Below, piece by piece: positions 1-64,000 of a stretch of 64,000 nucleotides of DNA (position 1 is the first letter of the stretch; every line of letters starts with the position of its first letter). The stretch is from Bacteroides sp. (GTDB taxonomy: Bacteria > Bacteroidota > Bacteroidia > Bacteroidales > Bacteroidaceae), in assembly GCA_017472925.1 (NCBI GenBank), contig JAFUNS010000023.1, forward strand, positions 1 to 64,000. Reading direction: 5' to 3'. A program made the translations under genes and the position numbers. The notes beneath the pieces were generated by a model, which saw only the letters and a program-made list of their open reading frames with translations, was not told the DNA's origin and ran no database searches.

Positions 1-426
1 ATGTTCCAACAGTTCACGGGTTGAGATAGGAAAAAGACGATATTCGTATTTGCGCCCCGTCAACGGTTCATTTAACCGATTCTGCAACTCAAAAGACGAA
101 GAACCCGTCACCAATAATTGTACTTCCGGGAAATTATCCGTTATCCTTTTTAGTGTCATACCTATCTCTGAGACCCGTTGGGCTTCATCAATCACAACTA
201 GGCGATGTTTCCCTATCATCAGTTTCAGTTCCACCAGATTCATTCCAACCAACAGTTCTCGGACCTCCGGCTCATCACAATTCAACATCAGCACGGGTTC
301 CTCCAATTTCTCTGTTATTTGACGAAACAATGTACTCTTGCCTACCTGACGTGCTCCAATCACAATAACAGCTTTTCCTTTGAACAGATTTCCCTCTATC
401 CGTTGTTGCAATGTTCTTGTTATCAT
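1..426 (-). CDS. AAA-family ATPase (AAA_14/DUF4143 type), N-terminal part
   Basis: Reading the minus strand from the ATG at 426 gives 142 codons with no stop before the window edge, so the gene is cut at its C-terminal side. The product begins MITRTLQQRIEGNLFKGKA and carries a Walker A motif, GARQVGKST (about residues 24-32), followed by a Walker B-like VVIDEAQ (about 77-83) and a sensor-like LLVTGSSS (about 106-113). That arrangement is typical of the Bacteroidales ATPases with an N-terminal AAA_14 domain and a C-terminal DUF4143 domain, whose cellular role is not well established. The DUF4143 part would lie outside the window, so only the ATPase half is seen. Confidence 0.85.
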   Translation of the reverse strand, partial: MITRTLQQRIEGNLFKGKAVIVIGARQVGKSTLFRQITEKLEEPVLMLNCDEPEVRELLVGMNLVELKLMIGKHRLVVIDEAQRVSEIGMTLKRITDNFPEVQLLVTGSSSFELQNRLNEPLTGRKYEYRLFPISTRELLEH

Positions 427-541
427 ACTTTCTTCCTGTTTTTATTTTCCACAAAAATAAGGTAAAAAATTGTCTAATCCAAAAAATCATATATAATTTC
501 GGATTATAATCCAAAAAGTTTATGTAATTTTTGGGATTAGA

Positions 542-673
542 GGACTTCTATACTTTTATCAAAATTGGTCAGCCATCGGCAAGACAGCTTTCTTGGGGCG
601 AATGCTGCAAAAGTGGGAAATCCCTCATAAGAGAGGGCGCCAGGGAAGCTATTATTACTTGAAAAAACGATGA
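542..673 (+). pseudogene. C-terminal remnant of a primase/VirE-like (DUF3987-related?) protein
   Basis: An open frame ends at the TGA at 671-673 and reads FYQNWSAIGKTAFLGRMLQ followed by a basic tail ending YYYLKKR. No plausible start or upstream domain exists; the sequence before 540 is AT-rich and looks intergenic. The fragment resembles the C-terminal winged-helix-like tail of Bacteroidales VirE/DUF3987 mobile-element proteins, one of which is intact near 57.7-60.1 kb. The family link is from memory of tail composition, so it is tentative; that it is a fragment rather than a gene is more secure. Confidence 0.35.
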
Positions 674-687
674 TCCAGTTTCCTTGT

Positions 688-734
688 GTGTAGGTAAAGT
701 GTGTAGATAGGTTACTTACACACCTTGCCTACAC
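688..734. repeat. 19-bp inverted repeat (stem-loop) after the primase-like remnant
   Basis: GTGTAGGTAAAGTGTGTAG at 688-706 is complementary to the sequence at 716-734, with two G-U type differences and one end mismatch, leaving a 9-base loop. It lies 15 bases after the remnant stop codon. It has no T-tract, so it is not a standard terminator; it may be a scar or end structure of the lost element. Confidence 0.6.
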
Positions 735-948
735 GCCCTATCTTGCTGATACTCAGTGGTGAGTGTAAGATGCAAGTAAAATCGAGAAAAACTATTTGTA
801 AAGTGCGATTGGTTTTGTGCATAGGGTATAACAATGAAGAACTCAGAAATAGGAACGGTTGCTATCTCGTACCCATTTTTTAAGCCATCCGAATAACCGT
901 TTAACTTTAATATGATTGCAAATCCTGATGTTTTTTTTGTTCAAAAAG
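735..948. other. Intergenic stretch, nothing recognised
   Basis: No open frame with coding character is visible. The stretch separates the remnant and its stem-loop from the promoter at 949-979. Confidence 0.5.
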
Positions 949-979
949 TTTGTAGGCTTAATAAAAAGATGTAATTTTG
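949..979 (+). promoter_or_regulatory. Bacteroidales-type promoter of the His-rich protein/TonB receptor unit
   Basis: TTTG at 949-952 and TAATTTTG at 972-979 are separated by 19 bases, matching the Bacteroides -33/-7 consensus (TTTG, 19-21 bases, TAnnTTTG). The first start codon follows at 997. Confidence 0.7.
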
Positions 980-996
980 CTCCCGTTTTTGTGTAA

Positions 997-1335
997 ATGG
1001 TGAAAAATAGAAAGCAAATATTCGTGTCGTTGTGTCTGCTGGGGTTGTTTATATCCTTTCAGGCAGGTATAACATTGTTTGCGCACACCCACTATGTGAA
1101 CGGGGTGATGCTTGTCCATTCTCACCCTTCATCAGACAATCATACTCATACCGAAGGACAGATTCTCACGCTTGCTCAGGTATCCCATTTTACGGGTACA
1201 GAACCTTTGCTTACGGAAAGTGTAGAAATAATCCTCCCGGTCCTCTATACATTGGAATGCAAGAGAACAATGGCGCTCTGCCCGTCTTTTCATATTCAAT
1301 GTATTCATCTTCGTGCTCCTCCTTTCTTTTGCTGA
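997..1335 (+). CDS. Small exported His-rich protein (DUF6769-like)
   Basis: The 112-residue product starts with a signal peptide or membrane anchor (about residues 8-28), followed by a histidine-rich stretch, HTHYVNGVMLVHSHP then DNHTHTE (about 30-53). The His clusters suggest metal binding outside the inner membrane. The C-terminal half has no recognised domain. It is the first gene after a good promoter and lies 126 bases before a TonB receptor; in Bacteroidales I recall such small His-rich proteins beside this receptor type (family name from memory). A metal-related role is an inference from composition and neighbour. Confidence 0.7.
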   Translation: MVKNRKQIFVSLCLLGLFISFQAGITLFAHTHYVNGVMLVHSHPSSDNHTHTEGQILTLAQVSHFTGTEPLLTESVEIILPVLYTLECKRTMALCPSFHIQCIHLRAPPFFC

Positions 1336-1461
1336 TTCTTGTAACCTCCTATAGAGGTTGGGAGCATGCATCGGGTGTATGCTCAAGACAGTTGTGATTG
1401 CATTATCAGGGAACTATCATATAGTTTCTGAATATGATTATTATATAAAGAAAAAGGATTA

Positions 1462-3798
1462 ATGAAAACATATATTTTGTGGTTGGCACTCATGGTGATG
1501 GGTGCGACATGGGGCGTATATGCCGTAGAAGTAGAACCGATGAAACATGGAAACATGATTAGGGGGCATGTCATAGAGAAGGATTCTGAAGAACATTTGC
1601 CATATGCTTCCATACTGATTGTGGAAACGGGCGAGGGGACTATCTCTGATGATACCGGTCATTTTGTATTCAAGAAGATACCCGAAGGTAACTATACATT
1701 AAGGGTACAGTTGTTGGGATACGCCACCCAGGAGAAGAAAGTGACGGTTAGCAAAGACTATGCCACGGATGTACATATCGAAATGACCGAAGTGGGTATT
1801 CTGGTGGACGAAGTGGTGGTCTCGGCCAACCGTAACGAAGTGAGCCGTAAGACAGCACCGGTTGTGGTGAATGTGATGAGTGCCAAGCTATTTGAATCTG
1901 TGAACTCAACCGATTTGGCCAAGGCCTTGAATTACCAGTCGGGATTACGGGTAGAAAACAGTTGTCAGAATTGCGCTTTTCCGCAAGTACGCATCAATGG
2001 ACTTGAAGGCCCGTACTCACAGATTCTGATTAATAGCCGTCCGATAGTCAGTGCACTTTCGGGTGTGTATGGATTGGAACAGATTCCCACAAATATGATT
2101 GAACGCATAGAAGTGGTGCGTGGAGGCGGTTCGGCCTTGTTTGGTGCCAATGCGGTGGGAGGTACCATCAATATCATCACCAAAGACCCGATAAACAATT
2201 CGTTCCAGGTTTCGTCCACGATGTCTAATGTGGGAGGCGATACGTGGGAACAGTATATGGGTGCCAATGCTTCCTTGGTGTCGAAGGACAATGTGTATGG
2301 CATTGCACTTTACCAATCCTACCGTAACCGTAACCCGTATGATGTGGATGGAGACGGATTCTCGGAAATCGGGAAACTGAATATGAATACTTTCGGGTTG
2401 CGTGCCTATTATCGTCCCACCCAATTCAGCCGTTTGGGCTTGGAATACCATACTACTAATGAATTCCGGCGTGGAGGAAACAAGTTCGACAAGGAACCGT
2501 TCGAAGCGGATATTACCGAACAGACCAAACATGTAATCAATAGTGGAGGACTAACCTACGACTTGTTCTGGAAGGAATACAAACATAAACTTTCGTTTTA
2601 CGCCTCGGCACAACATGTAGACCGTAACAGCTACTATGGTGCCCAGCAGGATCCGAATGCGTATGGTAAGACCAAAGACCTGACTTTTGTGGGGGGAGGT
2701 ATGTATACAGGCAATTTTGAGAAGGTGCTATTTTCTCCGGCTGTCTTTACCATGGGTTTGGAATACCAGCATAACAATATGCACGATGTGATGGCCGGCT
2801 ATAATCGTGACCTCAAACAAGAAGTACGCATTGCCAGTGCTTTTGTACAGAATGAATGGAAAATGAAGCGTTTTACTTTATTGGCCGGTTTCCGCTTGGA
2901 TGAGCATAATCTGATAGACCATCCCATCTTTAGTCCACGCGTAAACTTGCTTTACAAACCGAGTGATGCTTTCCAAGGACGCCTCACTTGGTCAACCGGA
3001 TTCCGTGCACCGCAGGCATACGATGAGGACCTCCATATTACGGCAGTAGGTGGTGAAGGGGTTCTCATTCACTTGGCAGAAGGCTTGAAACCGGAGAAGT
3101 CAAACAGTTTCAGCGGGTCTGTAGATTGGAGTGCCACGATGGGTCATTTCCAAACCAACTTGTTGGTGGAAGCTTTCTATACTTCATTGGATGATGTATT
3201 CTATTTACAGAATATGGGTGTTGATGAACAAGGTAATGCGCTACAGGAACGTAGGAACGGTAGTGGAGCGGAAGTGTATGGAGTGAATGTAGATGGTAAG
3301 ATTGCACATGGAAATGACGTCTCTTTGCAAATGGGTTTTACGGTACAGCGTAGCCGATACAAGGAATTGACTTATTGGAGTGAAGATGAGACGGTGGCAG
3401 GGACAAGGAACATGCCTCGTACCCCCGGATGTTACGGTTACTTTACCCTTACCGCACGTCCTTTCAAGCGTCTTGATTTTTCATTGTCGGGAGTATATAC
3501 AGGACGTATGCATGTGCCCCATTTTGCACCGACCGACGAGATTCCGTCTGATTATGCCTATACTTATATCACCAAAGATGAGTTGGTGTATACACCGGAT
3601 TTCTTCGATTTCAATGTGAAACTGAACTATAATCTTGTGTTGAACGAACACTTGAAACTACAATTGAATGGTGGGGTACAGAACATATTCAATGCCTTTC
3701 AGAAAGATTTGGATAAAGGAACTTACCGGGATTCAGGCTACTTCTATGGCCCTACCCAACCAAGGACCTTCTTTATAGGCATCAAGTTGTTTAACTAA
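1462..3798 (+). CDS. TonB-dependent outer-membrane receptor with CxxC plug motif
   Basis: The 778-residue protein has a signal peptide (to about residue 22), a carboxypeptidase-D-like regulatory domain (about 32-112), a TonB plug (about 125-240; IERIEVVRGGGSALFG, then AVGGTINIITK) and a long beta-barrel ending in FFIGIKLFN with a terminal aromatic-hydrophobic pattern. It is too short and lacks the features of a SusC protein, and no SusD follows. A pair of cysteines in the plug (C168 and C171, SCQNCAFPQVRINGL) marks a subfamily often found near metal-handling genes. The substrate, metal or small cofactor, cannot be read from the sequence. Confidence 0.92.
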   Translation: MKTYILWLALMVMGATWGVYAVEVEPMKHGNMIRGHVIEKDSEEHLPYASILIVETGEGTISDDTGHFVFKKIPEGNYTLRVQLLGYATQEKKVTVSKDYATDVHIEMTEVGILVDEVVVSANRNEVSRKTAPVVVNVMSAKLFESVNSTDLAKALNYQSGLRVENSCQNCAFPQVRINGLEGPYSQILINSRPIVSALSGVYGLEQIPTNMIERIEVVRGGGSALFGANAVGGTINIITKDPINNSFQVSSTMSNVGGDTWEQYMGANASLVSKDNVYGIALYQSYRNRNPYDVDGDGFSEIGKLNMNTFGLRAYYRPTQFSRLGLEYHTTNEFRRGGNKFDKEPFEADITEQTKHVINSGGLTYDLFWKEYKHKLSFYASAQHVDRNSYYGAQQDPNAYGKTKDLTFVGGGMYTGNFEKVLFSPAVFTMGLEYQHNNMHDVMAGYNRDLKQEVRIASAFVQNEWKMKRFTLLAGFRLDEHNLIDHPIFSPRVNLLYKPSDAFQGRLTWSTGFRAPQAYDEDLHITAVGGEGVLIHLAEGLKPEKSNSFSGSVDWSATMGHFQTNLLVEAFYTSLDDVFYLQNMGVDEQGNALQERRNGSGAEVYGVNVDGKIAHGNDVSLQMGFTVQRSRYKELTYWSEDETVAGTRNMPRTPGCYGYFTLTARPFKRLDFSLSGVYTGRMHVPHFAPTDEIPSDYAYTYITKDELVYTPDFFDFNVKLNYNLVLNEHLKLQLNGGVQNIFNAFQKDLDKGTYRDSGYFYGPTQPRTFFIGIKLFN

Positions 3799-3876
3799 AA
3801 TGAATGGGTGCTTGATACTAAGCACATTTATTCTCTTTTCATTAAGCGTAATACAGATTTTGTACGTATGTATATA

Positions 3877-3911
3877 TAAATTCAGGAAATAAACGTTATT
3901 TCCTGAATTTA
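3877..3911. repeat. Perfect long inverted repeat with 3-base loop
   Basis: TAAATTCAGGAAATAA at 3877-3892 is perfectly complementary to 3896-3911, with loop ACG. One more A-T pair can form outside. It lies between the TonB receptor and the GH30 gene and directly precedes a -7-like TATCTTTA at 3915-3922, so it may terminate the receptor transcript, act as an operator overlapping the GH30 promoter, or both. Confidence 0.75.
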
Positions 3912-3944
3912 TTGTATCTTTATCCCCATAATTATAATGGTATC

Positions 3945-5441
3945 ATGAAAAACATATTTTTGACATTCGGCATGTGGATGACTGTATCTATAGCATCCGC
4001 TCAGACTTTTACATCTTATACTACCACCGAAAGTGAAACGTGGAAAACTGGAAAGGTTTCTTTAAAATCCTCACCGGTCGGTAAAACCGTTTTAGAAATG
4101 AATGGGGATGAACAAGGGGTAACCTTCCGTGCATGGGGTACTACGTTCAATGAATTGGATTGGGATGCTTTCAATCTGTTGACACGCGATGAACAAGATG
4201 AAATTATGCACAATCTGTTTGCACCTGATGGTGATTTGCATTTTACACACGGACGGGTTTCGATGAATGCCAATGATTATGCACGGTCGTGGTATAGCTG
4301 TAGCGAAGTAAGCGGTGATTTTGAACTACGCTATTTTAATATTGAACGCGACAAACGGAATATCATCCCTTTGGCACGGGCAGCACAGAAGTATTGTCCG
4401 GAACTCCAGCTATTCATGAGTCCATGGTCTCCACCTGCATGGATGAAGATAAATCAGGATTATCCGGTACTCTCCAGAAATACGAATCAGCAGGACCCCC
4501 GTAAAGATTATGTACTCTTTATGGATGATGGAAAGGCGGTTGATCCGGATGAAATGAAACTATTGGGCGAACGCAATGGGGTATTTCCTCGACGTTTGGC
4601 CATGCAGGACTATTTTATTCAAGACCCGCGATATTTACAATGTTATGCCGACATGTTCTGTAAGTTCATCGACTTGTATGCCGAACAAGGACTCCCTATC
4701 ACTAAAGTGATGTATCAGAATGAAGCCTATTCTTATACACCATACCCTGGATGTGCGTGGACGGCCGAAGGTACGTTGAGGTTCAATAACGAGTATTTGG
4801 CTCCTACGTTGGCTGAGAAGCATCCGGAAGTAGAATTATGGATAGGTACGTTCAATACCAATCGTTTGGATTATGTACAGAAGATTTTGGATGATCCAAC
4901 CCTTCAGAAGAATGTAAAGGGAGTTGGTACCCAATGGGAATGTCGTTATAATTTGCCTGAAATGCGCAAACGTTATCCGAATCTTCGTTTCATGCAATCG
5001 GAAAGCGAATGTGGAAATGGAAATATGGATTGGAAAGCCGGTGAACATACATTCATGCTCCTATCTGATAATTTAGGTAATGGGTGTGACGAATATTATA
5101 ACTGGAATTTTATTCTTACTGACAATGGAGCATCGTCTTGGGGATGGACACAAAATGCATTGATACAAGTGGACAGTAAAACCCGCCGGATGCGCTATAC
5201 TGCTGAATATTTTGCTTACAAACATTTCTGCCATTTCGTCGCTAATGGAACTAAAATGATAGGATATGGTGGCCGAGACAATGAGGAAGCACCTGTAGTA
5301 GTGTTCAAACGAAACGGTGAATACATCGTTACGGCCGGGAACTTTACCGATGAAGTAAAAACAATCAATGTGAAGATTGGTGGAAAATATTTGAATATGC
5401 AATTACCAGCACATTCGTTTAATACGTTTGTTGAAAAATAA
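3945..5441 (+). CDS. Glycoside hydrolase family 30 enzyme (secreted)
   Basis: I choose the ATG at 3945, which gives a clean signal peptide, MKNIFLTFGMWMTVSIASAQ, rather than the non-ATG extension to 3912, which begins right after the inverted repeat and before the likely promoter. The 498-residue enzyme has GH30 landmarks: FMSPWSPPAWMK (about 158-168), the acid/base Glu in YQNEAYSYTPYPG (about E260) and the nucleophile Glu in FMQSESECGNG (about E353). A C-terminal beta-sandwich ends VNVKIGGKYLNMQLPAHSFNTF. GH30 members cleave beta-glucosides, beta-1,6-glucans or xylan-type chains; the substrate here is unresolved. The neighbouring CAZyme remnant suggests what is left of a polysaccharide locus. 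Confidence 0.9.
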   Translation: MKNIFLTFGMWMTVSIASAQTFTSYTTTESETWKTGKVSLKSSPVGKTVLEMNGDEQGVTFRAWGTTFNELDWDAFNLLTRDEQDEIMHNLFAPDGDLHFTHGRVSMNANDYARSWYSCSEVSGDFELRYFNIERDKRNIIPLARAAQKYCPELQLFMSPWSPPAWMKINQDYPVLSRNTNQQDPRKDYVLFMDDGKAVDPDEMKLLGERNGVFPRRLAMQDYFIQDPRYLQCYADMFCKFIDLYAEQGLPITKVMYQNEAYSYTPYPGCAWTAEGTLRFNNEYLAPTLAEKHPEVELWIGTFNTNRLDYVQKILDDPTLQKNVKGVGTQWECRYNLPEMRKRYPNLRFMQSESECGNGNMDWKAGEHTFMLLSDNLGNGCDEYYNWNFILTDNGASSWGWTQNALIQVDSKTRRMRYTAEYFAYKHFCHFVANGTKMIGYGGRDNEEAPVVVFKRNGEYIVTAGNFTDEVKTINVKIGGKYLNMQLPAHSFNTFVEK

Positions 5442-5452
5442 AAAAACGTTTT

Positions 5453-6014
5453 ATGAAAAGAGTCTTGTTGTTATTAGGATGTATGTGTCTTTGTGTGTTG
5501 GCTGCATCACCGCAAGGACAGAACAAATTGGAAGTGTATCCGGCACCGTCGGGAGTGGAAATGAAGAACGACTTTACGGTGAAAGTACGTATACCAGGGG
5601 GTGAATGGAAACCGGTGGATATTTACATGGTGAAGGTGGATGAAGTGCGCGACACCAAGCATTGCGTGGAAAAGGCTTCGTTGGCCTACTTTGATTTTGA
5701 AGGAGAAGTGGAAGTGGGGAGATTTGATAAAGAATTGCACTCATCAAGGATATGCAGACCATAGCATGTGGGCTCGTGGACAGGCTTGGGCTATCTATGG
5801 CTATACAGTTGTCTATCGGGAAACACAGGATGTGAAATATTTGGATTTCGTTCAGAAAGTAACGGATGTCTATTTGGCCAACTTGCCGGAAGACTATATA
5901 CCTTATTGGGATTTTAATGATCCTGCTATTCCGAATGCTCCTCGTGATGCTTCTATAATATATGCAGATTACTATTATATTGAAGCGTTGAAGCGGTTGA
6001 GGGAAATGCAGTGA
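5453..6014 (+). pseudogene. Chimeric CAZyme remnant: N-terminus of one hydrolase joined to a GH88 C-terminus
   Basis: The first part (5453 to about 5735) encodes a signal peptide and a short beta-rich region (KLEVYPAPSGVEMKNDFTVK, then VDIYMVKVDEVRD and YFDFEGEVEV), resembling the N-terminus of secreted Bacteroides polygalacturonase/dextranase-like hydrolases. After about 5735 the meaningful frame changes by one and encodes HQGYADHSMWARGQAWAIYG through DASIIYADYYYIEALKRL, the typical end of GH88 unsaturated glucuronyl hydrolase. The natural reading frame across the join ends at 5764 (103 residues). The simplest reading is a deletion that fused two neighbouring genes out of frame. Neither enzyme can be functional. 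Confidence 0.8.
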
Positions 6015-6030
6015 TGTTCTGTTTGAATCA

Positions 6031-6074
6031 AAAAAAATAGTGGGTGTGTTAAAGGCACATCCACTATTTTTTTG
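6031..6074. terminator. Rho-independent bidirectional terminator
   Basis: A stem built on AATAGTGGGTGTG and its near complement CACATCCACTATT is flanked by A-runs on the left and T-runs on the right. It lies between the plus-strand CAZyme remnant and the convergent coiled-coil gene and can serve both. Confidence 0.8.
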
Positions 6075-6112
6075 TGTAGTATCTTGTCCTTGAAAGGAGT
6101 TTTGGATTAAGT

Positions 6113-6985
6113 TTACTTTAAATTGAATGAGCTGCTTCCAATCATGGTGCCATCGGCAAAGATGTATACATTGTAAGTACCGGCAGCCAAGTATTCTTCT
6201 ACGTCCCAATAAACGGTAACGGTTTGTTCTTCGCCAGTGTATTCTATGTATTTCTTGATGGAGTATTGCAACTCACGATTTTCGTATTTGAAGGTATCTG
6301 ATGCGCTCTTGCTCAGTACTTCGTTACCCGGTTGGGTGATACGAACATAGAGGGTACGTTCACCGGTTTGGGCAGTGATGTTCTTTACGATGGTAAACGA
6401 TACGGCCAGTTTCTTGACATTCTTCACCTTGTTGGTTTCTTTCCCTCGTTTGTTCTTAGGTTGTACATTGATGTTGGTTACGTCAAGCTGTGCTGCCAAT
6501 GCCACTTTCTCGTTCAAGTTCTTCTTTTCTTCGGCCAATGTGTTGATTTGGCGGGTGGCTTCGTTGTATCTCTTTTTCACTTCCTTGTTTTCGGTAGTGA
6601 GCGCTTCGTTCAGACGGTTCAAAGAGTCGATTTGCACCACGTAGCTACGCAATACAGCCCGAACGGTTTTCAACTCCTTTTTCAGACGGGTAATTTCGGC
6701 AGCGTTGCTTGCCTTTACCTGGCGTAATTCTTCAAGCAATCGTTGTGTCTTTAATTTTTCACTTTCCAACTTTTCACGCAATGAATCGTTGCTGATTTGA
6801 ACCTGAAGTTCATCGTATTGGGTGGCGAAGGTAGTATATTCATTTTCCATCTCTTCCTTCTCAATAGCGAACAATTCGCTCATCTCCTTGTTTTCTTGTA
6901 CCTGACGGAAGGCAAAGAACGAAACTCCGCCGATAATGATAATCAGCAGAATGATGATAATGACCAGATTTTTGCTCTTACTCAT
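6113..6985 (-). CDS. Membrane-anchored coiled-coil protein of unknown function
   Basis: The 290-residue product has one strongly hydrophobic segment near the N-terminus (about residues 7-27), a long charged coiled coil (about 35-165) and a C-terminal beta-rich domain (about 185-290; KKLAVSFTIVKN to YNVYIFADGTMIGSSSFNLK). The single anchor with a short basic N-terminus suggests the coiled coil and C-domain lie in the periplasm. It is a conserved-looking Bacteroidales hypothetical protein divergently placed beside malate dehydrogenase. A -7-like CAAAAGTA (7006-7013, minus strand TACTTTTG) precedes it. I do not recognise a named family. Confidence 0.8.
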   Translation of the reverse strand: MSKSKNLVIIIILLIIIIGGVSFFAFRQVQENKEMSELFAIEKEEMENEYTTFATQYDELQVQISNDSLREKLESEKLKTQRLLEELRQVKASNAAEITRLKKELKTVRAVLRSYVVQIDSLNRLNEALTTENKEVKKRYNEATRQINTLAEEKKNLNEKVALAAQLDVTNINVQPKNKRGKETNKVKNVKKLAVSFTIVKNITAQTGERTLYVRITQPGNEVLSKSASDTFKYENRELQYSIKKYIEYTGEEQTVTVYWDVEEYLAAGTYNVYIFADGTMIGSSSFNLK

Positions 6986-7005
6986 AGTGTTACGTTAATT
7001 TCTCG

Positions 7006-7013
7006 CAAAAGTA
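7006..7013 (-). promoter_or_regulatory. -7 element for the coiled-coil gene
   Basis: Read on the minus strand this is TACTTTTG, matching TAnnTTTG, 20 bases before the start codon at 6985. Confidence 0.5.
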
Positions 7014-7053
7014 CAATAAATAATGTATATAGCCGAAAATTATTATGGAAATT

Positions 7054-7085
7054 TTTCTTTAATTCGGAATTACATTGTAACTTTG
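7054..7085 (+). promoter_or_regulatory. Promoter of malate dehydrogenase
   Basis: TAACTTTG at 7078-7085 matches the -7 consensus; TTTC at 7054-7057 lies 20 bases upstream as a possible -33 element. The start codon follows at 7133. Confidence 0.6.
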
Positions 7086-7132
7086 CACCGCATTTAAAAG
7101 ATATTATTCAACTTTAAACAAATATTGAGATT

Positions 7133-8074
7133 ATGTCAAAAGTAACCGTAGTTGGCGCAGGTAATGTAGGCGCTACATGTGCAAATGTTCTTGCCTTTAA
7201 TGAAGTGGCAGACCAAGTGGTAATGCTCGACGTTAAGGAAGGTGTTTCAGAAGGTAAAGCAATGGATATGATGCAGACTGCTCAGTTGTTGGGATTTGAC
7301 TCTACCATTGTAGGTTGCACCAATGATTATGAAAAGACTGCTAATTCGGATGTTGTAGTGATTACATCAGGTATTCCTCGTAAGCCGGGTATGACTCGCG
7401 AAGAATTGATCGGAGTAAATGCAGGTATCGTGAAGTCTGTAGCTCAGAACATTTTGAAGTATTCTCCTAATGCTATTTTGGTGGTTATCTCTAACCCGAT
7501 GGATACTATGACTTATTTGGCATTGAAGTCATTGGGCTTGCCTAAGAACAGAATCATCGGTATGGGTGGTGCTTTGGACAGCTCTCGTTTCAAATATTTC
7601 TTGTCACAAGCTTTGGGTTGCAATGCCAACGAAGTAGAAGGTATGGTTATCGGTGGTCACGGTGATACTACTATGATTCCTTTGACTCGCTTCGCTACTT
7701 ATAAGGGTATGCCGGTTTCTAACTTCCTCTCTGCTGAAAAATTGGAAGAAATCGCTGCTTCTACTATGGTAGGTGGTGCTACATTGACTAAGTTGCTCGG
7801 TACTTCAGCTTGGTATGCTCCGGGTGCAGCTGGTGCATTTGTTGTTGAAGCCATCATGCACGACCAGAAGAAGATGGTTCCTTGCTCAGTAATGTTGGAA
7901 GGCGAATATGGTGAATCAGACATTTGCTGTGGTGTTCCAGTAATCTTGGGTAAGAACGGTATTGAAAAGATCGTAGAACTTCCTTTGAACGAAGATGAAA
8001 AGGCTAAGTTTGCTGCAAGTGCTGCTGCTGTTCGCAAGACAAATGCTGCATTGACAGAAGTTGGTGCTCTTTAA
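7133..8074 (+). CDS. mdh: Malate dehydrogenase (LDH-like type)
   Basis: Catalyses the reversible NAD-dependent interconversion of malate and oxaloacetate in the cytosol, in the reductive branch leading to fumarate and succinate in Bacteroidales. The 313-residue protein has the Rossmann motif VVGAGNVGATCAN (about 6-18), the acidic end of beta-strand 2 in VMLDV (D33, NAD preference), substrate-binding IPRKPGMTREEL (81-92) and the catalytic His in GGHGDTTMIPL (about H176). Length and motifs match the bacterial LDH-like malate dehydrogenase group. It is monocistronic, with its own promoter and a strong terminator. Confidence 0.95.
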   Translation: MSKVTVVGAGNVGATCANVLAFNEVADQVVMLDVKEGVSEGKAMDMMQTAQLLGFDSTIVGCTNDYEKTANSDVVVITSGIPRKPGMTREELIGVNAGIVKSVAQNILKYSPNAILVVISNPMDTMTYLALKSLGLPKNRIIGMGGALDSSRFKYFLSQALGCNANEVEGMVIGGHGDTTMIPLTRFATYKGMPVSNFLSAEKLEEIAASTMVGGATLTKLLGTSAWYAPGAAGAFVVEAIMHDQKKMVPCSVMLEGEYGESDICCGVPVILGKNGIEKIVELPLNEDEKAKFAASAAAVRKTNAALTEVGAL

Positions 8075-8095
8075 AATATAGCATATACAATAAAA

Positions 8096-8136
8096 ACAAG
8101 TGGGTGTGTCTGTTGATGCACCCACTTGTTTTTTTA
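8096..8136 (+). terminator. Rho-independent terminator of mdh
   Basis: ACAAGTGGGTG (8096-8106) pairs with CACCCACTTGT (8119-8129), followed by a T-run. It uses the same AGTGGGTG stem as the terminators at 6031 and 14576. Confidence 0.85.
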
Positions 8137-8179
8137 TTGTTTTTTCCCCCTGTTTACTTCATTATCCTAAATCTTTCAT

Positions 8180-8187
8180 TACCTTTG
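8180..8187 (+). promoter_or_regulatory. -7 element of the fimbrillin/GLUG lipoprotein gene
   Basis: TACCTTTG matches TAnnTTTG and lies 29 bases before the start codon. The best -33-like match, TTTA at 8153, is slightly too far upstream. Confidence 0.5.
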
Positions 8188-8216
8188 CTTAAGTTTAACA
8201 TAAATACAAATAAAAT

Positions 8217-9929
8217 ATGAAGAAAATACTTTTCCTGTTAGGGGGTATATTCCCTTTTTTGACTGCTTGTAATGAATTATCTGATTATCCGTTTCTTCCC
8301 GAGTCCCTGGATATAGACCAAGTTGTTTTTTCGCGAAGCATTCTCACTAAGGAATCTCTTTCCAATGGAGACAGCATTTTGTTTAATGCAAAAGGAGCTC
8401 TTAATGTGCATAACGAGATACTGACTTATTCTGATGGCCGATGGGCTTCAAAAGTTCCACTTCAATGGAGCGAGGCTTCAGGAAGCACTACCTATACAGC
8501 CTTATATCCTTTATCCAAAGACTTGTCTTATACTTCGCAGAACATATATACCGAAAACGGTTTGGAAGACATTCTGATTGCTCAAGACACTTTATCTCAA
8601 AAACAAGAGATTGATTTGTCCTTCAAGCATTTGTTCGCACGATTGGTTATCCACGCCAATCCCTCCATACAAGAAAAACTGACTGAACTCAGGCTTACTG
8701 TACCCTATACCGTTACAAACATCTCAACGGAAGGAGAATTGTCTATGGAAGCAGATAGCCTGACTACCGTATTGTTCAAAAATGAGACAGGAGATTACGC
8801 CTTTATCTTACCCCCAATGAATGATAGCCGGCTCACCGTAAATCTTATTACAACCGGGGGAAACTATACTCATCTTCTTCCAGCTTATACCTTCAAGAGT
8901 CATGTACAATATGAATGTACTATACGAAGCGCCGTAGGTATCCGAACCGTTGATGACTTGATAGCCTTTAGTAAACTTATCAATGGAGAAAGCTATTCCG
9001 GCAAAACCTTGAGCGATTTTGGAGAAAAGGTAGGAAACGATACCATCTTTTATCTGCTAAATGATATTTCATTAACGGAAAGTGATTGTAAAAAGATGCT
9101 TCCTATTGGTTACAATGAAAAATGGGGGTTCAAATACATTTTTGAGGGGAATAATCATACTATTTCTGGATTCACGGTACCCGATTACAGTGTAAATAAA
9201 ACCGTAGATAAAAAATACAACGGTCTGTTTGGAAGCATTTCAAGTGAAGGGACGGTACGCAATCTCCATATTACTCATGCCAAAACCATAGACAATCCCA
9301 CCTATTCATATATTGGCATATTAGCTGGACAAAATTATGGTAATATTCTTCATTGTTCGGTAGATAGTTCAAATATAGAGTTGACCAATGCAAATTATAT
9401 ATACGTACAAGCTTTTATTTGTGGTAGAAATAAAGGAAACATTGTCAATTGTTTTGCTACGTACAATTCTATAAAGACTGGAGCAAATAACAAAGTAGGA
9501 ACTATTGCCGGTGATGCAACCGGATACATCCTTAATTGTTATGCTTACAAGAACACATTTACCAAACAATCTTTAGCTTCCATCGGGGGAATAGTAGGGG
9601 GAGCATATAATGATAAGGAAACACTTGTTATTTCCAATTGTTGCGCATCACATAATATCAGTTATGATAATTGGGGTGCCATCATCGGTAAAAGCCTTAA
9701 AGCCACGACAATCGACCATGTGTTCTACAACAAAGGAGACCTTTACGATGTAAATTCGAATTCAAAGATAGACCGGTATTATATGTACAATAGCAATTAT
9801 CAAGTGAACGGGAAACATATTTCCACTTATCTGAATGAATGGATAGATAGCATTGGTATTGCTTCTTACCCTGATATTGAGTTTAAGAAATGGAATACGG
9901 ATAGTATTGTTCTTCCTGTCTTTCAATAA
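8217..9929 (+). CDS. Fimbrillin-like lipoprotein with GLUG repeats
   Basis: The 570-residue product has a lipoprotein signal ending LTAC (C18). The N-terminal part (about 25-245) has the fimbrillin/Mfa-like pattern: YTALYPLSKDL, a central SFKHLFARLVIH and LPAYTFKSHVQYECTI. The C-terminal half carries GLUG-type repeats, for example GLFGSISSEGTVRNLHI, IGILAGQNYGNILHC and VGTIAGDATGYILNC (about 335-450), expected to form a right-handed beta-solenoid. Such proteins are exposed on the cell surface and may be adhesins or pilus-like components. It stands alone between mdh and gdhA; no assembly genes are adjacent. Confidence 0.8.
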   Translation: MKKILFLLGGIFPFLTACNELSDYPFLPESLDIDQVVFSRSILTKESLSNGDSILFNAKGALNVHNEILTYSDGRWASKVPLQWSEASGSTTYTALYPLSKDLSYTSQNIYTENGLEDILIAQDTLSQKQEIDLSFKHLFARLVIHANPSIQEKLTELRLTVPYTVTNISTEGELSMEADSLTTVLFKNETGDYAFILPPMNDSRLTVNLITTGGNYTHLLPAYTFKSHVQYECTIRSAVGIRTVDDLIAFSKLINGESYSGKTLSDFGEKVGNDTIFYLLNDISLTESDCKKMLPIGYNEKWGFKYIFEGNNHTISGFTVPDYSVNKTVDKKYNGLFGSISSEGTVRNLHITHAKTIDNPTYSYIGILAGQNYGNILHCSVDSSNIELTNANYIYVQAFICGRNKGNIVNCFATYNSIKTGANNKVGTIAGDATGYILNCYAYKNTFTKQSLASIGGIVGGAYNDKETLVISNCCASHNISYDNWGAIIGKSLKATTIDHVFYNKGDLYDVNSNSKIDRYYMYNSNYQVNGKHISTYLNEWIDSIGIASYPDIEFKKWNTDSIVLPVFQ

Positions 9930-9932
9930 AAA

Positions 9933-9965
9933 TGCGCTGCCTAATCTTCACAGACGGGCAGCGCA
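9933..9965. terminator. Bidirectional terminator between the lipoprotein gene and gdhA
   Basis: TGCGCTGCC at 9933-9941 pairs perfectly with GGCAGCGCA at 9957-9965. An A-run on the left provides a U-tract for the minus-strand gdhA transcript; the right side lacks a clean T-run. Confidence 0.65.
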
Positions 9966-10024
9966 AGCTACAATACAAAATACAAATACAACTAAACGAG
10001 ATATTTTATGCTAATAGATTTCTT

Positions 10025-11362
10025 TTATACAATTCCTTGTGCCATCATGGCGTGAGCGACTTTCATGAAGCCGGCAATGTTAGCACCCTTTACATAGTTG
10101 ATGTAACCGTCGGCTTCGGTACCGTACTTCACGCACTGTTCGTGGATGCCGAGCATGATGCCGTGGAGCTTTTCGTCCACTTCTTCGGCTCTCCAACTCA
10201 AGTGCATGGCGTTCTGACTCATTTCCAACCCCGATGTGGCAACACCACCAGCATTTACAGCCTTGCCAGGAGCATATAGCATCTTGTGTTCAATGAATGC
10301 GTCAATCGCTTCAGGAGTACAGCCCATGTTCGAGATTTCACCTACGCAAGTTACGTTGTTGTTAATCAAGTTGCGTGCATCTTCGCCATTCAATTCATTT
10401 TGGGTGGCACATGGTAATGCAATGTCTACCTTCACTTCCCATGGACGACGTCCAGGAACAAATGTTGCACTCGGATATTTTTCTGCGTATGGGGCTACGA
10501 TATCGTTGCCCGATGCACGAAGTTCCAACATATAGTCAATCTTTTCACCGCTGATGCCATCAGGATCGTATACATAACCGTCAGGACCAGAGATGGTCAC
10601 TACCTTGGCACCCAATTCGGTAGCTTTGGTTACAGCTCCCCAAGCTACGTTACCGAAACCGGATACAGCTACAGTTTTACCCTTGATGTCGATGCCTTTG
10701 TTCTTCAACATTTGGTTAACAAAGTACAGACCGCCGAAACCAGTCGCTTCCGGACGAATCAAAGAACCGCCAAATTCCAAACCTTTACCAGTAAAGGTTC
10801 CTGTAAATTCACGGGTAAGCTTCTTATACATACCAAACATATAGCCCACTTCGCGACCACCTACACCAATGTCACCAGCCGGTACGTCCATATCCGGACC
10901 TACATGACGCCATAATTCAAGCATGAAGGCTTGGCAGAAACGCATGATTTCGGCATTGCTCTTCCCACGTGGTGAGAAGTCGGAACCACCTTTACCACCA
11001 CCCATCGGAAGGGTAGTGAGGGCATTCTTGAATGTTTGTTCAAAACCTAAGAATTTAAGAATGGACAAGTTGACAGAAGCATGGAAACGGATACCTCCCT
11101 TGTAAGGGCCGATGGCGTTGTTGAATTGTACGCGGTAACCAAGGTTAACTTGTACCTTTCCTTTGTCGTCTACCCAGGGTACTTTAAAGGTAAAAATACG
11201 ATCAGGCTCTACCAATCTCTCAATGAGGGATGCTTTTTCGAATTCTGGATGTTGGTTGTATATCTCTTCGATAGAATGCAACACTTCCCTTACGGCTTGT
11301 AAGTATTCCAATTCTCCCGGATGCTTGGCTTCCAGAGAGGCCATAATTTGATTGATATCCAT
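10025..11362 (-). CDS. gdhA: NADP-type glutamate dehydrogenase, copy 1
   Basis: Converts 2-oxoglutarate and ammonium to glutamate in the cytosol. The 445-residue product has the hexameric class I layout: KGGIRFHASVN and PMGGGKGGSDFSPRGKS (substrate binding and catalytic Lys, about 90-135), DVPAGDIGVGGREVGYM (about 160-178) and the nucleotide motif VSGFGNVAWGAVTKA (about 234-248). It starts at the ATG at 11362 and is preceded by a good promoter on the minus strand. A second, clearly paralogous copy lies at 14.6-16.0 kb; cofactor preference may differ but cannot be decided by eye. Confidence 0.93.
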   Translation of the reverse strand: MDINQIMASLEAKHPGELEYLQAVREVLHSIEEIYNQHPEFEKASLIERLVEPDRIFTFKVPWVDDKGKVQVNLGYRVQFNNAIGPYKGGIRFHASVNLSILKFLGFEQTFKNALTTLPMGGGKGGSDFSPRGKSNAEIMRFCQAFMLELWRHVGPDMDVPAGDIGVGGREVGYMFGMYKKLTREFTGTFTGKGLEFGGSLIRPEATGFGGLYFVNQMLKNKGIDIKGKTVAVSGFGNVAWGAVTKATELGAKVVTISGPDGYVYDPDGISGEKIDYMLELRASGNDIVAPYAEKYPSATFVPGRRPWEVKVDIALPCATQNELNGEDARNLINNNVTCVGEISNMGCTPEAIDAFIEHKMLYAPGKAVNAGGVATSGLEMSQNAMHLSWRAEEVDEKLHGIMLGIHEQCVKYGTEADGYINYVKGANIAGFMKVAHAMMAQGIV

Positions 11363-11407
11363 AATAATGTTTTTAAGGTTTTGACAAAATGAAAATCATT
11401 TCTGCTG

Positions 11408-11438
11408 CAAAGGTATGGTTTAAAATGAAACATCCAAA
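11408..11438 (-). promoter_or_regulatory. Promoter of gdhA copy 1
   Basis: On the minus strand, TTTG (11438-11435) and TACCTTTG (11415-11408) are 19 bases apart, a full match to the Bacteroides consensus, about 46 bases before the start codon. Confidence 0.75.
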
Positions 11439-11591
11439 TATTTTTGGTAAAATTTTAATGGGCGAGTGATATTATGATAAAATGTATGATAATGGATAGT
11501 GTAAAAGAACGTGCGATTTTCTGTCTTTTTTGTTGCGTACGTCAATAATAATGCCGAATTTTGTAAGTAATAAATAGAAATAACGGAAAAT

Positions 11592-14555
11592 ATGCTTAGT
11601 AAGTTAAAGTTAAACCAATTATATTTTCGAGATACATCTTTCGTAAATTTGATGACGAAACGTATCTTCAATGTCTTGTTGGTCGCGAATCCGTATGATG
11701 CCTTTATGTTGGAAGACGACGGTAGAATTGACGAGAAGATTTTCAATGAATACATGAACTTGAGTCTTCGTTATCCGCCGCGGTTTACGCAAGTATCTAC
11801 CGAAGCCGAAGCCTGGAAGCAATTGGACAATACCAATTTTGATTTGGTCATTGTAATGCCGGGTACGGACAATAGTGATACGTTTGATATTGCCCGGAGC
11901 ATCAAGGAGAAATATACCCATATCCCGTTGGTGGTGCTTACCCCTTTCTCGCATGGGATTACGGCTCGTATGGAGCATGAAGACTTGAGCATTTTTGAAT
12001 ATGTGTTCTGTTGGTTGGGAAATACGGATTTGTTGCTTTCTATCATTAAACTGATAGAGGACAAGATGAATCTGGAGCATGACATCAAGGAAGTAGGGGT
12101 ACAAATGATTCTGTTGGTAGAAGACTCTATTCGTTTTTATTCATCCGTTTTGCCTAACTTGTATAAGTTTGTTTTGAAGCAAAGTCGGGAATTTGCTACC
12201 GAAGCATTGAATGCCCACCAAAAGACCCTCCGTATGAGAGGTCGTCCAAAGATTGCCCTTGCCCGTAGTTATGAAGAGGCAATGGAACTCTATCAGAAAT
12301 TTGAAAACAATATCTTGGGTGTCATAACCGACGCCCGTTATCCTCGCAATGGAGTGACCGATCCTATGGCCGGTATAAAATTATTGGGCGAAATACGTAA
12401 GCGCGACCCGTTTGTACCTTTGATATTGGAGTCCTCAGAGGTGTCGAATGCCCAATATGCCAAGTTGTATGAAGCGAGTTTTGTAGACAAGAACTCCAAG
12501 AAGATGAACATTGACTTGCGCGAAATCATGTACGACAACTTCGGTTTTGGCGATTTTATTTTCCGAAATCCCAATACCATGGAGGAAGTGGCCAGAGTGC
12601 GCAATCTGAAAGAATTGCAGAATATCATTTTTGCCATTCCAAAAGAATCCTTGCTTTATCATGTTCAGCGTAACCATGTGTCGCGTTGGCTGTATTCTCG
12701 GGCCATGTTTCCGGCTGCCGAATTCTTGAAGCAGATTACTTGGGATTCCCTGCAAGACGTAGACGGGCATCGTCATGTGATTTTTGAAGCCATTGTAAAA
12801 TATCGTAAGATGAAAAATCGCGGGGTTGTTGCGGTGTTCCAACGCGATCGTTTCGACCGTTATTCCAATTTTGCCCGTATTGGTGATGGGTCATTGGGAG
12901 GTAAAGGGCGCGGTTTGGCCTTTATTGATAACATGGTGAAGCGTCATCCGGAATTCGAAGAATTCGACAATGCGGCTGTTTCTATTCCTAAGACGGTGGT
13001 ACTTTGTACGGATATCTTCGATGAGTTTATGGATACCAACAGCCTCTATCAGTTGGCGTTGAGTGATGCTGATGACGAAACGATCTTGAATGCATTCCTT
13101 CGTGCCAAGTTGCCCGACCGTTTGGTGGAAGATTTCTTTGCTTTCTTCGATGCGGTAAAGTCGCCTATAGCCATACGTTCGTCCAGTTTGCTGGAAGATT
13201 CCCACTACCAACCGTTTGCCGGTATCTATTCCACCTATATGATTCCTCCGTTGGAAGATAAGTATGAAATGCTTCGTATGTTGAGTGATGCTATCAAAGG
13301 AGTATATGCTTCGGTGTTCTATCGCGACAGTAAAGCTTATATGCAGGCTACCAGCAATGTCATCGATCAGGAAAAGATGGCGGTAATCATTCAAGAAGTA
13401 GTGGGTAACCAATATGGCGATCGGTTTTATCCATCCATATCAGGGGTGGCTCGTTCGCTCAACTATTATCCCATTGGCGATGAGAAGGCTGAAGAAGGTA
13501 CGGTAAGTTTGGCACTAGGCTTGGGTAAATACATTGTCGATGGCGGACAGACGCTTCGGGTGTGTCCGTATCATCCTAACCAGGTGTTACAGACTAGCGA
13601 GATGGAAATCGCATTGCGTGAAACTCAGACGCAGTTTTATGCACTTGACTTGAAGAATATGGGGCACGACTTTTCCATTGACGATGGTTTCAATCTCCTG
13701 AAACTTCATGTTAGAGAGGCTGAAAAGGATGGTTCACTGCAATACATTGCTTCTACCTACGATCCATACGATATGGTGATTCGTGACGGTATCTATCCGG
13801 GAGGCCGTAAAGTCATAACGTTTACCAATGTTTTACAGCACGATGTATTCCCACTCCCGAAGATTCTTCAGATGGTACAGGAATACGGACAGTCGGAAAT
13901 GCGTCGTCCGGTAGAAATAGAATTTGCTGTAACGTTGAATGCCGCCAAGAAAACGGGTACTTTCTATTTGTTGCAGATTCGTCCGATGGTGGATGTAAAG
14001 GCCGATTTGTCGGAAGATTTGAATCTGATACCAGAAGAAAATCTGATTCTGAAAAGTTTCAATTCATTGGGGCATGGAATCATGGAGGATGTGTTTGATA
14101 TAGTTTATGTCAAGACCGAAGGATATACGGCTTCCAACAATCAGCTTATCGCTTACGAGATTGAAAAACTTAATCGAAAGTTCCTCGAAGAAAACAAACA
14201 TTATGTGTTAGTCGGACCGGGACGATGGGGTAGTAGTGATACTTGGTTGGGGATCCCTGTGAAATGGCCGCATATCTCAGCAGCACGTGTCATTGTAGAA
14301 GCCGGACTGACCAATTATCGGGTTGATCCCAGTCAGGGTACGCACTTCTTCCAGAATCTTACATCATTCGGTGTGGGTTATTTTACTATCAATGCTTATA
14401 TGAACGATGGAATCTATAGTCAAGATTTTCTGGACGCACAACCAGCTGTAGAAGAGACCAAATACTTGCGTCACATTCGGTTCGAAAAACCGATGATTAT
14501 TAAGATGGACGGTAAGAAGAAATTGGGAGTGGTGATGATGCCTGAGGATAAATAA
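11592..14555 (+). CDS. Receiver-like / PEP-pyruvate-binding (PPDK N-terminal) protein
   Basis: The 987-residue protein begins with a region resembling response-regulator folds (FNVLLVANPYDAFMLEDDGR, about 26-45; a second RR-like segment around MILLVEDSIRFYSSV at about 172-186). The C-terminal half has the pyruvate phosphate dikinase ATP/PEP-binding domain: GDGSLGGKGRGLAFIDNM (about 431-448), SPIAIRSSSLLEDSHYQPFAG (about 522) and VEIEFAVTLNA with FYLLQIRP (about 775-800). The phosphohistidine swivel and PEP-utilising TIM-barrel domains of true PPDK or PEP synthase are not seen, so it may be a regulator or phosphotransfer protein. An internal ATG at 11652 is an alternative start. Confidence 0.8.
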   Translation: MLSKLKLNQLYFRDTSFVNLMTKRIFNVLLVANPYDAFMLEDDGRIDEKIFNEYMNLSLRYPPRFTQVSTEAEAWKQLDNTNFDLVIVMPGTDNSDTFDIARSIKEKYTHIPLVVLTPFSHGITARMEHEDLSIFEYVFCWLGNTDLLLSIIKLIEDKMNLEHDIKEVGVQMILLVEDSIRFYSSVLPNLYKFVLKQSREFATEALNAHQKTLRMRGRPKIALARSYEEAMELYQKFENNILGVITDARYPRNGVTDPMAGIKLLGEIRKRDPFVPLILESSEVSNAQYAKLYEASFVDKNSKKMNIDLREIMYDNFGFGDFIFRNPNTMEEVARVRNLKELQNIIFAIPKESLLYHVQRNHVSRWLYSRAMFPAAEFLKQITWDSLQDVDGHRHVIFEAIVKYRKMKNRGVVAVFQRDRFDRYSNFARIGDGSLGGKGRGLAFIDNMVKRHPEFEEFDNAAVSIPKTVVLCTDIFDEFMDTNSLYQLALSDADDETILNAFLRAKLPDRLVEDFFAFFDAVKSPIAIRSSSLLEDSHYQPFAGIYSTYMIPPLEDKYEMLRMLSDAIKGVYASVFYRDSKAYMQATSNVIDQEKMAVIIQEVVGNQYGDRFYPSISGVARSLNYYPIGDEKAEEGTVSLALGLGKYIVDGGQTLRVCPYHPNQVLQTSEMEIALRETQTQFYALDLKNMGHDFSIDDGFNLLKLHVREAEKDGSLQYIASTYDPYDMVIRDGIYPGGRKVITFTNVLQHDVFPLPKILQMVQEYGQSEMRRPVEIEFAVTLNAAKKTGTFYLLQIRPMVDVKADLSEDLNLIPEENLILKSFNSLGHGIMEDVFDIVYVKTEGYTASNNQLIAYEIEKLNRKFLEENKHYVLVGPGRWGSSDTWLGIPVKWPHISAARVIVEAGLTNYRVDPSQGTHFFQNLTSFGVGYFTINAYMNDGIYSQDFLDAQPAVEETKYLRHIRFEKPMIIKMDGKKKLGVVMMPEDK

Positions 14556-14571
14556 TAAAGGAGTTGTGTCA

Positions 14572-14615
14572 TAAAAATAGTGGGTGTGCATTTCTACACA
14601 CCCACTTTATTTATA
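14572..14615. terminator. Bidirectional terminator between the PEP-binding gene and gdhA copy 2
   Basis: AATAGTGGGTGTG (14576-14588) pairs with CACACCCACT and following Ts (14597-14610), with A-runs on one side and T-rich sequence on the other. Confidence 0.8.
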
Positions 14616-14629
14616 AATAATATTGCTGA

Positions 14630-15964
14630 TTATACAATGCCTTGAGCCATCATAGCCTTGGCAACCTTCATGAAACCTGCGATGTTTGCACCCTTCACGT
14701 AGTTTACATAACCGTCTTCTTCTGTACCATACTTCACGCAATTTTCGTGGATATTTTCCATGATGTAGTGAAGCTTGTTGTCCACTTCTTCAGCACTCCA
14801 TGACAAGCGTTCTGAGTTCTGGCTCATTTCAAGACCGGAAACTGATACACCACCTGCATTGGCTGCCTTACCTGGAGCATACAAAATCTTGGCTTCTTGG
14901 AAGATGCGGATAGCTTCTGGAGTAGAAGGCATGTTAGCACCTTCGGAAACAGCAATTACACCGTTGTTTACCAACATTTGTGCATGTTCACCGTTCAGTT
15001 CGTTCTGGGTAGCCGATGGAAGAGCAATATCTGCCTTTTCACCCCATGGCTTTTCACCCGGTACATATTTCACACCGTATGTTTCGGCGTATTCGCGGAT
15101 ACGACCACGGTACAAGTTCTTCAATTCCATGATGTAGTCGAGCTTTTCACGGTCGATTCCATCCGGATCGTAGATATAACCGTCAGAGTCTGACATGGTC
15201 AATACCTTACCACCTAACTGAAGAACTTTTTCGGCTGTATATTGAGCTACGTTACCAGAACCTGAAATCAAAACGGTCTTACCCTTTAAGTCCATGCCCT
15301 TAGTCTTTAACATTTCCATCAGGAAGTATACATTACCGTAACCGGTAGCTTCCGGACGAACCAATGAACCACCGAATTCTCTACCTTTACCGGTGAAGGT
15401 TCCTGTAAATTCGTGAGCGAGTTTCTTGTACATGCCAAACATGTAGCCTACTTCACGACCACCTACACCGATGTCACCGGCTGGAACGTCTGTGTCTGGG
15501 CCAATGTGGCGCCACAATTCCAACATGAAGGCTTGACAGAAACGCATCACTTCAGCGTTACTCTTACCACGTGGAGAGAAGTCGGAACCACCCTTACCAC
15601 CACCCATTGGAAGTGTAGTCAATGAATTCTTGAATGTTTGTTCGAAGGCAAGGAACTTCAAGATACCTAAATTAACGGAAGAGTGGAAGCGGATACCGCC
15701 TTTGTATGGGCCAATAGCGTTGTTGTGTTGTACACGGTAACCCATATTGGTTTGTATATTGCCCTTGTCGTCCATCCAAGTAACACGGAATTGATATACT
15801 CTATCAGGAATACACAAGCGTTCAATAAGATTTACTTTGTCAAATTCAGGATGCTTGTTGTATTCTTCTTCAATTGTACCGAGCACTTCTTCCACTGCCT
15901 GATGGTATTCAGGTTCGTTAGGGAATCTTCTTTTCAGATCTTCTAATACCTTAGCTGCATTCAT
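14630..15964 (-). CDS. gdhA: NADP-type glutamate dehydrogenase, copy 2
   Basis: A 444-residue paralogue of the enzyme at 10.0-11.4 kb, collinear over its whole length, with the same PMGGGKGGSDFSPRGKS catalytic region and DVPAGDIGVGGREVGYM. The nucleotide-binding motif here is ISGSGNVAQYTAEK instead of VSGFGNVAWGAVTK, and the downstream acceptor region also differs (TMSDSDGYIYD against TISGPDGYVYD). That part often decides NADH versus NADPH use, so the two may be specialised, but this is inference. It has its own promoter on the minus strand. Confidence 0.93.
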   Translation of the reverse strand: MNAAKVLEDLKRRFPNEPEYHQAVEEVLGTIEEEYNKHPEFDKVNLIERLCIPDRVYQFRVTWMDDKGNIQTNMGYRVQHNNAIGPYKGGIRFHSSVNLGILKFLAFEQTFKNSLTTLPMGGGKGGSDFSPRGKSNAEVMRFCQAFMLELWRHIGPDTDVPAGDIGVGGREVGYMFGMYKKLAHEFTGTFTGKGREFGGSLVRPEATGYGNVYFLMEMLKTKGMDLKGKTVLISGSGNVAQYTAEKVLQLGGKVLTMSDSDGYIYDPDGIDREKLDYIMELKNLYRGRIREYAETYGVKYVPGEKPWGEKADIALPSATQNELNGEHAQMLVNNGVIAVSEGANMPSTPEAIRIFQEAKILYAPGKAANAGGVSVSGLEMSQNSERLSWSAEEVDNKLHYIMENIHENCVKYGTEEDGYVNYVKGANIAGFMKVAKAMMAQGIV

Positions 15965-16014
15965 AATTTTTTTTCTTTTATCGTTTTATGATTAATATTC
16001 TTGTTTAACGGCTG

Positions 16015-16022
16015 CAAATTTA
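16015..16022 (-). promoter_or_regulatory. -7 element of gdhA copy 2
   Basis: Minus-strand TAAATTTG matches TAnnTTTG, 50 bases upstream of the start at 15964. Confidence 0.5.
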
Positions 16023-16097
16023 TAGAGTATATTTGAAACTTGCAACAAAAATCATGAAAAAATGAAAAATAAATATCAATTTGCGCAAAAAGAAACA

Positions 16098-16124
16098 AAA
16101 AGAGTAGATAAACGTCTACTCTTT
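16098..16124 (-). terminator. Terminator after the small membrane protein and maeB
   Basis: AAAGAGTAG and CTACTCTTT form a perfect stem overlapping the stop codon of the small protein; on the minus strand it is followed by a T-rich run. Confidence 0.7.
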
Positions 16125-16295
16125 CCCATTTCTTAAAGACTTTATCAGTGGAATGAAGACTAAAGCTCCCGAAATGACAACGGTAAGAATCAAAGGGCCG
16201 TCAATTCGTTCGGATCCTACCAGAATGATGTAACAAATAGAAACCCAAAGGAGGGTTAAGATGACAGCTTGTCTGGTTGATAAAGGTCTTCGCAT
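16116..16295 (-). CDS. 59-residue membrane protein downstream of maeB
   Basis: A minus-strand ATG at 16295 opens a 59-codon frame beginning MRRPLSTRQAVILTLLW. It encodes two hydrophobic segments (about residues 10-26 and 34-51) separated by the short loop GSERIDG, and ends with a basic tail, KSLRNGKE. It starts 16 bases after the maeB stop codon, so it is probably cotranscribed with it, and a terminator stem overlaps its stop. No function is known; the hairpin membrane layout and operon position are what the sequence shows. Confidence 0.65.
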   Translation of the reverse strand: MRRPLSTRQAVILTLLWVSICYIILVGSERIDGPLILTVVISGALVFIPLIKSLRNGKE

Positions 16296-16310
16296 ATTCT
16301 ATTTATTTAT

Positions 16311-18608
16311 TTATTGATTCTTCATTTTCTTTTCTACAATGGCATCAATAACGGCTACAGCGGTAATGTTCACGATGTCGCGTACAGATGCTTCACAGTC
16401 GGTAAAGTGAATAGGTTTGTTCAATCCCATTTGGATAGGGCCGATTACTTCGGTTTCACTCATCGACTGGATGAACTGGTAAGCGGCGTTGGCCGAACTC
16501 AAGTTTGGAAATACCAATGTGTTTACATCTTGTCCCAACAGCTTGTTGAACGGATATTTTTCGTCGCGTGCTTCTTTATCGAGAGCGAACTTCACTTGCA
16601 TTTCTCCATCGATGGCGAGTGTAGGATAGGCATTCTGCATATAGTCAACCGCATCGTGTACCTTGGCCGGACTACCTTCGCTATCCGAACCGAAGTTGGA
16701 GTAGGAGAGCATAGCCATAACCGGTGTGTGGTTAAAGAATTCAACGGTTTTCTTTGACAATTTGGCTATGTCTATCAATGTCTCGGTATCCGGATGACGG
16801 TTAATCAGTGTATCGGCCACGAAATAGGTTCCCTTTTTGGAATTCAAGATGTGCATGGTGCCGAAATGCTTGTATTCGGGTTGGATACCAATCACTTCCT
16901 TGGCAACCTTAATGGTGTTGGAGTATTTGGTGTACAGACCGGTAATGAAAGCATCAGCCTCGCCGGTTTCTACCATCATCATACCGAAATAGTTGCGCTC
17001 AAACATCTTGTCGTTCGATTCTTGGAAGTTGGCGCCTTGACGGGCACGTTTTTCGGAAAGAATGTGCGCATAGCGTTCTCGGCGAGCGGCTTCGTTAGGA
17101 TGACGGAGGTTGACTATCTCAATGCCTTCCAGATTCAACTCCAATTCTTTGGCCAGTTTGGTGATGGCTTCGTCGTTGCCCAGCAGAATAGGGTGGCAGA
17201 TGCCTTCGGCTTTGGCTTCTACGGCTGCTTTCAGCATGGTGGGATGAATACCTTCGGCAAATACCACACGTTGTGGATCGCGACGGGCTGTGTCGTAAAG
17301 TTGGCGGGTAAGCTTGCTTTCCTGTCCCATCAGTTCTTTCAGATGTTGACGGTAAGCTTCCCAGTCTTTGATAGGCTTACGGGCTACCCCCGATTCCATA
17401 GCGGCTTTGGCTACGGCCATAGATACCTCAGTAATCAAACGTGGATCTACCGGTTTTGGAATGAAATATTCAGGACCGAAGGTGAAGTTGTTTACATGGT
17501 ACACTTCGTTTACTACATCGGGTACTGGTTGCTTGGCCAGTTCGGCAATGGCGCGGACAGCGGCCAACTTCATTTCTTCGTTAATGGCGGTTGAGGCTAC
17601 ATCCAAGGCACCGCGGAAGATATAAGGGAATCCGATGACGTTATTGATTTGGTTAGGATAGTCGGAACGTCCGGTTGACATCAATACGTCGGGACGGGCG
17701 GCCATGGCATCTTCATACGAAATTTCGGGTACTGGATTGGCCAAGGCAAACACAATCGGATGGTCGGCCATGCTACGTACCATGTCTTGCGACAAAACAT
17801 TCCCTTTCGAGAGTCCTAAGAATACATCGGCCCCTTTGATGGCTTCTTCCAAAGTATGTACATCGCGACGGTCGGTAGCGAAATAACGTTTCATCTCATT
17901 ACCCGGACGATCCAGTCCTTCGCGGTCGCTGGTGATAACACCTTTGGAGTCGAGCATGATGATGTTTTCGTGAGTGGCACCCAATGCTTCGTAAAGTTTT
18001 GTACACGATATGGCAGCAGCACCGGCTCCATTCACTACAATCTTTACGTCTTCAATTTTCTTGCCTGCCACTTCTAGGGCGTTTATCAAACCGGCCGAAG
18101 AAATGATGGCTGTACCGTGTTGGTCATCGTGCATTACAGGGATGTCAAGTTCTTCCTTCAATCGACGTTCTATTTCAAAACATTCAGGTGCCTTGATGTC
18201 TTCCAGATTGATACCTCCGAAGGTTGGGGCGATAGCCTTTACAGCCTCAATGAATTTATCTGGGTCTTTTTCGTTGACTTCAATATCGAATACATCGATA
18301 CCGCCATATATTTTGAACAAAAGTCCTTTACCTTCCATAACCGGTTTGCCGGCCATAGCGCCTATGTCCCCCAATCCCAATACGGCAGTACCATTGGAAA
18401 TAACGGCAACCAAGTTGCCTTTGGCTGTATATTTATAGGCATCGTTAGGGTTCTTTTCAATTTCCAGACACGGTTCTGCTACTCCCGGAGAGTAGGCCAG
18501 TGAGAGGTCAGTTTGGGTGCTATAGGGTTTGGTTGGCACCACTTCAATTTTACCAGGCTTGCCTTGAGAGTGATAAAGTAAGGCAGCTTCTTTTGTAATC
18601 TTGACCAT
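16311..18608 (-). CDS. maeB: NADP-dependent malic enzyme with phosphotransacetylase-like C-domain
   Basis: Oxidatively decarboxylates malate to pyruvate with NADPH formation. The 765-residue length fits the large MaeB form: an N-terminal malic enzyme domain ([16 protein letters not shown] at about 33-48; [16 protein letters not shown] at about 158; [16 protein letters not shown] nucleotide site at about 191) and a C-terminal phosphotransacetylase-like domain (about 430-765; [19 protein letters not shown], then [15 protein letters not shown]). In MaeB the C-domain is regulatory, binding acetyl-CoA, rather than catalytic. It neighbours glutamate dehydrogenase, linking malate, pyruvate and NADPH supply to glutamate synthesis. 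Confidence 0.93.
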
Positions 18609-18649
18609 AATCTTTCTATTTTTAAATTCGTTGTTTTTAAAATTGGCGG

Positions 18650-18657
18650 CAAAAATA
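18650..18657 (-). promoter_or_regulatory. -7 element of maeB
   Basis: Minus-strand TATTTTTG matches TAnnTTTG, 42 bases upstream of the start codon. No clear -33 element is seen. Confidence 0.45.
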
Positions 18658-18783
18658 CAAATAATATTATAAAACGTATATAGTTTTGCATAAAAATGTA
18701 GTTATATTTGCTATTTTTGCGTAATTTTGTTTTATGTATGGATAATTATGCAATAAAAACGCAAATATTGATTCGTCTTTATG

Positions 18784-18842
18784 TAAAACGATGTTTTGCG
18801 AGTTGAAATGCGTCGTTTTCTTCTTCGTAAAACGATGTTTTG
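18784..18842. promoter_or_regulatory. Repeated dyad TAAAACGATGTTTTG, candidate operator
   Basis: The 15-base sequence TAAAACGATGTTTTG occurs exactly at 18784-18798 and 18828-18842, 44 bases apart; each is a near-palindrome (AAAAC, GAT, GTTTT). A related half, CGTCGTTTTC, lies between them at 18811-18820. The cluster lies upstream of the TetR gene and its efflux operon and between it and the divergent maeB, so the TetR protein is the natural candidate ligand. Confidence 0.6.
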
Positions 18843-18938
18843 TTTCCTTTAAAACAATTTGTATTCTCTTTGTTTCTTTAATTCTATCCTTTTCTTCCGA
18901 AATCACGTTATTTATCGTTAAAGAGGGCTTGGAAGTGG

Positions 18939-18968
18939 ATTGCTGTATAAAAAAAATATATAATTTTG
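18939..18968 (+). promoter_or_regulatory. Promoter of the TetR-efflux operon
   Basis: TAATTTTG at 18961-18968 matches the -7 consensus, with ATTG at 18939-18942 as a weak -33 element 18 bases upstream. The TetR start codon follows at 19012. Confidence 0.6.
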
Positions 18969-19011
18969 CACCTTCGAAAACTAAAGCAGATAAAAAAGTT
19001 TTCAACAGGTT

Positions 19012-19656
19012 ATGGAAGACAACGGAAAAAGGAAACGTACAGATAAAAAACTGATTCGGATGCAGGTAATAAAAGCTGCTGCCGAAGCTTTCTCGCAGAA
19101 AGGAATAAAGAATGTGCGGATGGATGACATAGCGTCGAGTTTGTCCATTTCCAAAAGAACGTTGTACGAACTCTTTGCGGATAAGGAAGAACTGTTGGTT
19201 GAGGTGGTGAGAATTCACCGAGAGGAAGTGAAGGAATATATGGCCAATGTGGCAATGAAAGCCGACAATGTGTTGGAGGTAATCATCGGATTCTACGAAA
19301 TGACCATTGGTGAATTCAAACATACCAGCCGATTTTTCTTTGAGGATATCAAAAAATATCCCAAAGTGATGGAGTTTTTGGAAGAAAGTCGTAAGGAAAA
19401 CATCAATTCGGCCATGGCATTCTACCAAAAGGGGGTGGAACAAGGCATTTTTCGGGAAGATGTGAACTATCACATCGTACAGGAGATGATAAGCGGACAG
19501 ATGGACGGATTGTTGAAGGCTTTGCCCGATTGTCACTTGGAAGAAATATTCGAAACGCTGGTGTTTATACATATGCGTGGTATTTCTACCGAAAAGGGAC
19601 TGAAGATAGTCAACGATTTCTTGGCCCAACTTAAAAGAGAACATAAAAGTAACTAG
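19012..19656 (+). CDS. TetR/AcrR-family transcriptional regulator
   Basis: The 214-residue protein has an N-terminal TetR helix-turn-helix (about residues 12-58; VIKAAAEAFSQKGIKNVRMD, then IASSLSISKRTLYELFADKE) and a helical C-terminal ligand/dimer domain. It starts 34 bases before a TolC-like gene and is the first gene of a five-gene efflux operon. Local repression of this operon through the dyad repeats upstream is the expected role; this is inferred from family and position. The inducer is unknown. Confidence 0.9.
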   Translation: MEDNGKRKRTDKKLIRMQVIKAAAEAFSQKGIKNVRMDDIASSLSISKRTLYELFADKEELLVEVVRIHREEVKEYMANVAMKADNVLEVIIGFYEMTIGEFKHTSRFFFEDIKKYPKVMEFLEESRKENINSAMAFYQKGVEQGIFREDVNYHIVQEMISGQMDGLLKALPDCHLEEIFETLVFIHMRGISTEKGLKIVNDFLAQLKREHKSN

Positions 19657-19690
19657 ATACAATAATAACAATTAAATAGGTAAAAGTTAA

Positions 19691-21025
19691 ATGAAATTCT
19701 TTATGAAACCCGTTTTGGCGTGCATGCTGCTTGCTTTTGTAGCAATGAACGCTCAAGCTCAGGATACGCTGAGAATCTCTTTGAAGGAAGCGATTCAGAT
19801 TGCGTTGAGCGAAAATCCGACTATCAAGGTAGCCGATCAGGAAATTCAGTTGAAGAAAGAAGCCAACCGTGAAGTCATCTGGGGATTGCTTCCCGAGGTG
19901 AGTTTGGTGGGTAGTTTCAATCACACCATCGAAAAGCAGTCGTTTGCTATCATGGGCCAAGTCATGCGTGTGGGTACCATGAACAATGCCAGTGGTGGTG
20001 TTACTGCCAGCCTTCCGGTATTTGCACCGGCTTTGTATCAAAGCATGAAGCTCACCAAGGCCGATGTACAGCTCGCTATGGAAAAGGCCCGTTCTTCCCG
20101 TCTCGATATGGTGAATCAAGTAACTAAAGCATTCTATCAGTTGTTGTTGGCTCAAGACAGCTACGAAGTGCTTCAGAAAAGCTACAAGCAGAGTGAAGAT
20201 AATTTCAATGTGGTTAATGCCAAGTTCCAACAGGGTAGCGTAAGCGAATACGATAAGATCAGTGCCGATGTACAGATGCGTTCGTTGAAGCCGAGCGTAG
20301 TTTCTGCCGGTAATGGTGTAAACCTTGCTATGCTTCAGCTTAAGGTGCTCCTTGGTATGGAATCGGACATTCCTTTGATTGTTGATGGTAATTTGAAGGA
20401 TTACGAAATGGCCATGTTCACCCGTCAGGCTCAACCACAACCGGCCGATATCGTGGGTGGTAACACTACCCTCCGTCAGTTGGATATGAACTACGATATG
20501 CTTCAACGCAATTTGAAGTTGAAGTATACCAACTTCATGCCGAACTTGGCCTTGTCATTCCAATTCATGTATACCAGCATGAGCGAAAACTGGAAAGTGT
20601 TTGATTACACATGGACTCCTTATTCTACCATTGGCTTGAGCCTTTCTATTCCTTTGTTTAAGGGTGGTAACTTCTCTCAGGTTAAGCAAGCCAAGTTGCA
20701 ACTGAAGCAATTGGATATGACACGCATTAATACCGAACGTCAGTTGAAGATGCAGGCTCAGAGCTATTTGGATAACATGGCTGCCAGCACCGAACAGGTA
20801 GTGAGCAATAAGGAAGCCGTGCTTCAAGCCGAAAAGGGACGTACCATTGCTGAAAAACGCTATGAAGTAGGTCGCGGTACTATCCTTGAACTCAATAGTT
20901 CGGAAGTGGCTTTGACTCAAGCTCAGCTTACGTACAACCAATCTATCTACGATTACTTGGTAGCTAAGGCCGACCTGGACTTGGTGATGGGTGTAGAAGA
21001 CGTGATTAATACAACAAAAGAATAA
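19691..21025 (+). CDS. TolC-family outer-membrane efflux protein
   Basis: The 444-residue protein has a cleavable signal peptide ending NAQAQ (about residue 24) and the OEP repeat architecture of two long coiled-coil halves (ISLKEAIQIALSENPTIKVA at about 29-48; KRYEVGRGTILELNSSEVAL at about 396-415). It would form the trimeric outer-membrane duct for the RND pump encoded downstream. Order and spacing to the adaptor gene (27 bases) support one transcript. Confidence 0.92.
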   Translation: MKFFMKPVLACMLLAFVAMNAQAQDTLRISLKEAIQIALSENPTIKVADQEIQLKKEANREVIWGLLPEVSLVGSFNHTIEKQSFAIMGQVMRVGTMNNASGGVTASLPVFAPALYQSMKLTKADVQLAMEKARSSRLDMVNQVTKAFYQLLLAQDSYEVLQKSYKQSEDNFNVVNAKFQQGSVSEYDKISADVQMRSLKPSVVSAGNGVNLAMLQLKVLLGMESDIPLIVDGNLKDYEMAMFTRQAQPQPADIVGGNTTLRQLDMNYDMLQRNLKLKYTNFMPNLALSFQFMYTSMSENWKVFDYTWTPYSTIGLSLSIPLFKGGNFSQVKQAKLQLKQLDMTRINTERQLKMQAQSYLDNMAASTEQVVSNKEAVLQAEKGRTIAEKRYEVGRGTILELNSSEVALTQAQLTYNQSIYDYLVAKADLDLVMGVEDVINTTKE

Positions 21026-21052
21026 TAATAACAGATTAAATAGACTAACAGT

Positions 21053-22075
21053 ATGAAGAAAAGTTTTCAGATAGCAGCGGTGTTGGTAGCTGCTATGTTG
21101 GGTGCCTGTTCAGGCGGTGAAAAGAAAGAAGCAGAAAACGCTGCCGTATCCGAAAAACCGACCGTTAAGTTGGCAACTGTAAACTCTCGTGATGTAGAAC
21201 AGATTGGTGAATACACTGCTACAGTAGAAGCTGAAGCAAAGAATAACATTGCTCCAACAACTCCGGGACGTATCAGCAAGATTTTTGTCGAAGTGGGCGA
21301 CTATGTACGCAAGGGACAAAAGTTGGTACAGATGGATGCGGCCAACCTTACTCAGTTGAAGTTGCAGTTGGACAATCAAGAAAAGGAATTCAACCGTGTA
21401 GACGAATTATATAAGGTAGGCGGTGCCTCCAAATCTGAATGGGATGCTGCTAAGACTAATCTTGATGTTCGCCGTTCTTCTTACGAAAACTTGTTGGAAA
21501 ACACTCAGTTGGTAAGCCCGTTGAACGGTGTAGTTACTGCCCGTAACTTTGACAACGGTGATTTGTATTCATCAACAGCAATGCCGGTATTGGTGGTAGA
21601 ACAAATCACTCCGGTGAAGTTGATGGTAAATGTGTCTGAACCGAATTTTCCGAAGGTTACTAAAGGAATGCCTGTAACCGTGAAACTCGATGTTTACGAA
21701 GGAGAAGAATTCGAAGGTAAGGTAAGTTTGGTTTATCCTACTATCGATGCTGCTACTCATACTTTCCCGGTAGAAGTGATTTTGGCTAATGGTAACCAAC
21801 GTGTTCGTCCGGGTATGTTTGCTCGTGTAATTATGAACTTTGGAACCAAGAATCACGTGGTTGTACCTGATATGGCCGTAGTGAAGCGTGCAGGTTCCGG
21901 CGACCGTTTCGTCTATGTATATAATAACGGAAAGGTATCATATAATAAGGTAGAGTTGGGTCGTCGTATGGACACTGAATACGAATTGATTTCAGGTGTG
22001 GAAAACAACGCTCAAGTCGTTATCGCTGGTCAGACACGTTTGTCAGACGGTGTAGAAGTAGAAGTAATCCAATAA
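21053..22075 (+). CDS. RND periplasmic adaptor (membrane fusion) lipoprotein
   Basis: The 340-residue protein begins with a lipoprotein signal ending LGAC (C19). It has the biotinyl-lipoyl-like halves typical of HlyD/AcrA adaptors (GRISKIFVEVGDYVRKGQKL, about 72-91; LVSPLNGVVTARNFDNGD, about 148-165) around a short coiled coil, then beta-barrel and membrane-proximal domains. It would bridge the inner-membrane pump and the outer-membrane duct encoded on either side. Confidence 0.93.
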   Translation: MKKSFQIAAVLVAAMLGACSGGEKKEAENAAVSEKPTVKLATVNSRDVEQIGEYTATVEAEAKNNIAPTTPGRISKIFVEVGDYVRKGQKLVQMDAANLTQLKLQLDNQEKEFNRVDELYKVGGASKSEWDAAKTNLDVRRSSYENLLENTQLVSPLNGVVTARNFDNGDLYSSTAMPVLVVEQITPVKLMVNVSEPNFPKVTKGMPVTVKLDVYEGEEFEGKVSLVYPTIDAATHTFPVEVILANGNQRVRPGMFARVIMNFGTKNHVVVPDMAVVKRAGSGDRFVYVYNNGKVSYNKVELGRRMDTEYELISGVENNAQVVIAGQTRLSDGVEVEVIQ

Positions 22076-22101
22076 TCCTATAAACACTTAAAAGTACAAC
22101 T

Positions 22102-25100
22102 ATGAGTTTATACGAAGGAGCGGTCAAACGACCGATTATGACCTCGCTTGCTTTCCTGGCGGTGGCAATCTTTGGTCTGTTCTCTTTGTCGCGCTTGCCC
22201 ATCGACTTGCTTCCAGACATTGAGACTAATACAATCATGGTTATGACATCTTATCAAGGTGCCAGTGCCTCGGATATCGAAAATAATGTGACTCGTCCGT
22301 TGGAAAATACCTTGAACTCGGTAGAACATTTGAAGCATATTACTTCAACTTCTTCCGAAGGTATTTCTATCGTAACTCTCGAATTTGAATTTGGTTACGA
22401 CATTGACGTGCTCACCAACGACGTGCGCGATAAACTGGATATGGTCACTTCAGCTCTTCCAGACGAAGTGAATACTCCGATTATCTTCAAGTTCAGTACC
22501 GACATGATTCCTATCTTGATGTTGTCCGTGCAGGCCGATGAAAGCCAGCCTGCACTTTACAAGATTCTGGACGATGCGGTGGTGAACCCCTTGGCTCGTG
22601 TGCCAGGTGTAGGTACCGTATCTATTGCCGGTGCTCCACAACGTGAAATCAATGTGTATTGCGACCCGAATAAGCTCGATGCATACAATCTTTCCATTGA
22701 AACCATCAGTGGTATTATCAGTGCGGAAAACCGTAATACTCCGGGTGGTACTTTCGACATCGGTAGCGATACATACTCTCTCCGTGTGGAAGGTGAATTC
22801 GACGACCCAAAAGAAATGGAAAACATCATTGTTGGTTCACACAATGGTGCTGCCGTTTACTTGCGCGATGTAGCTACCGTACAGGATGGTGTACAAGAAC
22901 GTGCACAGCGTACATTTAATAATGGTGTAGAAGGTGCGATGATTATCGTTCAGAAACAGACAGGTGGTAACTCGGTAGAAATCTCCAACCGTGTAATGGA
23001 AATGCTTCCGCAATTGCAGAAGACCTTGCCATCTGACGTGAAGTTGGGTATCATTGTGAACACCTCTGATAACATCTTGAATACCATCAATAGTTTGGCC
23101 GAAACCATTGCTTATGCCATGTTGTTCGTGGTACTCGTGGTATTCGTATTCTTGGGTCGTTGGCGTGCAACAGTTATTATCTGTATTACCATTCCGATGT
23201 CGTTGATAGGTTCCTTCATTTATTTGGGAATTATCGACGGTGGTTCATTGAACATCATTTCTCTGTCGTGTCTTTCCATTGCGATTGGTTCGGTGGTGGA
23301 CGATGCCATTGTGGTATTGGAAAACGTAACTACCCACATCGAACGTGGTGCTGAGCCTAAACAGGCGGCTATTCACGGAACGAACGAAGTGGCGATTTCC
23401 GTAATCGCATCAACGTTGACCATGATTGCTGTGTTCTTCCCATTGACCATGGTGACTGGTATGGCCGGTGTATTGTTTGAGCAATTGGGTTGGATGATGT
23501 GTGTGATTATGACCATCTCAACTGTTTCAGCTTTGTCGTTCACTCCGATGATGTGTGCTTACTTCTTGAAGTTGCAGAAGAAGCCAAGCAAGATTTTCTT
23601 GGCATTCTATAAGCCGATAGAACGTACTTTGGATAAGTTGGACGATTGGTATAAGAAACGTTTGGATTGGGCCGTTCGTCATCGTAAGACAGTGTTCATG
23701 AGTTGTGTGGTTTTCTTTGTATTGAGCTGTTTGTGTGCAACCAGTATCGGAACAGAATTCTTCCCGTCACAAGATAACGGTCGTATTGGGGTAACCTTGA
23801 AGTTGCCTATCGGAGCCCGTGTAGAACGTGCCCAGGAATTGGCTTCTGAATTGGCCGGAAAGTGGATGACTCGTTACCAAGGCGTGATGAAGGTATGTAA
23901 CTATCGTGTAGGTCAGGCTGATTCAGACAATACTTTCGCTTCTATGCAGGATAACGGTAGCCACATCATTTCATTCAACATCAGTTTGGTGAGTGTGGAA
24001 GACCGTGAGGTAGGTTTGGAACAAGTTTGTAACGAGATGCGTGAAGACTTGAAACAATATCCGGAACTCGACGAGGGTCAAGTACTCCTCGGCGGTGGAG
24101 GCGGTGGTATGGGCGGACAGTCTACTGCCGACTTCGAAATCTATGGTTACGACTTTGAAACAACCGACCGTTTGGCAGCTGAATTGCAAAGCAAACTTTT
24201 GCAAGTGGAAGGTGTCAGCGAAGTAAACATCAGTCGTGAAGACTACCAACCAGAATATCAGGTAGACTTCGACCGTGAAAAATTGGCATTACATGGTTTG
24301 AACCTTTCTACGGCATCCACTTACTTGCGTAACCGTGTGAATGGTGCTTTGGCTACTTATTATCGTGAAGACGGTGATGAATATGATGTGAAGGTTCGTT
24401 ATGCACCCGAGCATCGTACCAGCATCGAAGATTTGGAAAACATCCTTATTTATTCACCTACAACCGGAAAGGGCGTTCGTGTAAAAGATTTGGGTAAGGT
24501 AGTGGAACGTTCCAATCCTCCTACTATCGAACGTAAGGACCGCGAACGTGTGGTAACTGTATCAGCCGTTATTTCCGGTGCTCCGTTGGGTGACGTTGCT
24601 GCTGCCGGTAATGCTATTATCGAACAGATGGAGCTTCCAGCAGGTATCAGTATCCAGATTTCTGGTTCTTTCGAAGACCAACAGGATTCGTTTGCCGACC
24701 TTGGTGTGTTGGGTGTCCTGATCATTATCTTGGTATTCATCGTGATGGCTGCCCAGTTCGAATCGTTGAGCTATCCGTTCATCATCATGTTCTCCATTCC
24801 GTTTGCGTTCAGTGGTATCTTGATGGCCTTGTTCTTCACCGGTACTACCCTCAACGTAATGAGTATGCTCGGTGGTATCATGTTGATTGGTATTGTAGTA
24901 AAGAACGGTATCGTGCTTATCGACTATACCATGTTGTGTCGTGAACGCGGTATGTCGGCTCTTCACTCAGCCGTTGTAGCAGGTCGTAGCCGTCTCCGTC
25001 CGGTATTGATGACTACCTTGACTACTATCCTTGGTATGGTGCCGATGGCTATCAGTCAGGGTGAAGGTTCCGAAATGTGGCGTCCACTCGGTGTATCCGT

Positions 25101-25275
25101 AATTGGCGGTTTGATCGTTTCAACTATCTTGACGTTGATTCTTGTTCCGGTACTTTACTGTTCATTTGCCGGTACTGGTATCCAGAACAAGCGTAAGGCT
25201 TTGAAGAAGCAACGTATGTTGAACGAATACTACCAGAGCCACAAGGATAAGATGACTAAAGAAAAGAAACACTAA
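22102..25275 (+). CDS. RND multidrug-type efflux pump (HAE1 family)
   Basis: The 1,057-residue inner-membrane transporter has the standard RND plan: one N-terminal transmembrane helix, a large periplasmic loop (about 30-330), helices 2-6 with the motif IAIGSVVDDAIVVLENV (about 393-409; the two Asp residues form the proton relay), a second loop (about 550-860) and helices 8-12 (MLGGIMLIGIVVKNGIVLID, about 922-941). A Gly-rich stretch (LLGGGGGGMGGQS, about 663-675) precedes the second porter subdomain. Proton-driven export of lipophilic compounds is expected; the substrate is unknown. Confidence 0.95.
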   Translation: MSLYEGAVKRPIMTSLAFLAVAIFGLFSLSRLPIDLLPDIETNTIMVMTSYQGASASDIENNVTRPLENTLNSVEHLKHITSTSSEGISIVTLEFEFGYDIDVLTNDVRDKLDMVTSALPDEVNTPIIFKFSTDMIPILMLSVQADESQPALYKILDDAVVNPLARVPGVGTVSIAGAPQREINVYCDPNKLDAYNLSIETISGIISAENRNTPGGTFDIGSDTYSLRVEGEFDDPKEMENIIVGSHNGAAVYLRDVATVQDGVQERAQRTFNNGVEGAMIIVQKQTGGNSVEISNRVMEMLPQLQKTLPSDVKLGIIVNTSDNILNTINSLAETIAYAMLFVVLVVFVFLGRWRATVIICITIPMSLIGSFIYLGIIDGGSLNIISLSCLSIAIGSVVDDAIVVLENVTTHIERGAEPKQAAIHGTNEVAISVIASTLTMIAVFFPLTMVTGMAGVLFEQLGWMMCVIMTISTVSALSFTPMMCAYFLKLQKKPSKIFLAFYKPIERTLDKLDDWYKKRLDWAVRHRKTVFMSCVVFFVLSCLCATSIGTEFFPSQDNGRIGVTLKLPIGARVERAQELASELAGKWMTRYQGVMKVCNYRVGQADSDNTFASMQDNGSHIISFNISLVSVEDREVGLEQVCNEMREDLKQYPELDEGQVLLGGGGGGMGGQSTADFEIYGYDFETTDRLAAELQSKLLQVEGVSEVNISREDYQPEYQVDFDREKLALHGLNLSTASTYLRNRVNGALATYYREDGDEYDVKVRYAPEHRTSIEDLENILIYSPTTGKGVRVKDLGKVVERSNPPTIERKDRERVVTVSAVISGAPLGDVAAAGNAIIEQMELPAGISIQISGSFEDQQDSFADLGVLGVLIIILVFIVMAAQFESLSYPFIIMFSIPFAFSGILMALFFTGTTLNVMSMLGGIMLIGIVVKNGIVLIDYTMLCRERGMSALHSAVVAGRSRLRPVLMTTLTTILGMVPMAISQGEGSEMWRPLGVSVIGGLIVSTILTLILVPVLYCSFAGTGIQNKRKALKKQRMLNEYYQSHKDKMTKEKKH

Positions 25276-25282
25276 TATTAAT

Positions 25283-25375
25283 TCTGATTTTATGATTTAT
25301 GATTTCTGACTCGTGTATGTTTGCTTCAGGGGATTGGAAAATCATAAATCATAAATCATAAATCATATATCAGAT
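25283..25375. repeat. Inverted repeat of ATGATTT / AAATCAT units between the pump and PG0541-type genes
   Basis: The left arm (TCTGATTTTATGATTTATGA and following bases, 25283-25309) is complementary to the right arm (four tandem AAATCAT units, then ATATCAGA, about 25338-25375). The right arm ends next to the ATG at 25377. In RNA this would form a long AT-rich hairpin between two operon genes, possibly controlling message processing or translation of the last gene. Confidence 0.65.
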
Positions 25376-25376
25376 T

Positions 25377-25670
25377 ATGAAATCAGTAATGATTACTTTC
25401 GACCAGGCCTTTTACGAACGCATCGTCAAGACGCTCGACCGTTTGAACTGCCGTGGTTTCAGCTATTGGGAACAAGTACAAGGTCGTGGTAGCAAGACAG
25501 GCGAACCTCACTATGGAAGCCATGCATGGCCCAGTATGTGTTCGGCCATTATGACCGTAGTCGATGATGCTCGTGTAGAACCTTTGCTTAAGGCACTTCA
25601 TGCCATGGATAAAGAAACCGAAATGCTTGGTCTTCGTGCCTTTGTTTGGAATATTGAGCAAAGCATTTGA
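25377..25670 (+). CDS. PG0541-type transporter-associated protein
   Basis: A 97-residue soluble protein of the small family found at the end of Bacteroidales RND operons. It reads MKSVMITFDQAFYERIVKTL and then has a His- and aromatic-rich middle, GSHAWPSMCSAIMTVVDD. The fold resembles P-II/ferredoxin-like small proteins, but its biochemical role is unknown. It follows the pump gene by about 100 bases occupied by an inverted repeat and is closed by a strong terminator. Family assignment rests on length, context and sequence pattern. Confidence 0.75.
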   Translation: MKSVMITFDQAFYERIVKTLDRLNCRGFSYWEQVQGRGSKTGEPHYGSHAWPSMCSAIMTVVDDARVEPLLKALHAMDKETEMLGLRAFVWNIEQSI

Positions 25671-25698
25671 TAAAAGAATAGACTCACACAGTGATAAT

Positions 25699-25742
25699 AA
25701 AAGAGGATGGCGAATTCAATAGAATTCGCCATCCTCTTTTAT
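25699..25742 (+). terminator. Rho-independent terminator of the efflux operon
   Basis: AAAAGAGGATGGCGAATTC (25699-25717) pairs perfectly over 19 bases with 25722-25740, with a 4-base loop and trailing Ts. Confidence 0.9.
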
Positions 25743-25783
25743 TTCTTGTAGGTATTTTCACAATTTTGCAGAAAATTACTTGT

Positions 25784-25818
25784 TTTGTTTTTATTTTCTA
25801 AATAATTCCTTACTTTTG
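25784..25818 (+). promoter_or_regulatory. Promoter of the first short peptide
   Basis: TACTTTTG at 25811-25818 matches the -7 consensus; TTTG at 25784-25787 lies 23 bases upstream, slightly long. The peptide start codon is at 25891. Confidence 0.5.
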
Positions 25819-25890
25819 CGAACGTGCTTCCTCCCCATTTTTAATAAGGAGGGGCAAGCAACCAAGTATAACTTAAATGTTTTAGTGATT

Positions 25891-25971
25891 ATGGAAAAGG
25901 TATATGCTTATGAAGCTCCGGTGGTAGAAATCATCGAAGTGGCCGTGGAAAAAGGATTTGCTGATTCTTAA
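25891..25971 (+). CDS. Short peptide 1 (26 residues), candidate leader-type peptide
   Basis: An ATG at 25891 encodes MEKVYAYEAPVVEIIEVAVE followed by KGFADS and a stop. It matches the start of the 38-residue peptide at 27027 (YEAPxVExxEVxVEKGFAxS), which argues that both are real coding units rather than chance frames. The alternating Val/Glu pattern favours an exposed beta-strand. It has no signal peptide. Compared with peptide 2 it ends right after the shared part and lacks the Gly-rich tail. The reading frame is open upstream to 25780, but that extension overlaps the promoter. Function unknown; leader peptide of a modified peptide is one possibility, an upstream regulatory ORF for the TraX gene another. 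Confidence 0.6.
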   Translation: MEKVYAYEAPVVEIIEVAVEKGFADS

Positions 25972-26024
25972 ATGTGAGATTATTTAAACGTCTCGGAGAT
26001 ACTGAAAGTTACTCCGATTAATTA

Positions 26025-26080
26025 CTGTCCCTAATAATAAGAAGTGTTTATATGTTGGCTCTTCTAAGATTTAGGGACAG
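26025..26080 (+). promoter_or_regulatory. Stem-loop in the leader of the TraX-like gene
   Basis: CTGTCCCTAA (26025-26034) pairs perfectly with TTAGGGACAG (26071-26080); with one bulged A the pairing extends to 14 base pairs. The 36-base loop holds the alternative start codon at 26052. Lying between a short peptide gene and a membrane protein gene, it could act as an attenuator-like element. Confidence 0.55.
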
Positions 26081-26126
26081 AATTATGTTTTTCACATTAT
26101 TCGCGCATCTTAACTTTTACATAATC

Positions 26127-26837
26127 ATGCAACTCGTAAATACTCATAGCTTTCGCATCTCGGGAAGTGTCCTTAAACTATTAGCCGTCTTTTCTATGCT
26201 GATAGATCATGTCGCTTGGGCTTTATTAAAAAATAACGAAGTGTTTACGCAAACGCTATGTACTATTGGAAGTCGGGATATAACTCCGTATTTCCTGATG
26301 CGGGCATTCGGTAGACTTGCTTTTCCTATCTTCAGTTTTTTGATAGTAGAAGGCTTTGTATTAACTAGGAATCGTTTTAATTATGGAAGGAATTTGTTGC
26401 TTTTCGCAATCATTTCTGAGATACCTTGGAACTTGTTGCATGCCGGGGTATGGCATCATCCCACCCAAAATGTATTCTTTACTTTATTCCTGGGATATTT
26501 GGGACTTTGTTGCTTGACATATTGGAAAGAAGATGCGGTTAAAAAGAGTATTGGACTATTAGTCTTATTAGCCATTTCTTTTAAGTTTCGTGCTGATTAT
26601 GGATATAGAGGGTTTGGGTTTATTTTGATGCTTTATGCTTTGCGTAGTCATTTACTGGTGAAATCGGTAATAGGTTGTTGTATGTTACCGGGAGCATGGA
26701 TGCCAGGATTGGCTTTTGTTCCTATCTGCTTGTATAATGGGAAACGTGGATTCATTCAAGGACCTGCTTGGAAATTCTGTTTTTATGCCTTCTATCCTGT
26801 ACATTTGTTGATTTTATATATTATTCGTTTGCTTTGA
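26127..26837 (+). CDS. TraX-family membrane protein
   Basis: A polytopic protein of 236 residues from the ATG at 26127 (an upstream start at 26052 lies inside a stem-loop and precedes a -7-like TAACTTTT at 26110-26117). Landmarks of the TraX family are LKLLAVFSMLIDHVAWALL, AFGRLAFPIFSFLIVEGF, RNLLLFAIISEIPWNLL and the C-terminal FCFYAFYPVHLLILYI. TraX of the F plasmid is needed for N-acetylation of pilin. Adjacent fimbrillin-like lipoproteins make acylation of a surface protein or peptide conceivable, but chromosomal TraX homologues are common and their substrates unknown. Confidence 0.8.
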   Translation: MQLVNTHSFRISGSVLKLLAVFSMLIDHVAWALLKNNEVFTQTLCTIGSRDITPYFLMRAFGRLAFPIFSFLIVEGFVLTRNRFNYGRNLLLFAIISEIPWNLLHAGVWHHPTQNVFFTLFLGYLGLCCLTYWKEDAVKKSIGLLVLLAISFKFRADYGYRGFGFILMLYALRSHLLVKSVIGCCMLPGAWMPGLAFVPICLYNGKRGFIQGPAWKFCFYAFYPVHLLILYIIRLL

Positions 26838-26961
26838 ATCCTTGAGTATGGAATGTAAATAAGGTGACGTTTTATGGTTTGTAAAGCGTCGTTTTATGTT
26901 TTATTACTCATTGTTGAATTTAAAGTAAAAGTGTTAAAAGTGGGAGATTGTTCGTTTGATA

Positions 26962-26992
26962 TTTGGAAGTCTCTTTTTTTTTTTTTTCTTTG
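26962..26992 (+). promoter_or_regulatory. Promoter-like element with a T14 tract in its spacer
   Basis: TTTG at 26962-26965 and TTTCTTTG at 26985-26992 (TAnnTTTG with one mismatch) are separated by 19 bases, of which most are a run of 14 T (26974-26987 overlaps the -7 side). Slippage in this run would change the spacer. The peptide 2 start codon is at 27027. Confidence 0.5.
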
Positions 26993-27026
26993 TGCAGATT
27001 TAACATATTATTAAAAAGTTTGTATT

Positions 27027-27143
27027 ATGAAGAAAGAAATGTATATCAAGTATGAGGCTCCAGAAGTTGAAGTCTTGGAAGTTGAAGTAGAAAAAGGGTT
27101 TGCAACTTCTGTTGAGGCTGGAGAAGGGGGAGGAGATTATTAA
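27027..27143 (+). CDS. Short peptide 2 (38 residues) with Gly-rich tail
   Basis: An ATG at 27027 encodes MKKEMYIKYEAPEVEVLEVE then VEKGFATSVEAGEGGGDY and a stop. It shares the YEAP-EVEV-EVEKGFA core with the 26-residue peptide at 25891, then adds a short Gly/Glu/Asp-rich C-terminus. A conserved strand-forming N-terminal part followed by a small variable tail is the layout of many ribosomal peptide precursors, and a PqqD-like protein, which in known systems binds leader peptides as an added beta-strand, is encoded 12.6 kb downstream. It starts the lipoprotein operon: the next start codon is only 14 bases away. The precursor role is inference. Confidence 0.65.
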   Translation: MKKEMYIKYEAPEVEVLEVEVEKGFATSVEAGEGGGDY

Positions 27144-27156
27144 ATTTGTAAAATTG

Positions 27157-28110
27157 ATGATTAAGTCTGCTTTTAATCTTTTATTAGTAATTATTTTTTT
27201 GTTATTTTCTTGTGACTCCAATAAGGATTTATGTAAGTTGCAAGAAAATGGTGACGTGGAACGTGTAGTGGTAAAGCTTCTGCAAATAGAAGAAGAGGAA
27301 TCTACTTCTCGTTTGTATACGGATGAAAATGTCAAGTATTTCTATTGGGAAAAAAATGATACAGTAGGAATATTTCCATCAATTGGTGGACAAGTTGAAT
27401 TTCCTTTAGGTAATAAAGAGAATCAAACTACAGCCGTATTTGATGGTGGTGGATGGGCCTTAAAAAGCACTTATACCTACTCGGCTTATTATCCTTTTAG
27501 TTTTTATAATCGTAATATTGATAAAATTCCAATATCTTATTTAGGACAGAAACAAACAGGTAATGATAATCGCAGTCATTTAAGAAATTATTTGTTTTTT
27601 GCTTCTCCACCTGTTATTGTAGAGAATTCTTCTTTGACTTTAAAATTAGGACATCAGGGATCTGTAATGAGGTTAGAGTTGACCATGCCTGCGGCAAAAA
27701 TATGGTCTTCTTTATCTGTATATACAACAGAGGATATTCTTCCAGTAGAAAAAACAATAAATTTGCAAGATGCTTCTTTGGAACAAACGGTTGTTTCATA
27801 CACCGATAGAATTTCTTTAGAACTAAATGAAATTGTCACAACTGAAGAGGGTCAGAAAATAGTTGTATGGTTGGCCTATCCTTCTGTTACGGCGGATTCG
27901 CATTACTTGTATGTCACAATTCGTGATTCTGAAGGCTATGCATATGTGTCAGAAATAAATAAAGGAAATGGTTCGCATTCAAGTGCTACCGCCCCTATGA
28001 ATAAACGTCTTCCGCGTTATGCTTCCCCCGTCCTTCAGCAAGGCATTAATTCCGGGATAAGTGATTGGGAAAAGTCGGATAAAGATTATGGTGGTACAGT
28101 GGGTGGATAA
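27157..28110 (+). CDS. Fimbrillin-like lipoprotein
   Basis: From the ATG at 27157 the 317-residue product starts with a lipoprotein signal ending LLFSC (C19); an earlier non-ATG start at 27100 would overlap peptide 2 and spoil the signal. The body has the fimbrillin-family pattern: FYWEKNDTVGIFPSIG, STYTYSAYYPFSFYN, LKLGHQGSVMRLEL and VVWLAYPSV. Family members are outer-membrane-anchored, surface-exposed proteins, some being pilus subunits with a C-terminal donor strand. No pilus chaperone or usher is encoded nearby. Second gene of the operon beginning with peptide 2. Confidence 0.8.
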   Translation: MIKSAFNLLLVIIFLLFSCDSNKDLCKLQENGDVERVVVKLLQIEEEESTSRLYTDENVKYFYWEKNDTVGIFPSIGGQVEFPLGNKENQTTAVFDGGGWALKSTYTYSAYYPFSFYNRNIDKIPISYLGQKQTGNDNRSHLRNYLFFASPPVIVENSSLTLKLGHQGSVMRLELTMPAAKIWSSLSVYTTEDILPVEKTINLQDASLEQTVVSYTDRISLELNEIVTTEEGQKIVVWLAYPSVTADSHYLYVTIRDSEGYAYVSEINKGNGSHSSATAPMNKRLPRYASPVLQQGINSGISDWEKSDKDYGGTVGG

Positions 28111-28165
28111 TTCATTGTACCATCCCATTTTTGATAATATAATAATGTATACAATATAAAGACAT

Positions 28166-31100
28166 ATGCGGAATAGTATGTGTGTAAAAAAATGTGTATG
28201 GGTGGCAAGTATATTGTGTGTACTTGCTTTTTTTTCATGTAGTGACGCATGGAAAGAAGAAGCTGCCCTTAATAACCAGAGGAAGGTATTTGTTCTAAGC
28301 GGTAGTATCAGCCAACAGAATGAGAGTAGAGCCAATGCAAATGGTTTTGTAGATGGAGACCGTATGGGAGTTTATATCGTTGATTACAACAATGGACTAC
28401 CGGGTACTTTGTCGGCTACCGACAATCGGGCTTCGAACGTATTGTATACATTCAATGGGCTTGAGAATAGTTGGAAATCTGCTGTAACATTGTATTGGAA
28501 AGACCAAACCACTCCGGTAGATGTATATGGATATTATCCGGGAGTAAACTATATTGATTCTCCTACGGCCTATGCATTTGAGGTCAGTCATTTACAGAAT
28601 GTTGTCCCCGAAGAAGGAGAAATATCGAATTATGAGGCTTCCGATTTTTTATGGGGAAAAGTAGAGAAAGTAAATCCTACCGAAGAAACCATCATGATAC
28701 GCTATCAGCATAGGATGGCCGGTATTCAAGTGACTTTGCAACTTGGAGAAAACATGGTGGGCGATGAATTTAATTGGGCTGAAGTAGATAAAAAGGTGCA
28801 GATTAACCAAGTGCGCCGTTCGGCGAGCATCGACCTGACAACAGGTGTTCCTGTTGCCACCGGTGAAGTGGATAAAAGTATCCAGATGATGAAGCAGGAA
28901 AATGATGTATATCGGGCTGTTATTGTACCTCAAGAGGTCGCTGCACAAACTAACTTGTTTACATTGGTTGTAGATGGGAAAAACTATCCTGCCGCAATTA
29001 ATGAAAACATTAATTTTCAATCAGGCAAACTCTACCAATTTAACTATACGTTATACATATCCGAATCAACCGGTACCTATGAACTTATGCTTACAGGTAT
29101 TGAAATCTCTGATTGGATAAACGATCAAATCTCGCATAATTTTACTGCAAGCCAGTATGTTATCATTCATTGTCCCGAATCAGGACAGTTGGAAAATAGT
29201 ATTCAGCAGGCGGGATACGATTATCAGAAAATGAAAAATCTTAAGATAACCGGTTATCTGAATGATAAAGATTTTGAACTATTGAGAAGCAAGATGCCTA
29301 AACTGGAACACTTGAATTTAAAAGAAGTGGAGATTCCGGATAGATTGCTTATATACAGCCATTGGTTTGATGGACCTGGAACGATTGAAAAATACAGAAC
29401 CAATGCATTACCAATAAATGCATTGTACGGCAATAAAACCATAAAATCCCTTGTATTACCTAAGAGTATAACCCATATCGGTTCTAATGCATTAAGGGAA
29501 ATGAACTTGATGTATTCAACATTGGAAATACCCGAAGGTGTCCTTAATATAGAAGAAGGTGCATTGGCGTTTAACGAAGAGAATGGGGTAGAACTGGTAT
29601 TACCGCTTTCATTGGATTCGATTGGAAGTGATGCTTTTTGCGCTAACAGTTATCGATGTGAGTTCCGGTTAAGTGACAAGATAAAATATATTGCTGATGG
29701 AGCCTTCTATGAATGTAAGAATTTTTATGGAACGTTTCAGATTCCTTCCAAGCTTACGGTGATCAAGAAGGAGGCTTTCGGAGGCGTAGGAGTCAAGAAT
29801 AATACATTGGATGGAAATATTGAAATAGCCCAGGGGGTTACTAAAATAGAAGAAAGGGCATTCTATAACATGGGGTTTGCCAATCGTTTGAACTTGACAT
29901 TCCCACCAGGGTTGAATAGTATAGAAAAACAAGCATTCTCAGGGGTGCGTTTAAGTTCGCTTCGTTTTAATGACGATTTGGAAGAAGTAGGTAGTGAAGC
30001 CTTCTATAATGCACACATACCGTTTCAAATTACTTTGCCATCGCAGTTAAAGATTGTAGGTAGAAGAGGCTTTTTGGAAGCGAGAATTGAAGGGGAACTG
30101 GTCATTCCGGAATCTTGCCTGAATTTAGGTGAAGGGGCATTTGCCGGTAATAATTTTACAAAGATCACTCTTCCCAAGAAATTGGAAATGATACCACGGG
30201 ATTGTTTTAATAATCTCAAATATCTGAAGGAAATAAATATTCCTAAATATGTAGACTATATCGGGCATTATGCATTTAACGGTGATAATGCCTTGGAAAC
30301 CATCATTTGTATGAATCCGGAGCCCCCTTCTTTGGGCGATCAGGTATTTGATGGTGTGGATAAGGAGAAAGCTATTCTGCAAGTGCCAGAGCGTTCTGTG
30401 GGCTTGTATCGGAACACTTCGGGATGGAATCAGTTCAAAAACATTACTGCATATCATGAATTGGCTTTCAATATATCGGAAATCAAGACTCTGGACAAGG
30501 GAATGACTCGTGTGGGCATTATCCGTTCTGAAGGTGATTGGGAAGTTTCGTATTGTCCTAATTGGATTACAGTTTCACCGATGGAAGGACCAAACAAAGC
30601 CGAAGTAACCATTACGGTTAATGAACAGACACCGGGTGCCGGGGAACGTGAAGATAAAATTGTCTTTAAATTGAAAGACAAGGATTACACTACTTATACA
30701 AATGTCAAGCAATTCTCTTCAACTGAGATTGTTGAAGACAAGATGATTGTGCTTCAGCCTGCAGATGCCGGTGCACCCAAAGCGGTTCCGCTATTTATTA
30801 TAGGTGATGGTTATGATGCAGAGGAAATCCTTTCGGGTAAATATTTGGAAGACATGAATGCTCAAATGAATCATTTCTTTTCGATAGAGCCTTATAAATC
30901 CTATCAGAAATATTTTACGGTCAGTACTGCGATAGTGTGTTCTCCAGATTCTGGCATAGAAGGGGATACCAAATTTAAAAGTGAGGTTTTTGACGGCCTT
31001 CGTGGGGATGCCGATAAGGTATGGGAATATGCAAAAACTTATGGGGAAGGTTTTAGTACGGCTTCTGAAGGGGATTGTACGGTAATGGTTTTGCTGAATA

Positions 31101-31621
31101 CAGTTTCTACTGCAAATTATACCGACATAGAAAGAAATGGACGGACAGTCAGTTGGGTAGGTAAGAGTAATGATTCGTATCCTTTTGATCAAAAGAGTCA
31201 GGTCTTGCGTGAAGTAGGTGGCGTTGCCTTTGGAAAGTTAGCTCCCGAAGGAGTTAATCATTTTACGTTTATCAAGTCTTGTACTTGTCCGCATTGCAAT
31301 ATGCTAAGTACGTATCAGGATATGCAGAGAGAAGGATGGTATAAAAACATTACCCTTTCTGCTAATATGAATGAGGCACCTTGGAAGCATTACATTTTCA
31401 ATTCCAATTATTCGTCTCTTGTAGATATGTATGAGGGGGCATTGCGCCATGCTCGTGGTGCCTACCGTTCAGAGAATATGAGCATTATGGGAAACACTTA
31501 TATCCCTTATTTCAATACAATCAGTCGCGAAATAATTGTACGCCGGATTATGCAGTGTGCAGAGAAAGAATTTTCCATGGATGAATTTTTAGCGAACGAT
31601 AAAATAGAAATACTCGAATGA
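28166..31621 (+). CDS. Fimbrillin/LRR5/BACON/M64-type lipoprotein A, inactive protease
   Basis: The 1,151-residue lipoprotein has a signal ending FFSC, a fimbrillin-like domain (about 30-320; RANANGFVDGDRMGVYIVDY, then LYWKDQTTPVDVYGYYPG), BspA-type LRR5 repeats (about 340-740; SLVLPKSITHIGSNAL is typical), a BACON domain (about 770-850; NWITVSPMEGP) and an M64-like peptidase domain (about 860-1151). The zinc-site region reads REVGGVAFGKLAPE where its two sister proteins have HEAGGHGFGKLGDE: both His ligands and the Asp are replaced (R1015, V1020, P1027) and only E1016 remains. It should be unable to bind zinc. Its stop codon overlaps the next start (ATGA). Confidence 0.88.
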   Translation: MRNSMCVKKCVWVASILCVLAFFSCSDAWKEEAALNNQRKVFVLSGSISQQNESRANANGFVDGDRMGVYIVDYNNGLPGTLSATDNRASNVLYTFNGLENSWKSAVTLYWKDQTTPVDVYGYYPGVNYIDSPTAYAFEVSHLQNVVPEEGEISNYEASDFLWGKVEKVNPTEETIMIRYQHRMAGIQVTLQLGENMVGDEFNWAEVDKKVQINQVRRSASIDLTTGVPVATGEVDKSIQMMKQENDVYRAVIVPQEVAAQTNLFTLVVDGKNYPAAINENINFQSGKLYQFNYTLYISESTGTYELMLTGIEISDWINDQISHNFTASQYVIIHCPESGQLENSIQQAGYDYQKMKNLKITGYLNDKDFELLRSKMPKLEHLNLKEVEIPDRLLIYSHWFDGPGTIEKYRTNALPINALYGNKTIKSLVLPKSITHIGSNALREMNLMYSTLEIPEGVLNIEEGALAFNEENGVELVLPLSLDSIGSDAFCANSYRCEFRLSDKIKYIADGAFYECKNFYGTFQIPSKLTVIKKEAFGGVGVKNNTLDGNIEIAQGVTKIEERAFYNMGFANRLNLTFPPGLNSIEKQAFSGVRLSSLRFNDDLEEVGSEAFYNAHIPFQITLPSQLKIVGRRGFLEARIEGELVIPESCLNLGEGAFAGNNFTKITLPKKLEMIPRDCFNNLKYLKEINIPKYVDYIGHYAFNGDNALETIICMNPEPPSLGDQVFDGVDKEKAILQVPERSVGLYRNTSGWNQFKNITAYHELAFNISEIKTLDKGMTRVGIIRSEGDWEVSYCPNWITVSPMEGPNKAEVTITVNEQTPGAGEREDKIVFKLKDKDYTTYTNVKQFSSTEIVEDKMIVLQPADAGAPKAVPLFIIGDGYDAEEILSGKYLEDMNAQMNHFFSIEPYKSYQKYFTVSTAIVCSPDSGIEGDTKFKSEVFDGLRGDADKVWEYAKTYGEGFSTASEGDCTVMVLLNTVSTANYTDIERNGRTVSWVGKSNDSYPFDQKSQVLREVGGVAFGKLAPEGVNHFTFIKSCTCPHCNMLSTYQDMQREGWYKNITLSANMNEAPWKHYIFNSNYSSLVDMYEGALRHARGAYRSENMSIMGNTYIPYFNTISREIIVRRIMQCAEKEFSMDEFLANDKIEILE

Positions 31622-34600
31622 AAGCAATGAACAGATATCAATTATATGTTTTTTCCCTGCTTTTAGTAGGAATAACCTTTTCGTGTCAGGATAATAATGT
31701 ATGTGACATGGAAACAGGATATGCCCCTATCCATTTGCAGGCTGAAATCATTCAAGAAAATGTAACCCGTGCCAATGACAATGGGTTTGCCGATGGTGAT
31801 CAGGTAGGGGTGTTTGTCGTGGATTATAATGGAGAAGCTGCGCAGGCTTTGCAAGTTTCTGGTAATCATGCCGACAATGTCCGATTTATATATAATGAAA
31901 AGGATGGAACATGGACCGGTAGTACCCAACTATACTGGAAGGATCAGACTACTCCTATCGACTTGTATGGTTACTATCCGTTTGATGCTTCACTTCAAAC
32001 GGTTAACGCCTATCCATTTGAAGTACAACGAAACCAGCGTGACGTGTTGCATGAGGGTAGAATGGCTGGTTATATCGGCTATGAAGCATCGGATTTCCTT
32101 TGGAGTAAGGTTACAAAAGTTTATCCTACAGAAGCAACGATTACTTTGCCTTATCAGCATTTGTTTGCAGGGGTACGTGTTTCATTGGTTGAAGGTACCG
32201 GTTTTGGAGAGAATGAATGGAGTGGGATAACAAAGACCGTTTTGGTGGAAAATACATGTCCTAATGCATTGATTGATTTGCAGACAGGAACGGTTACCAA
32301 GGATAGTCGTTCAACCCCTATTACCATCATTCCACAAACTTATCATCAGGACTACCGTGCAATTGTAGTGCCTCAAACGCTGCAAGCAGGAGTATGTTTG
32401 ATTTCGATTACGGTGGATGGGACTAGTTACAAGTTTACCCGCGATAGTGAGATGAACTATGAAGCAGGTAAACTGCATGAGTTTACTTTGAAAATCAATA
32501 AGAATACAGTTTCAGGAGACTATGGAATTGAACTTGTCAGCGAAGCGGTTTTGCCGTGGGAAAATGACCCGCTTTCCCATAACGGAACAGCTCGTGAGTA
32601 TATCTGTGTTCATGTAAACGAAGATGAATATATAGGTGATGTAATCAAACAAATGAATCTTGATCCTAAAGAAATCAAGAATCTTAAATTGACAGGAGTC
32701 CTTTCGGGAAAGAAGCAGTTTGAATATATACGCCAACAAATGCCTTATTTGGAAGCGATTCACATGAAAGATTTGAGAACCAAGGAACAGAGGATTTATA
32801 ATGATTATTTTTATTCTCCTTTTGATGGTGCGCAATATGGTTATGCAGAATATGAAGATGATTTTATCCCTGGATCGGCTTTTGAGAATATGGCTTTTCT
32901 TTCTTTTGTAGTGTGGCCGGATCATTTGAAAGGCTTAGGTCGTAATTCATTTGCAGGTACCAACCTGCGTGGATCTCTTATTTTGCCGGAAGGGTTGAAA
33001 TATGTAGGGAAAGATTGCTTTTGGGCCTATGAACATAAGCCGACATCATTAAGTGGGGAATTGTATATCCCTTCTACTGTTGAATATATTGGTGATAATG
33101 CTTTTGCGGATTGTTATTTTAACGGTGAATTGGTGCTGCCTCAAAAAATGAAATATTTGGGCTCGGAAGCGTTTCGTAATAATATCAATTTGACAGGACA
33201 GATACACATACCGGATGGATTGACTGAAGTGAATAGTGCTTGGCTATATACCGGTGTGACAGGATATGCGGAAATACCGCAAGGTGTCAAGAAAATTAAT
33301 GGCATCGGCTGTTTGATTTCGGGTATTCATATTCCCGAGGGAGTGGAAGAAATCGTTCAGATTCATACATATGATGTAGGTTCGTTCAGAAATAAGTATG
33401 GAGAGAATGCTATGAACCTGTTTATGAAGCATGATATTCATTTGCCTTCTACTTTGACCAAACTGAGTGAACGTGCATTTTATTATGCTAATTCAGCTCG
33501 TATCAATATTCCCGATGGTGTGGAGATTATTCCGAATTGGGCTTTTAACAGTTCCAAATTACAAGATACGTTGTCTATCCCGTCATCTGTTACTCAGATA
33601 AGAATGGGTGCTTTTGCTGAGTGCCATTATCTGACTGCCGTTGTTCTTCCGGAAAACTTGCAAGAGATACAGGATATAGCCTTTCAAAATTGTAGGTCGC
33701 TTAATTATATCCAATGTCTGAGTCCTAAACCACCCCGTTTGAGTGGAAATGCATTCGATGGAGTAGAAAAGAATAATTTTACATTGGTGGTGCCGGAAGG
33801 CTCGGTTGATCTTTACAAAGGTGCTGACGGATGGAAAGAGTTTACTCGGATTTCAACCTATCAAAAATTCGTTTGTCGCCCTATGTCGGCCAAATTGTTG
33901 AATAAAGGGAATACACGAACAATCATATTGGATGCAGATGGTGATTGGACGGTAACTCACAAACCGGATTGGGTGACATTGTCGGCAGAAAGCGGTTCTA
34001 AGAAAAAGGAATTGACGGTGACTATAAATGATTTGTCTTCTGGAACGGGCGATCGAAGTGGCGAGATTGAATTTACTTTAAACGGAAAAACTGATGATAT
34101 GGAAAATCCGATTACCACCAGTTATAAGATAACTCAATATGATAGTGAATATAAGGAAAATAGTCAAATAAAACTCCAAAATGCTTCTGAAGGTAATGGT
34201 ATTAATATTGTCTTTACCGCCGACGGTTATGATGCGGAAGATATAGCCAATGGAAGCTTTATAGCGGATGTAAAGGAAGGTATGAAATATTTCTTCGGAA
34301 TACAACCTTACCAAAAATATCAGAACTATTTTAATGTATATGCCCATGTTGCGATGTCGAATGACAGTGGTGTTTGTTCCAATGTAAATATCTGGAGAAA
34401 TACGAAGTTCAATACGAGATACGGAGGTGGGGAAAATGGCAGATTAAATGTCGATGCGAATAAAGTAATGCATTTTGTCATGAATGAAGTGGAAGAAACA
34501 TGTATTACGTCTCAGAATGTTTCTGAAAGTTTGGTTATATGTATTTTAAATAGTGATGTGTACGAAGGTATTTGTACCATGTATGCAGACGGTTCTGCAG

Positions 34601-35196
34601 TAGCCTTTGTCCCTCATAGCCGATATGATTATCCGTATGATTATCGGGGAATTATCCAGCATGAAGCAGGTGGACACGGATTCGGAAAATTGGGAGATGA
34701 ATATGTGTATCACCGTAATCATATTGATAATTGTTCATGTCCTTGCTGTAATCATACAGACGAACTTAAATATAACCTGTATTTGGGGTGGTTCCGTAAT
34801 TTGTCGATGACCGGCAAATACAGTGGTGTTGAATGGAAACACTTGATTTATGATGACCGTTATGATGATATAGTGGATATATATGAAGGTGGCTATTATC
34901 ATGGTCGTGGAGTGTATCGTTCGGAATATAATTCATGCATGAATAATAATGTACCGTATTATAGTACCATTTCTCGTCAGGCAATAGTTGAGCGAATTAT
35001 GGCTTATGCTGGGAAAACATTCAATTTCGAGACTTTCGTTAGCAACGATAGTCGTGAAATGGGGGATAAGTTTATTGAGAGTCGAACAGGAGGAAACGTT
35101 AAAGAGGGAGTTGCCCTACATCATTCTGCTCCGATTTTTATAAAGGGAAGTCCGATGGATTATTTCCAGCAACAAGATAACAAACCTTCTAAATAA
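31618..35196 (+). CDS. Fimbrillin/LRR5/BACON/M64 lipoprotein B, intact metallopeptidase
   Basis: The 1,192-residue lipoprotein (signal ending FSC) has the same domain order as protein A: fimbrillin-like (about 30-330), LRR5 repeats (about 345-750), BACON (about 775-870; DWVTLSAESG) and M64 (about 880-1150). The zinc motif is complete: HEAGGHGFGKLGDEY, with H1015, E1016, H1020 and D1027. A Cys-rich loop, DNCSCPCCNHTD, follows it. M64 peptidases include an enzyme that cleaves immunoglobulin A; the target here is unknown. Fusion to surface-lipoprotein and LRR domains suggests a cell-surface protease with a built-in binding module. Translationally coupled to protein A. Confidence 0.92.
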   Translation: MKAMNRYQLYVFSLLLVGITFSCQDNNVCDMETGYAPIHLQAEIIQENVTRANDNGFADGDQVGVFVVDYNGEAAQALQVSGNHADNVRFIYNEKDGTWTGSTQLYWKDQTTPIDLYGYYPFDASLQTVNAYPFEVQRNQRDVLHEGRMAGYIGYEASDFLWSKVTKVYPTEATITLPYQHLFAGVRVSLVEGTGFGENEWSGITKTVLVENTCPNALIDLQTGTVTKDSRSTPITIIPQTYHQDYRAIVVPQTLQAGVCLISITVDGTSYKFTRDSEMNYEAGKLHEFTLKINKNTVSGDYGIELVSEAVLPWENDPLSHNGTAREYICVHVNEDEYIGDVIKQMNLDPKEIKNLKLTGVLSGKKQFEYIRQQMPYLEAIHMKDLRTKEQRIYNDYFYSPFDGAQYGYAEYEDDFIPGSAFENMAFLSFVVWPDHLKGLGRNSFAGTNLRGSLILPEGLKYVGKDCFWAYEHKPTSLSGELYIPSTVEYIGDNAFADCYFNGELVLPQKMKYLGSEAFRNNINLTGQIHIPDGLTEVNSAWLYTGVTGYAEIPQGVKKINGIGCLISGIHIPEGVEEIVQIHTYDVGSFRNKYGENAMNLFMKHDIHLPSTLTKLSERAFYYANSARINIPDGVEIIPNWAFNSSKLQDTLSIPSSVTQIRMGAFAECHYLTAVVLPENLQEIQDIAFQNCRSLNYIQCLSPKPPRLSGNAFDGVEKNNFTLVVPEGSVDLYKGADGWKEFTRISTYQKFVCRPMSAKLLNKGNTRTIILDADGDWTVTHKPDWVTLSAESGSKKKELTVTINDLSSGTGDRSGEIEFTLNGKTDDMENPITTSYKITQYDSEYKENSQIKLQNASEGNGINIVFTADGYDAEDIANGSFIADVKEGMKYFFGIQPYQKYQNYFNVYAHVAMSNDSGVCSNVNIWRNTKFNTRYGGGENGRLNVDANKVMHFVMNEVEETCITSQNVSESLVICILNSDVYEGICTMYADGSAVAFVPHSRYDYPYDYRGIIQHEAGGHGFGKLGDEYVYHRNHIDNCSCPCCNHTDELKYNLYLGWFRNLSMTGKYSGVEWKHLIYDDRYDDIVDIYEGGYYHGRGVYRSEYNSCMNNNVPYYSTISRQAIVERIMAYAGKTFNFETFVSNDSREMGDKFIESRTGGNVKEGVALHHSAPIFIKGSPMDYFQQQDNKPSK

Positions 35197-35204
35197 ACTG
35201 AACA

Positions 35205-38200
35205 ATGAAAAAGATGAAATATATATGGTGTACTCTTTTGATGTTTTCATTGGCATCGTGTGTGGAGCAATCGGTAGATACAGTAAATGGAGAAGGTAAA
35301 AAACCTATTTTTTTGTCTGCTACCTATCCCGTAAATACCGTTTCACGTGTTGCGGAAAACGGATTTGTAGCTGGTGATGAAGTGGGAATCTTTATTGTGG
35401 ATTATGATGCGTCTGGCAATCCGGGTGAACCTGCATTGAAAGGAAATCGTGGCTCGAATGTCCGTTTTAAATTTGATGGTGAAAAATGGAGCGCACCTTA
35501 TCAGTTATATTGGGCTGATGATAAAACACCGGCAGATTTTTATGGCTATTATCCGTTTGATGAGTCGATGACTTCGGTAACCGAATACTTCTTTAGTATC
35601 CAAAGCAGTCAAAATGGTAGTGCTACATCAACATCAGCTTCAGGTTATGAGCAAAGTGATTTGTTGTGGGCAAAGGCTACTCGTGTAACTCCTACTATTG
35701 GAACTGTTGATTTGAAATACCGTCATTTGATGGCCGGTATCACAGTCAATTTAACGAAAGGAGATGGATTTACGGATGAGCAATGGAATAATTTTGAAAA
35801 AACGGTACAGATAGAAAATACGGTTTTAAAAGGTGTCGTGAACATGAAAACCGGTGAAGTGTCGGTCTTTAGCGATGAAATCCATGCCATTACTCCGATG
35901 TTTTATAACGGTTGCTGGCGAGCGGTGGTTTATCCTCAATCCGTTGAAGCCGGCAAATCATTGATAAGTATTACTGTTGATGGTCAATCTTACCATTTGT
36001 CAAGTAATGAATCAATGGTCTACACAAGTGGTAAGATGCATGAATTTGAGATTGTGGTCGAACGTTCTGATCCTGAAGGAGAATATGTATTTAATTTGGC
36101 ACATCAAAGTATCACCAATTGGATAGATGATGCGGATTTCCATGATGGCTTGATTCGTCAATATACCATTGTACATGTGGATGAACCAGGTACTTTGCAA
36201 CAGGAACTTGCTGAAGCCCGGTTGGATTATCAGCGTGTTATCAGTCTGAAAGTGGAAGGTAAATTAAATGCTACAGATATGGAATTTATGGGTCAGCAGA
36301 TGACTTCATTGGCCAATGTCAATTTACAACAAGCCATTATTACAGATGGTGTTGTTCGCGGTTTTATGAATCATCCTCGTTTGACACATTTTGTTTTCCC
36401 AAAAAGTGGAGTTACAAGAATAGAAAATCGTGCCTTTCACAAGACACCTTTAATAGGGTCGGTACATATACCGGAAGGAGTAACACAAATTGGAGAACAA
36501 GCTTATGCAGAATGTAGATTGTTGACCGGTAACTTATCTCTACCAACGACATTAAAGAGAATAGAGCAGGCTGCTTTTTCTGTTACCAGTTTGGGCGGGC
36601 AGCTTATCCTGCCTGATGGTATAGAATTTATCGGTTCTTCAGCATTCTTTGAATGTATCTTTGAGGGTAGTTTATATTTGCCGGAATCATTGACTGTTTT
36701 ACCTATGTTTAATAGTGGAAGGTTGACCGGGAGTGTTACTATTCCGAGAAATATTACAGTGATAGATGAAGGGACATTTGTGAATAGTGGTTTTAGCCAG
36801 GTGGAATTTCATGATGGTATAACTGAAATTAAGAAAGGTGCATTTGCCAATACACAACTTGCTGGGGAATTGGTGCTTCCTCCCAATTTGAGACAATTAG
36901 GGGGGCATGCGTTCAAGAATACGAAAATTACCAATATCATATTTCCGGATGCTCTTCAGATAATGCTGGATGGAGGTTATACGGAAGAAGGTATATTTTC
37001 AGGATGCAACCGTATAACAGGAACTATTCAGTTTGCTAAGAATGTGTCTCGTATCCCTAAAGGCTGTTTTTATGAATGTTCATCCATGACAGGAATCATT
37101 TTACCTAAAAATGTTGAAATTATTGATGAAAAGGCTTTTCAAAATTGTTATAGTCTGAATCGAATTGTTTGTGAAAATCCGGAGCCTCCTGTGGTTTATA
37201 AAGATGCTTTCTATGGAGTTCCAAAGGATAATTTTACATTGGAGGTTCCGGAAGGTTCTGTAGAAAAGTACAAGAATGCAGAAGGATGGAAAGAATTCAG
37301 TCGTATAGCAGCATATGGAAGTTTTGTATGTCGTCCGTCACAGGCCAATGCGTTGAATAAAGAGCGTACGCAATCATTGGTCTTGAATGCTGATGGTGAA
37401 TGGGAAGTTGAATTTTGTCCGGAATGGTGTACGGTGTCACCTATGTCCGGTTCAGGAAAAGCCGATTTACAGCTAACAATCCAACAATTATCGTCTGGAG
37501 GTGAAAATCGTACTGATGTCATTTGTTTTAAGTTGAAGAATGGAGAATACAGAACTTATTGTACTGTTTCCCAATATAATTACCAATACGAAGAGGATCA
37601 ATGTATCTCTTTATTGACACAACAAAAAGGATATGCTAGAAGTAATAATATTCTTTTTTTAGGTGACGGCTTTGATAGTGAAGATATTTCAAGTGGTAAA
37701 TATCTCAATTTGGTGGAAAAACAAATGGAATATTTCTTTGGTATCGAACCATATAAGAGTCATAAAGATTATTTCAATGTATATGTGGCCTTTCCCTTGT
37801 CGCAAGAGAAAGGTGTCAATACCATGAATACTTATGTTAACAATCGTTTTGGAACACTTTATGGTTTTGATGGTGAGGTCAACACGGTGAATCAGTTGTT
37901 GACAGAAACAGGTTCTATATATGATTATGCATTGTCGTTGGCAAATGAACCGTTGGATGAGACAATTATGAAAGAATCGTTGATTATATTGATTCCTAAT
38001 TCATCGGATTACAATGGAGTGACATATTATGCAGATAAGGACTTAACGGTTTCGATTTGTCCTCCATCGGAACGTGCGTATCCCCAAGATATGAGAGGAG
38101 TCGTTCAACATGAGGCTGGTGGCCATGGATTTGGGAAATTAGGAGATGAAGAAATTATCTATAATAAATGGGCACCTTCGATAGTTATTGCAGACATTGA

Positions 38201-38666
38201 AGAAAAACATTCCAAACATCCTTCTCTCGGATGGTATGAGAATTTAGCTACTACATCCAATACAAATAGTGTGCCATGGTCGAATTTTATATTCGATGAA
38301 CGATATTCAGACGAAGTGGATGTGTTTGAAGGTGGTGCCGGCTATATGCGTGGTGTGTTCCGTCCTGAATCCAACTCGTGTATGAATTATGGAATTCCAT
38401 ATTATAATGTAGCATCCCGTCATTCCATAATGAAGCGAATAATGATACAGGCGGAAGGAAGTATTACAAGTGAATATTTTGAAAAAAATGATAGTAAGGA
38501 ATGGGGCGAGGTCGATTCGCGTGCGGTATTGTCTGTTGCCAATTCGTATGGAGGAAGCTCATTGCACAGAGCGCCTACTCAGGTAAATATGAAACAAATG
38601 GATAATGCTATCAAAAGAATCCGCCAAGCTAATAAAGTTAAACAAGAACAATCAATCAATCGCTAA
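35205..38666 (+). CDS. Fimbrillin/LRR5/BACON/M64 lipoprotein C, intact metallopeptidase
   Basis: The 1,153-residue lipoprotein (signal ending LASC) repeats the plan of A and B: fimbrillin-like domain (RVAENGFVAGDEVGIFIVDY, about 45-64), LRR5 repeats (about 380-690), BACON (WCTVSPMSGSG, about 740-750) and M64. The zinc motif HEAGGHGFGKLGDEE is complete (H969, E970, H974, D981), but the Cys-rich loop of A and B (CTCPHC, CSCPCC) is missing and replaced by an unrelated insert. The conserved SCMNYGIPYYN segment matches SCMNNNVPYYS in B. Only 8 bases separate it from B. Confidence 0.92.
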   Translation: MKKMKYIWCTLLMFSLASCVEQSVDTVNGEGKKPIFLSATYPVNTVSRVAENGFVAGDEVGIFIVDYDASGNPGEPALKGNRGSNVRFKFDGEKWSAPYQLYWADDKTPADFYGYYPFDESMTSVTEYFFSIQSSQNGSATSTSASGYEQSDLLWAKATRVTPTIGTVDLKYRHLMAGITVNLTKGDGFTDEQWNNFEKTVQIENTVLKGVVNMKTGEVSVFSDEIHAITPMFYNGCWRAVVYPQSVEAGKSLISITVDGQSYHLSSNESMVYTSGKMHEFEIVVERSDPEGEYVFNLAHQSITNWIDDADFHDGLIRQYTIVHVDEPGTLQQELAEARLDYQRVISLKVEGKLNATDMEFMGQQMTSLANVNLQQAIITDGVVRGFMNHPRLTHFVFPKSGVTRIENRAFHKTPLIGSVHIPEGVTQIGEQAYAECRLLTGNLSLPTTLKRIEQAAFSVTSLGGQLILPDGIEFIGSSAFFECIFEGSLYLPESLTVLPMFNSGRLTGSVTIPRNITVIDEGTFVNSGFSQVEFHDGITEIKKGAFANTQLAGELVLPPNLRQLGGHAFKNTKITNIIFPDALQIMLDGGYTEEGIFSGCNRITGTIQFAKNVSRIPKGCFYECSSMTGIILPKNVEIIDEKAFQNCYSLNRIVCENPEPPVVYKDAFYGVPKDNFTLEVPEGSVEKYKNAEGWKEFSRIAAYGSFVCRPSQANALNKERTQSLVLNADGEWEVEFCPEWCTVSPMSGSGKADLQLTIQQLSSGGENRTDVICFKLKNGEYRTYCTVSQYNYQYEEDQCISLLTQQKGYARSNNILFLGDGFDSEDISSGKYLNLVEKQMEYFFGIEPYKSHKDYFNVYVAFPLSQEKGVNTMNTYVNNRFGTLYGFDGEVNTVNQLLTETGSIYDYALSLANEPLDETIMKESLIILIPNSSDYNGVTYYADKDLTVSICPPSERAYPQDMRGVVQHEAGGHGFGKLGDEEIIYNKWAPSIVIADIEEKHSKHPSLGWYENLATTSNTNSVPWSNFIFDERYSDEVDVFEGGAGYMRGVFRPESNSCMNYGIPYYNVASRHSIMKRIMIQAEGSITSEYFEKNDSKEWGEVDSRAVLSVANSYGGSSLHRAPTQVNMKQMDNAIKRIRQANKVKQEQSINR

Positions 38667-38683
38667 TCATAAAGACTATAAAT

Positions 38684-39550
38684 ATGAAAACAGGAAAGTT
38701 TCTACTACTCTCGGCTGTCGTTACAATAGCTTTAACTGCTTGTAATAACGAAGAAATATTTAATGAACTTACAAGAGAAATCCAGTTGGATATGATTTAT
38801 CCAGGACAAGAATCACGTGCTACGGACACTCAATTTGAAGCTAATGATCAAATAGGTGTATATATAACAACCGCTGATGCTTCATTGCAATTGGGAGGTA
38901 ATTATGTTAATAATACGATGTTTGAATACAAAAGCTCTAAATGGGAACCCAATAAGCCTTGTTATTGGGTAGAAGGTACGTATGATATTTATGCGTATTA
39001 TCCGTATTCACCAACAATCAATGATGTAGAAAATTATAATTTCCAAGTTCAGGAAGACCAAACATCGAGTCTTAATTATACGAAAAGTGATTTTATGTGG
39101 GCATGTACCTCAAATTATACTCCGAATTTTACAAATAACCCTTCTGTTTCCATGCAGTTCGCTCATAAAATGTCGAATGTAATGGTGGAATTGGTGCGTG
39201 GTGAAAATTTTGAAGGTACTATTCCTGAGAATACGAAAGTTTATTTATATAGTATAGTAACTTCGGCAGTTATCGACTTGTCTTCTGGGGATGTAGCAAA
39301 AGATAGCTATGCCGGTGAAAGTACTGTTCAATGCTTTAAGGTAGATAATGATACTTTTAAGGCTATTGTTGTGCCACAAAGTATCACATCTAAACGTCCA
39401 TTGGTAGAAGTTGTTATTGATAATGTATCCTATCTGATGGAAGGAAAAATCAGTTATCGACAAGGATATCGTCATACAATTACAGTAACACTTGATACAG
39501 ATCCGGAAAATATCAAAATTAATATTGGTGGACAATTGGGAAATTGGTAG
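38684..39550 (+). CDS. Fimbrillin-like lipoprotein, last gene of the lipoprotein operon
   Basis: A 288-residue lipoprotein with a signal ending LTAC (C20). It corresponds to just the N-terminal fimbrillin-like domain of proteins A-C: DTQFEANDQIGVYITTADA, CYWVEGTYDIYAYYPYS, MQFAHKMSNVMVELVRG and RPLVEVVIDNVSYLM. No LRR, BACON or peptidase part follows. It starts 17 bases after protein C and ends the run of same-strand lipoprotein genes; a heavily structured intergenic region follows. It may be a partner or minor subunit for the larger proteins. Confidence 0.82.
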   Translation: MKTGKFLLLSAVVTIALTACNNEEIFNELTREIQLDMIYPGQESRATDTQFEANDQIGVYITTADASLQLGGNYVNNTMFEYKSSKWEPNKPCYWVEGTYDIYAYYPYSPTINDVENYNFQVQEDQTSSLNYTKSDFMWACTSNYTPNFTNNPSVSMQFAHKMSNVMVELVRGENFEGTIPENTKVYLYSIVTSAVIDLSSGDVAKDSYAGESTVQCFKVDNDTFKAIVVPQSITSKRPLVEVVIDNVSYLMEGKISYRQGYRHTITVTLDTDPENIKINIGGQLGNW

Positions 39551-39605
39551 TCATGAAGAAAAATTTAGAATAATTTGTCTCTCCATTTCTAATGGACCTT
39601 TATAG

Positions 39606-39696
39606 AATGCCTTCATTGGTTTCATTTACTTAGAATTTAAAGTAGCTTAAATTTAGGTGAAGCCAATGAAGGCATTTAAGTGGAAATATTTCCACT
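39606..39696. terminator. Nested inverted repeats between the lipoprotein and PqqD operons
   Basis: AATGCCTTCATTGGTTTCA (39606-39624) pairs with 39658-39676 over 19 positions with one G-U pair; its loop contains a further AATTTAA / TTAAATT dyad, and the perfect palindrome AGTGGAAATATTTCCACT follows at 39679-39696. It probably ends the lipoprotein transcript, and the palindrome could also be an operator for the downstream promoter. Confidence 0.6.
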
Positions 39697-39725
39697 CTTA
39701 TTTATTAGATATTAAATTCCCCTAT

Positions 39726-39760
39726 TTTGGAAGGATTGGAAGTAATTATTACTATCTTTG
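39726..39760 (+). promoter_or_regulatory. Promoter of the PqqD-ABC operon
   Basis: TATCTTTG at 39753-39760 is an exact TAnnTTTG match; TTTG at 39726-39729 is 23 bases upstream. The element lies inside the longer open frame from 39727, which therefore supports the ATG at 39784 as the true start. Confidence 0.65.
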
Positions 39761-39783
39761 TATTTTCTATTAGTTTTAGCGTT

Positions 39784-40050
39784 ATGAAAATAAATTCGAA
39801 TTATAAGCTTCGCTCCATAGCGGGCGAAACCATTGTGGTGAATCAAGGAACAACGGGTACGGATATGACCCGAATCATTTCATTGAATGCTTCGGCCAAA
39901 TTGCTGTATGAGCAGTTGCTTGGAAAAGAGTTTGCTGTAGATGATGCCGCCAATGTGTTGGCAGATACTTATGGCATTGATAATGAACAGGCTTTGAAGG
40001 ATGCACAAAAATGGGTGGATGCACTCTGTAAATGTGGAGTTATTGAATAA
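39784..40050 (+). CDS. PqqD-like peptide-binding protein
   Basis: From the ATG at 39784 the product has 88 residues, the usual size of stand-alone PqqD proteins. The pattern is characteristic: LRSIAGETIVVNQG (strand-rich N-terminus), TRIISLNASAKLLYEQLLGK and a helical end with VLADTYGID and WVDALCKCGVIE. PqqD-like domains (RRE) recognise the leader sequence of ribosomally made peptides and present them to modifying enzymes. It opens a five-gene operon with 6- to 14-base gaps or overlaps. The precursor it serves is not inside the operon; the two short peptides near 25.9 and 27.0 kb are candidates. Confidence 0.85.
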   Translation: MKINSNYKLRSIAGETIVVNQGTTGTDMTRIISLNASAKLLYEQLLGKEFAVDDAANVLADTYGIDNEQALKDAQKWVDALCKCGVIE

Positions 40051-40056
40051 AAGACT

Positions 40057-41160
40057 ATGTTGAATACATCGGAACAGATACTGTTTGCCTTGTTGAGGGC
40101 TTCGTTGCATCAGGTAGAGGCGGAACAAACTTGCTTTCAGCATGTGTCGGATGAAGAATGGAAGCAATGCTATCAGTTGGCAGCCCGACAAGGGGTGATG
40201 GCTTTGGCATGGGATGGTGTGATGACGCTTCCAGCAAATCTGCAGCCTCCCCGTTCTCTGAAATTGGCATGGGGGATGGCTGTACAGGATTATGAGGCAA
40301 AATATGCCCGTTATTGCCGGACCATTCGTGAACTTTCTGCCTTTTATGCAGAACAGGGCATTGTAACGGTACAGATGAAGGGAGTGGGACTTTCTGCCTA
40401 TTATCCGGTGCCGGCTCATCGCGAAGGTGGCGACATTGATATCTATACCTTCTCGGCCGATCATTCAAAAATGACAGATACGGAAGCAAATAGGTTGGCC
40501 GACGAGCTGATGAAACGACAAGGAATAGAGGTGGTGATGCACTCGTATAAGCATAGTAATTTCTATTACAAGGGAATACCCATAGAGAACCATAAATGCT
40601 TTCTGAATGTGCAGCATTACTCTGTTGCGGTTCAAGTGAACGAAATGTTGAAACAATGTATGTGTCCGCAAACTACCGATTTGCTGGAAGGGGAATGTAG
40701 GATACTGACACCTTCTCCGGCATTCAATACTTTATTTCTGGCTTTTCATGCTTCACAGCATTATGGTAGTGGGTTGGCTTTGCACCATTTGTGCGATTGG
40801 GCAGTATTGATAAAACGCTATGGGTTGAAACTACCGGAAGAACTGACCGACAAACGTTTTCTGGAAGCTATAGCTGCACTTACGCAATTGGCTAACCATT
40901 ATTTGGGTACCCAAGCGGAAATAACTGGCGGTGAACAATTGGCGGATGAAATGTTGCAGGAAATGTTGCATCCAAAGTTTTATCACAAAGAAAGGATTCC
41001 GGCAAAAGGCAAGTGGGGTATTCTGAAATATAAAACCCAACGTTTTCTCTATATGTCGAGGGTGTCGAACCGAATTCTGTATGTCCCTTTATGGAAACGT
41101 ATTTGGAAATCGGTTGTAGCACATGTACGTCGTCCTGAAACAATATTCCAAACAGAGTAG
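40057..41160 (+). CDS. Nucleotidyltransferase-family protein (NTP_transf_5 type)
   Basis: The 367-residue protein matches the family with the active-site pattern GxDIDxY: MKGVGLSAYYPVPAHREGGDIDIYTF covers this region at about residues 108-133 (Asp pair in GDIDIY). Further His-rich segments, LHHLCDWAVLIKRYG and FLAFHASQHYGSG, fit the MNT/NTP_transf_5 group. Homologues occur in lasso-peptide and other peptide clusters beside HPr-kinase-like proteins, where they are thought to modify the peptide or sugar-like groups, though the chemistry is mostly unproved. It is 6 bases after the PqqD gene. Confidence 0.85.
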   Translation: MLNTSEQILFALLRASLHQVEAEQTCFQHVSDEEWKQCYQLAARQGVMALAWDGVMTLPANLQPPRSLKLAWGMAVQDYEAKYARYCRTIRELSAFYAEQGIVTVQMKGVGLSAYYPVPAHREGGDIDIYTFSADHSKMTDTEANRLADELMKRQGIEVVMHSYKHSNFYYKGIPIENHKCFLNVQHYSVAVQVNEMLKQCMCPQTTDLLEGECRILTPSPAFNTLFLAFHASQHYGSGLALHHLCDWAVLIKRYGLKLPEELTDKRFLEAIAALTQLANHYLGTQAEITGGEQLADEMLQEMLHPKFYHKERIPAKGKWGILKYKTQRFLYMSRVSNRILYVPLWKRIWKSVVAHVRRPETIFQTE

Positions 41161-41174
41161 AAGTAAAAAAGAAC

Positions 41175-42815
41175 ATGTTTTTCTTAAAGCGAATATACCG
41201 TTTGTTGCTTCTCGAAGAAAGAAAGGTTGGTAAAAAAGTGGTAGCGGCTGTCTTTTTTTCGGCTTTGCTTGATTTTGTGGGATTGGCTGCACTATTGCCT
41301 GTGCTTTATATTTTGTTGGAAGGTGGTGAAAATCATCGGGCAGCCATATACTTCTGTTTGTTCGCGGTAGGTGTTATTTTGTTCAAGAGTACATTGATAG
41401 TAAGCTTTTCCCGTTTCCAGAATTGTTATTTGCTTTCGTTGTACAAACGGTTGAGCTTTTCTCTTTTTTCATCCTATTATCGAAAAGGTTTGCTCTTTAT
41501 CCGTGAACAAGGGAGTAGCCGTTTGGGGCATGAAGTGACCTATATGTGTTTTGCTTTCAGTCAGAACATGTTGGCTCCATTGCTACGTATGGCAGGCGAT
41601 GGCTTGTTGATAGCAATGGTAACCCTGGCCTTGTTGGTGTATGATTGGCAAACGGTGTTGATTCTGTATATTTCTTTTCTACCTGTGATGGGACTTTATG
41701 TATGGGGGGTAAGAAAGCGTGCTCGGAAGTATGGAGAACAGGAACTGCGTGCTAAACGCAGGCAGGCAAAAGTGGTGAATGATACATTCAGAGGATTTCA
41801 AGAGCTGGAAGTGAATGGCGCTTTTTCTACCCAACAAGCTTCTTTTTTGGAAGGAATGGATGAAGTAGCTCATAGTAGGGTGAAATTGGATACGATTATG
41901 CGTGTGCCTGTGTTCTTGTCTGAATTGTCGGTTATTCTTGGATTGACGATATTGGTAGTTTTTGGAACAGGAGATGTCAAGGTGCTTGTAGGAGTGTTTG
42001 CGGTAGCGGCTTTCCGTTTATTGCCTGCGGTACGTGTTATGCTTTCGGGATGGACGCAAGTTCAGAATGCCCTTTATTGTCTGGATGTGTTGGAAGAAGG
42101 ATTGGAAGATCCGGATGAGAAAGAAGTTGTATGTAGCTTGGAGGAATTGCCATTTGAAAAGGAAATAAGGATATGTGGCTTGTCGTACATATATCCTAAT
42201 GGTGAAGAAGTACTGAAAAATTTTGATGAGAGTATCCGTAAAGGAGAATATGTGGGATTCTGCGGATATAGTGGAGCTGGGAAATCTACCTTGTTTAATT
42301 TATTGTTGGGCTTTTTGAATCCTACGGATGGAAAAATATGTATTGACCGTACGGTGCTAACCCCCGAAATACAGCCTCTGTGGCTTCAAAAGGTGGGATA
42401 TGTACCTCAAGAGGTTTTCATCTTTCAAGGTACATTGGCTGAAAATATTGCTTTAGGGTGTAAAGAGATAGATAGGGACCGTGTTCTTCAGGTACTTGAA
42501 CAAGTGAGCTTGGGCAAATGGTTGCAAACGTTGGATGATGGTATAGATACGGTTTTGGGTGAAGCAGGAGGACGACTTTCCGGTGGACAGAAACAACGGG
42601 TAGGAATTGCTCGGGCGCTTTATAAGAATATTGATGTGCTGTTGTTGGATGAGGCTACATCGGCATTGGACAATAAAACAGAAAGAGAAGTAAATGAAAC
42701 TCTTTATCAATTAAAACAAACTTATGAACAGCTGACTATACTTTCCATAGCACATCGGGAAAGTTCGTTGGCATATTGTGACAGGATAATAACATTAAAG
42801 GATGATGATGAGTAA
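41175..42815 (+). CDS. ABC exporter (transmembrane plus ATPase in one chain)
   Basis: The 546-residue protein has an N-terminal six-helix exporter domain (about 20-310; for example ALLDFVGLAALLPVLYILL) and a C-terminal ATPase: Walker A GYSGAGKST (about 361-369), Q-loop near YVPQEVFIFQGTLAENIALG, signature LSGGQKQRVGIARALY (about 464-479) and Walker B DVLLLDEATSALD (about 484-496). There is no N-terminal C39 peptidase domain, so it would not cut a leader itself. As a homodimer it is the probable export step for the product of this operon. Confidence 0.92.
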   Translation: MFFLKRIYRLLLLEERKVGKKVVAAVFFSALLDFVGLAALLPVLYILLEGGENHRAAIYFCLFAVGVILFKSTLIVSFSRFQNCYLLSLYKRLSFSLFSSYYRKGLLFIREQGSSRLGHEVTYMCFAFSQNMLAPLLRMAGDGLLIAMVTLALLVYDWQTVLILYISFLPVMGLYVWGVRKRARKYGEQELRAKRRQAKVVNDTFRGFQELEVNGAFSTQQASFLEGMDEVAHSRVKLDTIMRVPVFLSELSVILGLTILVVFGTGDVKVLVGVFAVAAFRLLPAVRVMLSGWTQVQNALYCLDVLEEGLEDPDEKEVVCSLEELPFEKEIRICGLSYIYPNGEEVLKNFDESIRKGEYVGFCGYSGAGKSTLFNLLLGFLNPTDGKICIDRTVLTPEIQPLWLQKVGYVPQEVFIFQGTLAENIALGCKEIDRDRVLQVLEQVSLGKWLQTLDDGIDTVLGEAGGRLSGGQKQRVGIARALYKNIDVLLLDEATSALDNKTEREVNETLYQLKQTYEQLTILSIAHRESSLAYCDRIITLKDDDE

Positions 42816-43671
42816 AAAGTATCAGATAGCAGGACATTTGTTCGAAGTCATGGGAGAACAATTATGTGCGGCAGTAACTTGCATTGAAGGATTTCGCCCG
42901 TTTGAAGTGGAAGAAGGGGAACCGTTATTCCGTTTCCAGGAAGGAAACTTAAGAGATATTCCCCCCATGCAAAAAGTGGAGTATGTGTTTGAATACGAAG
43001 GGGTGAAGGGCGCTTTCGGAAGAACATCTGACGGATTACGCTTGAATTTGCTAATGGAGGCAGATGGAAGAGCTTTTGATATATGGTGCCGGGAAGGAGA
43101 TTCCGTGGTTTATATGGGTGGATGTTGGTTGATGCTGCTTTATCGGTTTGCTATGTGGGTGGCTTATGGCTTGATGACTTTACAGAAGGGAACACTGGCA
43201 ATTCATAGTAGCTGTATCGTTTATAAAGGTAAAGCAACGTTGTTCTTGGGAGAAAGTGGTACGGGCAAGAGTACGCATACCCGATTGTGGCGGGAGCATA
43301 TTGAAGGAGCGGTGCTATTGAATGACGACAGTCCTATGATACGAGTGGAAGATGGGAAAGTATGGGCTTATGGTAGTGCATGGAGTGGAAAGACTCCTTG
43401 TTATAAGAATGAACGTTATGAATTGAAAGCGTGTGTTCGTTTGTCGCAAGCTCCTTATAACCGGATGCAAAAATTGTCTGTACTTCAAGCTTATGGAGCA
43501 ATTCACCCTTCATGTGCGCCCGAGTTTGCATACGATGATGTATTATATGATGAGGTAAGTCGTACAATCGGTCAGATTCTATCGGTGGTACCTTGTTATC
43601 ATTTGGCTTGTTTGCCAGATAGAGAGGCGGCTTTGTTGTCTTGTCATACTATTTTTGAAAGTGAACCATGA
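42802..43671 (+). CDS. HPr-kinase-like protein
   Basis: The 289-residue protein has a P-loop, FLGESGTGKSTHTRLWREHI (about 146-165), followed by LLNDDSPMIRVEDGKVWAYG and GSAWSGKTPCYKNE, the arrangement of HprK-type Ser kinases and the PEP-carboxykinase-like proteins of peptide clusters. It lacks the PTS context of a true HprK/P. In paeninodin-type lasso clusters related kinases phosphorylate a serine of the precursor peptide; the same role here is inference. The start overlaps the ABC gene end by 14 bases (three consecutive ATGs at 42802, 42805 and 42808 are possible), indicating coupling. Confidence 0.85.
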   Translation: MMMSKKYQIAGHLFEVMGEQLCAAVTCIEGFRPFEVEEGEPLFRFQEGNLRDIPPMQKVEYVFEYEGVKGAFGRTSDGLRLNLLMEADGRAFDIWCREGDSVVYMGGCWLMLLYRFAMWVAYGLMTLQKGTLAIHSSCIVYKGKATLFLGESGTGKSTHTRLWREHIEGAVLLNDDSPMIRVEDGKVWAYGSAWSGKTPCYKNERYELKACVRLSQAPYNRMQKLSVLQAYGAIHPSCAPEFAYDDVLYDEVSRTIGQILSVVPCYHLACLPDREAALLSCHTIFESEP

Positions 43672-44108
43672 AGTGTATACCGAATGAAATATTCTTTGCA
43701 TGGGTAGAGTCTGAAATAGCAGAAAAGCGTTCTGTACGTTTCCGCTTGAAAGGCCAGTCCATGTTTCCTTTGTTGCGTAATGAACGTGATGAGGTGGTGC
43801 TTTATCCTTGTAAGGGGGAAAAACTTCGGCCTATGGATGTTGTATTGTTTCGATATCAGGGTAAGCATATATTGCATCGCATCCTTCGTATGGAGGGTGA
43901 ACATATCTATTTACGAGGGGATGGCTCGTATGTTGCCAAGGAAGAATGTACAACAACTGATGTAATAGGCATAGTACGTGAAATAAAACGTCCGTCGGGG
44001 AAAGTAATTTCGGTAGATGCTTGGCAATGGCGTTTGGCCAGTCGATTATGGAATGGATTAGGCATCTTCCGAAATCCTCTATTAAGAATATTACATAAAC
44101 TGTTATAG
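43668..44108 (+). CDS. S24/S26-family peptidase (signal-peptidase-like)
   Basis: The 146-residue protein carries the signal-peptidase-type Ser motif, LKGQSMFPLL (S31), and a downstream HILHRILRMEGEHIYLRGDG with a His (H70) in the place where bacterial enzymes have the catalytic Lys, resembling the Ser-His arrangement of SipW/ER-type signal peptidases. No N-terminal membrane anchor is obvious; a weakly hydrophobic C-terminus ends LRILHKLL. In this operon it is the only candidate leader-cleaving enzyme. Its start overlaps the kinase stop by 4 bases (ATGA). It is the last gene before the convergent nadK. Confidence 0.82.
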   Translation: MKCIPNEIFFAWVESEIAEKRSVRFRLKGQSMFPLLRNERDEVVLYPCKGEKLRPMDVVLFRYQGKHILHRILRMEGEHIYLRGDGSYVAKEECTTTDVIGIVREIKRPSGKVISVDAWQWRLASRLWNGLGIFRNPLLRILHKLL

Positions 44109-44116
44109 AAAAACAC

Positions 44117-44989
44117 TTATCCTCTTCCGTCTGCTCCCCACATCATCTTGTCTCTTAATGTGTGGAAGAATATGTGGTTGGGGCGTTTCACGACTTTTAT
44201 CTGGTAAGGAGCCTTGCGGATGGAAAGGCGTGTACCTTCACTACATGTTTCGCTCCGTCCGTCTATGGCTATGAGGAAATTATGGCTGCGGCTTTCTACA
44301 TCGAGCGTAATTTCCCAATCGTCATTGATGACAATGGGACGCACATTCAAGCTATGAGGAGCTACCGGAGTAATGGCAATGGTATTGCTATGTGGCACAA
44401 TAATGGGACCACCAATGCTCAAAGAGTATGCTGTGGAGCCGGTGGGAGTGGCAATAACCAATCCGTCGGCCTGATAAGTGGTGAGCGGTGCCCCGTTAAT
44501 GGAGGCATGGATGGCAATCATGGACGAGCTGTCGCGTTTCAAAATGGCTATTTCGTTCAGTCCGTAAGGATAGCCTTTCAGTTCCTGACCATCGCAACAA
44601 ACCTGCAATACACTGCGGTCTTCTATTTTATAGTTATGATTGTATATATCATCAAAAGTATCTTCCATATCTTCAGGAGATACATCTGCCAAAAATCCCA
44701 ATCGGCCGGTATTGATGCCCAATATAGGAATGTTGCGGTTTCCCACACGACTTGCTGCTTTAAGGAAGGTTCCGTCGCCCCCGATGCTCAGAACCATGTC
44801 TGCATTGAAATTGTTGTCGTTGAAAGTCCCTGCTACATGGATATTCATGTGCTGCTCTTTTGTCAAGAAGTCGTAGAAATCCTGACAGATAAAGACTTCT
44901 GCCTGATGTTTCTGCAGAATGGTGAGTAATCGTTCTATATGTACTGACTTTTTAGCTTGGAATGTATTTCCGAACAATGCAAATTTCAT
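44117..44989 (-). CDS. nadK: NAD kinase
   Basis: Phosphorylates NAD to NADP in the cytosol. The start at 44989 (MKFALFGN) is preferred: the longer frame to 45040 would run into the pdxJ promoter region. The 290-residue protein has the key motif [16 protein letters not shown] (catalytic GGDG, about 72-75), [10 protein letters not shown] and the second conserved block [20 protein letters not shown] (about 171-190). It is divergent from pdxJ and convergent with the peptidase gene, with only 8 bases between the two stops and no visible terminator. Confidence 0.93.
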
Positions 44990-44990
44990 A

Positions 44991-45021
44991 CTTGTTGTTT
45001 TAATAAATTTGTCTATCTTTG
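44991..45021 (+). promoter_or_regulatory. Promoter of pdxJ
   Basis: TATCTTTG at 45014-45021 is an exact -7 match; CTTG at 44991-44994 is 19 bases upstream as a weak -33. Confidence 0.6.
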
Positions 45022-45024
45022 CCC

Positions 45025-45040
45025 TTGCAAAACTTTGCAA
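45025..45040. promoter_or_regulatory. Perfect dyad TTGCAAA-AC-TTTGCAA after the pdxJ promoter
   Basis: A 7-base perfect inverted repeat with a 2-base centre lies 4 bases after the -7 element and before the start at 45062, an operator-like position over the transcription start. Confidence 0.55.
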
Positions 45041-45061
45041 AGATAATAATAGTTTGACAAG

Positions 45062-45775
45062 ATGACAAAGTTAAGTGTAAATATCAATAAGATTGCCACC
45101 ATTCGTAATGCACGAGGAGGCAATAATCCAGATGTAGTAAAAGTAGCGTTGGATTGCGAACGCTTCGGTGCACAAGGTATTACAGTTCATCCTCGTCCGG
45201 ATGAACGTCACATTCGTAGAAGTGATGTCTATGCGCTCAAACCCTTGTTAAGTACAGAATTCAATATCGAAGGTTATCCAAGTCCTGAATTTATAGACCT
45301 CGTTCTGAAAGTAAAACCCCATCAAGTGACTTTGGTGCCGGATGCTCCTGACCAAATTACTTCGAATGCCGGTTGGGATACCAAAACCCATCAGTCGTTC
45401 CTGACTGAGCTGATGGATACTTTCGGTGGTGCCGGAGTCCGTACTTCTATCTTTGTAGGTACAGATATAGAACTCATTGAATATGCTGCCAAGACAGGTG
45501 CCGACCGCGTGGAACTTTATACAGAGCCCTATGCCACTTTATATCCCAAGGATAGAGAAGCTGCTATTGCTCCGTTTGTAGAGGCTGCCAAGGTGGTACG
45601 TAGTTTGGGTATGGGCTTGAATGCCGGTCATGACCTTAGTTTGGAAAACCTGAAGTACATGCACGACAATATTCCTTGGTTGGATGAGGTTTCCATCGGT
45701 CATGCGTTGGTATGCGATGCCTTGTACTTAGGTCTTGAAAAGACCATTGATGCTTATTTGGATTGTTTGAAGTAG
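45062..45775 (+). CDS. pdxJ: Pyridoxine 5'-phosphate synthase
   Basis: Condenses 1-deoxyxylulose 5-phosphate with 3-amino-2-oxopropyl phosphate to give pyridoxine 5'-phosphate, the ring-forming step of the DXP-dependent vitamin B6 route. The 237-residue length is standard, and the conserved motifs are present: [30 protein letters not shown] (about 40-52), [26 protein letters not shown] and [12 protein letters not shown] (about 185-196). It is single, with its own promoter, and divergent from nadK. Confidence 0.95.
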
Positions 45776-45789
45776 CGATTGATAATTTA

Positions 45790-45862
45790 GGCGCGGATTA
45801 CACAGATTAACACGGTCTTTAGTATGTGTTTATATCGTGCAATCATTGTAATCCGTGCCTAT
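45790..45862. repeat. REP-like dispersed repeat with inverted ends
   Basis: GGCGCGGATTACACAGATT near 45790 and AATCATTGTAATCCGTGCC near 45841 are imperfect inverted copies of each other. The CGGATTACA / TGTAATCCG pair is a familiar intergenic repeat in Bacteroides genomes (from memory). It could fold in RNA upstream of the DJ-1 gene. Confidence 0.55.
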
Positions 45863-45877
45863 AAATCTTGAAATAGA

Positions 45878-46429
45878 ATGAAGACAGTTTATGTGTTTTT
45901 GGCCGATGGCTTTGAAGAAGTCGAAGCATTGACCCCCATTGATGTATTGCGCCGTGCTGGTTTGCAGGTGATAACCGTTTCTGTGATGGAAGAACAAGTG
46001 GTAAAGGGAGCACACGGGGTTCCTGTAGTGGCTGATGTCCTGTTTGCCGATATAGATCCAGAAGGAGCAGATATGCTCTTATTACCTGGGGGAATGCCCG
46101 GTGCCACCAACCTCGATGCACACCAAGGCTTGAGTGATTTGATTTTGACTTATGCAGCAGAAGGCAAGCCGTTGGCTGCTATTTGTGCCGCTCCGTTGGT
46201 GTATGGTAATAGAGGATTGCTTCAAGGCAAGAAAGCCACTTGTTATCCGGGCTTCGAAGACTATTTGCAAGGAGCCGAGTATACAGCTGCTTTAGTGGAA
46301 CAAGATGGTAACTTTATTACAGCCAAGGGACCGGGTGCTGCAATGGAATTTGCTTTTGCCATAGTAGAAAAATTCTGTGGTGCAGAAAAGGTACAGGAAC
46401 TGAAACAAGGCATGATGATTGAAGCTTGA
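45878..46429 (+). CDS. DJ-1/PfpI-family protein
   Basis: The 183-residue cytosolic protein has the DJ-1 fold pattern: MKTVYVFLADGFEEVEAL (Glu at about 14-16), LLLPGGMPGATNL (about 69-81) and the nucleophile elbow AAICAAPLVYG (Cys about 106), then KATCYPGFEDYL. The closest annotated group is the one often called ThiJ/YajL. YajL-like proteins have been linked to thiol protection and protein deglycation, but no specific activity can be read here. It lies just 3 bases before ispD, so it is probably cotranscribed with ispD and recG. Confidence 0.9.
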   Translation: MKTVYVFLADGFEEVEALTPIDVLRRAGLQVITVSVMEEQVVKGAHGVPVVADVLFADIDPEGADMLLLPGGMPGATNLDAHQGLSDLILTYAAEGKPLAAICAAPLVYGNRGLLQGKKATCYPGFEDYLQGAEYTAALVEQDGNFITAKGPGAAMEFAFAIVEKFCGAEKVQELKQGMMIEA

Positions 46430-46432
46430 TTC

Positions 46433-47098
46433 ATGAAAAAGCATATCATTATTGTAGCTGGAGGAAAGGGACTCCGTATGGGAGGAGACATCCCCAAACA
46501 GTTTGTACCCATTGGTGGAAAACCGGTACTCATGCGTACCCTCGAAGCGTTTTACACCTACGACCCTGCTATGCAATTGATATTGGTGCTTCCTGTCAGT
46601 CAGCAAGCATATTGGAAGGAGTTGTGTGAAACCTATAGCTTTACATTGCCCCACATAGTGGCCGATGGGGGAGAAACCCGCTTCCATTCGGTTAAGAATG
46701 GATTGGCAAAAGTCGAAGGAGATGGTTGGGTAGGGGTGCACGATGGCGTGCGGCCCTTTGTCTCTACCGAAGTCATAGCTCGTTGCTATGAACAGGTGCG
46801 CGAAAAGCAAGCGGTGATACCTGTGGTTGATGTGGTGGAAACACTCCGTCGCCTCACGGGAGCTGGAAGTGAAACCGTTCCACGTAGTGCCTATAAGTTG
46901 GTACAGACACCTCAAGTGTTTGATGTCAACTTGCTTCGTAGGGCTTATCAACAACCTTATACTGATGCTTTTACAGACGATGCTTCGTTGGTTGAAGCTT
47001 TGGGTGAACAGGTATATTTGGTGGAAGGCAATCGCGAGAACATCAAGCTTACTACTCCTTCTGATTTGAAGATGGCCGAATTCTTATGTTCGATATAA
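46433..47098 (+). CDS. ispD: 2-C-methyl-D-erythritol 4-phosphate cytidylyltransferase
   Basis: Third enzyme of the MEP isoprenoid route: transfers CMP from CTP to methylerythritol phosphate. The 221-residue protein begins with the CTP-binding motif [19 protein letters not shown] (about 5-23) and has [12 protein letters not shown] (about 99-110), [10 protein letters not shown] and [15 protein letters not shown]. Its end overlaps the recG start by 13 bases. Confidence 0.94.
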
Positions 47099-49182
47099 CC
47101 ACTCGTGACATCAAGTACTTGCAGGGGGTAGGTCCCCAACGGGCAGCCCTGCTCGACAAGGAACTCCAACTTCGTTCTTTGCGTGACTTGTTGTACTATT
47201 TCCCTTATAAATATGTAGACCGTAGTCGGCTTTACTACATCCACGAGATAGATGGCAATATGCCCTACATCCAGTTGAAGGGTGAGATCCTTAGCTTCGA
47301 AACCATTGGTGAAGGGCGCCAACGGCGCTTGGTGGCACATTTCTCTGATGGTACAGGTGTAGTGGATTTGGTGTGGTTCCAGGGCATTAAATATCTGCTT
47401 GGGCGGTATAAGGTACACGAACCCTATATCGTTTTTGGTAAACCCACTATGTTTAATGGGCGTATTAACATAGCTCATCCCGATATTGATCCAGCCGGAG
47501 AACTTACTCTCTCTACGATGGGTTTGCAACCTTATTATAGTACCACCGAGAAGATGAAGCGGGGAGGCCTAAATTCACACGCCCTTGAAAAGTTGATGAA
47601 GAATGCTTTTGCTCTCCTGCAAGCGCCTTTGCCTGAAACATTATGTGAGAAAGTGGTGAAGGAGCATCATCTCATGCCACTTAATGAGGCTTTGCATAAT
47701 ATCCATTTTCCTCAGAATCCTGAACTTTTACGGAAGGCACAATATCGCCTCAAGTTTGAGGAACTTTTTTATGTGCAACTCAACATTCTTCGCTATACTC
47801 AAGACCGTCGTCGCAAATATCGGGGGTTGGTCTTTGAACGAGTGGGAGAGGTGTTCAATACTTTTTATAGTCAGAACTTGCCCTTCCAATTGACTAATGC
47901 CCAAAAAAGGGTGATTAAGGAAATCAGGAAAGATATGGGTAGCGGACGTCAGATGAATCGGCTTCTGCAAGGTGATGTGGGTAGTGGCAAAACTCTTGTG
48001 GCTTTGATGTCTATGCTCATTGCATTAGACAACGGGTATCAGGCCTGCATTATGGCACCTACCGAAATCTTGGCAGCACAGCATTATGAAACCATGACTC
48101 GCCTGTTGTTTGGTATGAATGTCCGTGTGGAACTTCTTACAGGCTCCATTAAAGGGAAAAAGCGCGAAGAAATTCTGCATAATCTCCTTACTGGCGATGT
48201 GGATATTCTGATAGGCACTCATGCTGTTCTTGAAGATACTGTGCATTTTTCTTCTCTTGGCATGGTGGTGATTGACGAGCAGCACCGTTTTGGTGTAGCC
48301 CAACGCGCCAAACTTTGGAGTAAGAATACCTGTCCGCCTCATGTGTTGGTTATGACTGCCACTCCTATTCCTCGTACGCTGGCTATGACCCTTTATGGCG
48401 ATTTGGATGTATCGGTTATTGACGAACTTCCCCCCGGTCGAAAACCTATCCAAACGATTCATCAGTTTGATAACCGTCGTCCCAGTCTGTATGCAGGTAT
48501 TCGTAAACAAATAGCCGAAGGACGCCAGGTGTATATTGTTTATCCGCTTATCAAGGAAAGTGAGAAGATGGACATCAAGAACTTGGAAGATGGATATGAA
48601 AATATTTGCGCTGAGTTTGCAGATTGCAAGGTGAGTAAGGTGCATGGCCAAATGAAACCTGCTGAAAAAGATGCTGAAATGCAACGCTTCGTCAATGGCG
48701 AAACCCAAATTATGGTAGCTACTACCGTGATTGAGGTAGGAGTGAATGTGCCCAATGCTTCTGTTATGGTGATTGAAAACGCTGAACGTTTCGGCTTGTC
48801 GCAATTACACCAGTTGCGTGGTAGAGTAGGACGAGGTGCCGACCAATCGTATTGTATTCTGGTTACCAGCTATAAGCTTTCCGAAGATACCCGCAAACGA
48901 TTGGAGATTATGGTGCAAACCAACGATGGATTTGAGATAGCCGAGGCCGATTTGAAACTTCGAGGTCCCGGCGATTTGGAAGGTACCCAACAAAGTGGTA
49001 TTGCTTTCGATTTGAAGATTGCCGATATTGCCCGTGACGGACAGTTGTTGCAATATGTTCGTGAGGTAGCTGCATGCATTGTTGACGAAGATCCCAACGG
49101 CCAATTACCCGAGTACCAAATTCTTTGGCAACAGTTGCAATCGTTGCGTAAAACCCATGTCAATTGGGCTGCTATATCCTGA
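47086..49182 (+). CDS. recG: ATP-dependent DNA helicase RecG
   Basis: Branch-migration helicase that remodels stalled replication forks and Holliday junctions. The 698-residue protein has an N-terminal helix-hairpin/wedge region ([17 protein letters not shown], about 9-25), an OB-fold wedge domain and two RecA-like helicase lobes: Walker [16 protein letters not shown] (about 289-303), the box [16 protein letters not shown] (about 394-409), [10 protein letters not shown], and motif [17 protein letters not shown] (about 571-585). Length and motif order match RecG fully. It overlaps ispD. Confidence 0.95.
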
Positions 49183-49198
49183 CATGTTGTAAAACATA

Positions 49199-49229
49199 TT
49201 GCCGCTTTCGAATAAAATAGTTATCTTTG
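49199..49229 (+). promoter_or_regulatory. Promoter of the M23/LysM peptidase gene
   Basis: TATCTTTG at 49222-49229 is an exact -7 match with ATTG at 49199-49202, 19 bases upstream. It lies inside the longer open frame, supporting the later start at 49271. Confidence 0.6.
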
Positions 49230-49270
49230 GACGTTTTTTTAGAAAAGGATCCTTATATTTTTATAACAGA

Positions 49271-50131
49271 ATGATATTTAAATACCTGAAAATAACTTTA
49301 TTGGCTGCTGTACTTTGTTTCTGCGGCCAATCTATATATGCACAAGATCTCTTGGTTCGTCAGGCTCCGATTGACAGAAAATTGAAGGCTATTGATTCTA
49401 TATCGATACTTCGCCAATTAAAAGCGGAAATGGCCGAATATCCTGCTTATGGTCTTTATCCAGAATGGAGCAATGCCTATGCACATAGATATACCAATGT
49501 AACTTTACCGGATAGTTTTAAAATAGACTTGGCAGATTTCTGTATGCCAACTACCCATACAAAGATTACTTCCAAGTATGGTCCTCGTCGTCGCCGTATG
49601 CATTATGGTATCGATGTGAAGGTCTATGTAGGTGATACCATTCGTTCTGCTTTTGCTGGTAAAGTACGCGTAGTGAAGAACCAAGGTCGTAGAGTGGGCT
49701 ATGGCAAATATATCATTATTCGCCATGATAATGGTTTGGAAACAGTGTATGGCCACTTGTCCAAGCAATTGGTTCATGAAAACCAATATGTTGAAGCGGG
49801 TGAAGTGATTGGCTTGGGAGGTAATACCGGTCGCTCGTCGGGTTCTCACTTGCATTTTGAAACCCGTTTTTTAGGTCAGGCCATCAATCCGGCATTCATG
49901 TTTGACTTTGAGAAACAGGATATTGTAGCCGACTCGTATACTTTCTATAAGAAAGCCAAGCGCAAGAATGGTGTAGCAGTAGCCGGTGTAGATTACTATA
50001 AAGTGCGTAAGGGAGATTCTTTGTCGCGTATTTCCAAGCGTACAGGAGTTTCGGTCAAGACCTTGTGTAAATTGAATGGTATTTCTACCAAGACTACACT
50101 TCGTGTGGGTCAAGTCTTGAAATGCTCGTGA
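49271..50131 (+). CDS. M23-family metallopeptidase with C-terminal LysM domain
   Basis: From the ATG at 49271 the product has 286 residues with a signal peptide ending SIYAQ; the frame is open to 49199 but that part contains the promoter. The M23 domain (about 85-205) holds HYGIDVKV (His/Asp zinc ligands) and the HLHFE motif in SGSHLHFETRF, and the usual LSKQLVHENQYVEAGEVIG. A LysM domain, YYKVRKGDSLSRISKRTG through GQVLKC, closes the protein (about 240-286). It is a periplasmic peptidoglycan endopeptidase or an amidase activator. The catalytic set looks complete, favouring an active enzyme. Confidence 0.9.
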   Translation: MIFKYLKITLLAAVLCFCGQSIYAQDLLVRQAPIDRKLKAIDSISILRQLKAEMAEYPAYGLYPEWSNAYAHRYTNVTLPDSFKIDLADFCMPTTHTKITSKYGPRRRRMHYGIDVKVYVGDTIRSAFAGKVRVVKNQGRRVGYGKYIIIRHDNGLETVYGHLSKQLVHENQYVEAGEVIGLGGNTGRSSGSHLHFETRFLGQAINPAFMFDFEKQDIVADSYTFYKKAKRKNGVAVAGVDYYKVRKGDSLSRISKRTGVSVKTLCKLNGISTKTTLRVGQVLKCS

Positions 50132-50150
50132 CAATAATTAAATTTAGATA

Positions 50151-50185
50151 AAAAAGGCGGAAAGGAATTCTTTTCCGCCTTTTTC
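50151..50185 (+). terminator. Rho-independent terminator after the M23 gene
   Basis: AAAAGGCGGAAA and TTTCCGCCTTTT form a perfect stem around a short loop, followed by Ts. Confidence 0.85.
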
Positions 50186-50210
50186 TATGTGTCATAAGCG
50201 GAAAAATGTG

Positions 50211-50218
50211 TAACTTTG
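50211..50218 (+). promoter_or_regulatory. -7 element of the DUF1599 gene
   Basis: TAACTTTG is an exact match to TAnnTTTG, 20 bases before the ATG at 50238. Confidence 0.55.
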
Positions 50219-50237
50219 TTGCCTATTTATAAGAACA

Positions 50238-50780
50238 ATGAAAGATACGAATCAACAATTTGAACATGTAATAGCAATTTGCCGTGATTTGTTTGCCAAA
50301 AAGTTGCATGATTATGGTGCCGCTTGGCGTATTATGCGTCCATCTTCAGTAACCGATCAGATTTTTATCAAAGCCAACCGTATCCGTAGTATAGAAATCA
50401 AAGGAGTGACCATGGTGGATGAAGGTATTCGTCCGGAATTTATTGCCATTGTGAACTATGGAATTATTGGTCTTATCCAATTGGAATTGGGATATGCTGA
50501 AACAGATGACATGACTGAGCAACGGGCATTGGAACTCTATGATCGTTATGCCAAGAAAGCATTGGAACTTATGATAGCCAAGAATCACGATTATGATGAA
50601 GCATGGAGAAGTATGCGAATCAGTTCGTATACAGACCTTATACTTATGAAGATTTATCGTACCAAGCAAATAGAAGGACACGATGGAGCGACATGGGTAT
50701 CCGAAGGTATCGATGCCAATTATATGGATATGATTAACTATGCTGTTTTTGGATTGATAAAGCTGGAATTTGGAGAATAA
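50238..50780 (+). CDS. DUF1599 protein (tandem duplicated domain)
   Basis: A 180-residue cytosolic protein made of two copies of one roughly 65-residue unit. Unit 1 (about 17-84) reads KKLHDYGAAWRIMRPSSVTD and unit 2 (about 111-178) reads AKNHDYDEAWRSMRISSYTD; both continue with a basic segment and end in a NYGIIGLIQLELG / NYAVFGLIKLEFG block. The function of DUF1599 is not established; the HDYxxAWRxMR motif could be a nucleotide or phosphate site. Conserved linkage with the downstream DoxX-like and tpiA genes suggests an operon. Confidence 0.88.
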   Translation: MKDTNQQFEHVIAICRDLFAKKLHDYGAAWRIMRPSSVTDQIFIKANRIRSIEIKGVTMVDEGIRPEFIAIVNYGIIGLIQLELGYAETDDMTEQRALELYDRYAKKALELMIAKNHDYDEAWRSMRISSYTDLILMKIYRTKQIEGHDGATWVSEGIDANYMDMINYAVFGLIKLEFGE

Positions 50781-50796
50781 TCAGACATATCGCATC

Positions 50797-52077
50797 ATGA
50801 AAGTCTGGACGAATATATGCCGTTTCTTTTTGGCGGTAGTATTCGTCTTTTCAGGTTTTGTAAAATCCATCGACCCGCTTGGAACGCTCTATAAAATCCA
50901 GGATTATTTGGTGGCTTTTGGTATGCCCGATGCATTTCCTGAATCATTGATCTATTTGGGGGCTGTGTTGTTGGGTGTCGTTGAATTTTGTTTGGGCATT
51001 TATTTGTTCTTTGGCATTCGCAGGCGTATCACTCCACGTATCATCCTTTTGTTGATGAGTTTCATGACACCGCTTACTCTTTGGTTGGCGGTATCAAACC
51101 CTATATCCGATTGCGGATGTTTTGGCGATGCAGTAGTGTTGACCAATTGGGAGACATTCTGGAAAAATGTACTCTTGCTGATAGCCGCCGTTTCTGCTTT
51201 TAAATGGCGTAAGAGTGTATTTCCCTTGGTTTCCATTCGTTTTGATTGGCTGATTGCCCTTTATGCGTGGGTATACATCTTCGGAATAATTACCTATTCC
51301 AGTTGGAATTTGCCAATCTTCGATTTCCGTCCTTATCATGTCGGGGCAAATATCCCGGAAGGAATGGAAATACCCGAAGGAAAAGAGCCTACCTTGTATG
51401 AAACCCGCTTCATCCTTCAGAAGAATGGGGAAGAAAAAGAGTTTACCCTGGAGAACTATCCGGACAGCACCTGGACATTTGTTGATTCCAAAACCGTGGT
51501 GAAAAAGTTGGGCTATGAACCTCCTATCCATGATTTCTCCATGATTACTCAGGAAGATGGAGTGGATATCACCCATGAGGTGTTGAATGATGAAGGATAT
51601 ACTTTCTTGTTGGTGGCCCATCAGTTGAATGTGGCCGATGAAAGTTCGGTGGATTTGATAAACGAACTCTATGACTATTGTCTGGAGCATACATATAAGT
51701 TCTATTGTCTGACTTCATCGCCGGACGAAGATATTTTGGAATGGCAAGAGCGTACTGGGGCCGAATATCCTTATGTCATTATGGATAACATCACGCTGAA
51801 AACCATGATTCGCTCCAATCCAGGGCTGATTCTTCTGAAGGAAGGAACCGTCATCAACAAATGGAGTGTGAACAATCTGCCAGATGAATACCAATTGAAT
51901 GATGCCTTGGAGAATTTGCCTATCGGCCAACTGGAAAAGTACTCATTGCTCCATAAGGTGGCATGGGTTTTTGCCTGGTTTGTATTCCCACTTGTATTGG
52001 TTTGTTTGATTGACCAGATTTGGGAAAGACGGAACCGCAAGAAACTAGTAACAGTAAATGAAAATCAAAATCAATAA
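50797..52077 (+). CDS. BT_3928-type DoxX/MauE membrane protein with thioredoxin-like part
   Basis: I choose the ATG at 50797 (426 residues); a TTG at 50770 would add nine residues and overlap DUF1599. The N-terminal half is a four-helix DoxX/MauE-type membrane domain (about 5-160; FFLAVVFVFSGFVKSIDPLG and SNPISDCGCFGDAVV, a conserved CxC region). The middle (about 195-380) looks like a thioredoxin-like periplasmic domain without a CxxC pair (LVAHQLNVADESSVDLINEL, then YPYVIMDNITLKTMIRSNPG), and one more helix lies near the C-terminus (about 390-412). Redox or quinone-linked electron transfer to the periplasm is plausible but unproved. Confidence 0.82.
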   Translation: MKVWTNICRFFLAVVFVFSGFVKSIDPLGTLYKIQDYLVAFGMPDAFPESLIYLGAVLLGVVEFCLGIYLFFGIRRRITPRIILLLMSFMTPLTLWLAVSNPISDCGCFGDAVVLTNWETFWKNVLLLIAAVSAFKWRKSVFPLVSIRFDWLIALYAWVYIFGIITYSSWNLPIFDFRPYHVGANIPEGMEIPEGKEPTLYETRFILQKNGEEKEFTLENYPDSTWTFVDSKTVVKKLGYEPPIHDFSMITQEDGVDITHEVLNDEGYTFLLVAHQLNVADESSVDLINELYDYCLEHTYKFYCLTSSPDEDILEWQERTGAEYPYVIMDNITLKTMIRSNPGLILLKEGTVINKWSVNNLPDEYQLNDALENLPIGQLEKYSLLHKVAWVFAWFVFPLVLVCLIDQIWERRNRKKLVTVNENQNQ

Positions 52078-52101
52078 TTAACCCTTTAACAAATAAACAA
52101 A

Positions 52102-52857
52102 ATGAGAAAAAACATTGTTGCAGGTAACTGGAAAATGAACAAGACCCTCCAAGAAGGTGTGGCTCTTGCAAAAGAATTGAACGAAGCATTGGCTGCTGAC
52201 AAGCCTAATTGCGATGTAGTGATTTGTACTCCTTTCATCCACTTGGCATCTGTTACTCCTATCGTTGATAGCGCTGTAATCGGTGTAGGTGCTGAAAACT
52301 GTGCAGACAAGGTATCGGGTGCTTATACAGGTGAAGTTTCTGCCGAAATGGTAGCTTCTACAGGTGCACAATACGTTATCTTGGGTCACTCTGAACGTCG
52401 TTCTTACTATGGTGAAACAGTTGAAATCCTCGAAGAAAAGGTGAAGTTGGCTTTGGCTAACAACTTGACTCCGATTTTCTGTATCGGTGAAGTGCTTGAA
52501 GAACGTCAGGCTGAAAAGCAAAACGAAGTGGTAGCTGCTCAGTTGGCTTCTGTATTCACTTTGTCGGCTGAAGATTTCTCTAAGATTATCTTGGCTTACG
52601 AACCGGTTTGGGCTATCGGTACTGGTTTGACTGCTACTCCTGAACAAGCTCAAGACATCCACGCTTACATCCGTTCACTCATTGCTGAAAAGTATGGTAA
52701 CGAAGTGGCTGACAACTGCTCTATCCTTTATGGTGGTAGCTGCAAGCCTTCAAATGCCAAGGAACTTTTCGCTAAGCCTGATGTAGATGGTGGCTTGATT
52801 GGTGGTGCTGCTTTGAAGGTAGCCGATTTCAAGGGTATTATCGACGCATTCAAGTAA
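52102..52857 (+). CDS. tpiA: Triosephosphate isomerase
   Basis: Interconverts dihydroxyacetone phosphate and glyceraldehyde 3-phosphate in glycolysis and gluconeogenesis. The 251-residue TIM barrel has the standard catalytic set: NWKMNK (Asn and Lys, about 8-13), ILGHSERR (His, about 93-100), [11 protein letters not shown] (catalytic Glu, about 169-179) and the phosphate-binding YGGSCKP and [10 protein letters not shown]. It follows the DoxX-like gene by 24 bases in the same operon. Codon use is strongly biased, as expected for a highly expressed gene. Confidence 0.97.
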
Positions 52858-52883
52858 TTAGAATCTAATTACATTAACATTTT

Positions 52884-52958
52884 GTCATCCTGAACAGCGT
52901 GAAGGATCTGTATACATAGACTTTATGTTTCCAGTTTCTTCACTTCGTTCAGAATGAC
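52884..52958. repeat. Dispersed GTCATCCTGAAC-type repeat, intergenic copy
   Basis: GTCATCCTGAACAGCGTGAA at 52884 and the inverse, ending GTTCAGAATGAC at 52958, form an imperfect hairpin of about 75 bases. A second copy lies at 59368-59450 inside a coding region; the two share the same arms and a similar loop (TGTATACAT... against TGTGTACAT...). Confidence 0.75.
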
Positions 52959-53002
52959 ACTATGTAAGAATATTTGATACACCTATATTTAATCCACTTA
53001 CA

Positions 53003-53461
53003 ATGAGATACATTCTTTTCCTCCTGTTTGCTGTTGCAAGCCTGATGGCTTCTGCCCAACGGAATATTGTAGACGACCTTCGCCAGTCAAAGGTTGGCCA
53101 GGGAACTGTAACCATCCATCAAGACGCCAAGATAGATGCCTTGTTGGGTGCCGTGCATCAAAAGACTTCGGCCGACGAAGAAACCCCTATGCTCAAGGCT
53201 CGTGGCTATCGTGTACAAGTGTATGCGGGCAATGGCTCTCGTGTAGCTCGTGATGAAGCAAATGAAGTGGCCGAGCAAATCAAGAAGGAATTCCCCGAAA
53301 TACCTGTATATACTTTCTTCCGTTCTCCCCGTTGGCTGTGCCGTGTGGGCGATTATAAAAGTGTAGAAGAAGCCGATGCTGTGATGCGCCGGTTGAGAAA
53401 TACAGGAAAGTTCAAGGAAGTGTCTGTTGTGCGTGAACAAATAAATATCCCGTTAGAATAA
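53003..53461 (+). CDS. SPOR-domain protein (secreted)
   Basis: A 152-residue protein with a signal peptide (MRYILFLLFAVASLMASAQ), a short linker and a C-terminal SPOR domain (about 68-147; GYRVQVYAGNGSRVARDEAN, then RSPRWLCRVGDYKSVEEADA). SPOR domains bind denuded peptidoglycan at division sites. It lies between tpiA and folE, 6 bases before the latter; this neighbourhood need not be functionally linked. Confidence 0.88.
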   Translation: MRYILFLLFAVASLMASAQRNIVDDLRQSKVGQGTVTIHQDAKIDALLGAVHQKTSADEETPMLKARGYRVQVYAGNGSRVARDEANEVAEQIKKEFPEIPVYTFFRSPRWLCRVGDYKSVEEADAVMRRLRNTGKFKEVSVVREQINIPLE

Positions 53462-53467
53462 AGAACT

Positions 53468-54058
53468 ATGGAAGAATTGATGCATCCCGAATGGTCTGCT
53501 GAAAAGATTGAAGCACTTAAAGGGCATTATGAAGCTATTTTATCCTTGTTGGGCGAAAATGTAAACCGCGAAGGATTGTTGAAAACTCCCGAACGGGTGG
53601 CCAAGGCCATGTTGACATTGACTCGTGGCTATGCACAAGACCCTTGTGCCATTCTCAATGGAGCCAAGTTTCAGGAAGCCTATAGCCAGATGGTGATTGT
53701 AAAGGACATTGATTTCTTTTCGTTGTGCGAGCACCACATGCTTCCATTCTATGGCAAAGTACATGTGGCCTATATCCCTAACGGCTACATCACCGGTTTG
53801 AGCAAGATTGCCCGTGTGGTCGATGTATTTTCCCACCGCCTCCAGGTGCAGGAGCGAATGACCCTCCAAATCAAGGAATGTATCCAGCAGACATTGAATC
53901 CGTTGGGTGTAATGGTGGTGGTCGAAGCCAAGCACATGTGCATGCAGATGCGTGGGGTGGAAAAGCAGAATTCAGTGACTACCACTTCCGATTTTACCGG
54001 TGCTTTCAATCAAGCCAAGACTCGCGAAGAGTTCATGAATCTCATACAGCATAACTGA
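53468..54058 (+). CDS. folE: GTP cyclohydrolase I
   Basis: Converts GTP to dihydroneopterin triphosphate, first step of folate (and pterin) synthesis. The 196-residue protein has the zinc and active-site motifs [20 protein letters not shown] (Cys-His-His, about 77-96), [22 protein letters not shown] and the second zinc Cys in [15 protein letters not shown] (about 157-171). Convergent with dnaG; the two stops are 7 bases apart. Confidence 0.96.
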
Positions 54059-54065
54059 TAGGCGG

Positions 54066-56120
54066 TTATGCTTTCATGACCACGCGGTCGCCGGCTCTCT
54101 TGGCCAGTTCCTTCAAGATTTCTGTCAGTTCCTTGTAGTGTGCCATCACTTCCATGGAGCGTTCCATGTTTCCTGCCACTTCGGGCTTGCCCAGTTGCTG
54201 GATGGTTTGTTTCATCTCCTCTTCTATGATGGCCAGCTTGAAGGTGATGAGCAATTGCGGAATCAGTTCATGCAATCGTTCCTCGTCTTTTGTCAAGGCC
54301 TCTTCATTGCTTTTGCTGAGCTGATATTTGTCGTTTATCATCTCTGCTGCCAGTCGGCTGATGCCGGCATCTGTATGTGTCAGGAAGTAACGCTCGGTGG
54401 TGAATCCTTCGTCGCCCAGGTGTCTTTCCGCTTCTTCCAACAACCGGCGGTGTAGTGGGTCGTGGAACTGCATCTCGTCTTGCTTCAAGTCCATCGAGAT
54501 GTATTCTGTCACGGTAATGGGCTGGTTGTCCCCCTCTTCTGTTTCCATGTAGCACACCACTCTTTCTCCATAGCGTATCAAGGCCTTTATCAGCTCTTGT
54601 TCTTTGGTATAGAAGGGCAGTTGCTTGCCACTTGTCTGTGGTATGTAGCTTTCGCGGATGGGCTCTTGGGGCACTTCTTCGGGAAAGGGTGGAGGAGGCA
54701 TTAATCCGTCGTCAGGATAGGGTTCTGTGGGCGGTGGAGGTGTTTGCATGGCATTCACCTTTTCGGTCTCTTCGCGTTCCTTTCTCCGCTGTTCTATGTA
54801 TTCATCCTTCCGTTGCTGTACGGTTTTCTTTATTTCGTTCTGTATAATCCGTTCGTCTACATTCAGTAGTGTGGCACACTCCTTCAAGCAGGCATATCGA
54901 ATTACTTCGTTGGGAATGAGGCCGATGCTGCGTGCCATGTCCGATATCAATGTGGCCCGTTTGACGGGGTCGTTCTTGGTATCTTTCAGCAGCAGATTGG
55001 TCTTGAACCGGATGAAGTTCTCTTCATGGTCGGCAATGTATTTTTGGAATTCTGTGGCATTATGCTTGCGTGCAAAGCTGTCGGGGTCGTCTCCATCGGG
55101 CAAGAGCAGCACTTTGATGTTCATCCCTTCGGCCAACAGCATGTCGATGCCTCGGATGCTGGCCTTGATGCCCGCTTCGTCGCCATCGTATAGCAGGGTG
55201 ATGTTGGAGGTAAACCGGTGAAGCAGACGTATTTGTTCTTCGCTCAGGGCTGTACCCGAGTTGGCCACCACATTCTCCAGTCCGCATTGGTGCATGGCTA
55301 TCACATCGGTATATCCTTCTACCATGTACACACAGTCGTGCTTTACAATGGCACTCTTGGCTTGGTAGATGCCATATAGCTCGCGCCTTTTGCTGTATAT
55401 TTCCGATTCGGGCGAGTTGACATACTTTTGGCTCACACCTTTGGTACGGCTATCGAGCACACGTCCGCCAAAGCCCAATATCTTTCCGCTTACATTGAAC
55501 CAAGGGAAGATGACACGCCCCCAGAAGCGGTCGCGCAGACTACCGTCTTCCTTTTCATAACAGAGTCCTGTCTTGATCAGATATTCTTTCTTGTAGCCTT
55601 TTCTTTCAGCCTCTTTCGCCAGTGCATCCCTTTCGGTGGTGCTGTATCCCAACTGGAATTTCTTGACAATGTCATCCCTTATACCACGTTGGCGGAAGTA
55701 AGTCATACCTATGGCCTTCCCGTCGGCATGGTTGTAGAGTGTGTTCTGAAAATAGTCTCGGGCAAACTCGTTCACCACAAAGAGGCTCTCGCGCACGTTC
55801 TGTGCTTCCTTCTCTTCGTTGGTCAGTTCGCGTTCCTTAATCTCTATGTGGTATTTCTTGGCCAGCCAGCGCAGTGCTTCGGGGTAGTTCATCTGCTCGT
55901 GCTCCATAATGAAGTGCACGGCATTTCCACCCTTTCCGCAGGCAAAGCATTTGCACAGCCCCTTGGCCGGCGATACATAGAAAGAAGGGGTCTTGTCATC
56001 GTGAAACGGGCATAGACCTACATAGTTCACCCCTTTCTTCTTCAGGGTGACAAATTCCGATACCACATCGACTATCTGTGCGGCATCCAGTATTCGTTCT
56101 ATGGTGGGCTGGTCTATCAT
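54066..56120 (-). CDS. dnaG: DNA primase
   Basis: Synthesises RNA primers for replication. The 684-residue protein has an N-terminal CHC2 zinc ribbon (C37, H40, C58, C61 in LCPFHDDKTPSF and KCFACGKGG), a catalytic core with FGGRVLDSRTKG and TOPRIM motifs (YMVEGYTDVIAMHQCG, about 264-279; TLLYDGDEAG, about 311-320) and a C-terminal helicase-binding region. An unusual Pro/Glu-rich linker (PPPPTEPYPDDGLMPPPPF and following, about 465-490) separates core and C-domain. Its -7-like TATATTTG lies at 56151-56144. Confidence 0.95.
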   Translation of the reverse strand: MIDQPTIERILDAAQIVDVVSEFVTLKKKGVNYVGLCPFHDDKTPSFYVSPAKGLCKCFACGKGGNAVHFIMEHEQMNYPEALRWLAKKYHIEIKERELTNEEKEAQNVRESLFVVNEFARDYFQNTLYNHADGKAIGMTYFRQRGIRDDIVKKFQLGYSTTERDALAKEAERKGYKKEYLIKTGLCYEKEDGSLRDRFWGRVIFPWFNVSGKILGFGGRVLDSRTKGVSQKYVNSPESEIYSKRRELYGIYQAKSAIVKHDCVYMVEGYTDVIAMHQCGLENVVANSGTALSEEQIRLLHRFTSNITLLYDGDEAGIKASIRGIDMLLAEGMNIKVLLLPDGDDPDSFARKHNATEFQKYIADHEENFIRFKTNLLLKDTKNDPVKRATLISDMARSIGLIPNEVIRYACLKECATLLNVDERIIQNEIKKTVQQRKDEYIEQRRKEREETEKVNAMQTPPPPTEPYPDDGLMPPPPFPEEVPQEPIRESYIPQTSGKQLPFYTKEQELIKALIRYGERVVCYMETEEGDNQPITVTEYISMDLKQDEMQFHDPLHRRLLEEAERHLGDEGFTTERYFLTHTDAGISRLAAEMINDKYQLSKSNEEALTKDEERLHELIPQLLITFKLAIIEEEMKQTIQQLGKPEVAGNMERSMEVMAHYKELTEILKELAKRAGDRVVMKA

Positions 56121-56143
56121 TCCGTATTCTTTGATTCAACCGA

Positions 56144-56151
56144 CAAATATA
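56144..56151 (-). promoter_or_regulatory. -7 element of dnaG
   Basis: Minus-strand TATATTTG matches TAnnTTTG, 24 bases upstream of the start at 56120. Confidence 0.5.
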
Positions 56152-56204
56152 CGAAAACTCCGTCGATGCTGGATAAAAATCCGGAGAATTCTCTCGACTA
56201 TCTT

Positions 56205-57098
56205 TTAATTGATTGGTTTAGAGGAGTGTACCACCGAGTAGGTCTGTAGTGCTACAGAGAGTACAATGAGCACTATCCCTACCCAGAAGGAGAATCCCAC
56301 TTCCTGCAACTCTCCAAAGAGCAGTGCGGCAATGGCTATGCTGTAAAGCGGCTCCAGGTTGTAAGCCATATTCACCGTAAAGGCGCTGAGCTTGCGTAGA
56401 GCCTGCAACTGGAAAAGGAAGGGCAGGACGGTAAAGATGGAACCCAACAGCAGGAGCGAAGGGATATCGCTTCCTGTAGGCATGACGGGCAGGGCAGGGT
56501 AGACCATCTTGAACAATGGAATACAGAAGGTGAGGAACACCACACCCCCCAGCAACTCATACATCAGCATGGTGGCGCTGTCTTCCTTGGATTCCTCGGC
56601 CACATTGATGTTCAGTATGGAGAACAAGGAGTACAGGGCCGCACAGAGCAATCCCAGTGCTATGCCCAGCCTGTACCTCACATCGATGCTGAAGATGAAC
56701 AAGATACCAGCAATGGCAATGAAGCTCAGTCCGATGTTCTTCCATTGGAATTTCTTGCCGTTCACCAGCGGGTCGAACAAGGTGGTGAAGAAACAAGAAG
56801 TGGCTACACAAGCTACCCCAATGGATACATTCGATACCTGTATGCTGGCAAAAAAGGCTACCCAGTGCATGGCAAGCAATGCTCCGCAACCACCTATTTT
56901 CAGCACATAATTCAGCTTGGTCCGATGGATTTTCCGCATGAGGGCCAGCACGACAAACAGCACGATAACGCTCGTAATCATTCTATACCATACCAGCGGG
57001 ATGCCACTCAGGGTGATGAGCTTCCCAAAAATACCTGTCCATCCGGCCAGAAATACAGCTATATGTAGAATTATCAGGGTAAATGTCTTGTCTTTCAT
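56205..57098 (-). CDS. EamA/DMT-family transporter
   Basis: A 297-residue membrane protein from the ATG at 57098 (a GTG at 57104 would add two residues). About ten hydrophobic segments in two homologous halves fit the EamA/drug-metabolite transporter family: LIILHIAVFLAGWTGIFGKL (helix 1), LLAMHWVAFFASIQVSNVSI and FTVNMAYNLEPLYSIAIAAL (typical last-half motif with conserved Glu/Pro). Substrate unknown; a purine, amino acid or drug exporter role is usual in the family. Confidence 0.88.
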   Translation of the reverse strand: MKDKTFTLIILHIAVFLAGWTGIFGKLITLSGIPLVWYRMITSVIVLFVVLALMRKIHRTKLNYVLKIGGCGALLAMHWVAFFASIQVSNVSIGVACVATSCFFTTLFDPLVNGKKFQWKNIGLSFIAIAGILFIFSIDVRYRLGIALGLLCAALYSLFSILNINVAEESKEDSATMLMYELLGGVVFLTFCIPLFKMVYPALPVMPTGSDIPSLLLLGSIFTVLPFLFQLQALRKLSAFTVNMAYNLEPLYSIAIAALLFGELQEVGFSFWVGIVLIVLSVALQTYSVVHSSKPIN

Positions 57099-57144
57099 AA
57101 CCACATCTTGTTTCGGGGTGTAAAGTAATGTTCAAATCAAGGTG

Positions 57145-57152
57145 CAAATATA
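57145..57152 (-). promoter_or_regulatory. -7 element of the EamA transporter gene
   Basis: Minus-strand TATATTTG matches TAnnTTTG, 47 bases before the ATG at 57098. Confidence 0.45.
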
Positions 57153-57182
57153 CGCATTTAAATCTATATAATTGCTAACCTC

Positions 57183-57647
57183 CTACGGGATGACAAGAGG
57201 AGCACCCGGAAACGCCAATTTATACCCTTGCCAAATGGCTTCCTTGTCCACTTCCTCCCATTTGATGCCATTCTCCACACAAGTCATGGCCATTATTAGG
57301 CGCACCAACTTGTCCACTTCCCCAAAGGCGCGATAGTGCTTGGGACGAGGCATATTCTCGTTACCGCCCAACCCACTTAGCTTGACCACATTCCTTACAT
57401 ACGCATCGGTATCGTTTTCTGTGGGTGGTGCCCACCGTCCGATGATGTTCCTTACATTGTACGCCTTCCTTTCGCGTTTGAAGGTGAGGCAATACGTATC
57501 GAGTATCTTCCAAACCGCCCGATAGCCATAAGCCATCGAGGTGAATTGCACAAACGCCTTATCGGTTTGGTTTATCCGTGCACCCTGCCAACGGTCGGCA
57601 GAGTGACGGATGTTTAATGGATTGTTGTTTCTTAAACCTCTTGACAT
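57183..57647 (-). CDS. Phage-type P5 structural/muralytic protein homologue
   Basis: The 154-residue product begins MSRGLRNNNPLNIRHSADRW, the signature of proteins annotated as structural protein P5, related to virion-associated peptidoglycan-degrading proteins. Further motifs are QFTSMAYGYRAVWKILDTY and IIGRWAPPTENDTDAYVRNV, resembling lysozyme-like folds. No signal peptide. It is the last gene of a minus-strand phage/plasmid-like module and lies 40 bases after the DUF3987-type gene. Activity is predicted only from family resemblance. Confidence 0.75.
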   Translation of the reverse strand: MSRGLRNNNPLNIRHSADRWQGARINQTDKAFVQFTSMAYGYRAVWKILDTYCLTFKRERKAYNVRNIIGRWAPPTENDTDAYVRNVVKLSGLGGNENMPRPKHYRAFGEVDKLVRLIMAMTCVENGIKWEEVDKEAIWQGYKLAFPGAPLVIP

Positions 57648-57687
57648 AACAAATATTTTAACTGAATACTGAATACCTTGAATACCC

Positions 57688-60051
57688 CTAATGAGTTTTC
57701 AAATATTTCTCTGTCTTGGTGTATTGTTGTCTCCCTATGTCTTGCACCGGTACCTCGTCACCATAAAGTTCAATGTACCCCCGTTGTTTCCAATTGCTCA
57801 GCATCAATTTCAATGACCCGTTACGTATGCCCAGGCGTTGGCGCATCAGTCCTGCCTCTTCACGTGTAAAGATGTCGGGCAATTGGTCGAGCAAATTCTG
57901 CGGACCTTTTATAGGGAGCTTTGCGTCCGCTTCCTGTGCTTCGATATCCTCGCCAAAAAACTTCATCTTGCACCACAGGTCATATTTCAGGCTCCATCGG
58001 ATAAAGTCCTCCATGGTCTTGTCCCACTTCTCGCCATGTGCCACATAGAGCACACAGGCTTTGAGGAAAGAGATGACGTTTGCACGGAAACTTAAGTTCT
58101 CGTACACCCTACTTTGCGAGAGACGGGCAAACTCGGCACATTCCTCCACCAACTTTTTGGCAAGTATCCTCACCGGACGACATTCTATGGTACCACGGGC
58201 GTTGTTCAATCGTTCGATGTAGGGACGTAGTTCTTCGTCGAAGTTGGCATCGTATGTGCCATACATGGGCATTTCCGAACCAATGGCGCGTTCGGGTATG
58301 GTGCAGAAGTTGATTCTTGAAATAGGACCATCCGTCAAAACCGAACGAAAATACGATTGCCCCTTCTGAATGGTGGTCGATGCATTCCAATTAAAGCGGA
58401 TACACACTCTTTCGCTGACCGAGCTTGTGCCCACACGGGTTTGCCCATAGACATTACCAGGGTCGAACGCCAAGCACATGATTTGAAAATGTGCCTTACT
58501 TCTGGCCGAGGTCTTCAAAGCATCGAATTGGTCTATTTCGTTCATCTTGGCATAGAGGAACCGTTCTTCGGCATCTGCCAAACGTTGAACAAAAGCGGCA
58601 TTCGTCATATCCGGATCCACTTCTTGTATCACCAGTCCTTCAGGACGTTTCCGTTTGTCCTTGTTCGAACCTTTGGTCACCATCTCTGCTTTCCATTCCT
58701 TCTCGCGTTGCAAGTTCTCGGCATCCCTTTTACGAATGTCCTTCATGATGTGGTTGATGGGCTCGCTGATGCAATTCTTTCCGGCACCCGTTCCCGCCAT
58801 GAGCACGTTCATCAGTGTAGCTTGATGTTCCACGTTGTCAATGTATTTAAAGTATACTTTCCATAAGTGTGTGGCCAGTGCCGGGAATACCGCATGAGCC
58901 ACCGCAGGCTGATAAATCTTGGGCGTTTTGCTCACCAAAAGTTTAATGAGAGGTGGCAACTTCTTGGGCATTTCGGGAATATCAGATGCATGATTTCTGA
59001 CTTCCGAATTATCGTTCTGCAACTCTTCATGGTCATCTTCCTCCCTTTCCTTTACCAAGTTGGCCAATAGCTTTTTGAGCGCACGGGGCATTCCGTAAAA
59101 CTTGGCGATACAGGCAGAGTGAATGAGTGTTCTCATTTCTTCTTCCTTCAAGCCAAAGTTAGGAATGATTTGCAACAGATGTTCCTCGTTATTGTCCGTA
59201 ATGTACCGCAAGTGCGATGCCAGGCGGTGCAGCTTGGCGTTCCGTTCCCCTTGTACCGGCTCCCCACCATTCTTACGGAACCACTCTGCAATGATAGTGC
59301 CGTATGGTATGCCTTTGAATGTTTGCGGGTATTCTTTTTTCTTGTCATCCTGCGGAACATTATCCTTGTCATCCTGAGCATCGCGAAGGATCTGTGTACA
59401 TCCACTATCCACGTTTATGTTTTCAGATCCTTCACTTCGTTCAGGATGACACGAGGGTAAGGGATGACAAGGTGAATCAAACAACCCATCACTCATGAAC
59501 AACACATACTCCCGTGGCACCAGGAACGAACACCTTGCATAATCCTTCACACAAGCATCGTACTGAGTATCCCCCAACATCGATGCCATCCAAGCTTGTG
59601 CTTCGGCAAGGGTCATGAGTCTGTTTTCTCCTGAAACCATGGGGATGACAAACACCAGTCGCAAACCTTCTGTACTTGGAGTGATATGCGCCAACAAAAT
59701 CCGTAGTTCATCTTTGTGGGCTTCTATCTCCGCCCACTTCTCCCGTGGATTGGGAATATGGTCAAGGTCGTAGATACATAATCCGCTTGGAATGGCCTCC
59801 TCGTTCTTCCTCCGTCCGTTTGTGAACGTGGCATGGAAGGTGGCGATAGGCAACCGTTTCTTCAATTCCCCCTTCAAGGTTTCAAAATCTTCCTTGTTGA
59901 GTTCCCCTCTTCGGCATTTCTCCAAGGCATCTTCAATCTCGGCACAAGTGTGTGCAACTTGCACCGAATCGAGTGCCTGTTCAAGAAGTTCGGGCGTACA
60001 TACCCGAACCTCGCTTCTTACATTGTTTGCTATTCCGAAACTCATAGACAT
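57688..60051 (-). CDS. BT4734-like/DUF3987 mobile-element protein with repeat-derived insert
   Basis: The 787-residue protein has a BT4734-like N-terminal domain (about 20-190; SGLCIYDLDHIPNPREKWAE, LLAHITPSTEGLRLVFVIP, KDYARCSFLVPREYVLF) and a DUF3987 domain (about 370-700) with a P-loop, LMAGTGAGKN. Such proteins are primase/helicase-like genes of Bacteroidales mobile elements. Residues about 200-228 (SCHPERSEGSENINVDSG, then RDAQDDK) are the translation of a dispersed hairpin repeat (59368-59450) that has entered the gene without breaking the frame. Its start overlaps the preceding gene by 10 bases. Confidence 0.82.
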   Translation of the reverse strand: MSMSFGIANNVRSEVRVCTPELLEQALDSVQVAHTCAEIEDALEKCRRGELNKEDFETLKGELKKRLPIATFHATFTNGRRKNEEAIPSGLCIYDLDHIPNPREKWAEIEAHKDELRILLAHITPSTEGLRLVFVIPMVSGENRLMTLAEAQAWMASMLGDTQYDACVKDYARCSFLVPREYVLFMSDGLFDSPCHPLPSCHPERSEGSENINVDSGCTQILRDAQDDKDNVPQDDKKKEYPQTFKGIPYGTIIAEWFRKNGGEPVQGERNAKLHRLASHLRYITDNNEEHLLQIIPNFGLKEEEMRTLIHSACIAKFYGMPRALKKLLANLVKEREEDDHEELQNDNSEVRNHASDIPEMPKKLPPLIKLLVSKTPKIYQPAVAHAVFPALATHLWKVYFKYIDNVEHQATLMNVLMAGTGAGKNCISEPINHIMKDIRKRDAENLQREKEWKAEMVTKGSNKDKRKRPEGLVIQEVDPDMTNAAFVQRLADAEERFLYAKMNEIDQFDALKTSARSKAHFQIMCLAFDPGNVYGQTRVGTSSVSERVCIRFNWNASTTIQKGQSYFRSVLTDGPISRINFCTIPERAIGSEMPMYGTYDANFDEELRPYIERLNNARGTIECRPVRILAKKLVEECAEFARLSQSRVYENLSFRANVISFLKACVLYVAHGEKWDKTMEDFIRWSLKYDLWCKMKFFGEDIEAQEADAKLPIKGPQNLLDQLPDIFTREEAGLMRQRLGIRNGSLKLMLSNWKQRGYIELYGDEVPVQDIGRQQYTKTEKYLKTH
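59368..59450. repeat. Dispersed hairpin repeat inside the DUF3987-type gene
   Basis: GTCATCCTGAGCATCGCGAA (59368) and the inverse ending TTCAGGATGAC (59450) match over 22 of 27 arm positions. It is the same repeat type as at 52884-52958. Translated on the minus strand it yields CHPERSEGS and RDAQDDK, familiar from other bacterial genomes. A further partial unit, CTTGTCATCCTG, begins at 59341. Confidence 0.85.
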
Positions 60052-60347
60052 TCATCCATTAAGGTTACGTAATCACTTGCCAAAAGGCTTTCTTTTTCGA
60101 TGGCACGTGCCGGCACAACGGCCTCGTCGCGGTTGATGCACAGGTGCAATCGCACTTTCTCATCGTTCACACTTACCCGTCCGTGGGGTAGTTTCATGTA
60201 TTGGTGGTTCGGTTGGTTCCGTATGCGGTTGTGTGCGTTGAAGTTTCCTTCGGTTGGGTTTACCAATCCGATACTTCCTTGAATACGGCTTGTGCCGTTC
60301 AATAATTTTGCATATACAGCGTCTGAAATTTGAATATTGATTGTCAT
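60042..60347 (-). CDS. Hypothetical protein of the mobile module
   Basis: From the ATG at 60347 the product has 101 residues (MTINIQISDAVYAKLLNGTS and, near the C-terminus, EKVRLHLCINRDEAVVPARA). An earlier start at 60392 would run through a palindromic region. It has no recognised domain, signal or membrane segment; the mixed strand/helix pattern suggests a small soluble protein. Its stop overlaps the start of the DUF3987-type gene by 10 bases, so the two are translationally coupled and probably work together. Confidence 0.7.
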   Translation of the reverse strand: MTINIQISDAVYAKLLNGTSRIQGSIGLVNPTEGNFNAHNRIRNQPNHQYMKLPHGRVSVNDEKVRLHLCINRDEAVVPARAIEKESLLASDYVTLMDECL

Positions 60348-60381
60348 AATCTTAAACGTTTTTGCGAGAGAAAGCATGGGG

Positions 60382-60395
60382 AAGGTGGCCACCTT
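60382..60395. promoter_or_regulatory. 14-base palindrome AAGGTGGCCACCTT
   Basis: A perfect palindrome 35 bases upstream of the start at 60347, next to CTCGCGAG, in the gap behind the antirepressor gene. It has the position of an operator for the two-gene unit downstream. Confidence 0.4.
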
Positions 60396-60440
60396 ATACT
60401 CGCGAGTTCCCTCGCTTCCGTCTCAGATTAATACTTTGAT

Positions 60441-61178
60441 TTAGCTTACATATTTAGGGTTCAACAATTTGTGGATAAAGTCACGTCCACGTTCCGTCCA
60501 CACCAGGTAGGTGCGAGTCTTCAAGTCGCCATCCGATGTGTGATACTCAAAGGTTCGGTTCTTGGCCAATCCTTGTCGGGCATAGTTGGCATAAAGCAAG
60601 TATTGCCCCGATTGCACATACTGGATACCCATTTGGCAAAGCAGCACGTTCAGGTCGTGCCCCGTCATGTTCAGTTCCTTGCCGATTTGGGTGACGGTGA
60701 AGCACGAGATGCTGTCCAATACATGATCCGCATAATCGGCTCTCGGTTGTAGCTTGGCTATCTGCTCGTCCCTTCTTTGCAAGGTAGCGTGCATAATTTG
60801 GAGCGCACGCGCCAGGATTACCTCATTGCTTTCATCGGGACGAACCACCATGTATCCCCCTTGCTTGCGGATGGAGGGTAGCACTTCGCCGGTGACCCAA
60901 TGCTTGAACCGCTTGGCGGAGTCGAGCTTCGAGGAAAGGATGAGGGCGTAGAGTCCGGACTCGTTGATGAAGATGATTTTCTGTTTTCCACCGGGGGTGC
61001 CCAATTCGTTCACCCCTTTATCTTCGCTATCCACATGGTTCCGGATGGCTTTCAAAGGATTGTTGTACCCTAATGCTTCGGCAACGTCCTTGCCACAAAA
61101 CATTGCTTCACCTTGTTCGTTCTTCATGGTGCGTATAGCACCAAATTCTTGGTTCTGATAAATTTGAATTTCGTTCAT
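60441..61178 (-). CDS. Bro-N phage antirepressor protein
   Basis: The 245-residue protein starts with a Bro-N domain (about 1-110; IYQNQEFGAIRTMKNEQGEA, FCGKDVAEALGYNNPLKAIR, FINESGLYALILSSK, FKHWVTGEVLPSIRKQGGY) and ends with a KilAC-type DNA-binding region (about 150-240; SISCFTVTQIGKELNMTGHD). This is the layout of phage antirepressors (Ant) that relieve repression by CI-like proteins; the S24 protein upstream is a candidate partner. No signal or membrane part. Standard length for the family. Confidence 0.88.
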   Translation of the reverse strand: MNEIQIYQNQEFGAIRTMKNEQGEAMFCGKDVAEALGYNNPLKAIRNHVDSEDKGVNELGTPGGKQKIIFINESGLYALILSSKLDSAKRFKHWVTGEVLPSIRKQGGYMVVRPDESNEVILARALQIMHATLQRRDEQIAKLQPRADYADHVLDSISCFTVTQIGKELNMTGHDLNVLLCQMGIQYVQSGQYLLYANYARQGLAKNRTFEYHTSDGDLKTRTYLVWTERGRDFIHKLLNPKYVS

Positions 61179-61320
61179 AATAAAAAAGTATTAAAAGGAT
61201 TAATATATTCACTTCTTCATCACCCTTCTCTGATTATCCTTAACCAGGATTGATGATGCGAAATGTCAAAGAGCACTGCCGGTGGGGTTTTGTTCCCTTC
61301 CGACAATGCAAAGTTGGGCA

Positions 61321-61354
61321 TAAAAAAACCGATGGAAGTATGATTATCCATCGG
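61321..61354 (-). terminator. Terminator of the S24 repressor-like gene
   Basis: CCGATGGA (61329-61336) and TCCATCGG (61347-61354) form a perfect 8-base stem; on the minus strand it is followed by seven Ts. Confidence 0.75.
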
Positions 61355-61366
61355 CGTAGAGTTTTT

Positions 61367-61459
61367 GGGAGTTTGATGTAGAGAAGTTCTCTTTTATGGG
61401 AGTTTTCCCCGAAAATGCCCCAATTTCGTGGGAGTTTTTGGGAGTTTTGGGGGAGTTTT
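61367..61459. repeat. Five iteron-like GGGAGTTT repeats
   Basis: GGGAGTTT occurs at 61367, 61398, 61430, 61440 and 61451, all in the same orientation, the last three nearly back to back and four of the five extended to GGGAGTTTT. The cluster lies between the S24 and antirepressor genes, just after the S24 stop codon. Direct repeats beside phage/plasmid-like genes suggest a protein-binding array such as an iteron origin or regulator sites. Confidence 0.7.
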
Positions 61460-62322
61460 CATTTCCTCAGTTTCTCGGCTGTGAGGTTTGCTATGCGCAA
61501 ATAGTCATCGAACCGCTGTCCGCTCACCGGTGCATCGCCCCGTTCCCACAAGGTTGGCGACTTGCGGAAGGTCTGTACCGCCATGCGTCTCAATTCGCCT
61601 GGAACGGGCAGATGTCCGTGGTCGGGGAGCAAAGCTGTCACACTTTCGCAGAACTCGGTATAGTTGCCATCCTCCAGCACCCCCTTGTCCACCATGGCGC
61701 GATACACAGCATACCATTGTCGTCCGTGTTTCACCACTTCTCCCATTTCGTAGATTATGTCATGTATCCGTTCGGGTGTGATTTTTCGTTCTTCTGCATT
61801 CACCTTTCCCCGGGTGCGCTTGATGCATTTCAACATTTCGTTGTGCGATGTCCGTGGTGCGTCGCGTATAATTTCCAATACCTTTCCTATAATCCGAACT
61901 TTCTTGTCGTCTGTGAGAGGTATGGCATTGTATGCATCGTTTCGGGGTACCAGCCACGGACAATTCATTTCGTCTATGCAATAAGCCTTTACGGTGCATT
62001 CCCCGTCAATAGATGCCACCACGATGTCTCCTTCGTATACGGAGCTTCCCAATTCCACCTGAATACGGTCGCCCGAGTAGATACCCGCATCTTTCATCGA
62101 GTCACCCTTTACCTTAGCCATGACCACCAAACCGCTTTCCACCATCTCTTTGGGTAAGTTCACAAACTCACCACGAGTCGATTCTCCATTGTAGGTGGGC
62201 ACGCCCGCTTGTATGCCTGCATCGAAATAAGGTACCGGTGTATCACACATTATTGGTTTCAAACCACTCTCTTTCATTAACTCAAATATTTCCTTCAATT
62301 CTTGGTAAGATAATTTTTCCAC
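61459..62322 (-). CDS. S24-family (LexA/CI-like) protein with long C-terminal extension
   Basis: The 287-residue protein starts with a GTG at 62322. It has a LexA/CI-type peptidase fold at about 28-145: possible cleavage Ala-Gly at 35-36 or 39-40 (FDAGIQAGVP), catalytic Ser in VKGDSMKDAGI (S75) and Lys in ECTVKAYCI (K112). No N-terminal helix-turn-helix is seen: only about 25 residues precede the cleavage region. Instead a C-terminal extension of about 140 basic residues (KRTRGKVNAEERKITPERIH and following) may carry another binding function. It is probably an SOS-type switch for the module. Confidence 0.82.
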   Translation of the reverse strand: MEKLSYQELKEIFELMKESGLKPIMCDTPVPYFDAGIQAGVPTYNGESTRGEFVNLPKEMVESGLVVMAKVKGDSMKDAGIYSGDRIQVELGSSVYEGDIVVASIDGECTVKAYCIDEMNCPWLVPRNDAYNAIPLTDDKKVRIIGKVLEIIRDAPRTSHNEMLKCIKRTRGKVNAEERKITPERIHDIIYEMGEVVKHGRQWYAVYRAMVDKGVLEDGNYTEFCESVTALLPDHGHLPVPGELRRMAVQTFRKSPTLWERGDAPVSGQRFDDYLRIANLTAEKLRK

Positions 62323-62364
62323 TGCACATTCATTTTATAATTCATGTGCAAAACAAAGCGCATC

Positions 62365-62385
62365 CTGTAACAAATTGTGGTACAG
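62365..62385. promoter_or_regulatory. LexA-like dyad CTGTA-N11-TACAG before the S24 gene
   Basis: CTGTA (62365-62369) and TACAG (62381-62385) are inverted copies 43 bases upstream of the S24 start codon, in the position expected for an autoregulatory operator. Confidence 0.4.
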
Positions 62386-62612
62386 CCTGCACTTATTTTT
62401 GTTAAAGAAATATAAGAAGCGGGAATTTCTTTATTTTCCAACCTTGTTTCATATGGAATTCCAAAGATTACATATTTTGTTATGTTGTCTTAAATGAAAA
62501 TGATCTTGATATATTAGAGTGTTATGGAAGCCTTTGGAAAGGACAAGGAAGATTATAAGACTCAGAAACGTGGGAACTCGATGAAGATGTAGAAACCACA
62601 CTTAGATAATAG
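62386..62612 (+). other. Intergenic stretch with a possible 22-codon ORF
   Basis: The only frame of note is an ATG at 62524 (MEAFGKDKEDYKTQKRGNSM, then KM) ending at 62592, followed by a terminator-like stem at 62613. It may be the trace of a lost small gene; coding evidence is weak. Confidence 0.3.
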
Positions 62613-62656
62613 AACCCGTCAGCAGACCTATGGAATGCTGGCGGGTTACTTTTAAT
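62613..62656 (+). terminator. Terminator-like stem-loop
   Basis: AACCCGTCAGCA (62613-62624) pairs with TGCTGGCGGGTT (62636-62647), with one G-U pair, followed by a short T-run. Confidence 0.6.
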
Positions 62657-62721
62657 AATTGCAGGTCACTGTCCCTGATAACTTCGTCACGGTAGATGTT
62701 CCATCCGTGGTAATGGACATA

Positions 62722-63681
62722 TTACAATATGTGATTCATTATTTCCTCAAAGCTTTTTGCGACAACATCCTCTTTTGGTATTTCCGAAAAAGCAATTGCC
62801 GGTAACTCTTTCAAATAAATATTTTTCAGATTAGACCACAAAGTTGGGAAGTCTGATAATAATGGAGATTGTCCTATCTCCATCGTATTCCAGCCTTCAG
62901 GTTTATCAAATGTTTCTCTGTCATGAGCCAACAAGATCTTGAAATCCGTCTTGAATTGTTCCGATTGTAGATACTCGGCACACTCTGAGTCTTGCAACAA
63001 ATAATGCAAGTCATAGAAGTGTCGTATCTTGGCTGCCACATCGTATATATAATTATCTGACAATGAAAAACGGATAAGAGACACCAGTTTTTCTGTCAAT
63101 GTCTGTCTTTTATCCAATACATTCAAAGTGAAGGACTGTAGTCCATATTCTTCTATCAATGCTTCATTACCTGTTTGGCGGAAAAACTGTGCAATAAAGC
63201 AATTTATACTTTTTGAGACGTATGGATAAGGATTAGAAAATGAATTTATCTCCACCAATAACTGTCCGATATTGACTGTTTCTTTAATCGCTTTGCCAAG
63301 GACATTTGGATACGAATACATTGCTTTATAGTAACGAGAGCCTTTGCTTGTAACTCCAGGTACTACCACCTCCTCCAATCCCGATGTCATTTCCTTGGCT
63401 ATCTTTTTAATCAACATCTTCAATTGATTGCCCGTTAAAGTATCAGCATCAGATATGGCTATGTCAATGTCCTCCGAAAAGCGATTTCCTATTTTATGAG
63501 CCTTGGATAAAGATGTACCACCCTTAAATATTGCCTTCTCTGCATTGGAGTTCTGCACCATAAGTTTAAGAGATCGAGTAATCCAATAGTCTTTCTCAAT
63601 ATATACAGGTCGTATATCCAAGTGTTCAGATGCTGCGAGAACGGCATCTGTAAACAGTTTTTTATTTTCGTGTAGGTTCAT
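62722..63681 (-). CDS. AbiEii/AbiGii-type nucleotidyltransferase toxin
   Basis: The 319-residue protein has the AbiEii pattern: VYIEKDYWITRSLKLM (about 27-42), IFKGGTSLSKAHKIGNRFSE (about 51-70) and DIDIAISD (about 71-78, acidic catalytic residues), then LVSLIRFSL and AAKIRHFYDLHYLL (about 217-230). AbiE toxins are nucleotidyltransferases that block growth, giving abortive protection from phages. The start codon overlaps the upstream antitoxin gene end by 20 bases, as usual for AbiE pairs. Complete length. Confidence 0.85.
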   Translation of the reverse strand: MNLHENKKLFTDAVLAASEHLDIRPVYIEKDYWITRSLKLMVQNSNAEKAIFKGGTSLSKAHKIGNRFSEDIDIAISDADTLTGNQLKMLIKKIAKEMTSGLEEVVVPGVTSKGSRYYKAMYSYPNVLGKAIKETVNIGQLLVEINSFSNPYPYVSKSINCFIAQFFRQTGNEALIEEYGLQSFTLNVLDKRQTLTEKLVSLIRFSLSDNYIYDVAAKIRHFYDLHYLLQDSECAEYLQSEQFKTDFKILLAHDRETFDKPEGWNTMEIGQSPLLSDFPTLWSNLKNIYLKELPAIAFSEIPKEDVVAKSFEEIMNHIL

Positions 63682-64000
63682 AGATTTTCCAATTTTGTTT
63701 AGTTGGCAAAACAGATTCTGATATTGGTAATTTGTATTCAGTCACCCCGTTTAGAGTTTTGCGTATAGACTCTAAAAGACTATCATTGCAACCTATATCC
63801 TCCAATATTGCACCACATAAAGCACGAACATAGTTCGTATATTTTGCTACGCATTTAACAAGCATTTTCCTTTGCTCGTCATTTAGGTCTCTAACAATCT
63901 CTTTAAGTCTGAGACAAGCATCATTAGGAGTGGTTGCCGGGATTTCACGAATAAATCTTATGGCATCCAATATTCGTAAGATTTCAATATTCTTTTTGGT
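63662..64000 (-). CDS. AbiEi-type antitoxin, C-terminal part
   Basis: The frame is open from 64000 (TKKNIEILRILDAIRFIREI) down to the stop at 63662; the start codon is outside the window. The visible 112 residues are helical and hydrophilic, ending SVLPTKQNWKIYEPTRK, and match the C-terminal part of DUF6088/AbiEi-type antitoxins. AbiEi usually carries an N-terminal winged helix that represses the operon, which would lie beyond the edge. The 20-base overlap with the toxin gene supports the pairing. Confidence 0.7.
   Translation of the reverse strand, partial: TKKNIEILRILDAIRFIREIPATTPNDACLRLKEIVRDLNDEQRKMLVKCVAKYTNYVRALCGAILEDIGCNDSLLESIRKTLNGVTEYKLPISESVLPTKQNWKIYEPTRK

What the first reader, a model, noticed from the sequence alone, without database searches (positions are those of the whole stretch)
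25891..44108. Candidate undescribed peptide maturation/export system linked to surface lipoproteins
Seen: two related short peptides, a TraX-like membrane protein, five fimbrillin-like lipoproteins (three with LRR5/BACON/M64) and a separate packed operon of PqqD-like, nucleotidyltransferase, ABC exporter, HPr-kinase-like and S24/S26 peptidase genes, all on the plus strand. Known: PqqD-like RRE domains bind precursor leaders; nucleotidyltransferase and HprK-like kinase accompany some lasso clusters. Inference: a modified-peptide system without lasso cyclase or B2 protease, using the S26-like enzyme for cleavage and the ABC protein for export, with short peptides or lipoproteins as substrates.
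Basis: partly seen in the sequence, partly recalled or inferred. Interest (0 to 1): 0.85.

Follow-up and report, generated by a model that had tools for sequence, protein, structure and literature searches.

The report
Peptide-maturation operon serving surface-lipoprotein partners
Gut Bacteroidales bacteria seem to carry a small enzyme factory that grabs, modifies, trims and exports tiny peptides, most of them encoded right in front of a surface-lipoprotein gene, a new setting for a peptide-making pathway recently described in Gram-positive bacteria.

Summary
In detail: two related short peptides, a TraX-like gene, five lipoproteins and a packed operon (PqqD/RRE, NTP_transf_5, MsbA/PglK-like ABC, HprK-like, S24/S26 peptidase), all on the plus strand. 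In 39 genus genomes the peptide family occurs in 20 of 28 with PqqD and 0 of 11 without; 18 of 31 peptides lie within 15 kb of a PqqD hit. The next gene carries a lipobox in 53 of 57 cases in the first loci (background 165 of 1431) and in 11 of 17 in a wider sample. Gene set, YxxP leader motif, a serine about 20 residues later, RRE residues and the Ser-His-Asp peptidase resemble the Bacillota "LPP" RiPP pathway published in 2026; the full LPP precursor consensus is not met. Best reading: a Bacteroidales LPP-like RiPP system in which one or two maturation operons serve dispersed peptide-lipoprotein cassettes. A second type, verified in one locus, sits in a polysaccharide-export locus. Phosphorylation, cleavage site, export and the lipoprotein's role are inferred. 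My searches of an open-access library found no description. New variant of a known kind.

The parts
25784..25818 (+). promoter-like site (TTTG-N-TANNTTTG) before peptide 1
   Evidence: consensus recalled, not proof of function
25891..25971 (+). short peptide 1 (26 aa), candidate precursor with YEAP motif; only FADS follows the conserved Gly
26052..26837 (+). TraX-like membrane protein between the two peptides; BLAST found no relative among the called genes of the other loci then held, so probably not a core part
27027..27143 (+). short peptide 2 (38 aa), candidate precursor
27157..28110 (+). lipoprotein directly downstream of peptide 2 (lipobox, no Pfam hit)
28166..31621 (+). lipoprotein Mfa_like_1 + LRR_5 + BACON + M64; lacks the HExxH seen in its two neighbours
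31618..35196 (+). lipoprotein Mfa_like_1 + LRR_5 + weak BACON + M64
35205..38666 (+). lipoprotein Mfa_like_1 + LRR_5 + weak BACON + M64
38684..39550 (+). fimbrillin-like lipoprotein (Mfa_like_1)
39606..39676 (+). hairpin (19-nt arms, 95%) between the lipoprotein unit and the PqqD operon
39726..39760 (+). promoter-like site before the PqqD operon
39784..40050 (+). PqqD-like discrete RRE
40057..41160 (+). NTP_transf_5 nucleotidyltransferase (GGDID invariant in 19)
41175..42815 (+). MsbA/PglK-like ABC exporter (no peptidase domain among its Pfam hits)
42802..43671 (+). HprK-like kinase (P-loop SGTGKST, H135 and D175-D176 invariant in 31)
43668..44108 (+). S24/S26 peptidase with Ser31-His70-Asp85

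Best explanation
A Bacteroidales RiPP-maturation system that works like the Bacillota LPP pathway. The short peptides are precursors. Their YxxPxV motif docks as a strand on the PqqD-like RRE, the HprK-like kinase phosphorylates the conserved serine 4-5 residues after the conserved glycine, the NTP_transf_5 protein adds a further group, the Ser-His-Asp S24/S26 peptidase removes the leader (likely after VEKG, giving a core that starts FAxS), and the MsbA/PglK-like ABC protein exports the core to the periplasm. There it works with the surface lipoprotein encoded by the next gene. Shown here: gene content, co-occurrence, cis order, peptide-lipoprotein pairing, conserved residues, RRE and peptidase folds. 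Inferred: every chemical step, the cleavage site, export and the lipoprotein partnership.
Against: No product, binding or activity was measured. HprK and S24/S26 family scores are below curated cut-offs. 8 of 28 PqqD genomes in the genus lack a recognised peptide; their best PqqD hits are distant (E 7e-11 to 3e-20), but some peptide-bearing genomes have PqqDs no closer. Of 16 named loci with all five genes only 8 show a peptide, of 80 only 27; 9 of 48 without HprK in the stretch have one (contig ends cut many). In the wider order sample only 11 of 17 peptides have a lipobox gene within 100 nt; of the other six, two have a next gene without lipobox (one is in G193, which has a peptide-like stretch but no PqqD or clear HprK hit), two have a lipobox gene only far away, one precedes HprK and one is at a contig end. 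Ser sits at Y+19/+20 here, at Y+18 in the LPP consensus. Peptide 1 has only four residues after the glycine and TraX behind it. The profiles came from loci chosen for PqqD, and the tests ignore relatedness.
Confidence: 0.72

Rival explanations
1. The short peptides are regulatory leader ORFs (attenuators or coupled uORFs) that control the lipoprotein gene behind them, and the PqqD operon is an unrelated RiPP cluster.
For: Peptide genes mostly end within about 80 nt of the next gene, a usual place for a uORF.
Against: Amino-acid conservation with an RRE docking motif, third-position bias in codon changes (2833 against 871 and 746; pairs were chosen for similar proteins, so biased), absence of the peptides from RRE-less genomes but for one of 194 in the order.
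Confidence: 0.12
2. The product is a bacteriocin-like RiPP and the partner lipoprotein is its immunity protein or receptor.
For: Patchy distribution (PqqD in 24 of 218 in the order), variable cores, own exporter; PMC10352776 (abstract) treats Bacteroidales RiPPs as candidate bacteriocins.
Against: Partners are mostly 300-1300 aa, one 2231 aa, some with fimbrillin or LRR domains; seven peptides in the window's genome, six with a lipoprotein next; one locus of the second type is a polysaccharide export locus.
Confidence: 0.12
3. The peptide acts in trans: it recruits the kinase and nucleotidyltransferase to the nascent lipoprotein, so the lipoprotein is the modified substrate, or the operon assists fimbria assembly.
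For: Close pairing with the lipoprotein gene; a signal-peptidase homologue essential for pilus polymerisation (SipA, 4n31) is among the top matches of the S26 model.
Against: No leader-like motif in 52 partners; partners carry their own lipobox; the peptides have a variable, core-like tail.
Confidence: 0.08

Closest known systems
Linear polyphosphorylated peptides (LPP), Bacillota, Popov et al. 2026 (PMC13381572)
   Same: Core set RRE + HprK-like kinase + NTP transferase + MsbA-like ABC + Ser-His-Asp SipW-like peptidase; precursor motif Y-P-V with a serine at about Y+18 to +20; no cyclase in the core set; described there next to polysaccharide genes.
   Different: Bacteroidota; precursors YxAPxVExxEVxVEKGFAxS instead of YxxPxVLxHQxIxFETxxS; precursors mostly paired with a surface lipoprotein gene and dispersed over the genome; usual order PqqD-NTase-ABC-HprK-S26. 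The paper's main text has no word beginning Bacteroid and calls LPP restricted to Bacillota.
Paeninodin-type phosphorylated lasso peptides
   Same: Discrete RRE, HprK-like kinase, NTP transferase; related leader motif (PMC13381572).
   Different: No match to the B2 protease family PF13471 in the window's genome; no cyclase gene in the operon; S24/S26 enzyme instead.
PQQ pathway (PqqD)
   Different: No radical SAM enzyme in the operon; other precursor.
Type V (FimA/Mfa) fimbrillin operons
   Same: Mfa_like_1 lipoproteins.
   Different: Here preceded by the conserved peptide and tied to the RRE operon; at least 32 of 52 partners have no Pfam hit at E 1e-3.

Membership tests
LPP RiPP family | RRE, HprK-like kinase, NTP transferase, MsbA-like ABC and SpI-like peptidase encoded together | tested here: met
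   HprK and S26 by residues, not by family cut-off
LPP RiPP family | Precursor with the YxxPxVLxHQxIxFETxxS consensus | tested here: not met
   YxxPxV and a distal Ser are present, LxHQxIxFET is replaced by ExxEVxVEKGF; hence LPP-like, not LPP
LPP RiPP family | Ser-His-Asp catalytic triad of the leader peptidase | tested here: met
   Ser31, His70, Asp85 invariant in 27; fold of signal peptidase/LexA type
LPP RiPP family | RRE Asn and Asp that hold Pro and Tyr of YxxP | tested here: met
   N35, D73 invariant in 53; aligned with TfuB1 Asn and Asp; mapping to LppB N33/D70 is mine, by spacing, LppB sequence not at hand
LPP RiPP family | RRE falls in the LPP clade of the RRE tree | not tested
   no LppB sequence found; one Bacillota S26-linked RRE scored 51 bits against 13 for the other PqqD of that plasmid
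LPP RiPP family | HprK-dependent (poly)phosphorylation of the core Ser and RRE-dependent cleavage | not testable with these tools
   needs mass spectrometry
Lasso peptide | B2 transglutaminase-like leader protease | tested here: not met
   PF13471: 0 matches in the window's genome (genome 79.7% complete)
Lasso peptide | Asn-synthetase-like macrolactam cyclase in the cluster | tested here: not met
   none among operon genes 39784-44108; the rest of the genome was not searched for it
Discrete RRE / PqqD fold | winged helix with three strands and three helices, similar to RRE-leader complexes | tested here: met

The most novel reading that the evidence does not exclude
One or two central RiPP operons mature a whole family of genome-dispersed precursors in trans, and each finished phospho- or phosphoglyco-peptide is a dedicated partner (ligand, cap or covalent decoration) of the surface lipoprotein encoded next to it; in the second type, seen in a Wza/Wzc polysaccharide locus, it links lipoprotein and capsule glycan. 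That would be a RiPP class for building the cell surface rather than for secreted natural products.
Probability: 0.33. Interest if true: 0.88.

Novelty: new variant of a known kind. Interest (0 to 1): 0.74.

Why it matters
It extends a RiPP gene set described this year in Bacillota to gut Bacteroidales, including Phocaeicola vulgatus ATCC 8482, gives a substrate list (peptide motif plus partner lipoprotein) for a set of largely uncharacterised surface lipoproteins, and offers genetic entry points in cultured strains to ask what LPP-like peptides are for; PMC13381572 says the role of the Bacillota members is unknown too.

Tried and rejected
Lasso peptide membership: rejected, no B2 protease family match in the genome and no cyclase gene in the operon. 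Lipoproteins as RRE substrates: no leader-like motif in 52. Shared C-terminal Trp between peptide cores and lipoproteins: 26 of 58 downstream genes against 365 of 1297 background, not pursued. TraX as a core part: no BLAST relative among the called genes of the other loci held at that time. Invertible promoter: inverted repeats near 25.7 and 39.6 kb look like hairpins, not inversion sites (not tested further). Rfam: no match at gathering scores. PDB sequence search listed no LppB entry at E up to 10; HprK searches gave only marginal P-loop and ribosomal-protein rows. Peptide motif in print: six 7-8-letter stretches, 0 papers. Literature on a Bacteroidota LPP or PqqD/HprK/S26 system: searches listed nothing that describes it as far as titles and abstract starts show; the library is open-access PMC only, without bioRxiv.

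Rows dropped before counts: the lipobox count leaves out six loci that duplicate named records, one duplicate peptide and one downstream gene under 100 aa. The 52 aligned partners leave out six of 58 downstream genes: TraX, an HprK, a PqqD and three of 127-139 aa.

Full report

The peptides are a protein family. A profile of nine peptides finds seven in the window's own genome at E below 1e-3, two of them in the window. 55 unique peptides from the fetched loci share Tyr (55), Pro at +3 (55), Glu at +13 (55) and Gly at +15 (50); Ser is at +19 in 38 and at +20 in 15 (overlap of the two not checked; the pattern that placed them required Pro at +3). In 27 close relatives entropy is low from Tyr to Ser and higher on both sides, as expected of a leader plus core. 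The two window peptides have no Pfam or NCBIfam hit. In 296 genomes drawn across the phylum only the own genome matched, so the profile rarely matches by chance.

They go with the operon. In the genus (39 genomes, G000 included) a PqqD relative was found in 28 and a peptide in 20, all 20 within the 28 and none in the other 11 (p 4.5e-5; no correction for relatedness). In the order (218 genomes) 24 and 7, overlap 6 (p 6e-6; thresholds 1e-5 and 1e-3). The exception, G193, has a peptide-like stretch without an ATG and no PqqD or clear HprK hit. 18 of 31 genus peptides lie within 15 kb of a PqqD hit. The profiles were built from loci that had PqqD, so linked peptides may be favoured. One search found 172 places and kept the best 80, named loci that include Phocaeicola vulgatus ATCC 8482, P. 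massiliensis and P. sartorii. Sixteen of the 80 show all five gene types and 13 of these the window's order (one has an extra ABC hit). Eight of the 16, and 27 of all 80, show a peptide in the stretch held: 18 of 32 with HprK, 9 of 48 without. Many stretches are cut by contig ends, and many Alistipes/Rikenellaceae PqqD genes stand without the operon in the stretch.

They go with lipoproteins. The next called gene on the same strand carries a lipobox in 53 of 57 cases, against 165 of 1431 background genes by the same crude pattern; most of these loci are from related genomes and are not independent. Two of the four exceptions (L021, L153) have the Cys in the alignment, the others are TraX in the window and an HprK gene. 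In the 52 partners aligned (non-lipoprotein and very short neighbours left out) the Cys is invariant. In the wider order sample 11 of 17 peptides have a lipobox gene within 100 nt; the other six do not. The partners are diverse: of 52, six match Mfa_like_1, three LRR_5, at least 32 nothing; 37 join one BLAST cluster. In G031, of another family, six peptides with a lipoprotein next, one of them weak (E 0.007), lie on contigs other than that of the one operon: precursors are dispersed and the machinery is central.

A second type. In twelve fetched loci of the genus a peptide is found with PqqD-type, NTP_transf_5 and HprK genes and no close S26. In L037, the one checked by Pfam, they lie with a sugar transferase, a glycosyltransferase, a polysaccharide export protein (Wza-like) and a Wzc-like protein; the peptide and a Mfa_like_1 lipoprotein follow, one gene after Wzc. 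Several others show similar gene lengths with the peptide directly after the Wzc-sized gene. Bacillota LPP clusters also sit near capsule loci (PMC13381572).

A Bacillota comparator. A Butyrivibrio fibrisolvens plasmid holds S24/S26, PqqD, a 57-aa peptide with YVKP, an HprK-like gene and ABC genes near a second PqqD, NTases and an asparagine synthase-related gene, and polysaccharide glycosyltransferases. Our profiles score the S26-linked PqqD 51 bits, the other PqqD 13, HprK 97, S26 53. The S26 of this plasmid lacks the HR and GD signatures of ours, its peptide is Cys-rich, and two PqqDs of one plasmid are a small test.

Known or new. I found no paper on this system in Bacteroidota (searches; mostly seen as listings). 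PMC10352776 on Bacteroidales RiPPs (abstract and passages) names PqqD only in a reference; passages of PMC7470986 and PMC13114119 found by my words do not mention it. It fails one LPP feature, the full precursor consensus, so it is LPP-like, and differs by phylum, precursor, lipoprotein pairing and dispersed precursors. After checking I lowered the probability of the boldest reading slightly (0.35 to 0.33), because pairing is 11 of 17, not near-total, in the wider sample.

Noticed in passing
L021 (G000:C12:82000-101900): A second full operon in the same genome, with peptide and lipoprotein directly before PqqD-HprK-NTase-ABC-S26 (different gene order and a more distant S26, 27% identity).
   Followed up: partly
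window 26052-26837: TraX-like gene sits between peptide 1 and peptide 2; peptide 1 ends four residues after the conserved Gly and has no lipoprotein gene next to it, perhaps a decayed or rearranged cassette.
   Followed up: partly
window 28166-31621: The M64-like domain lacks the HExxH motif (REVGG in place of HEAGGH) that the two neighbouring lipoproteins keep.
   Followed up: no
L030, L037, L039, L040, L059-L064, L067, L072: PqqD-type, NTase and HprK genes with a peptide and lipoprotein but no close S26; in L037 Pfam shows a sugar transferase, a glycosyltransferase, Wza-like and Wzc-like genes.
   Followed up: partly
L104, L107-L109, L111-L112, L117-L119, L121-L122 and similar Alistipes/Rikenellaceae loci: PqqD of the same family without the operon in the stretch held, followed by a gene of about 100-155 aa and one of about 770-820 aa (in L121 it looks TonB-receptor-like by eye).
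   Followed up: no
L172 (NZ_CP146964.1 182000-198000): Butyrivibrio plasmid with an LPP-like cluster whose 57-aa peptide is Cys-rich, beside lasso-type genes.
   Followed up: partly
L154 (G193:C10:64000-83900): Peptide-like stretch without ATG start in a genome with no PqqD or clear HprK hit; possible relic.
   Followed up: partly
window 25000-40000: GC is 0.345-0.403 in 2-kb windows over the peptide-lipoprotein unit against about 0.40-0.47 on the near flanks.
   Followed up: no
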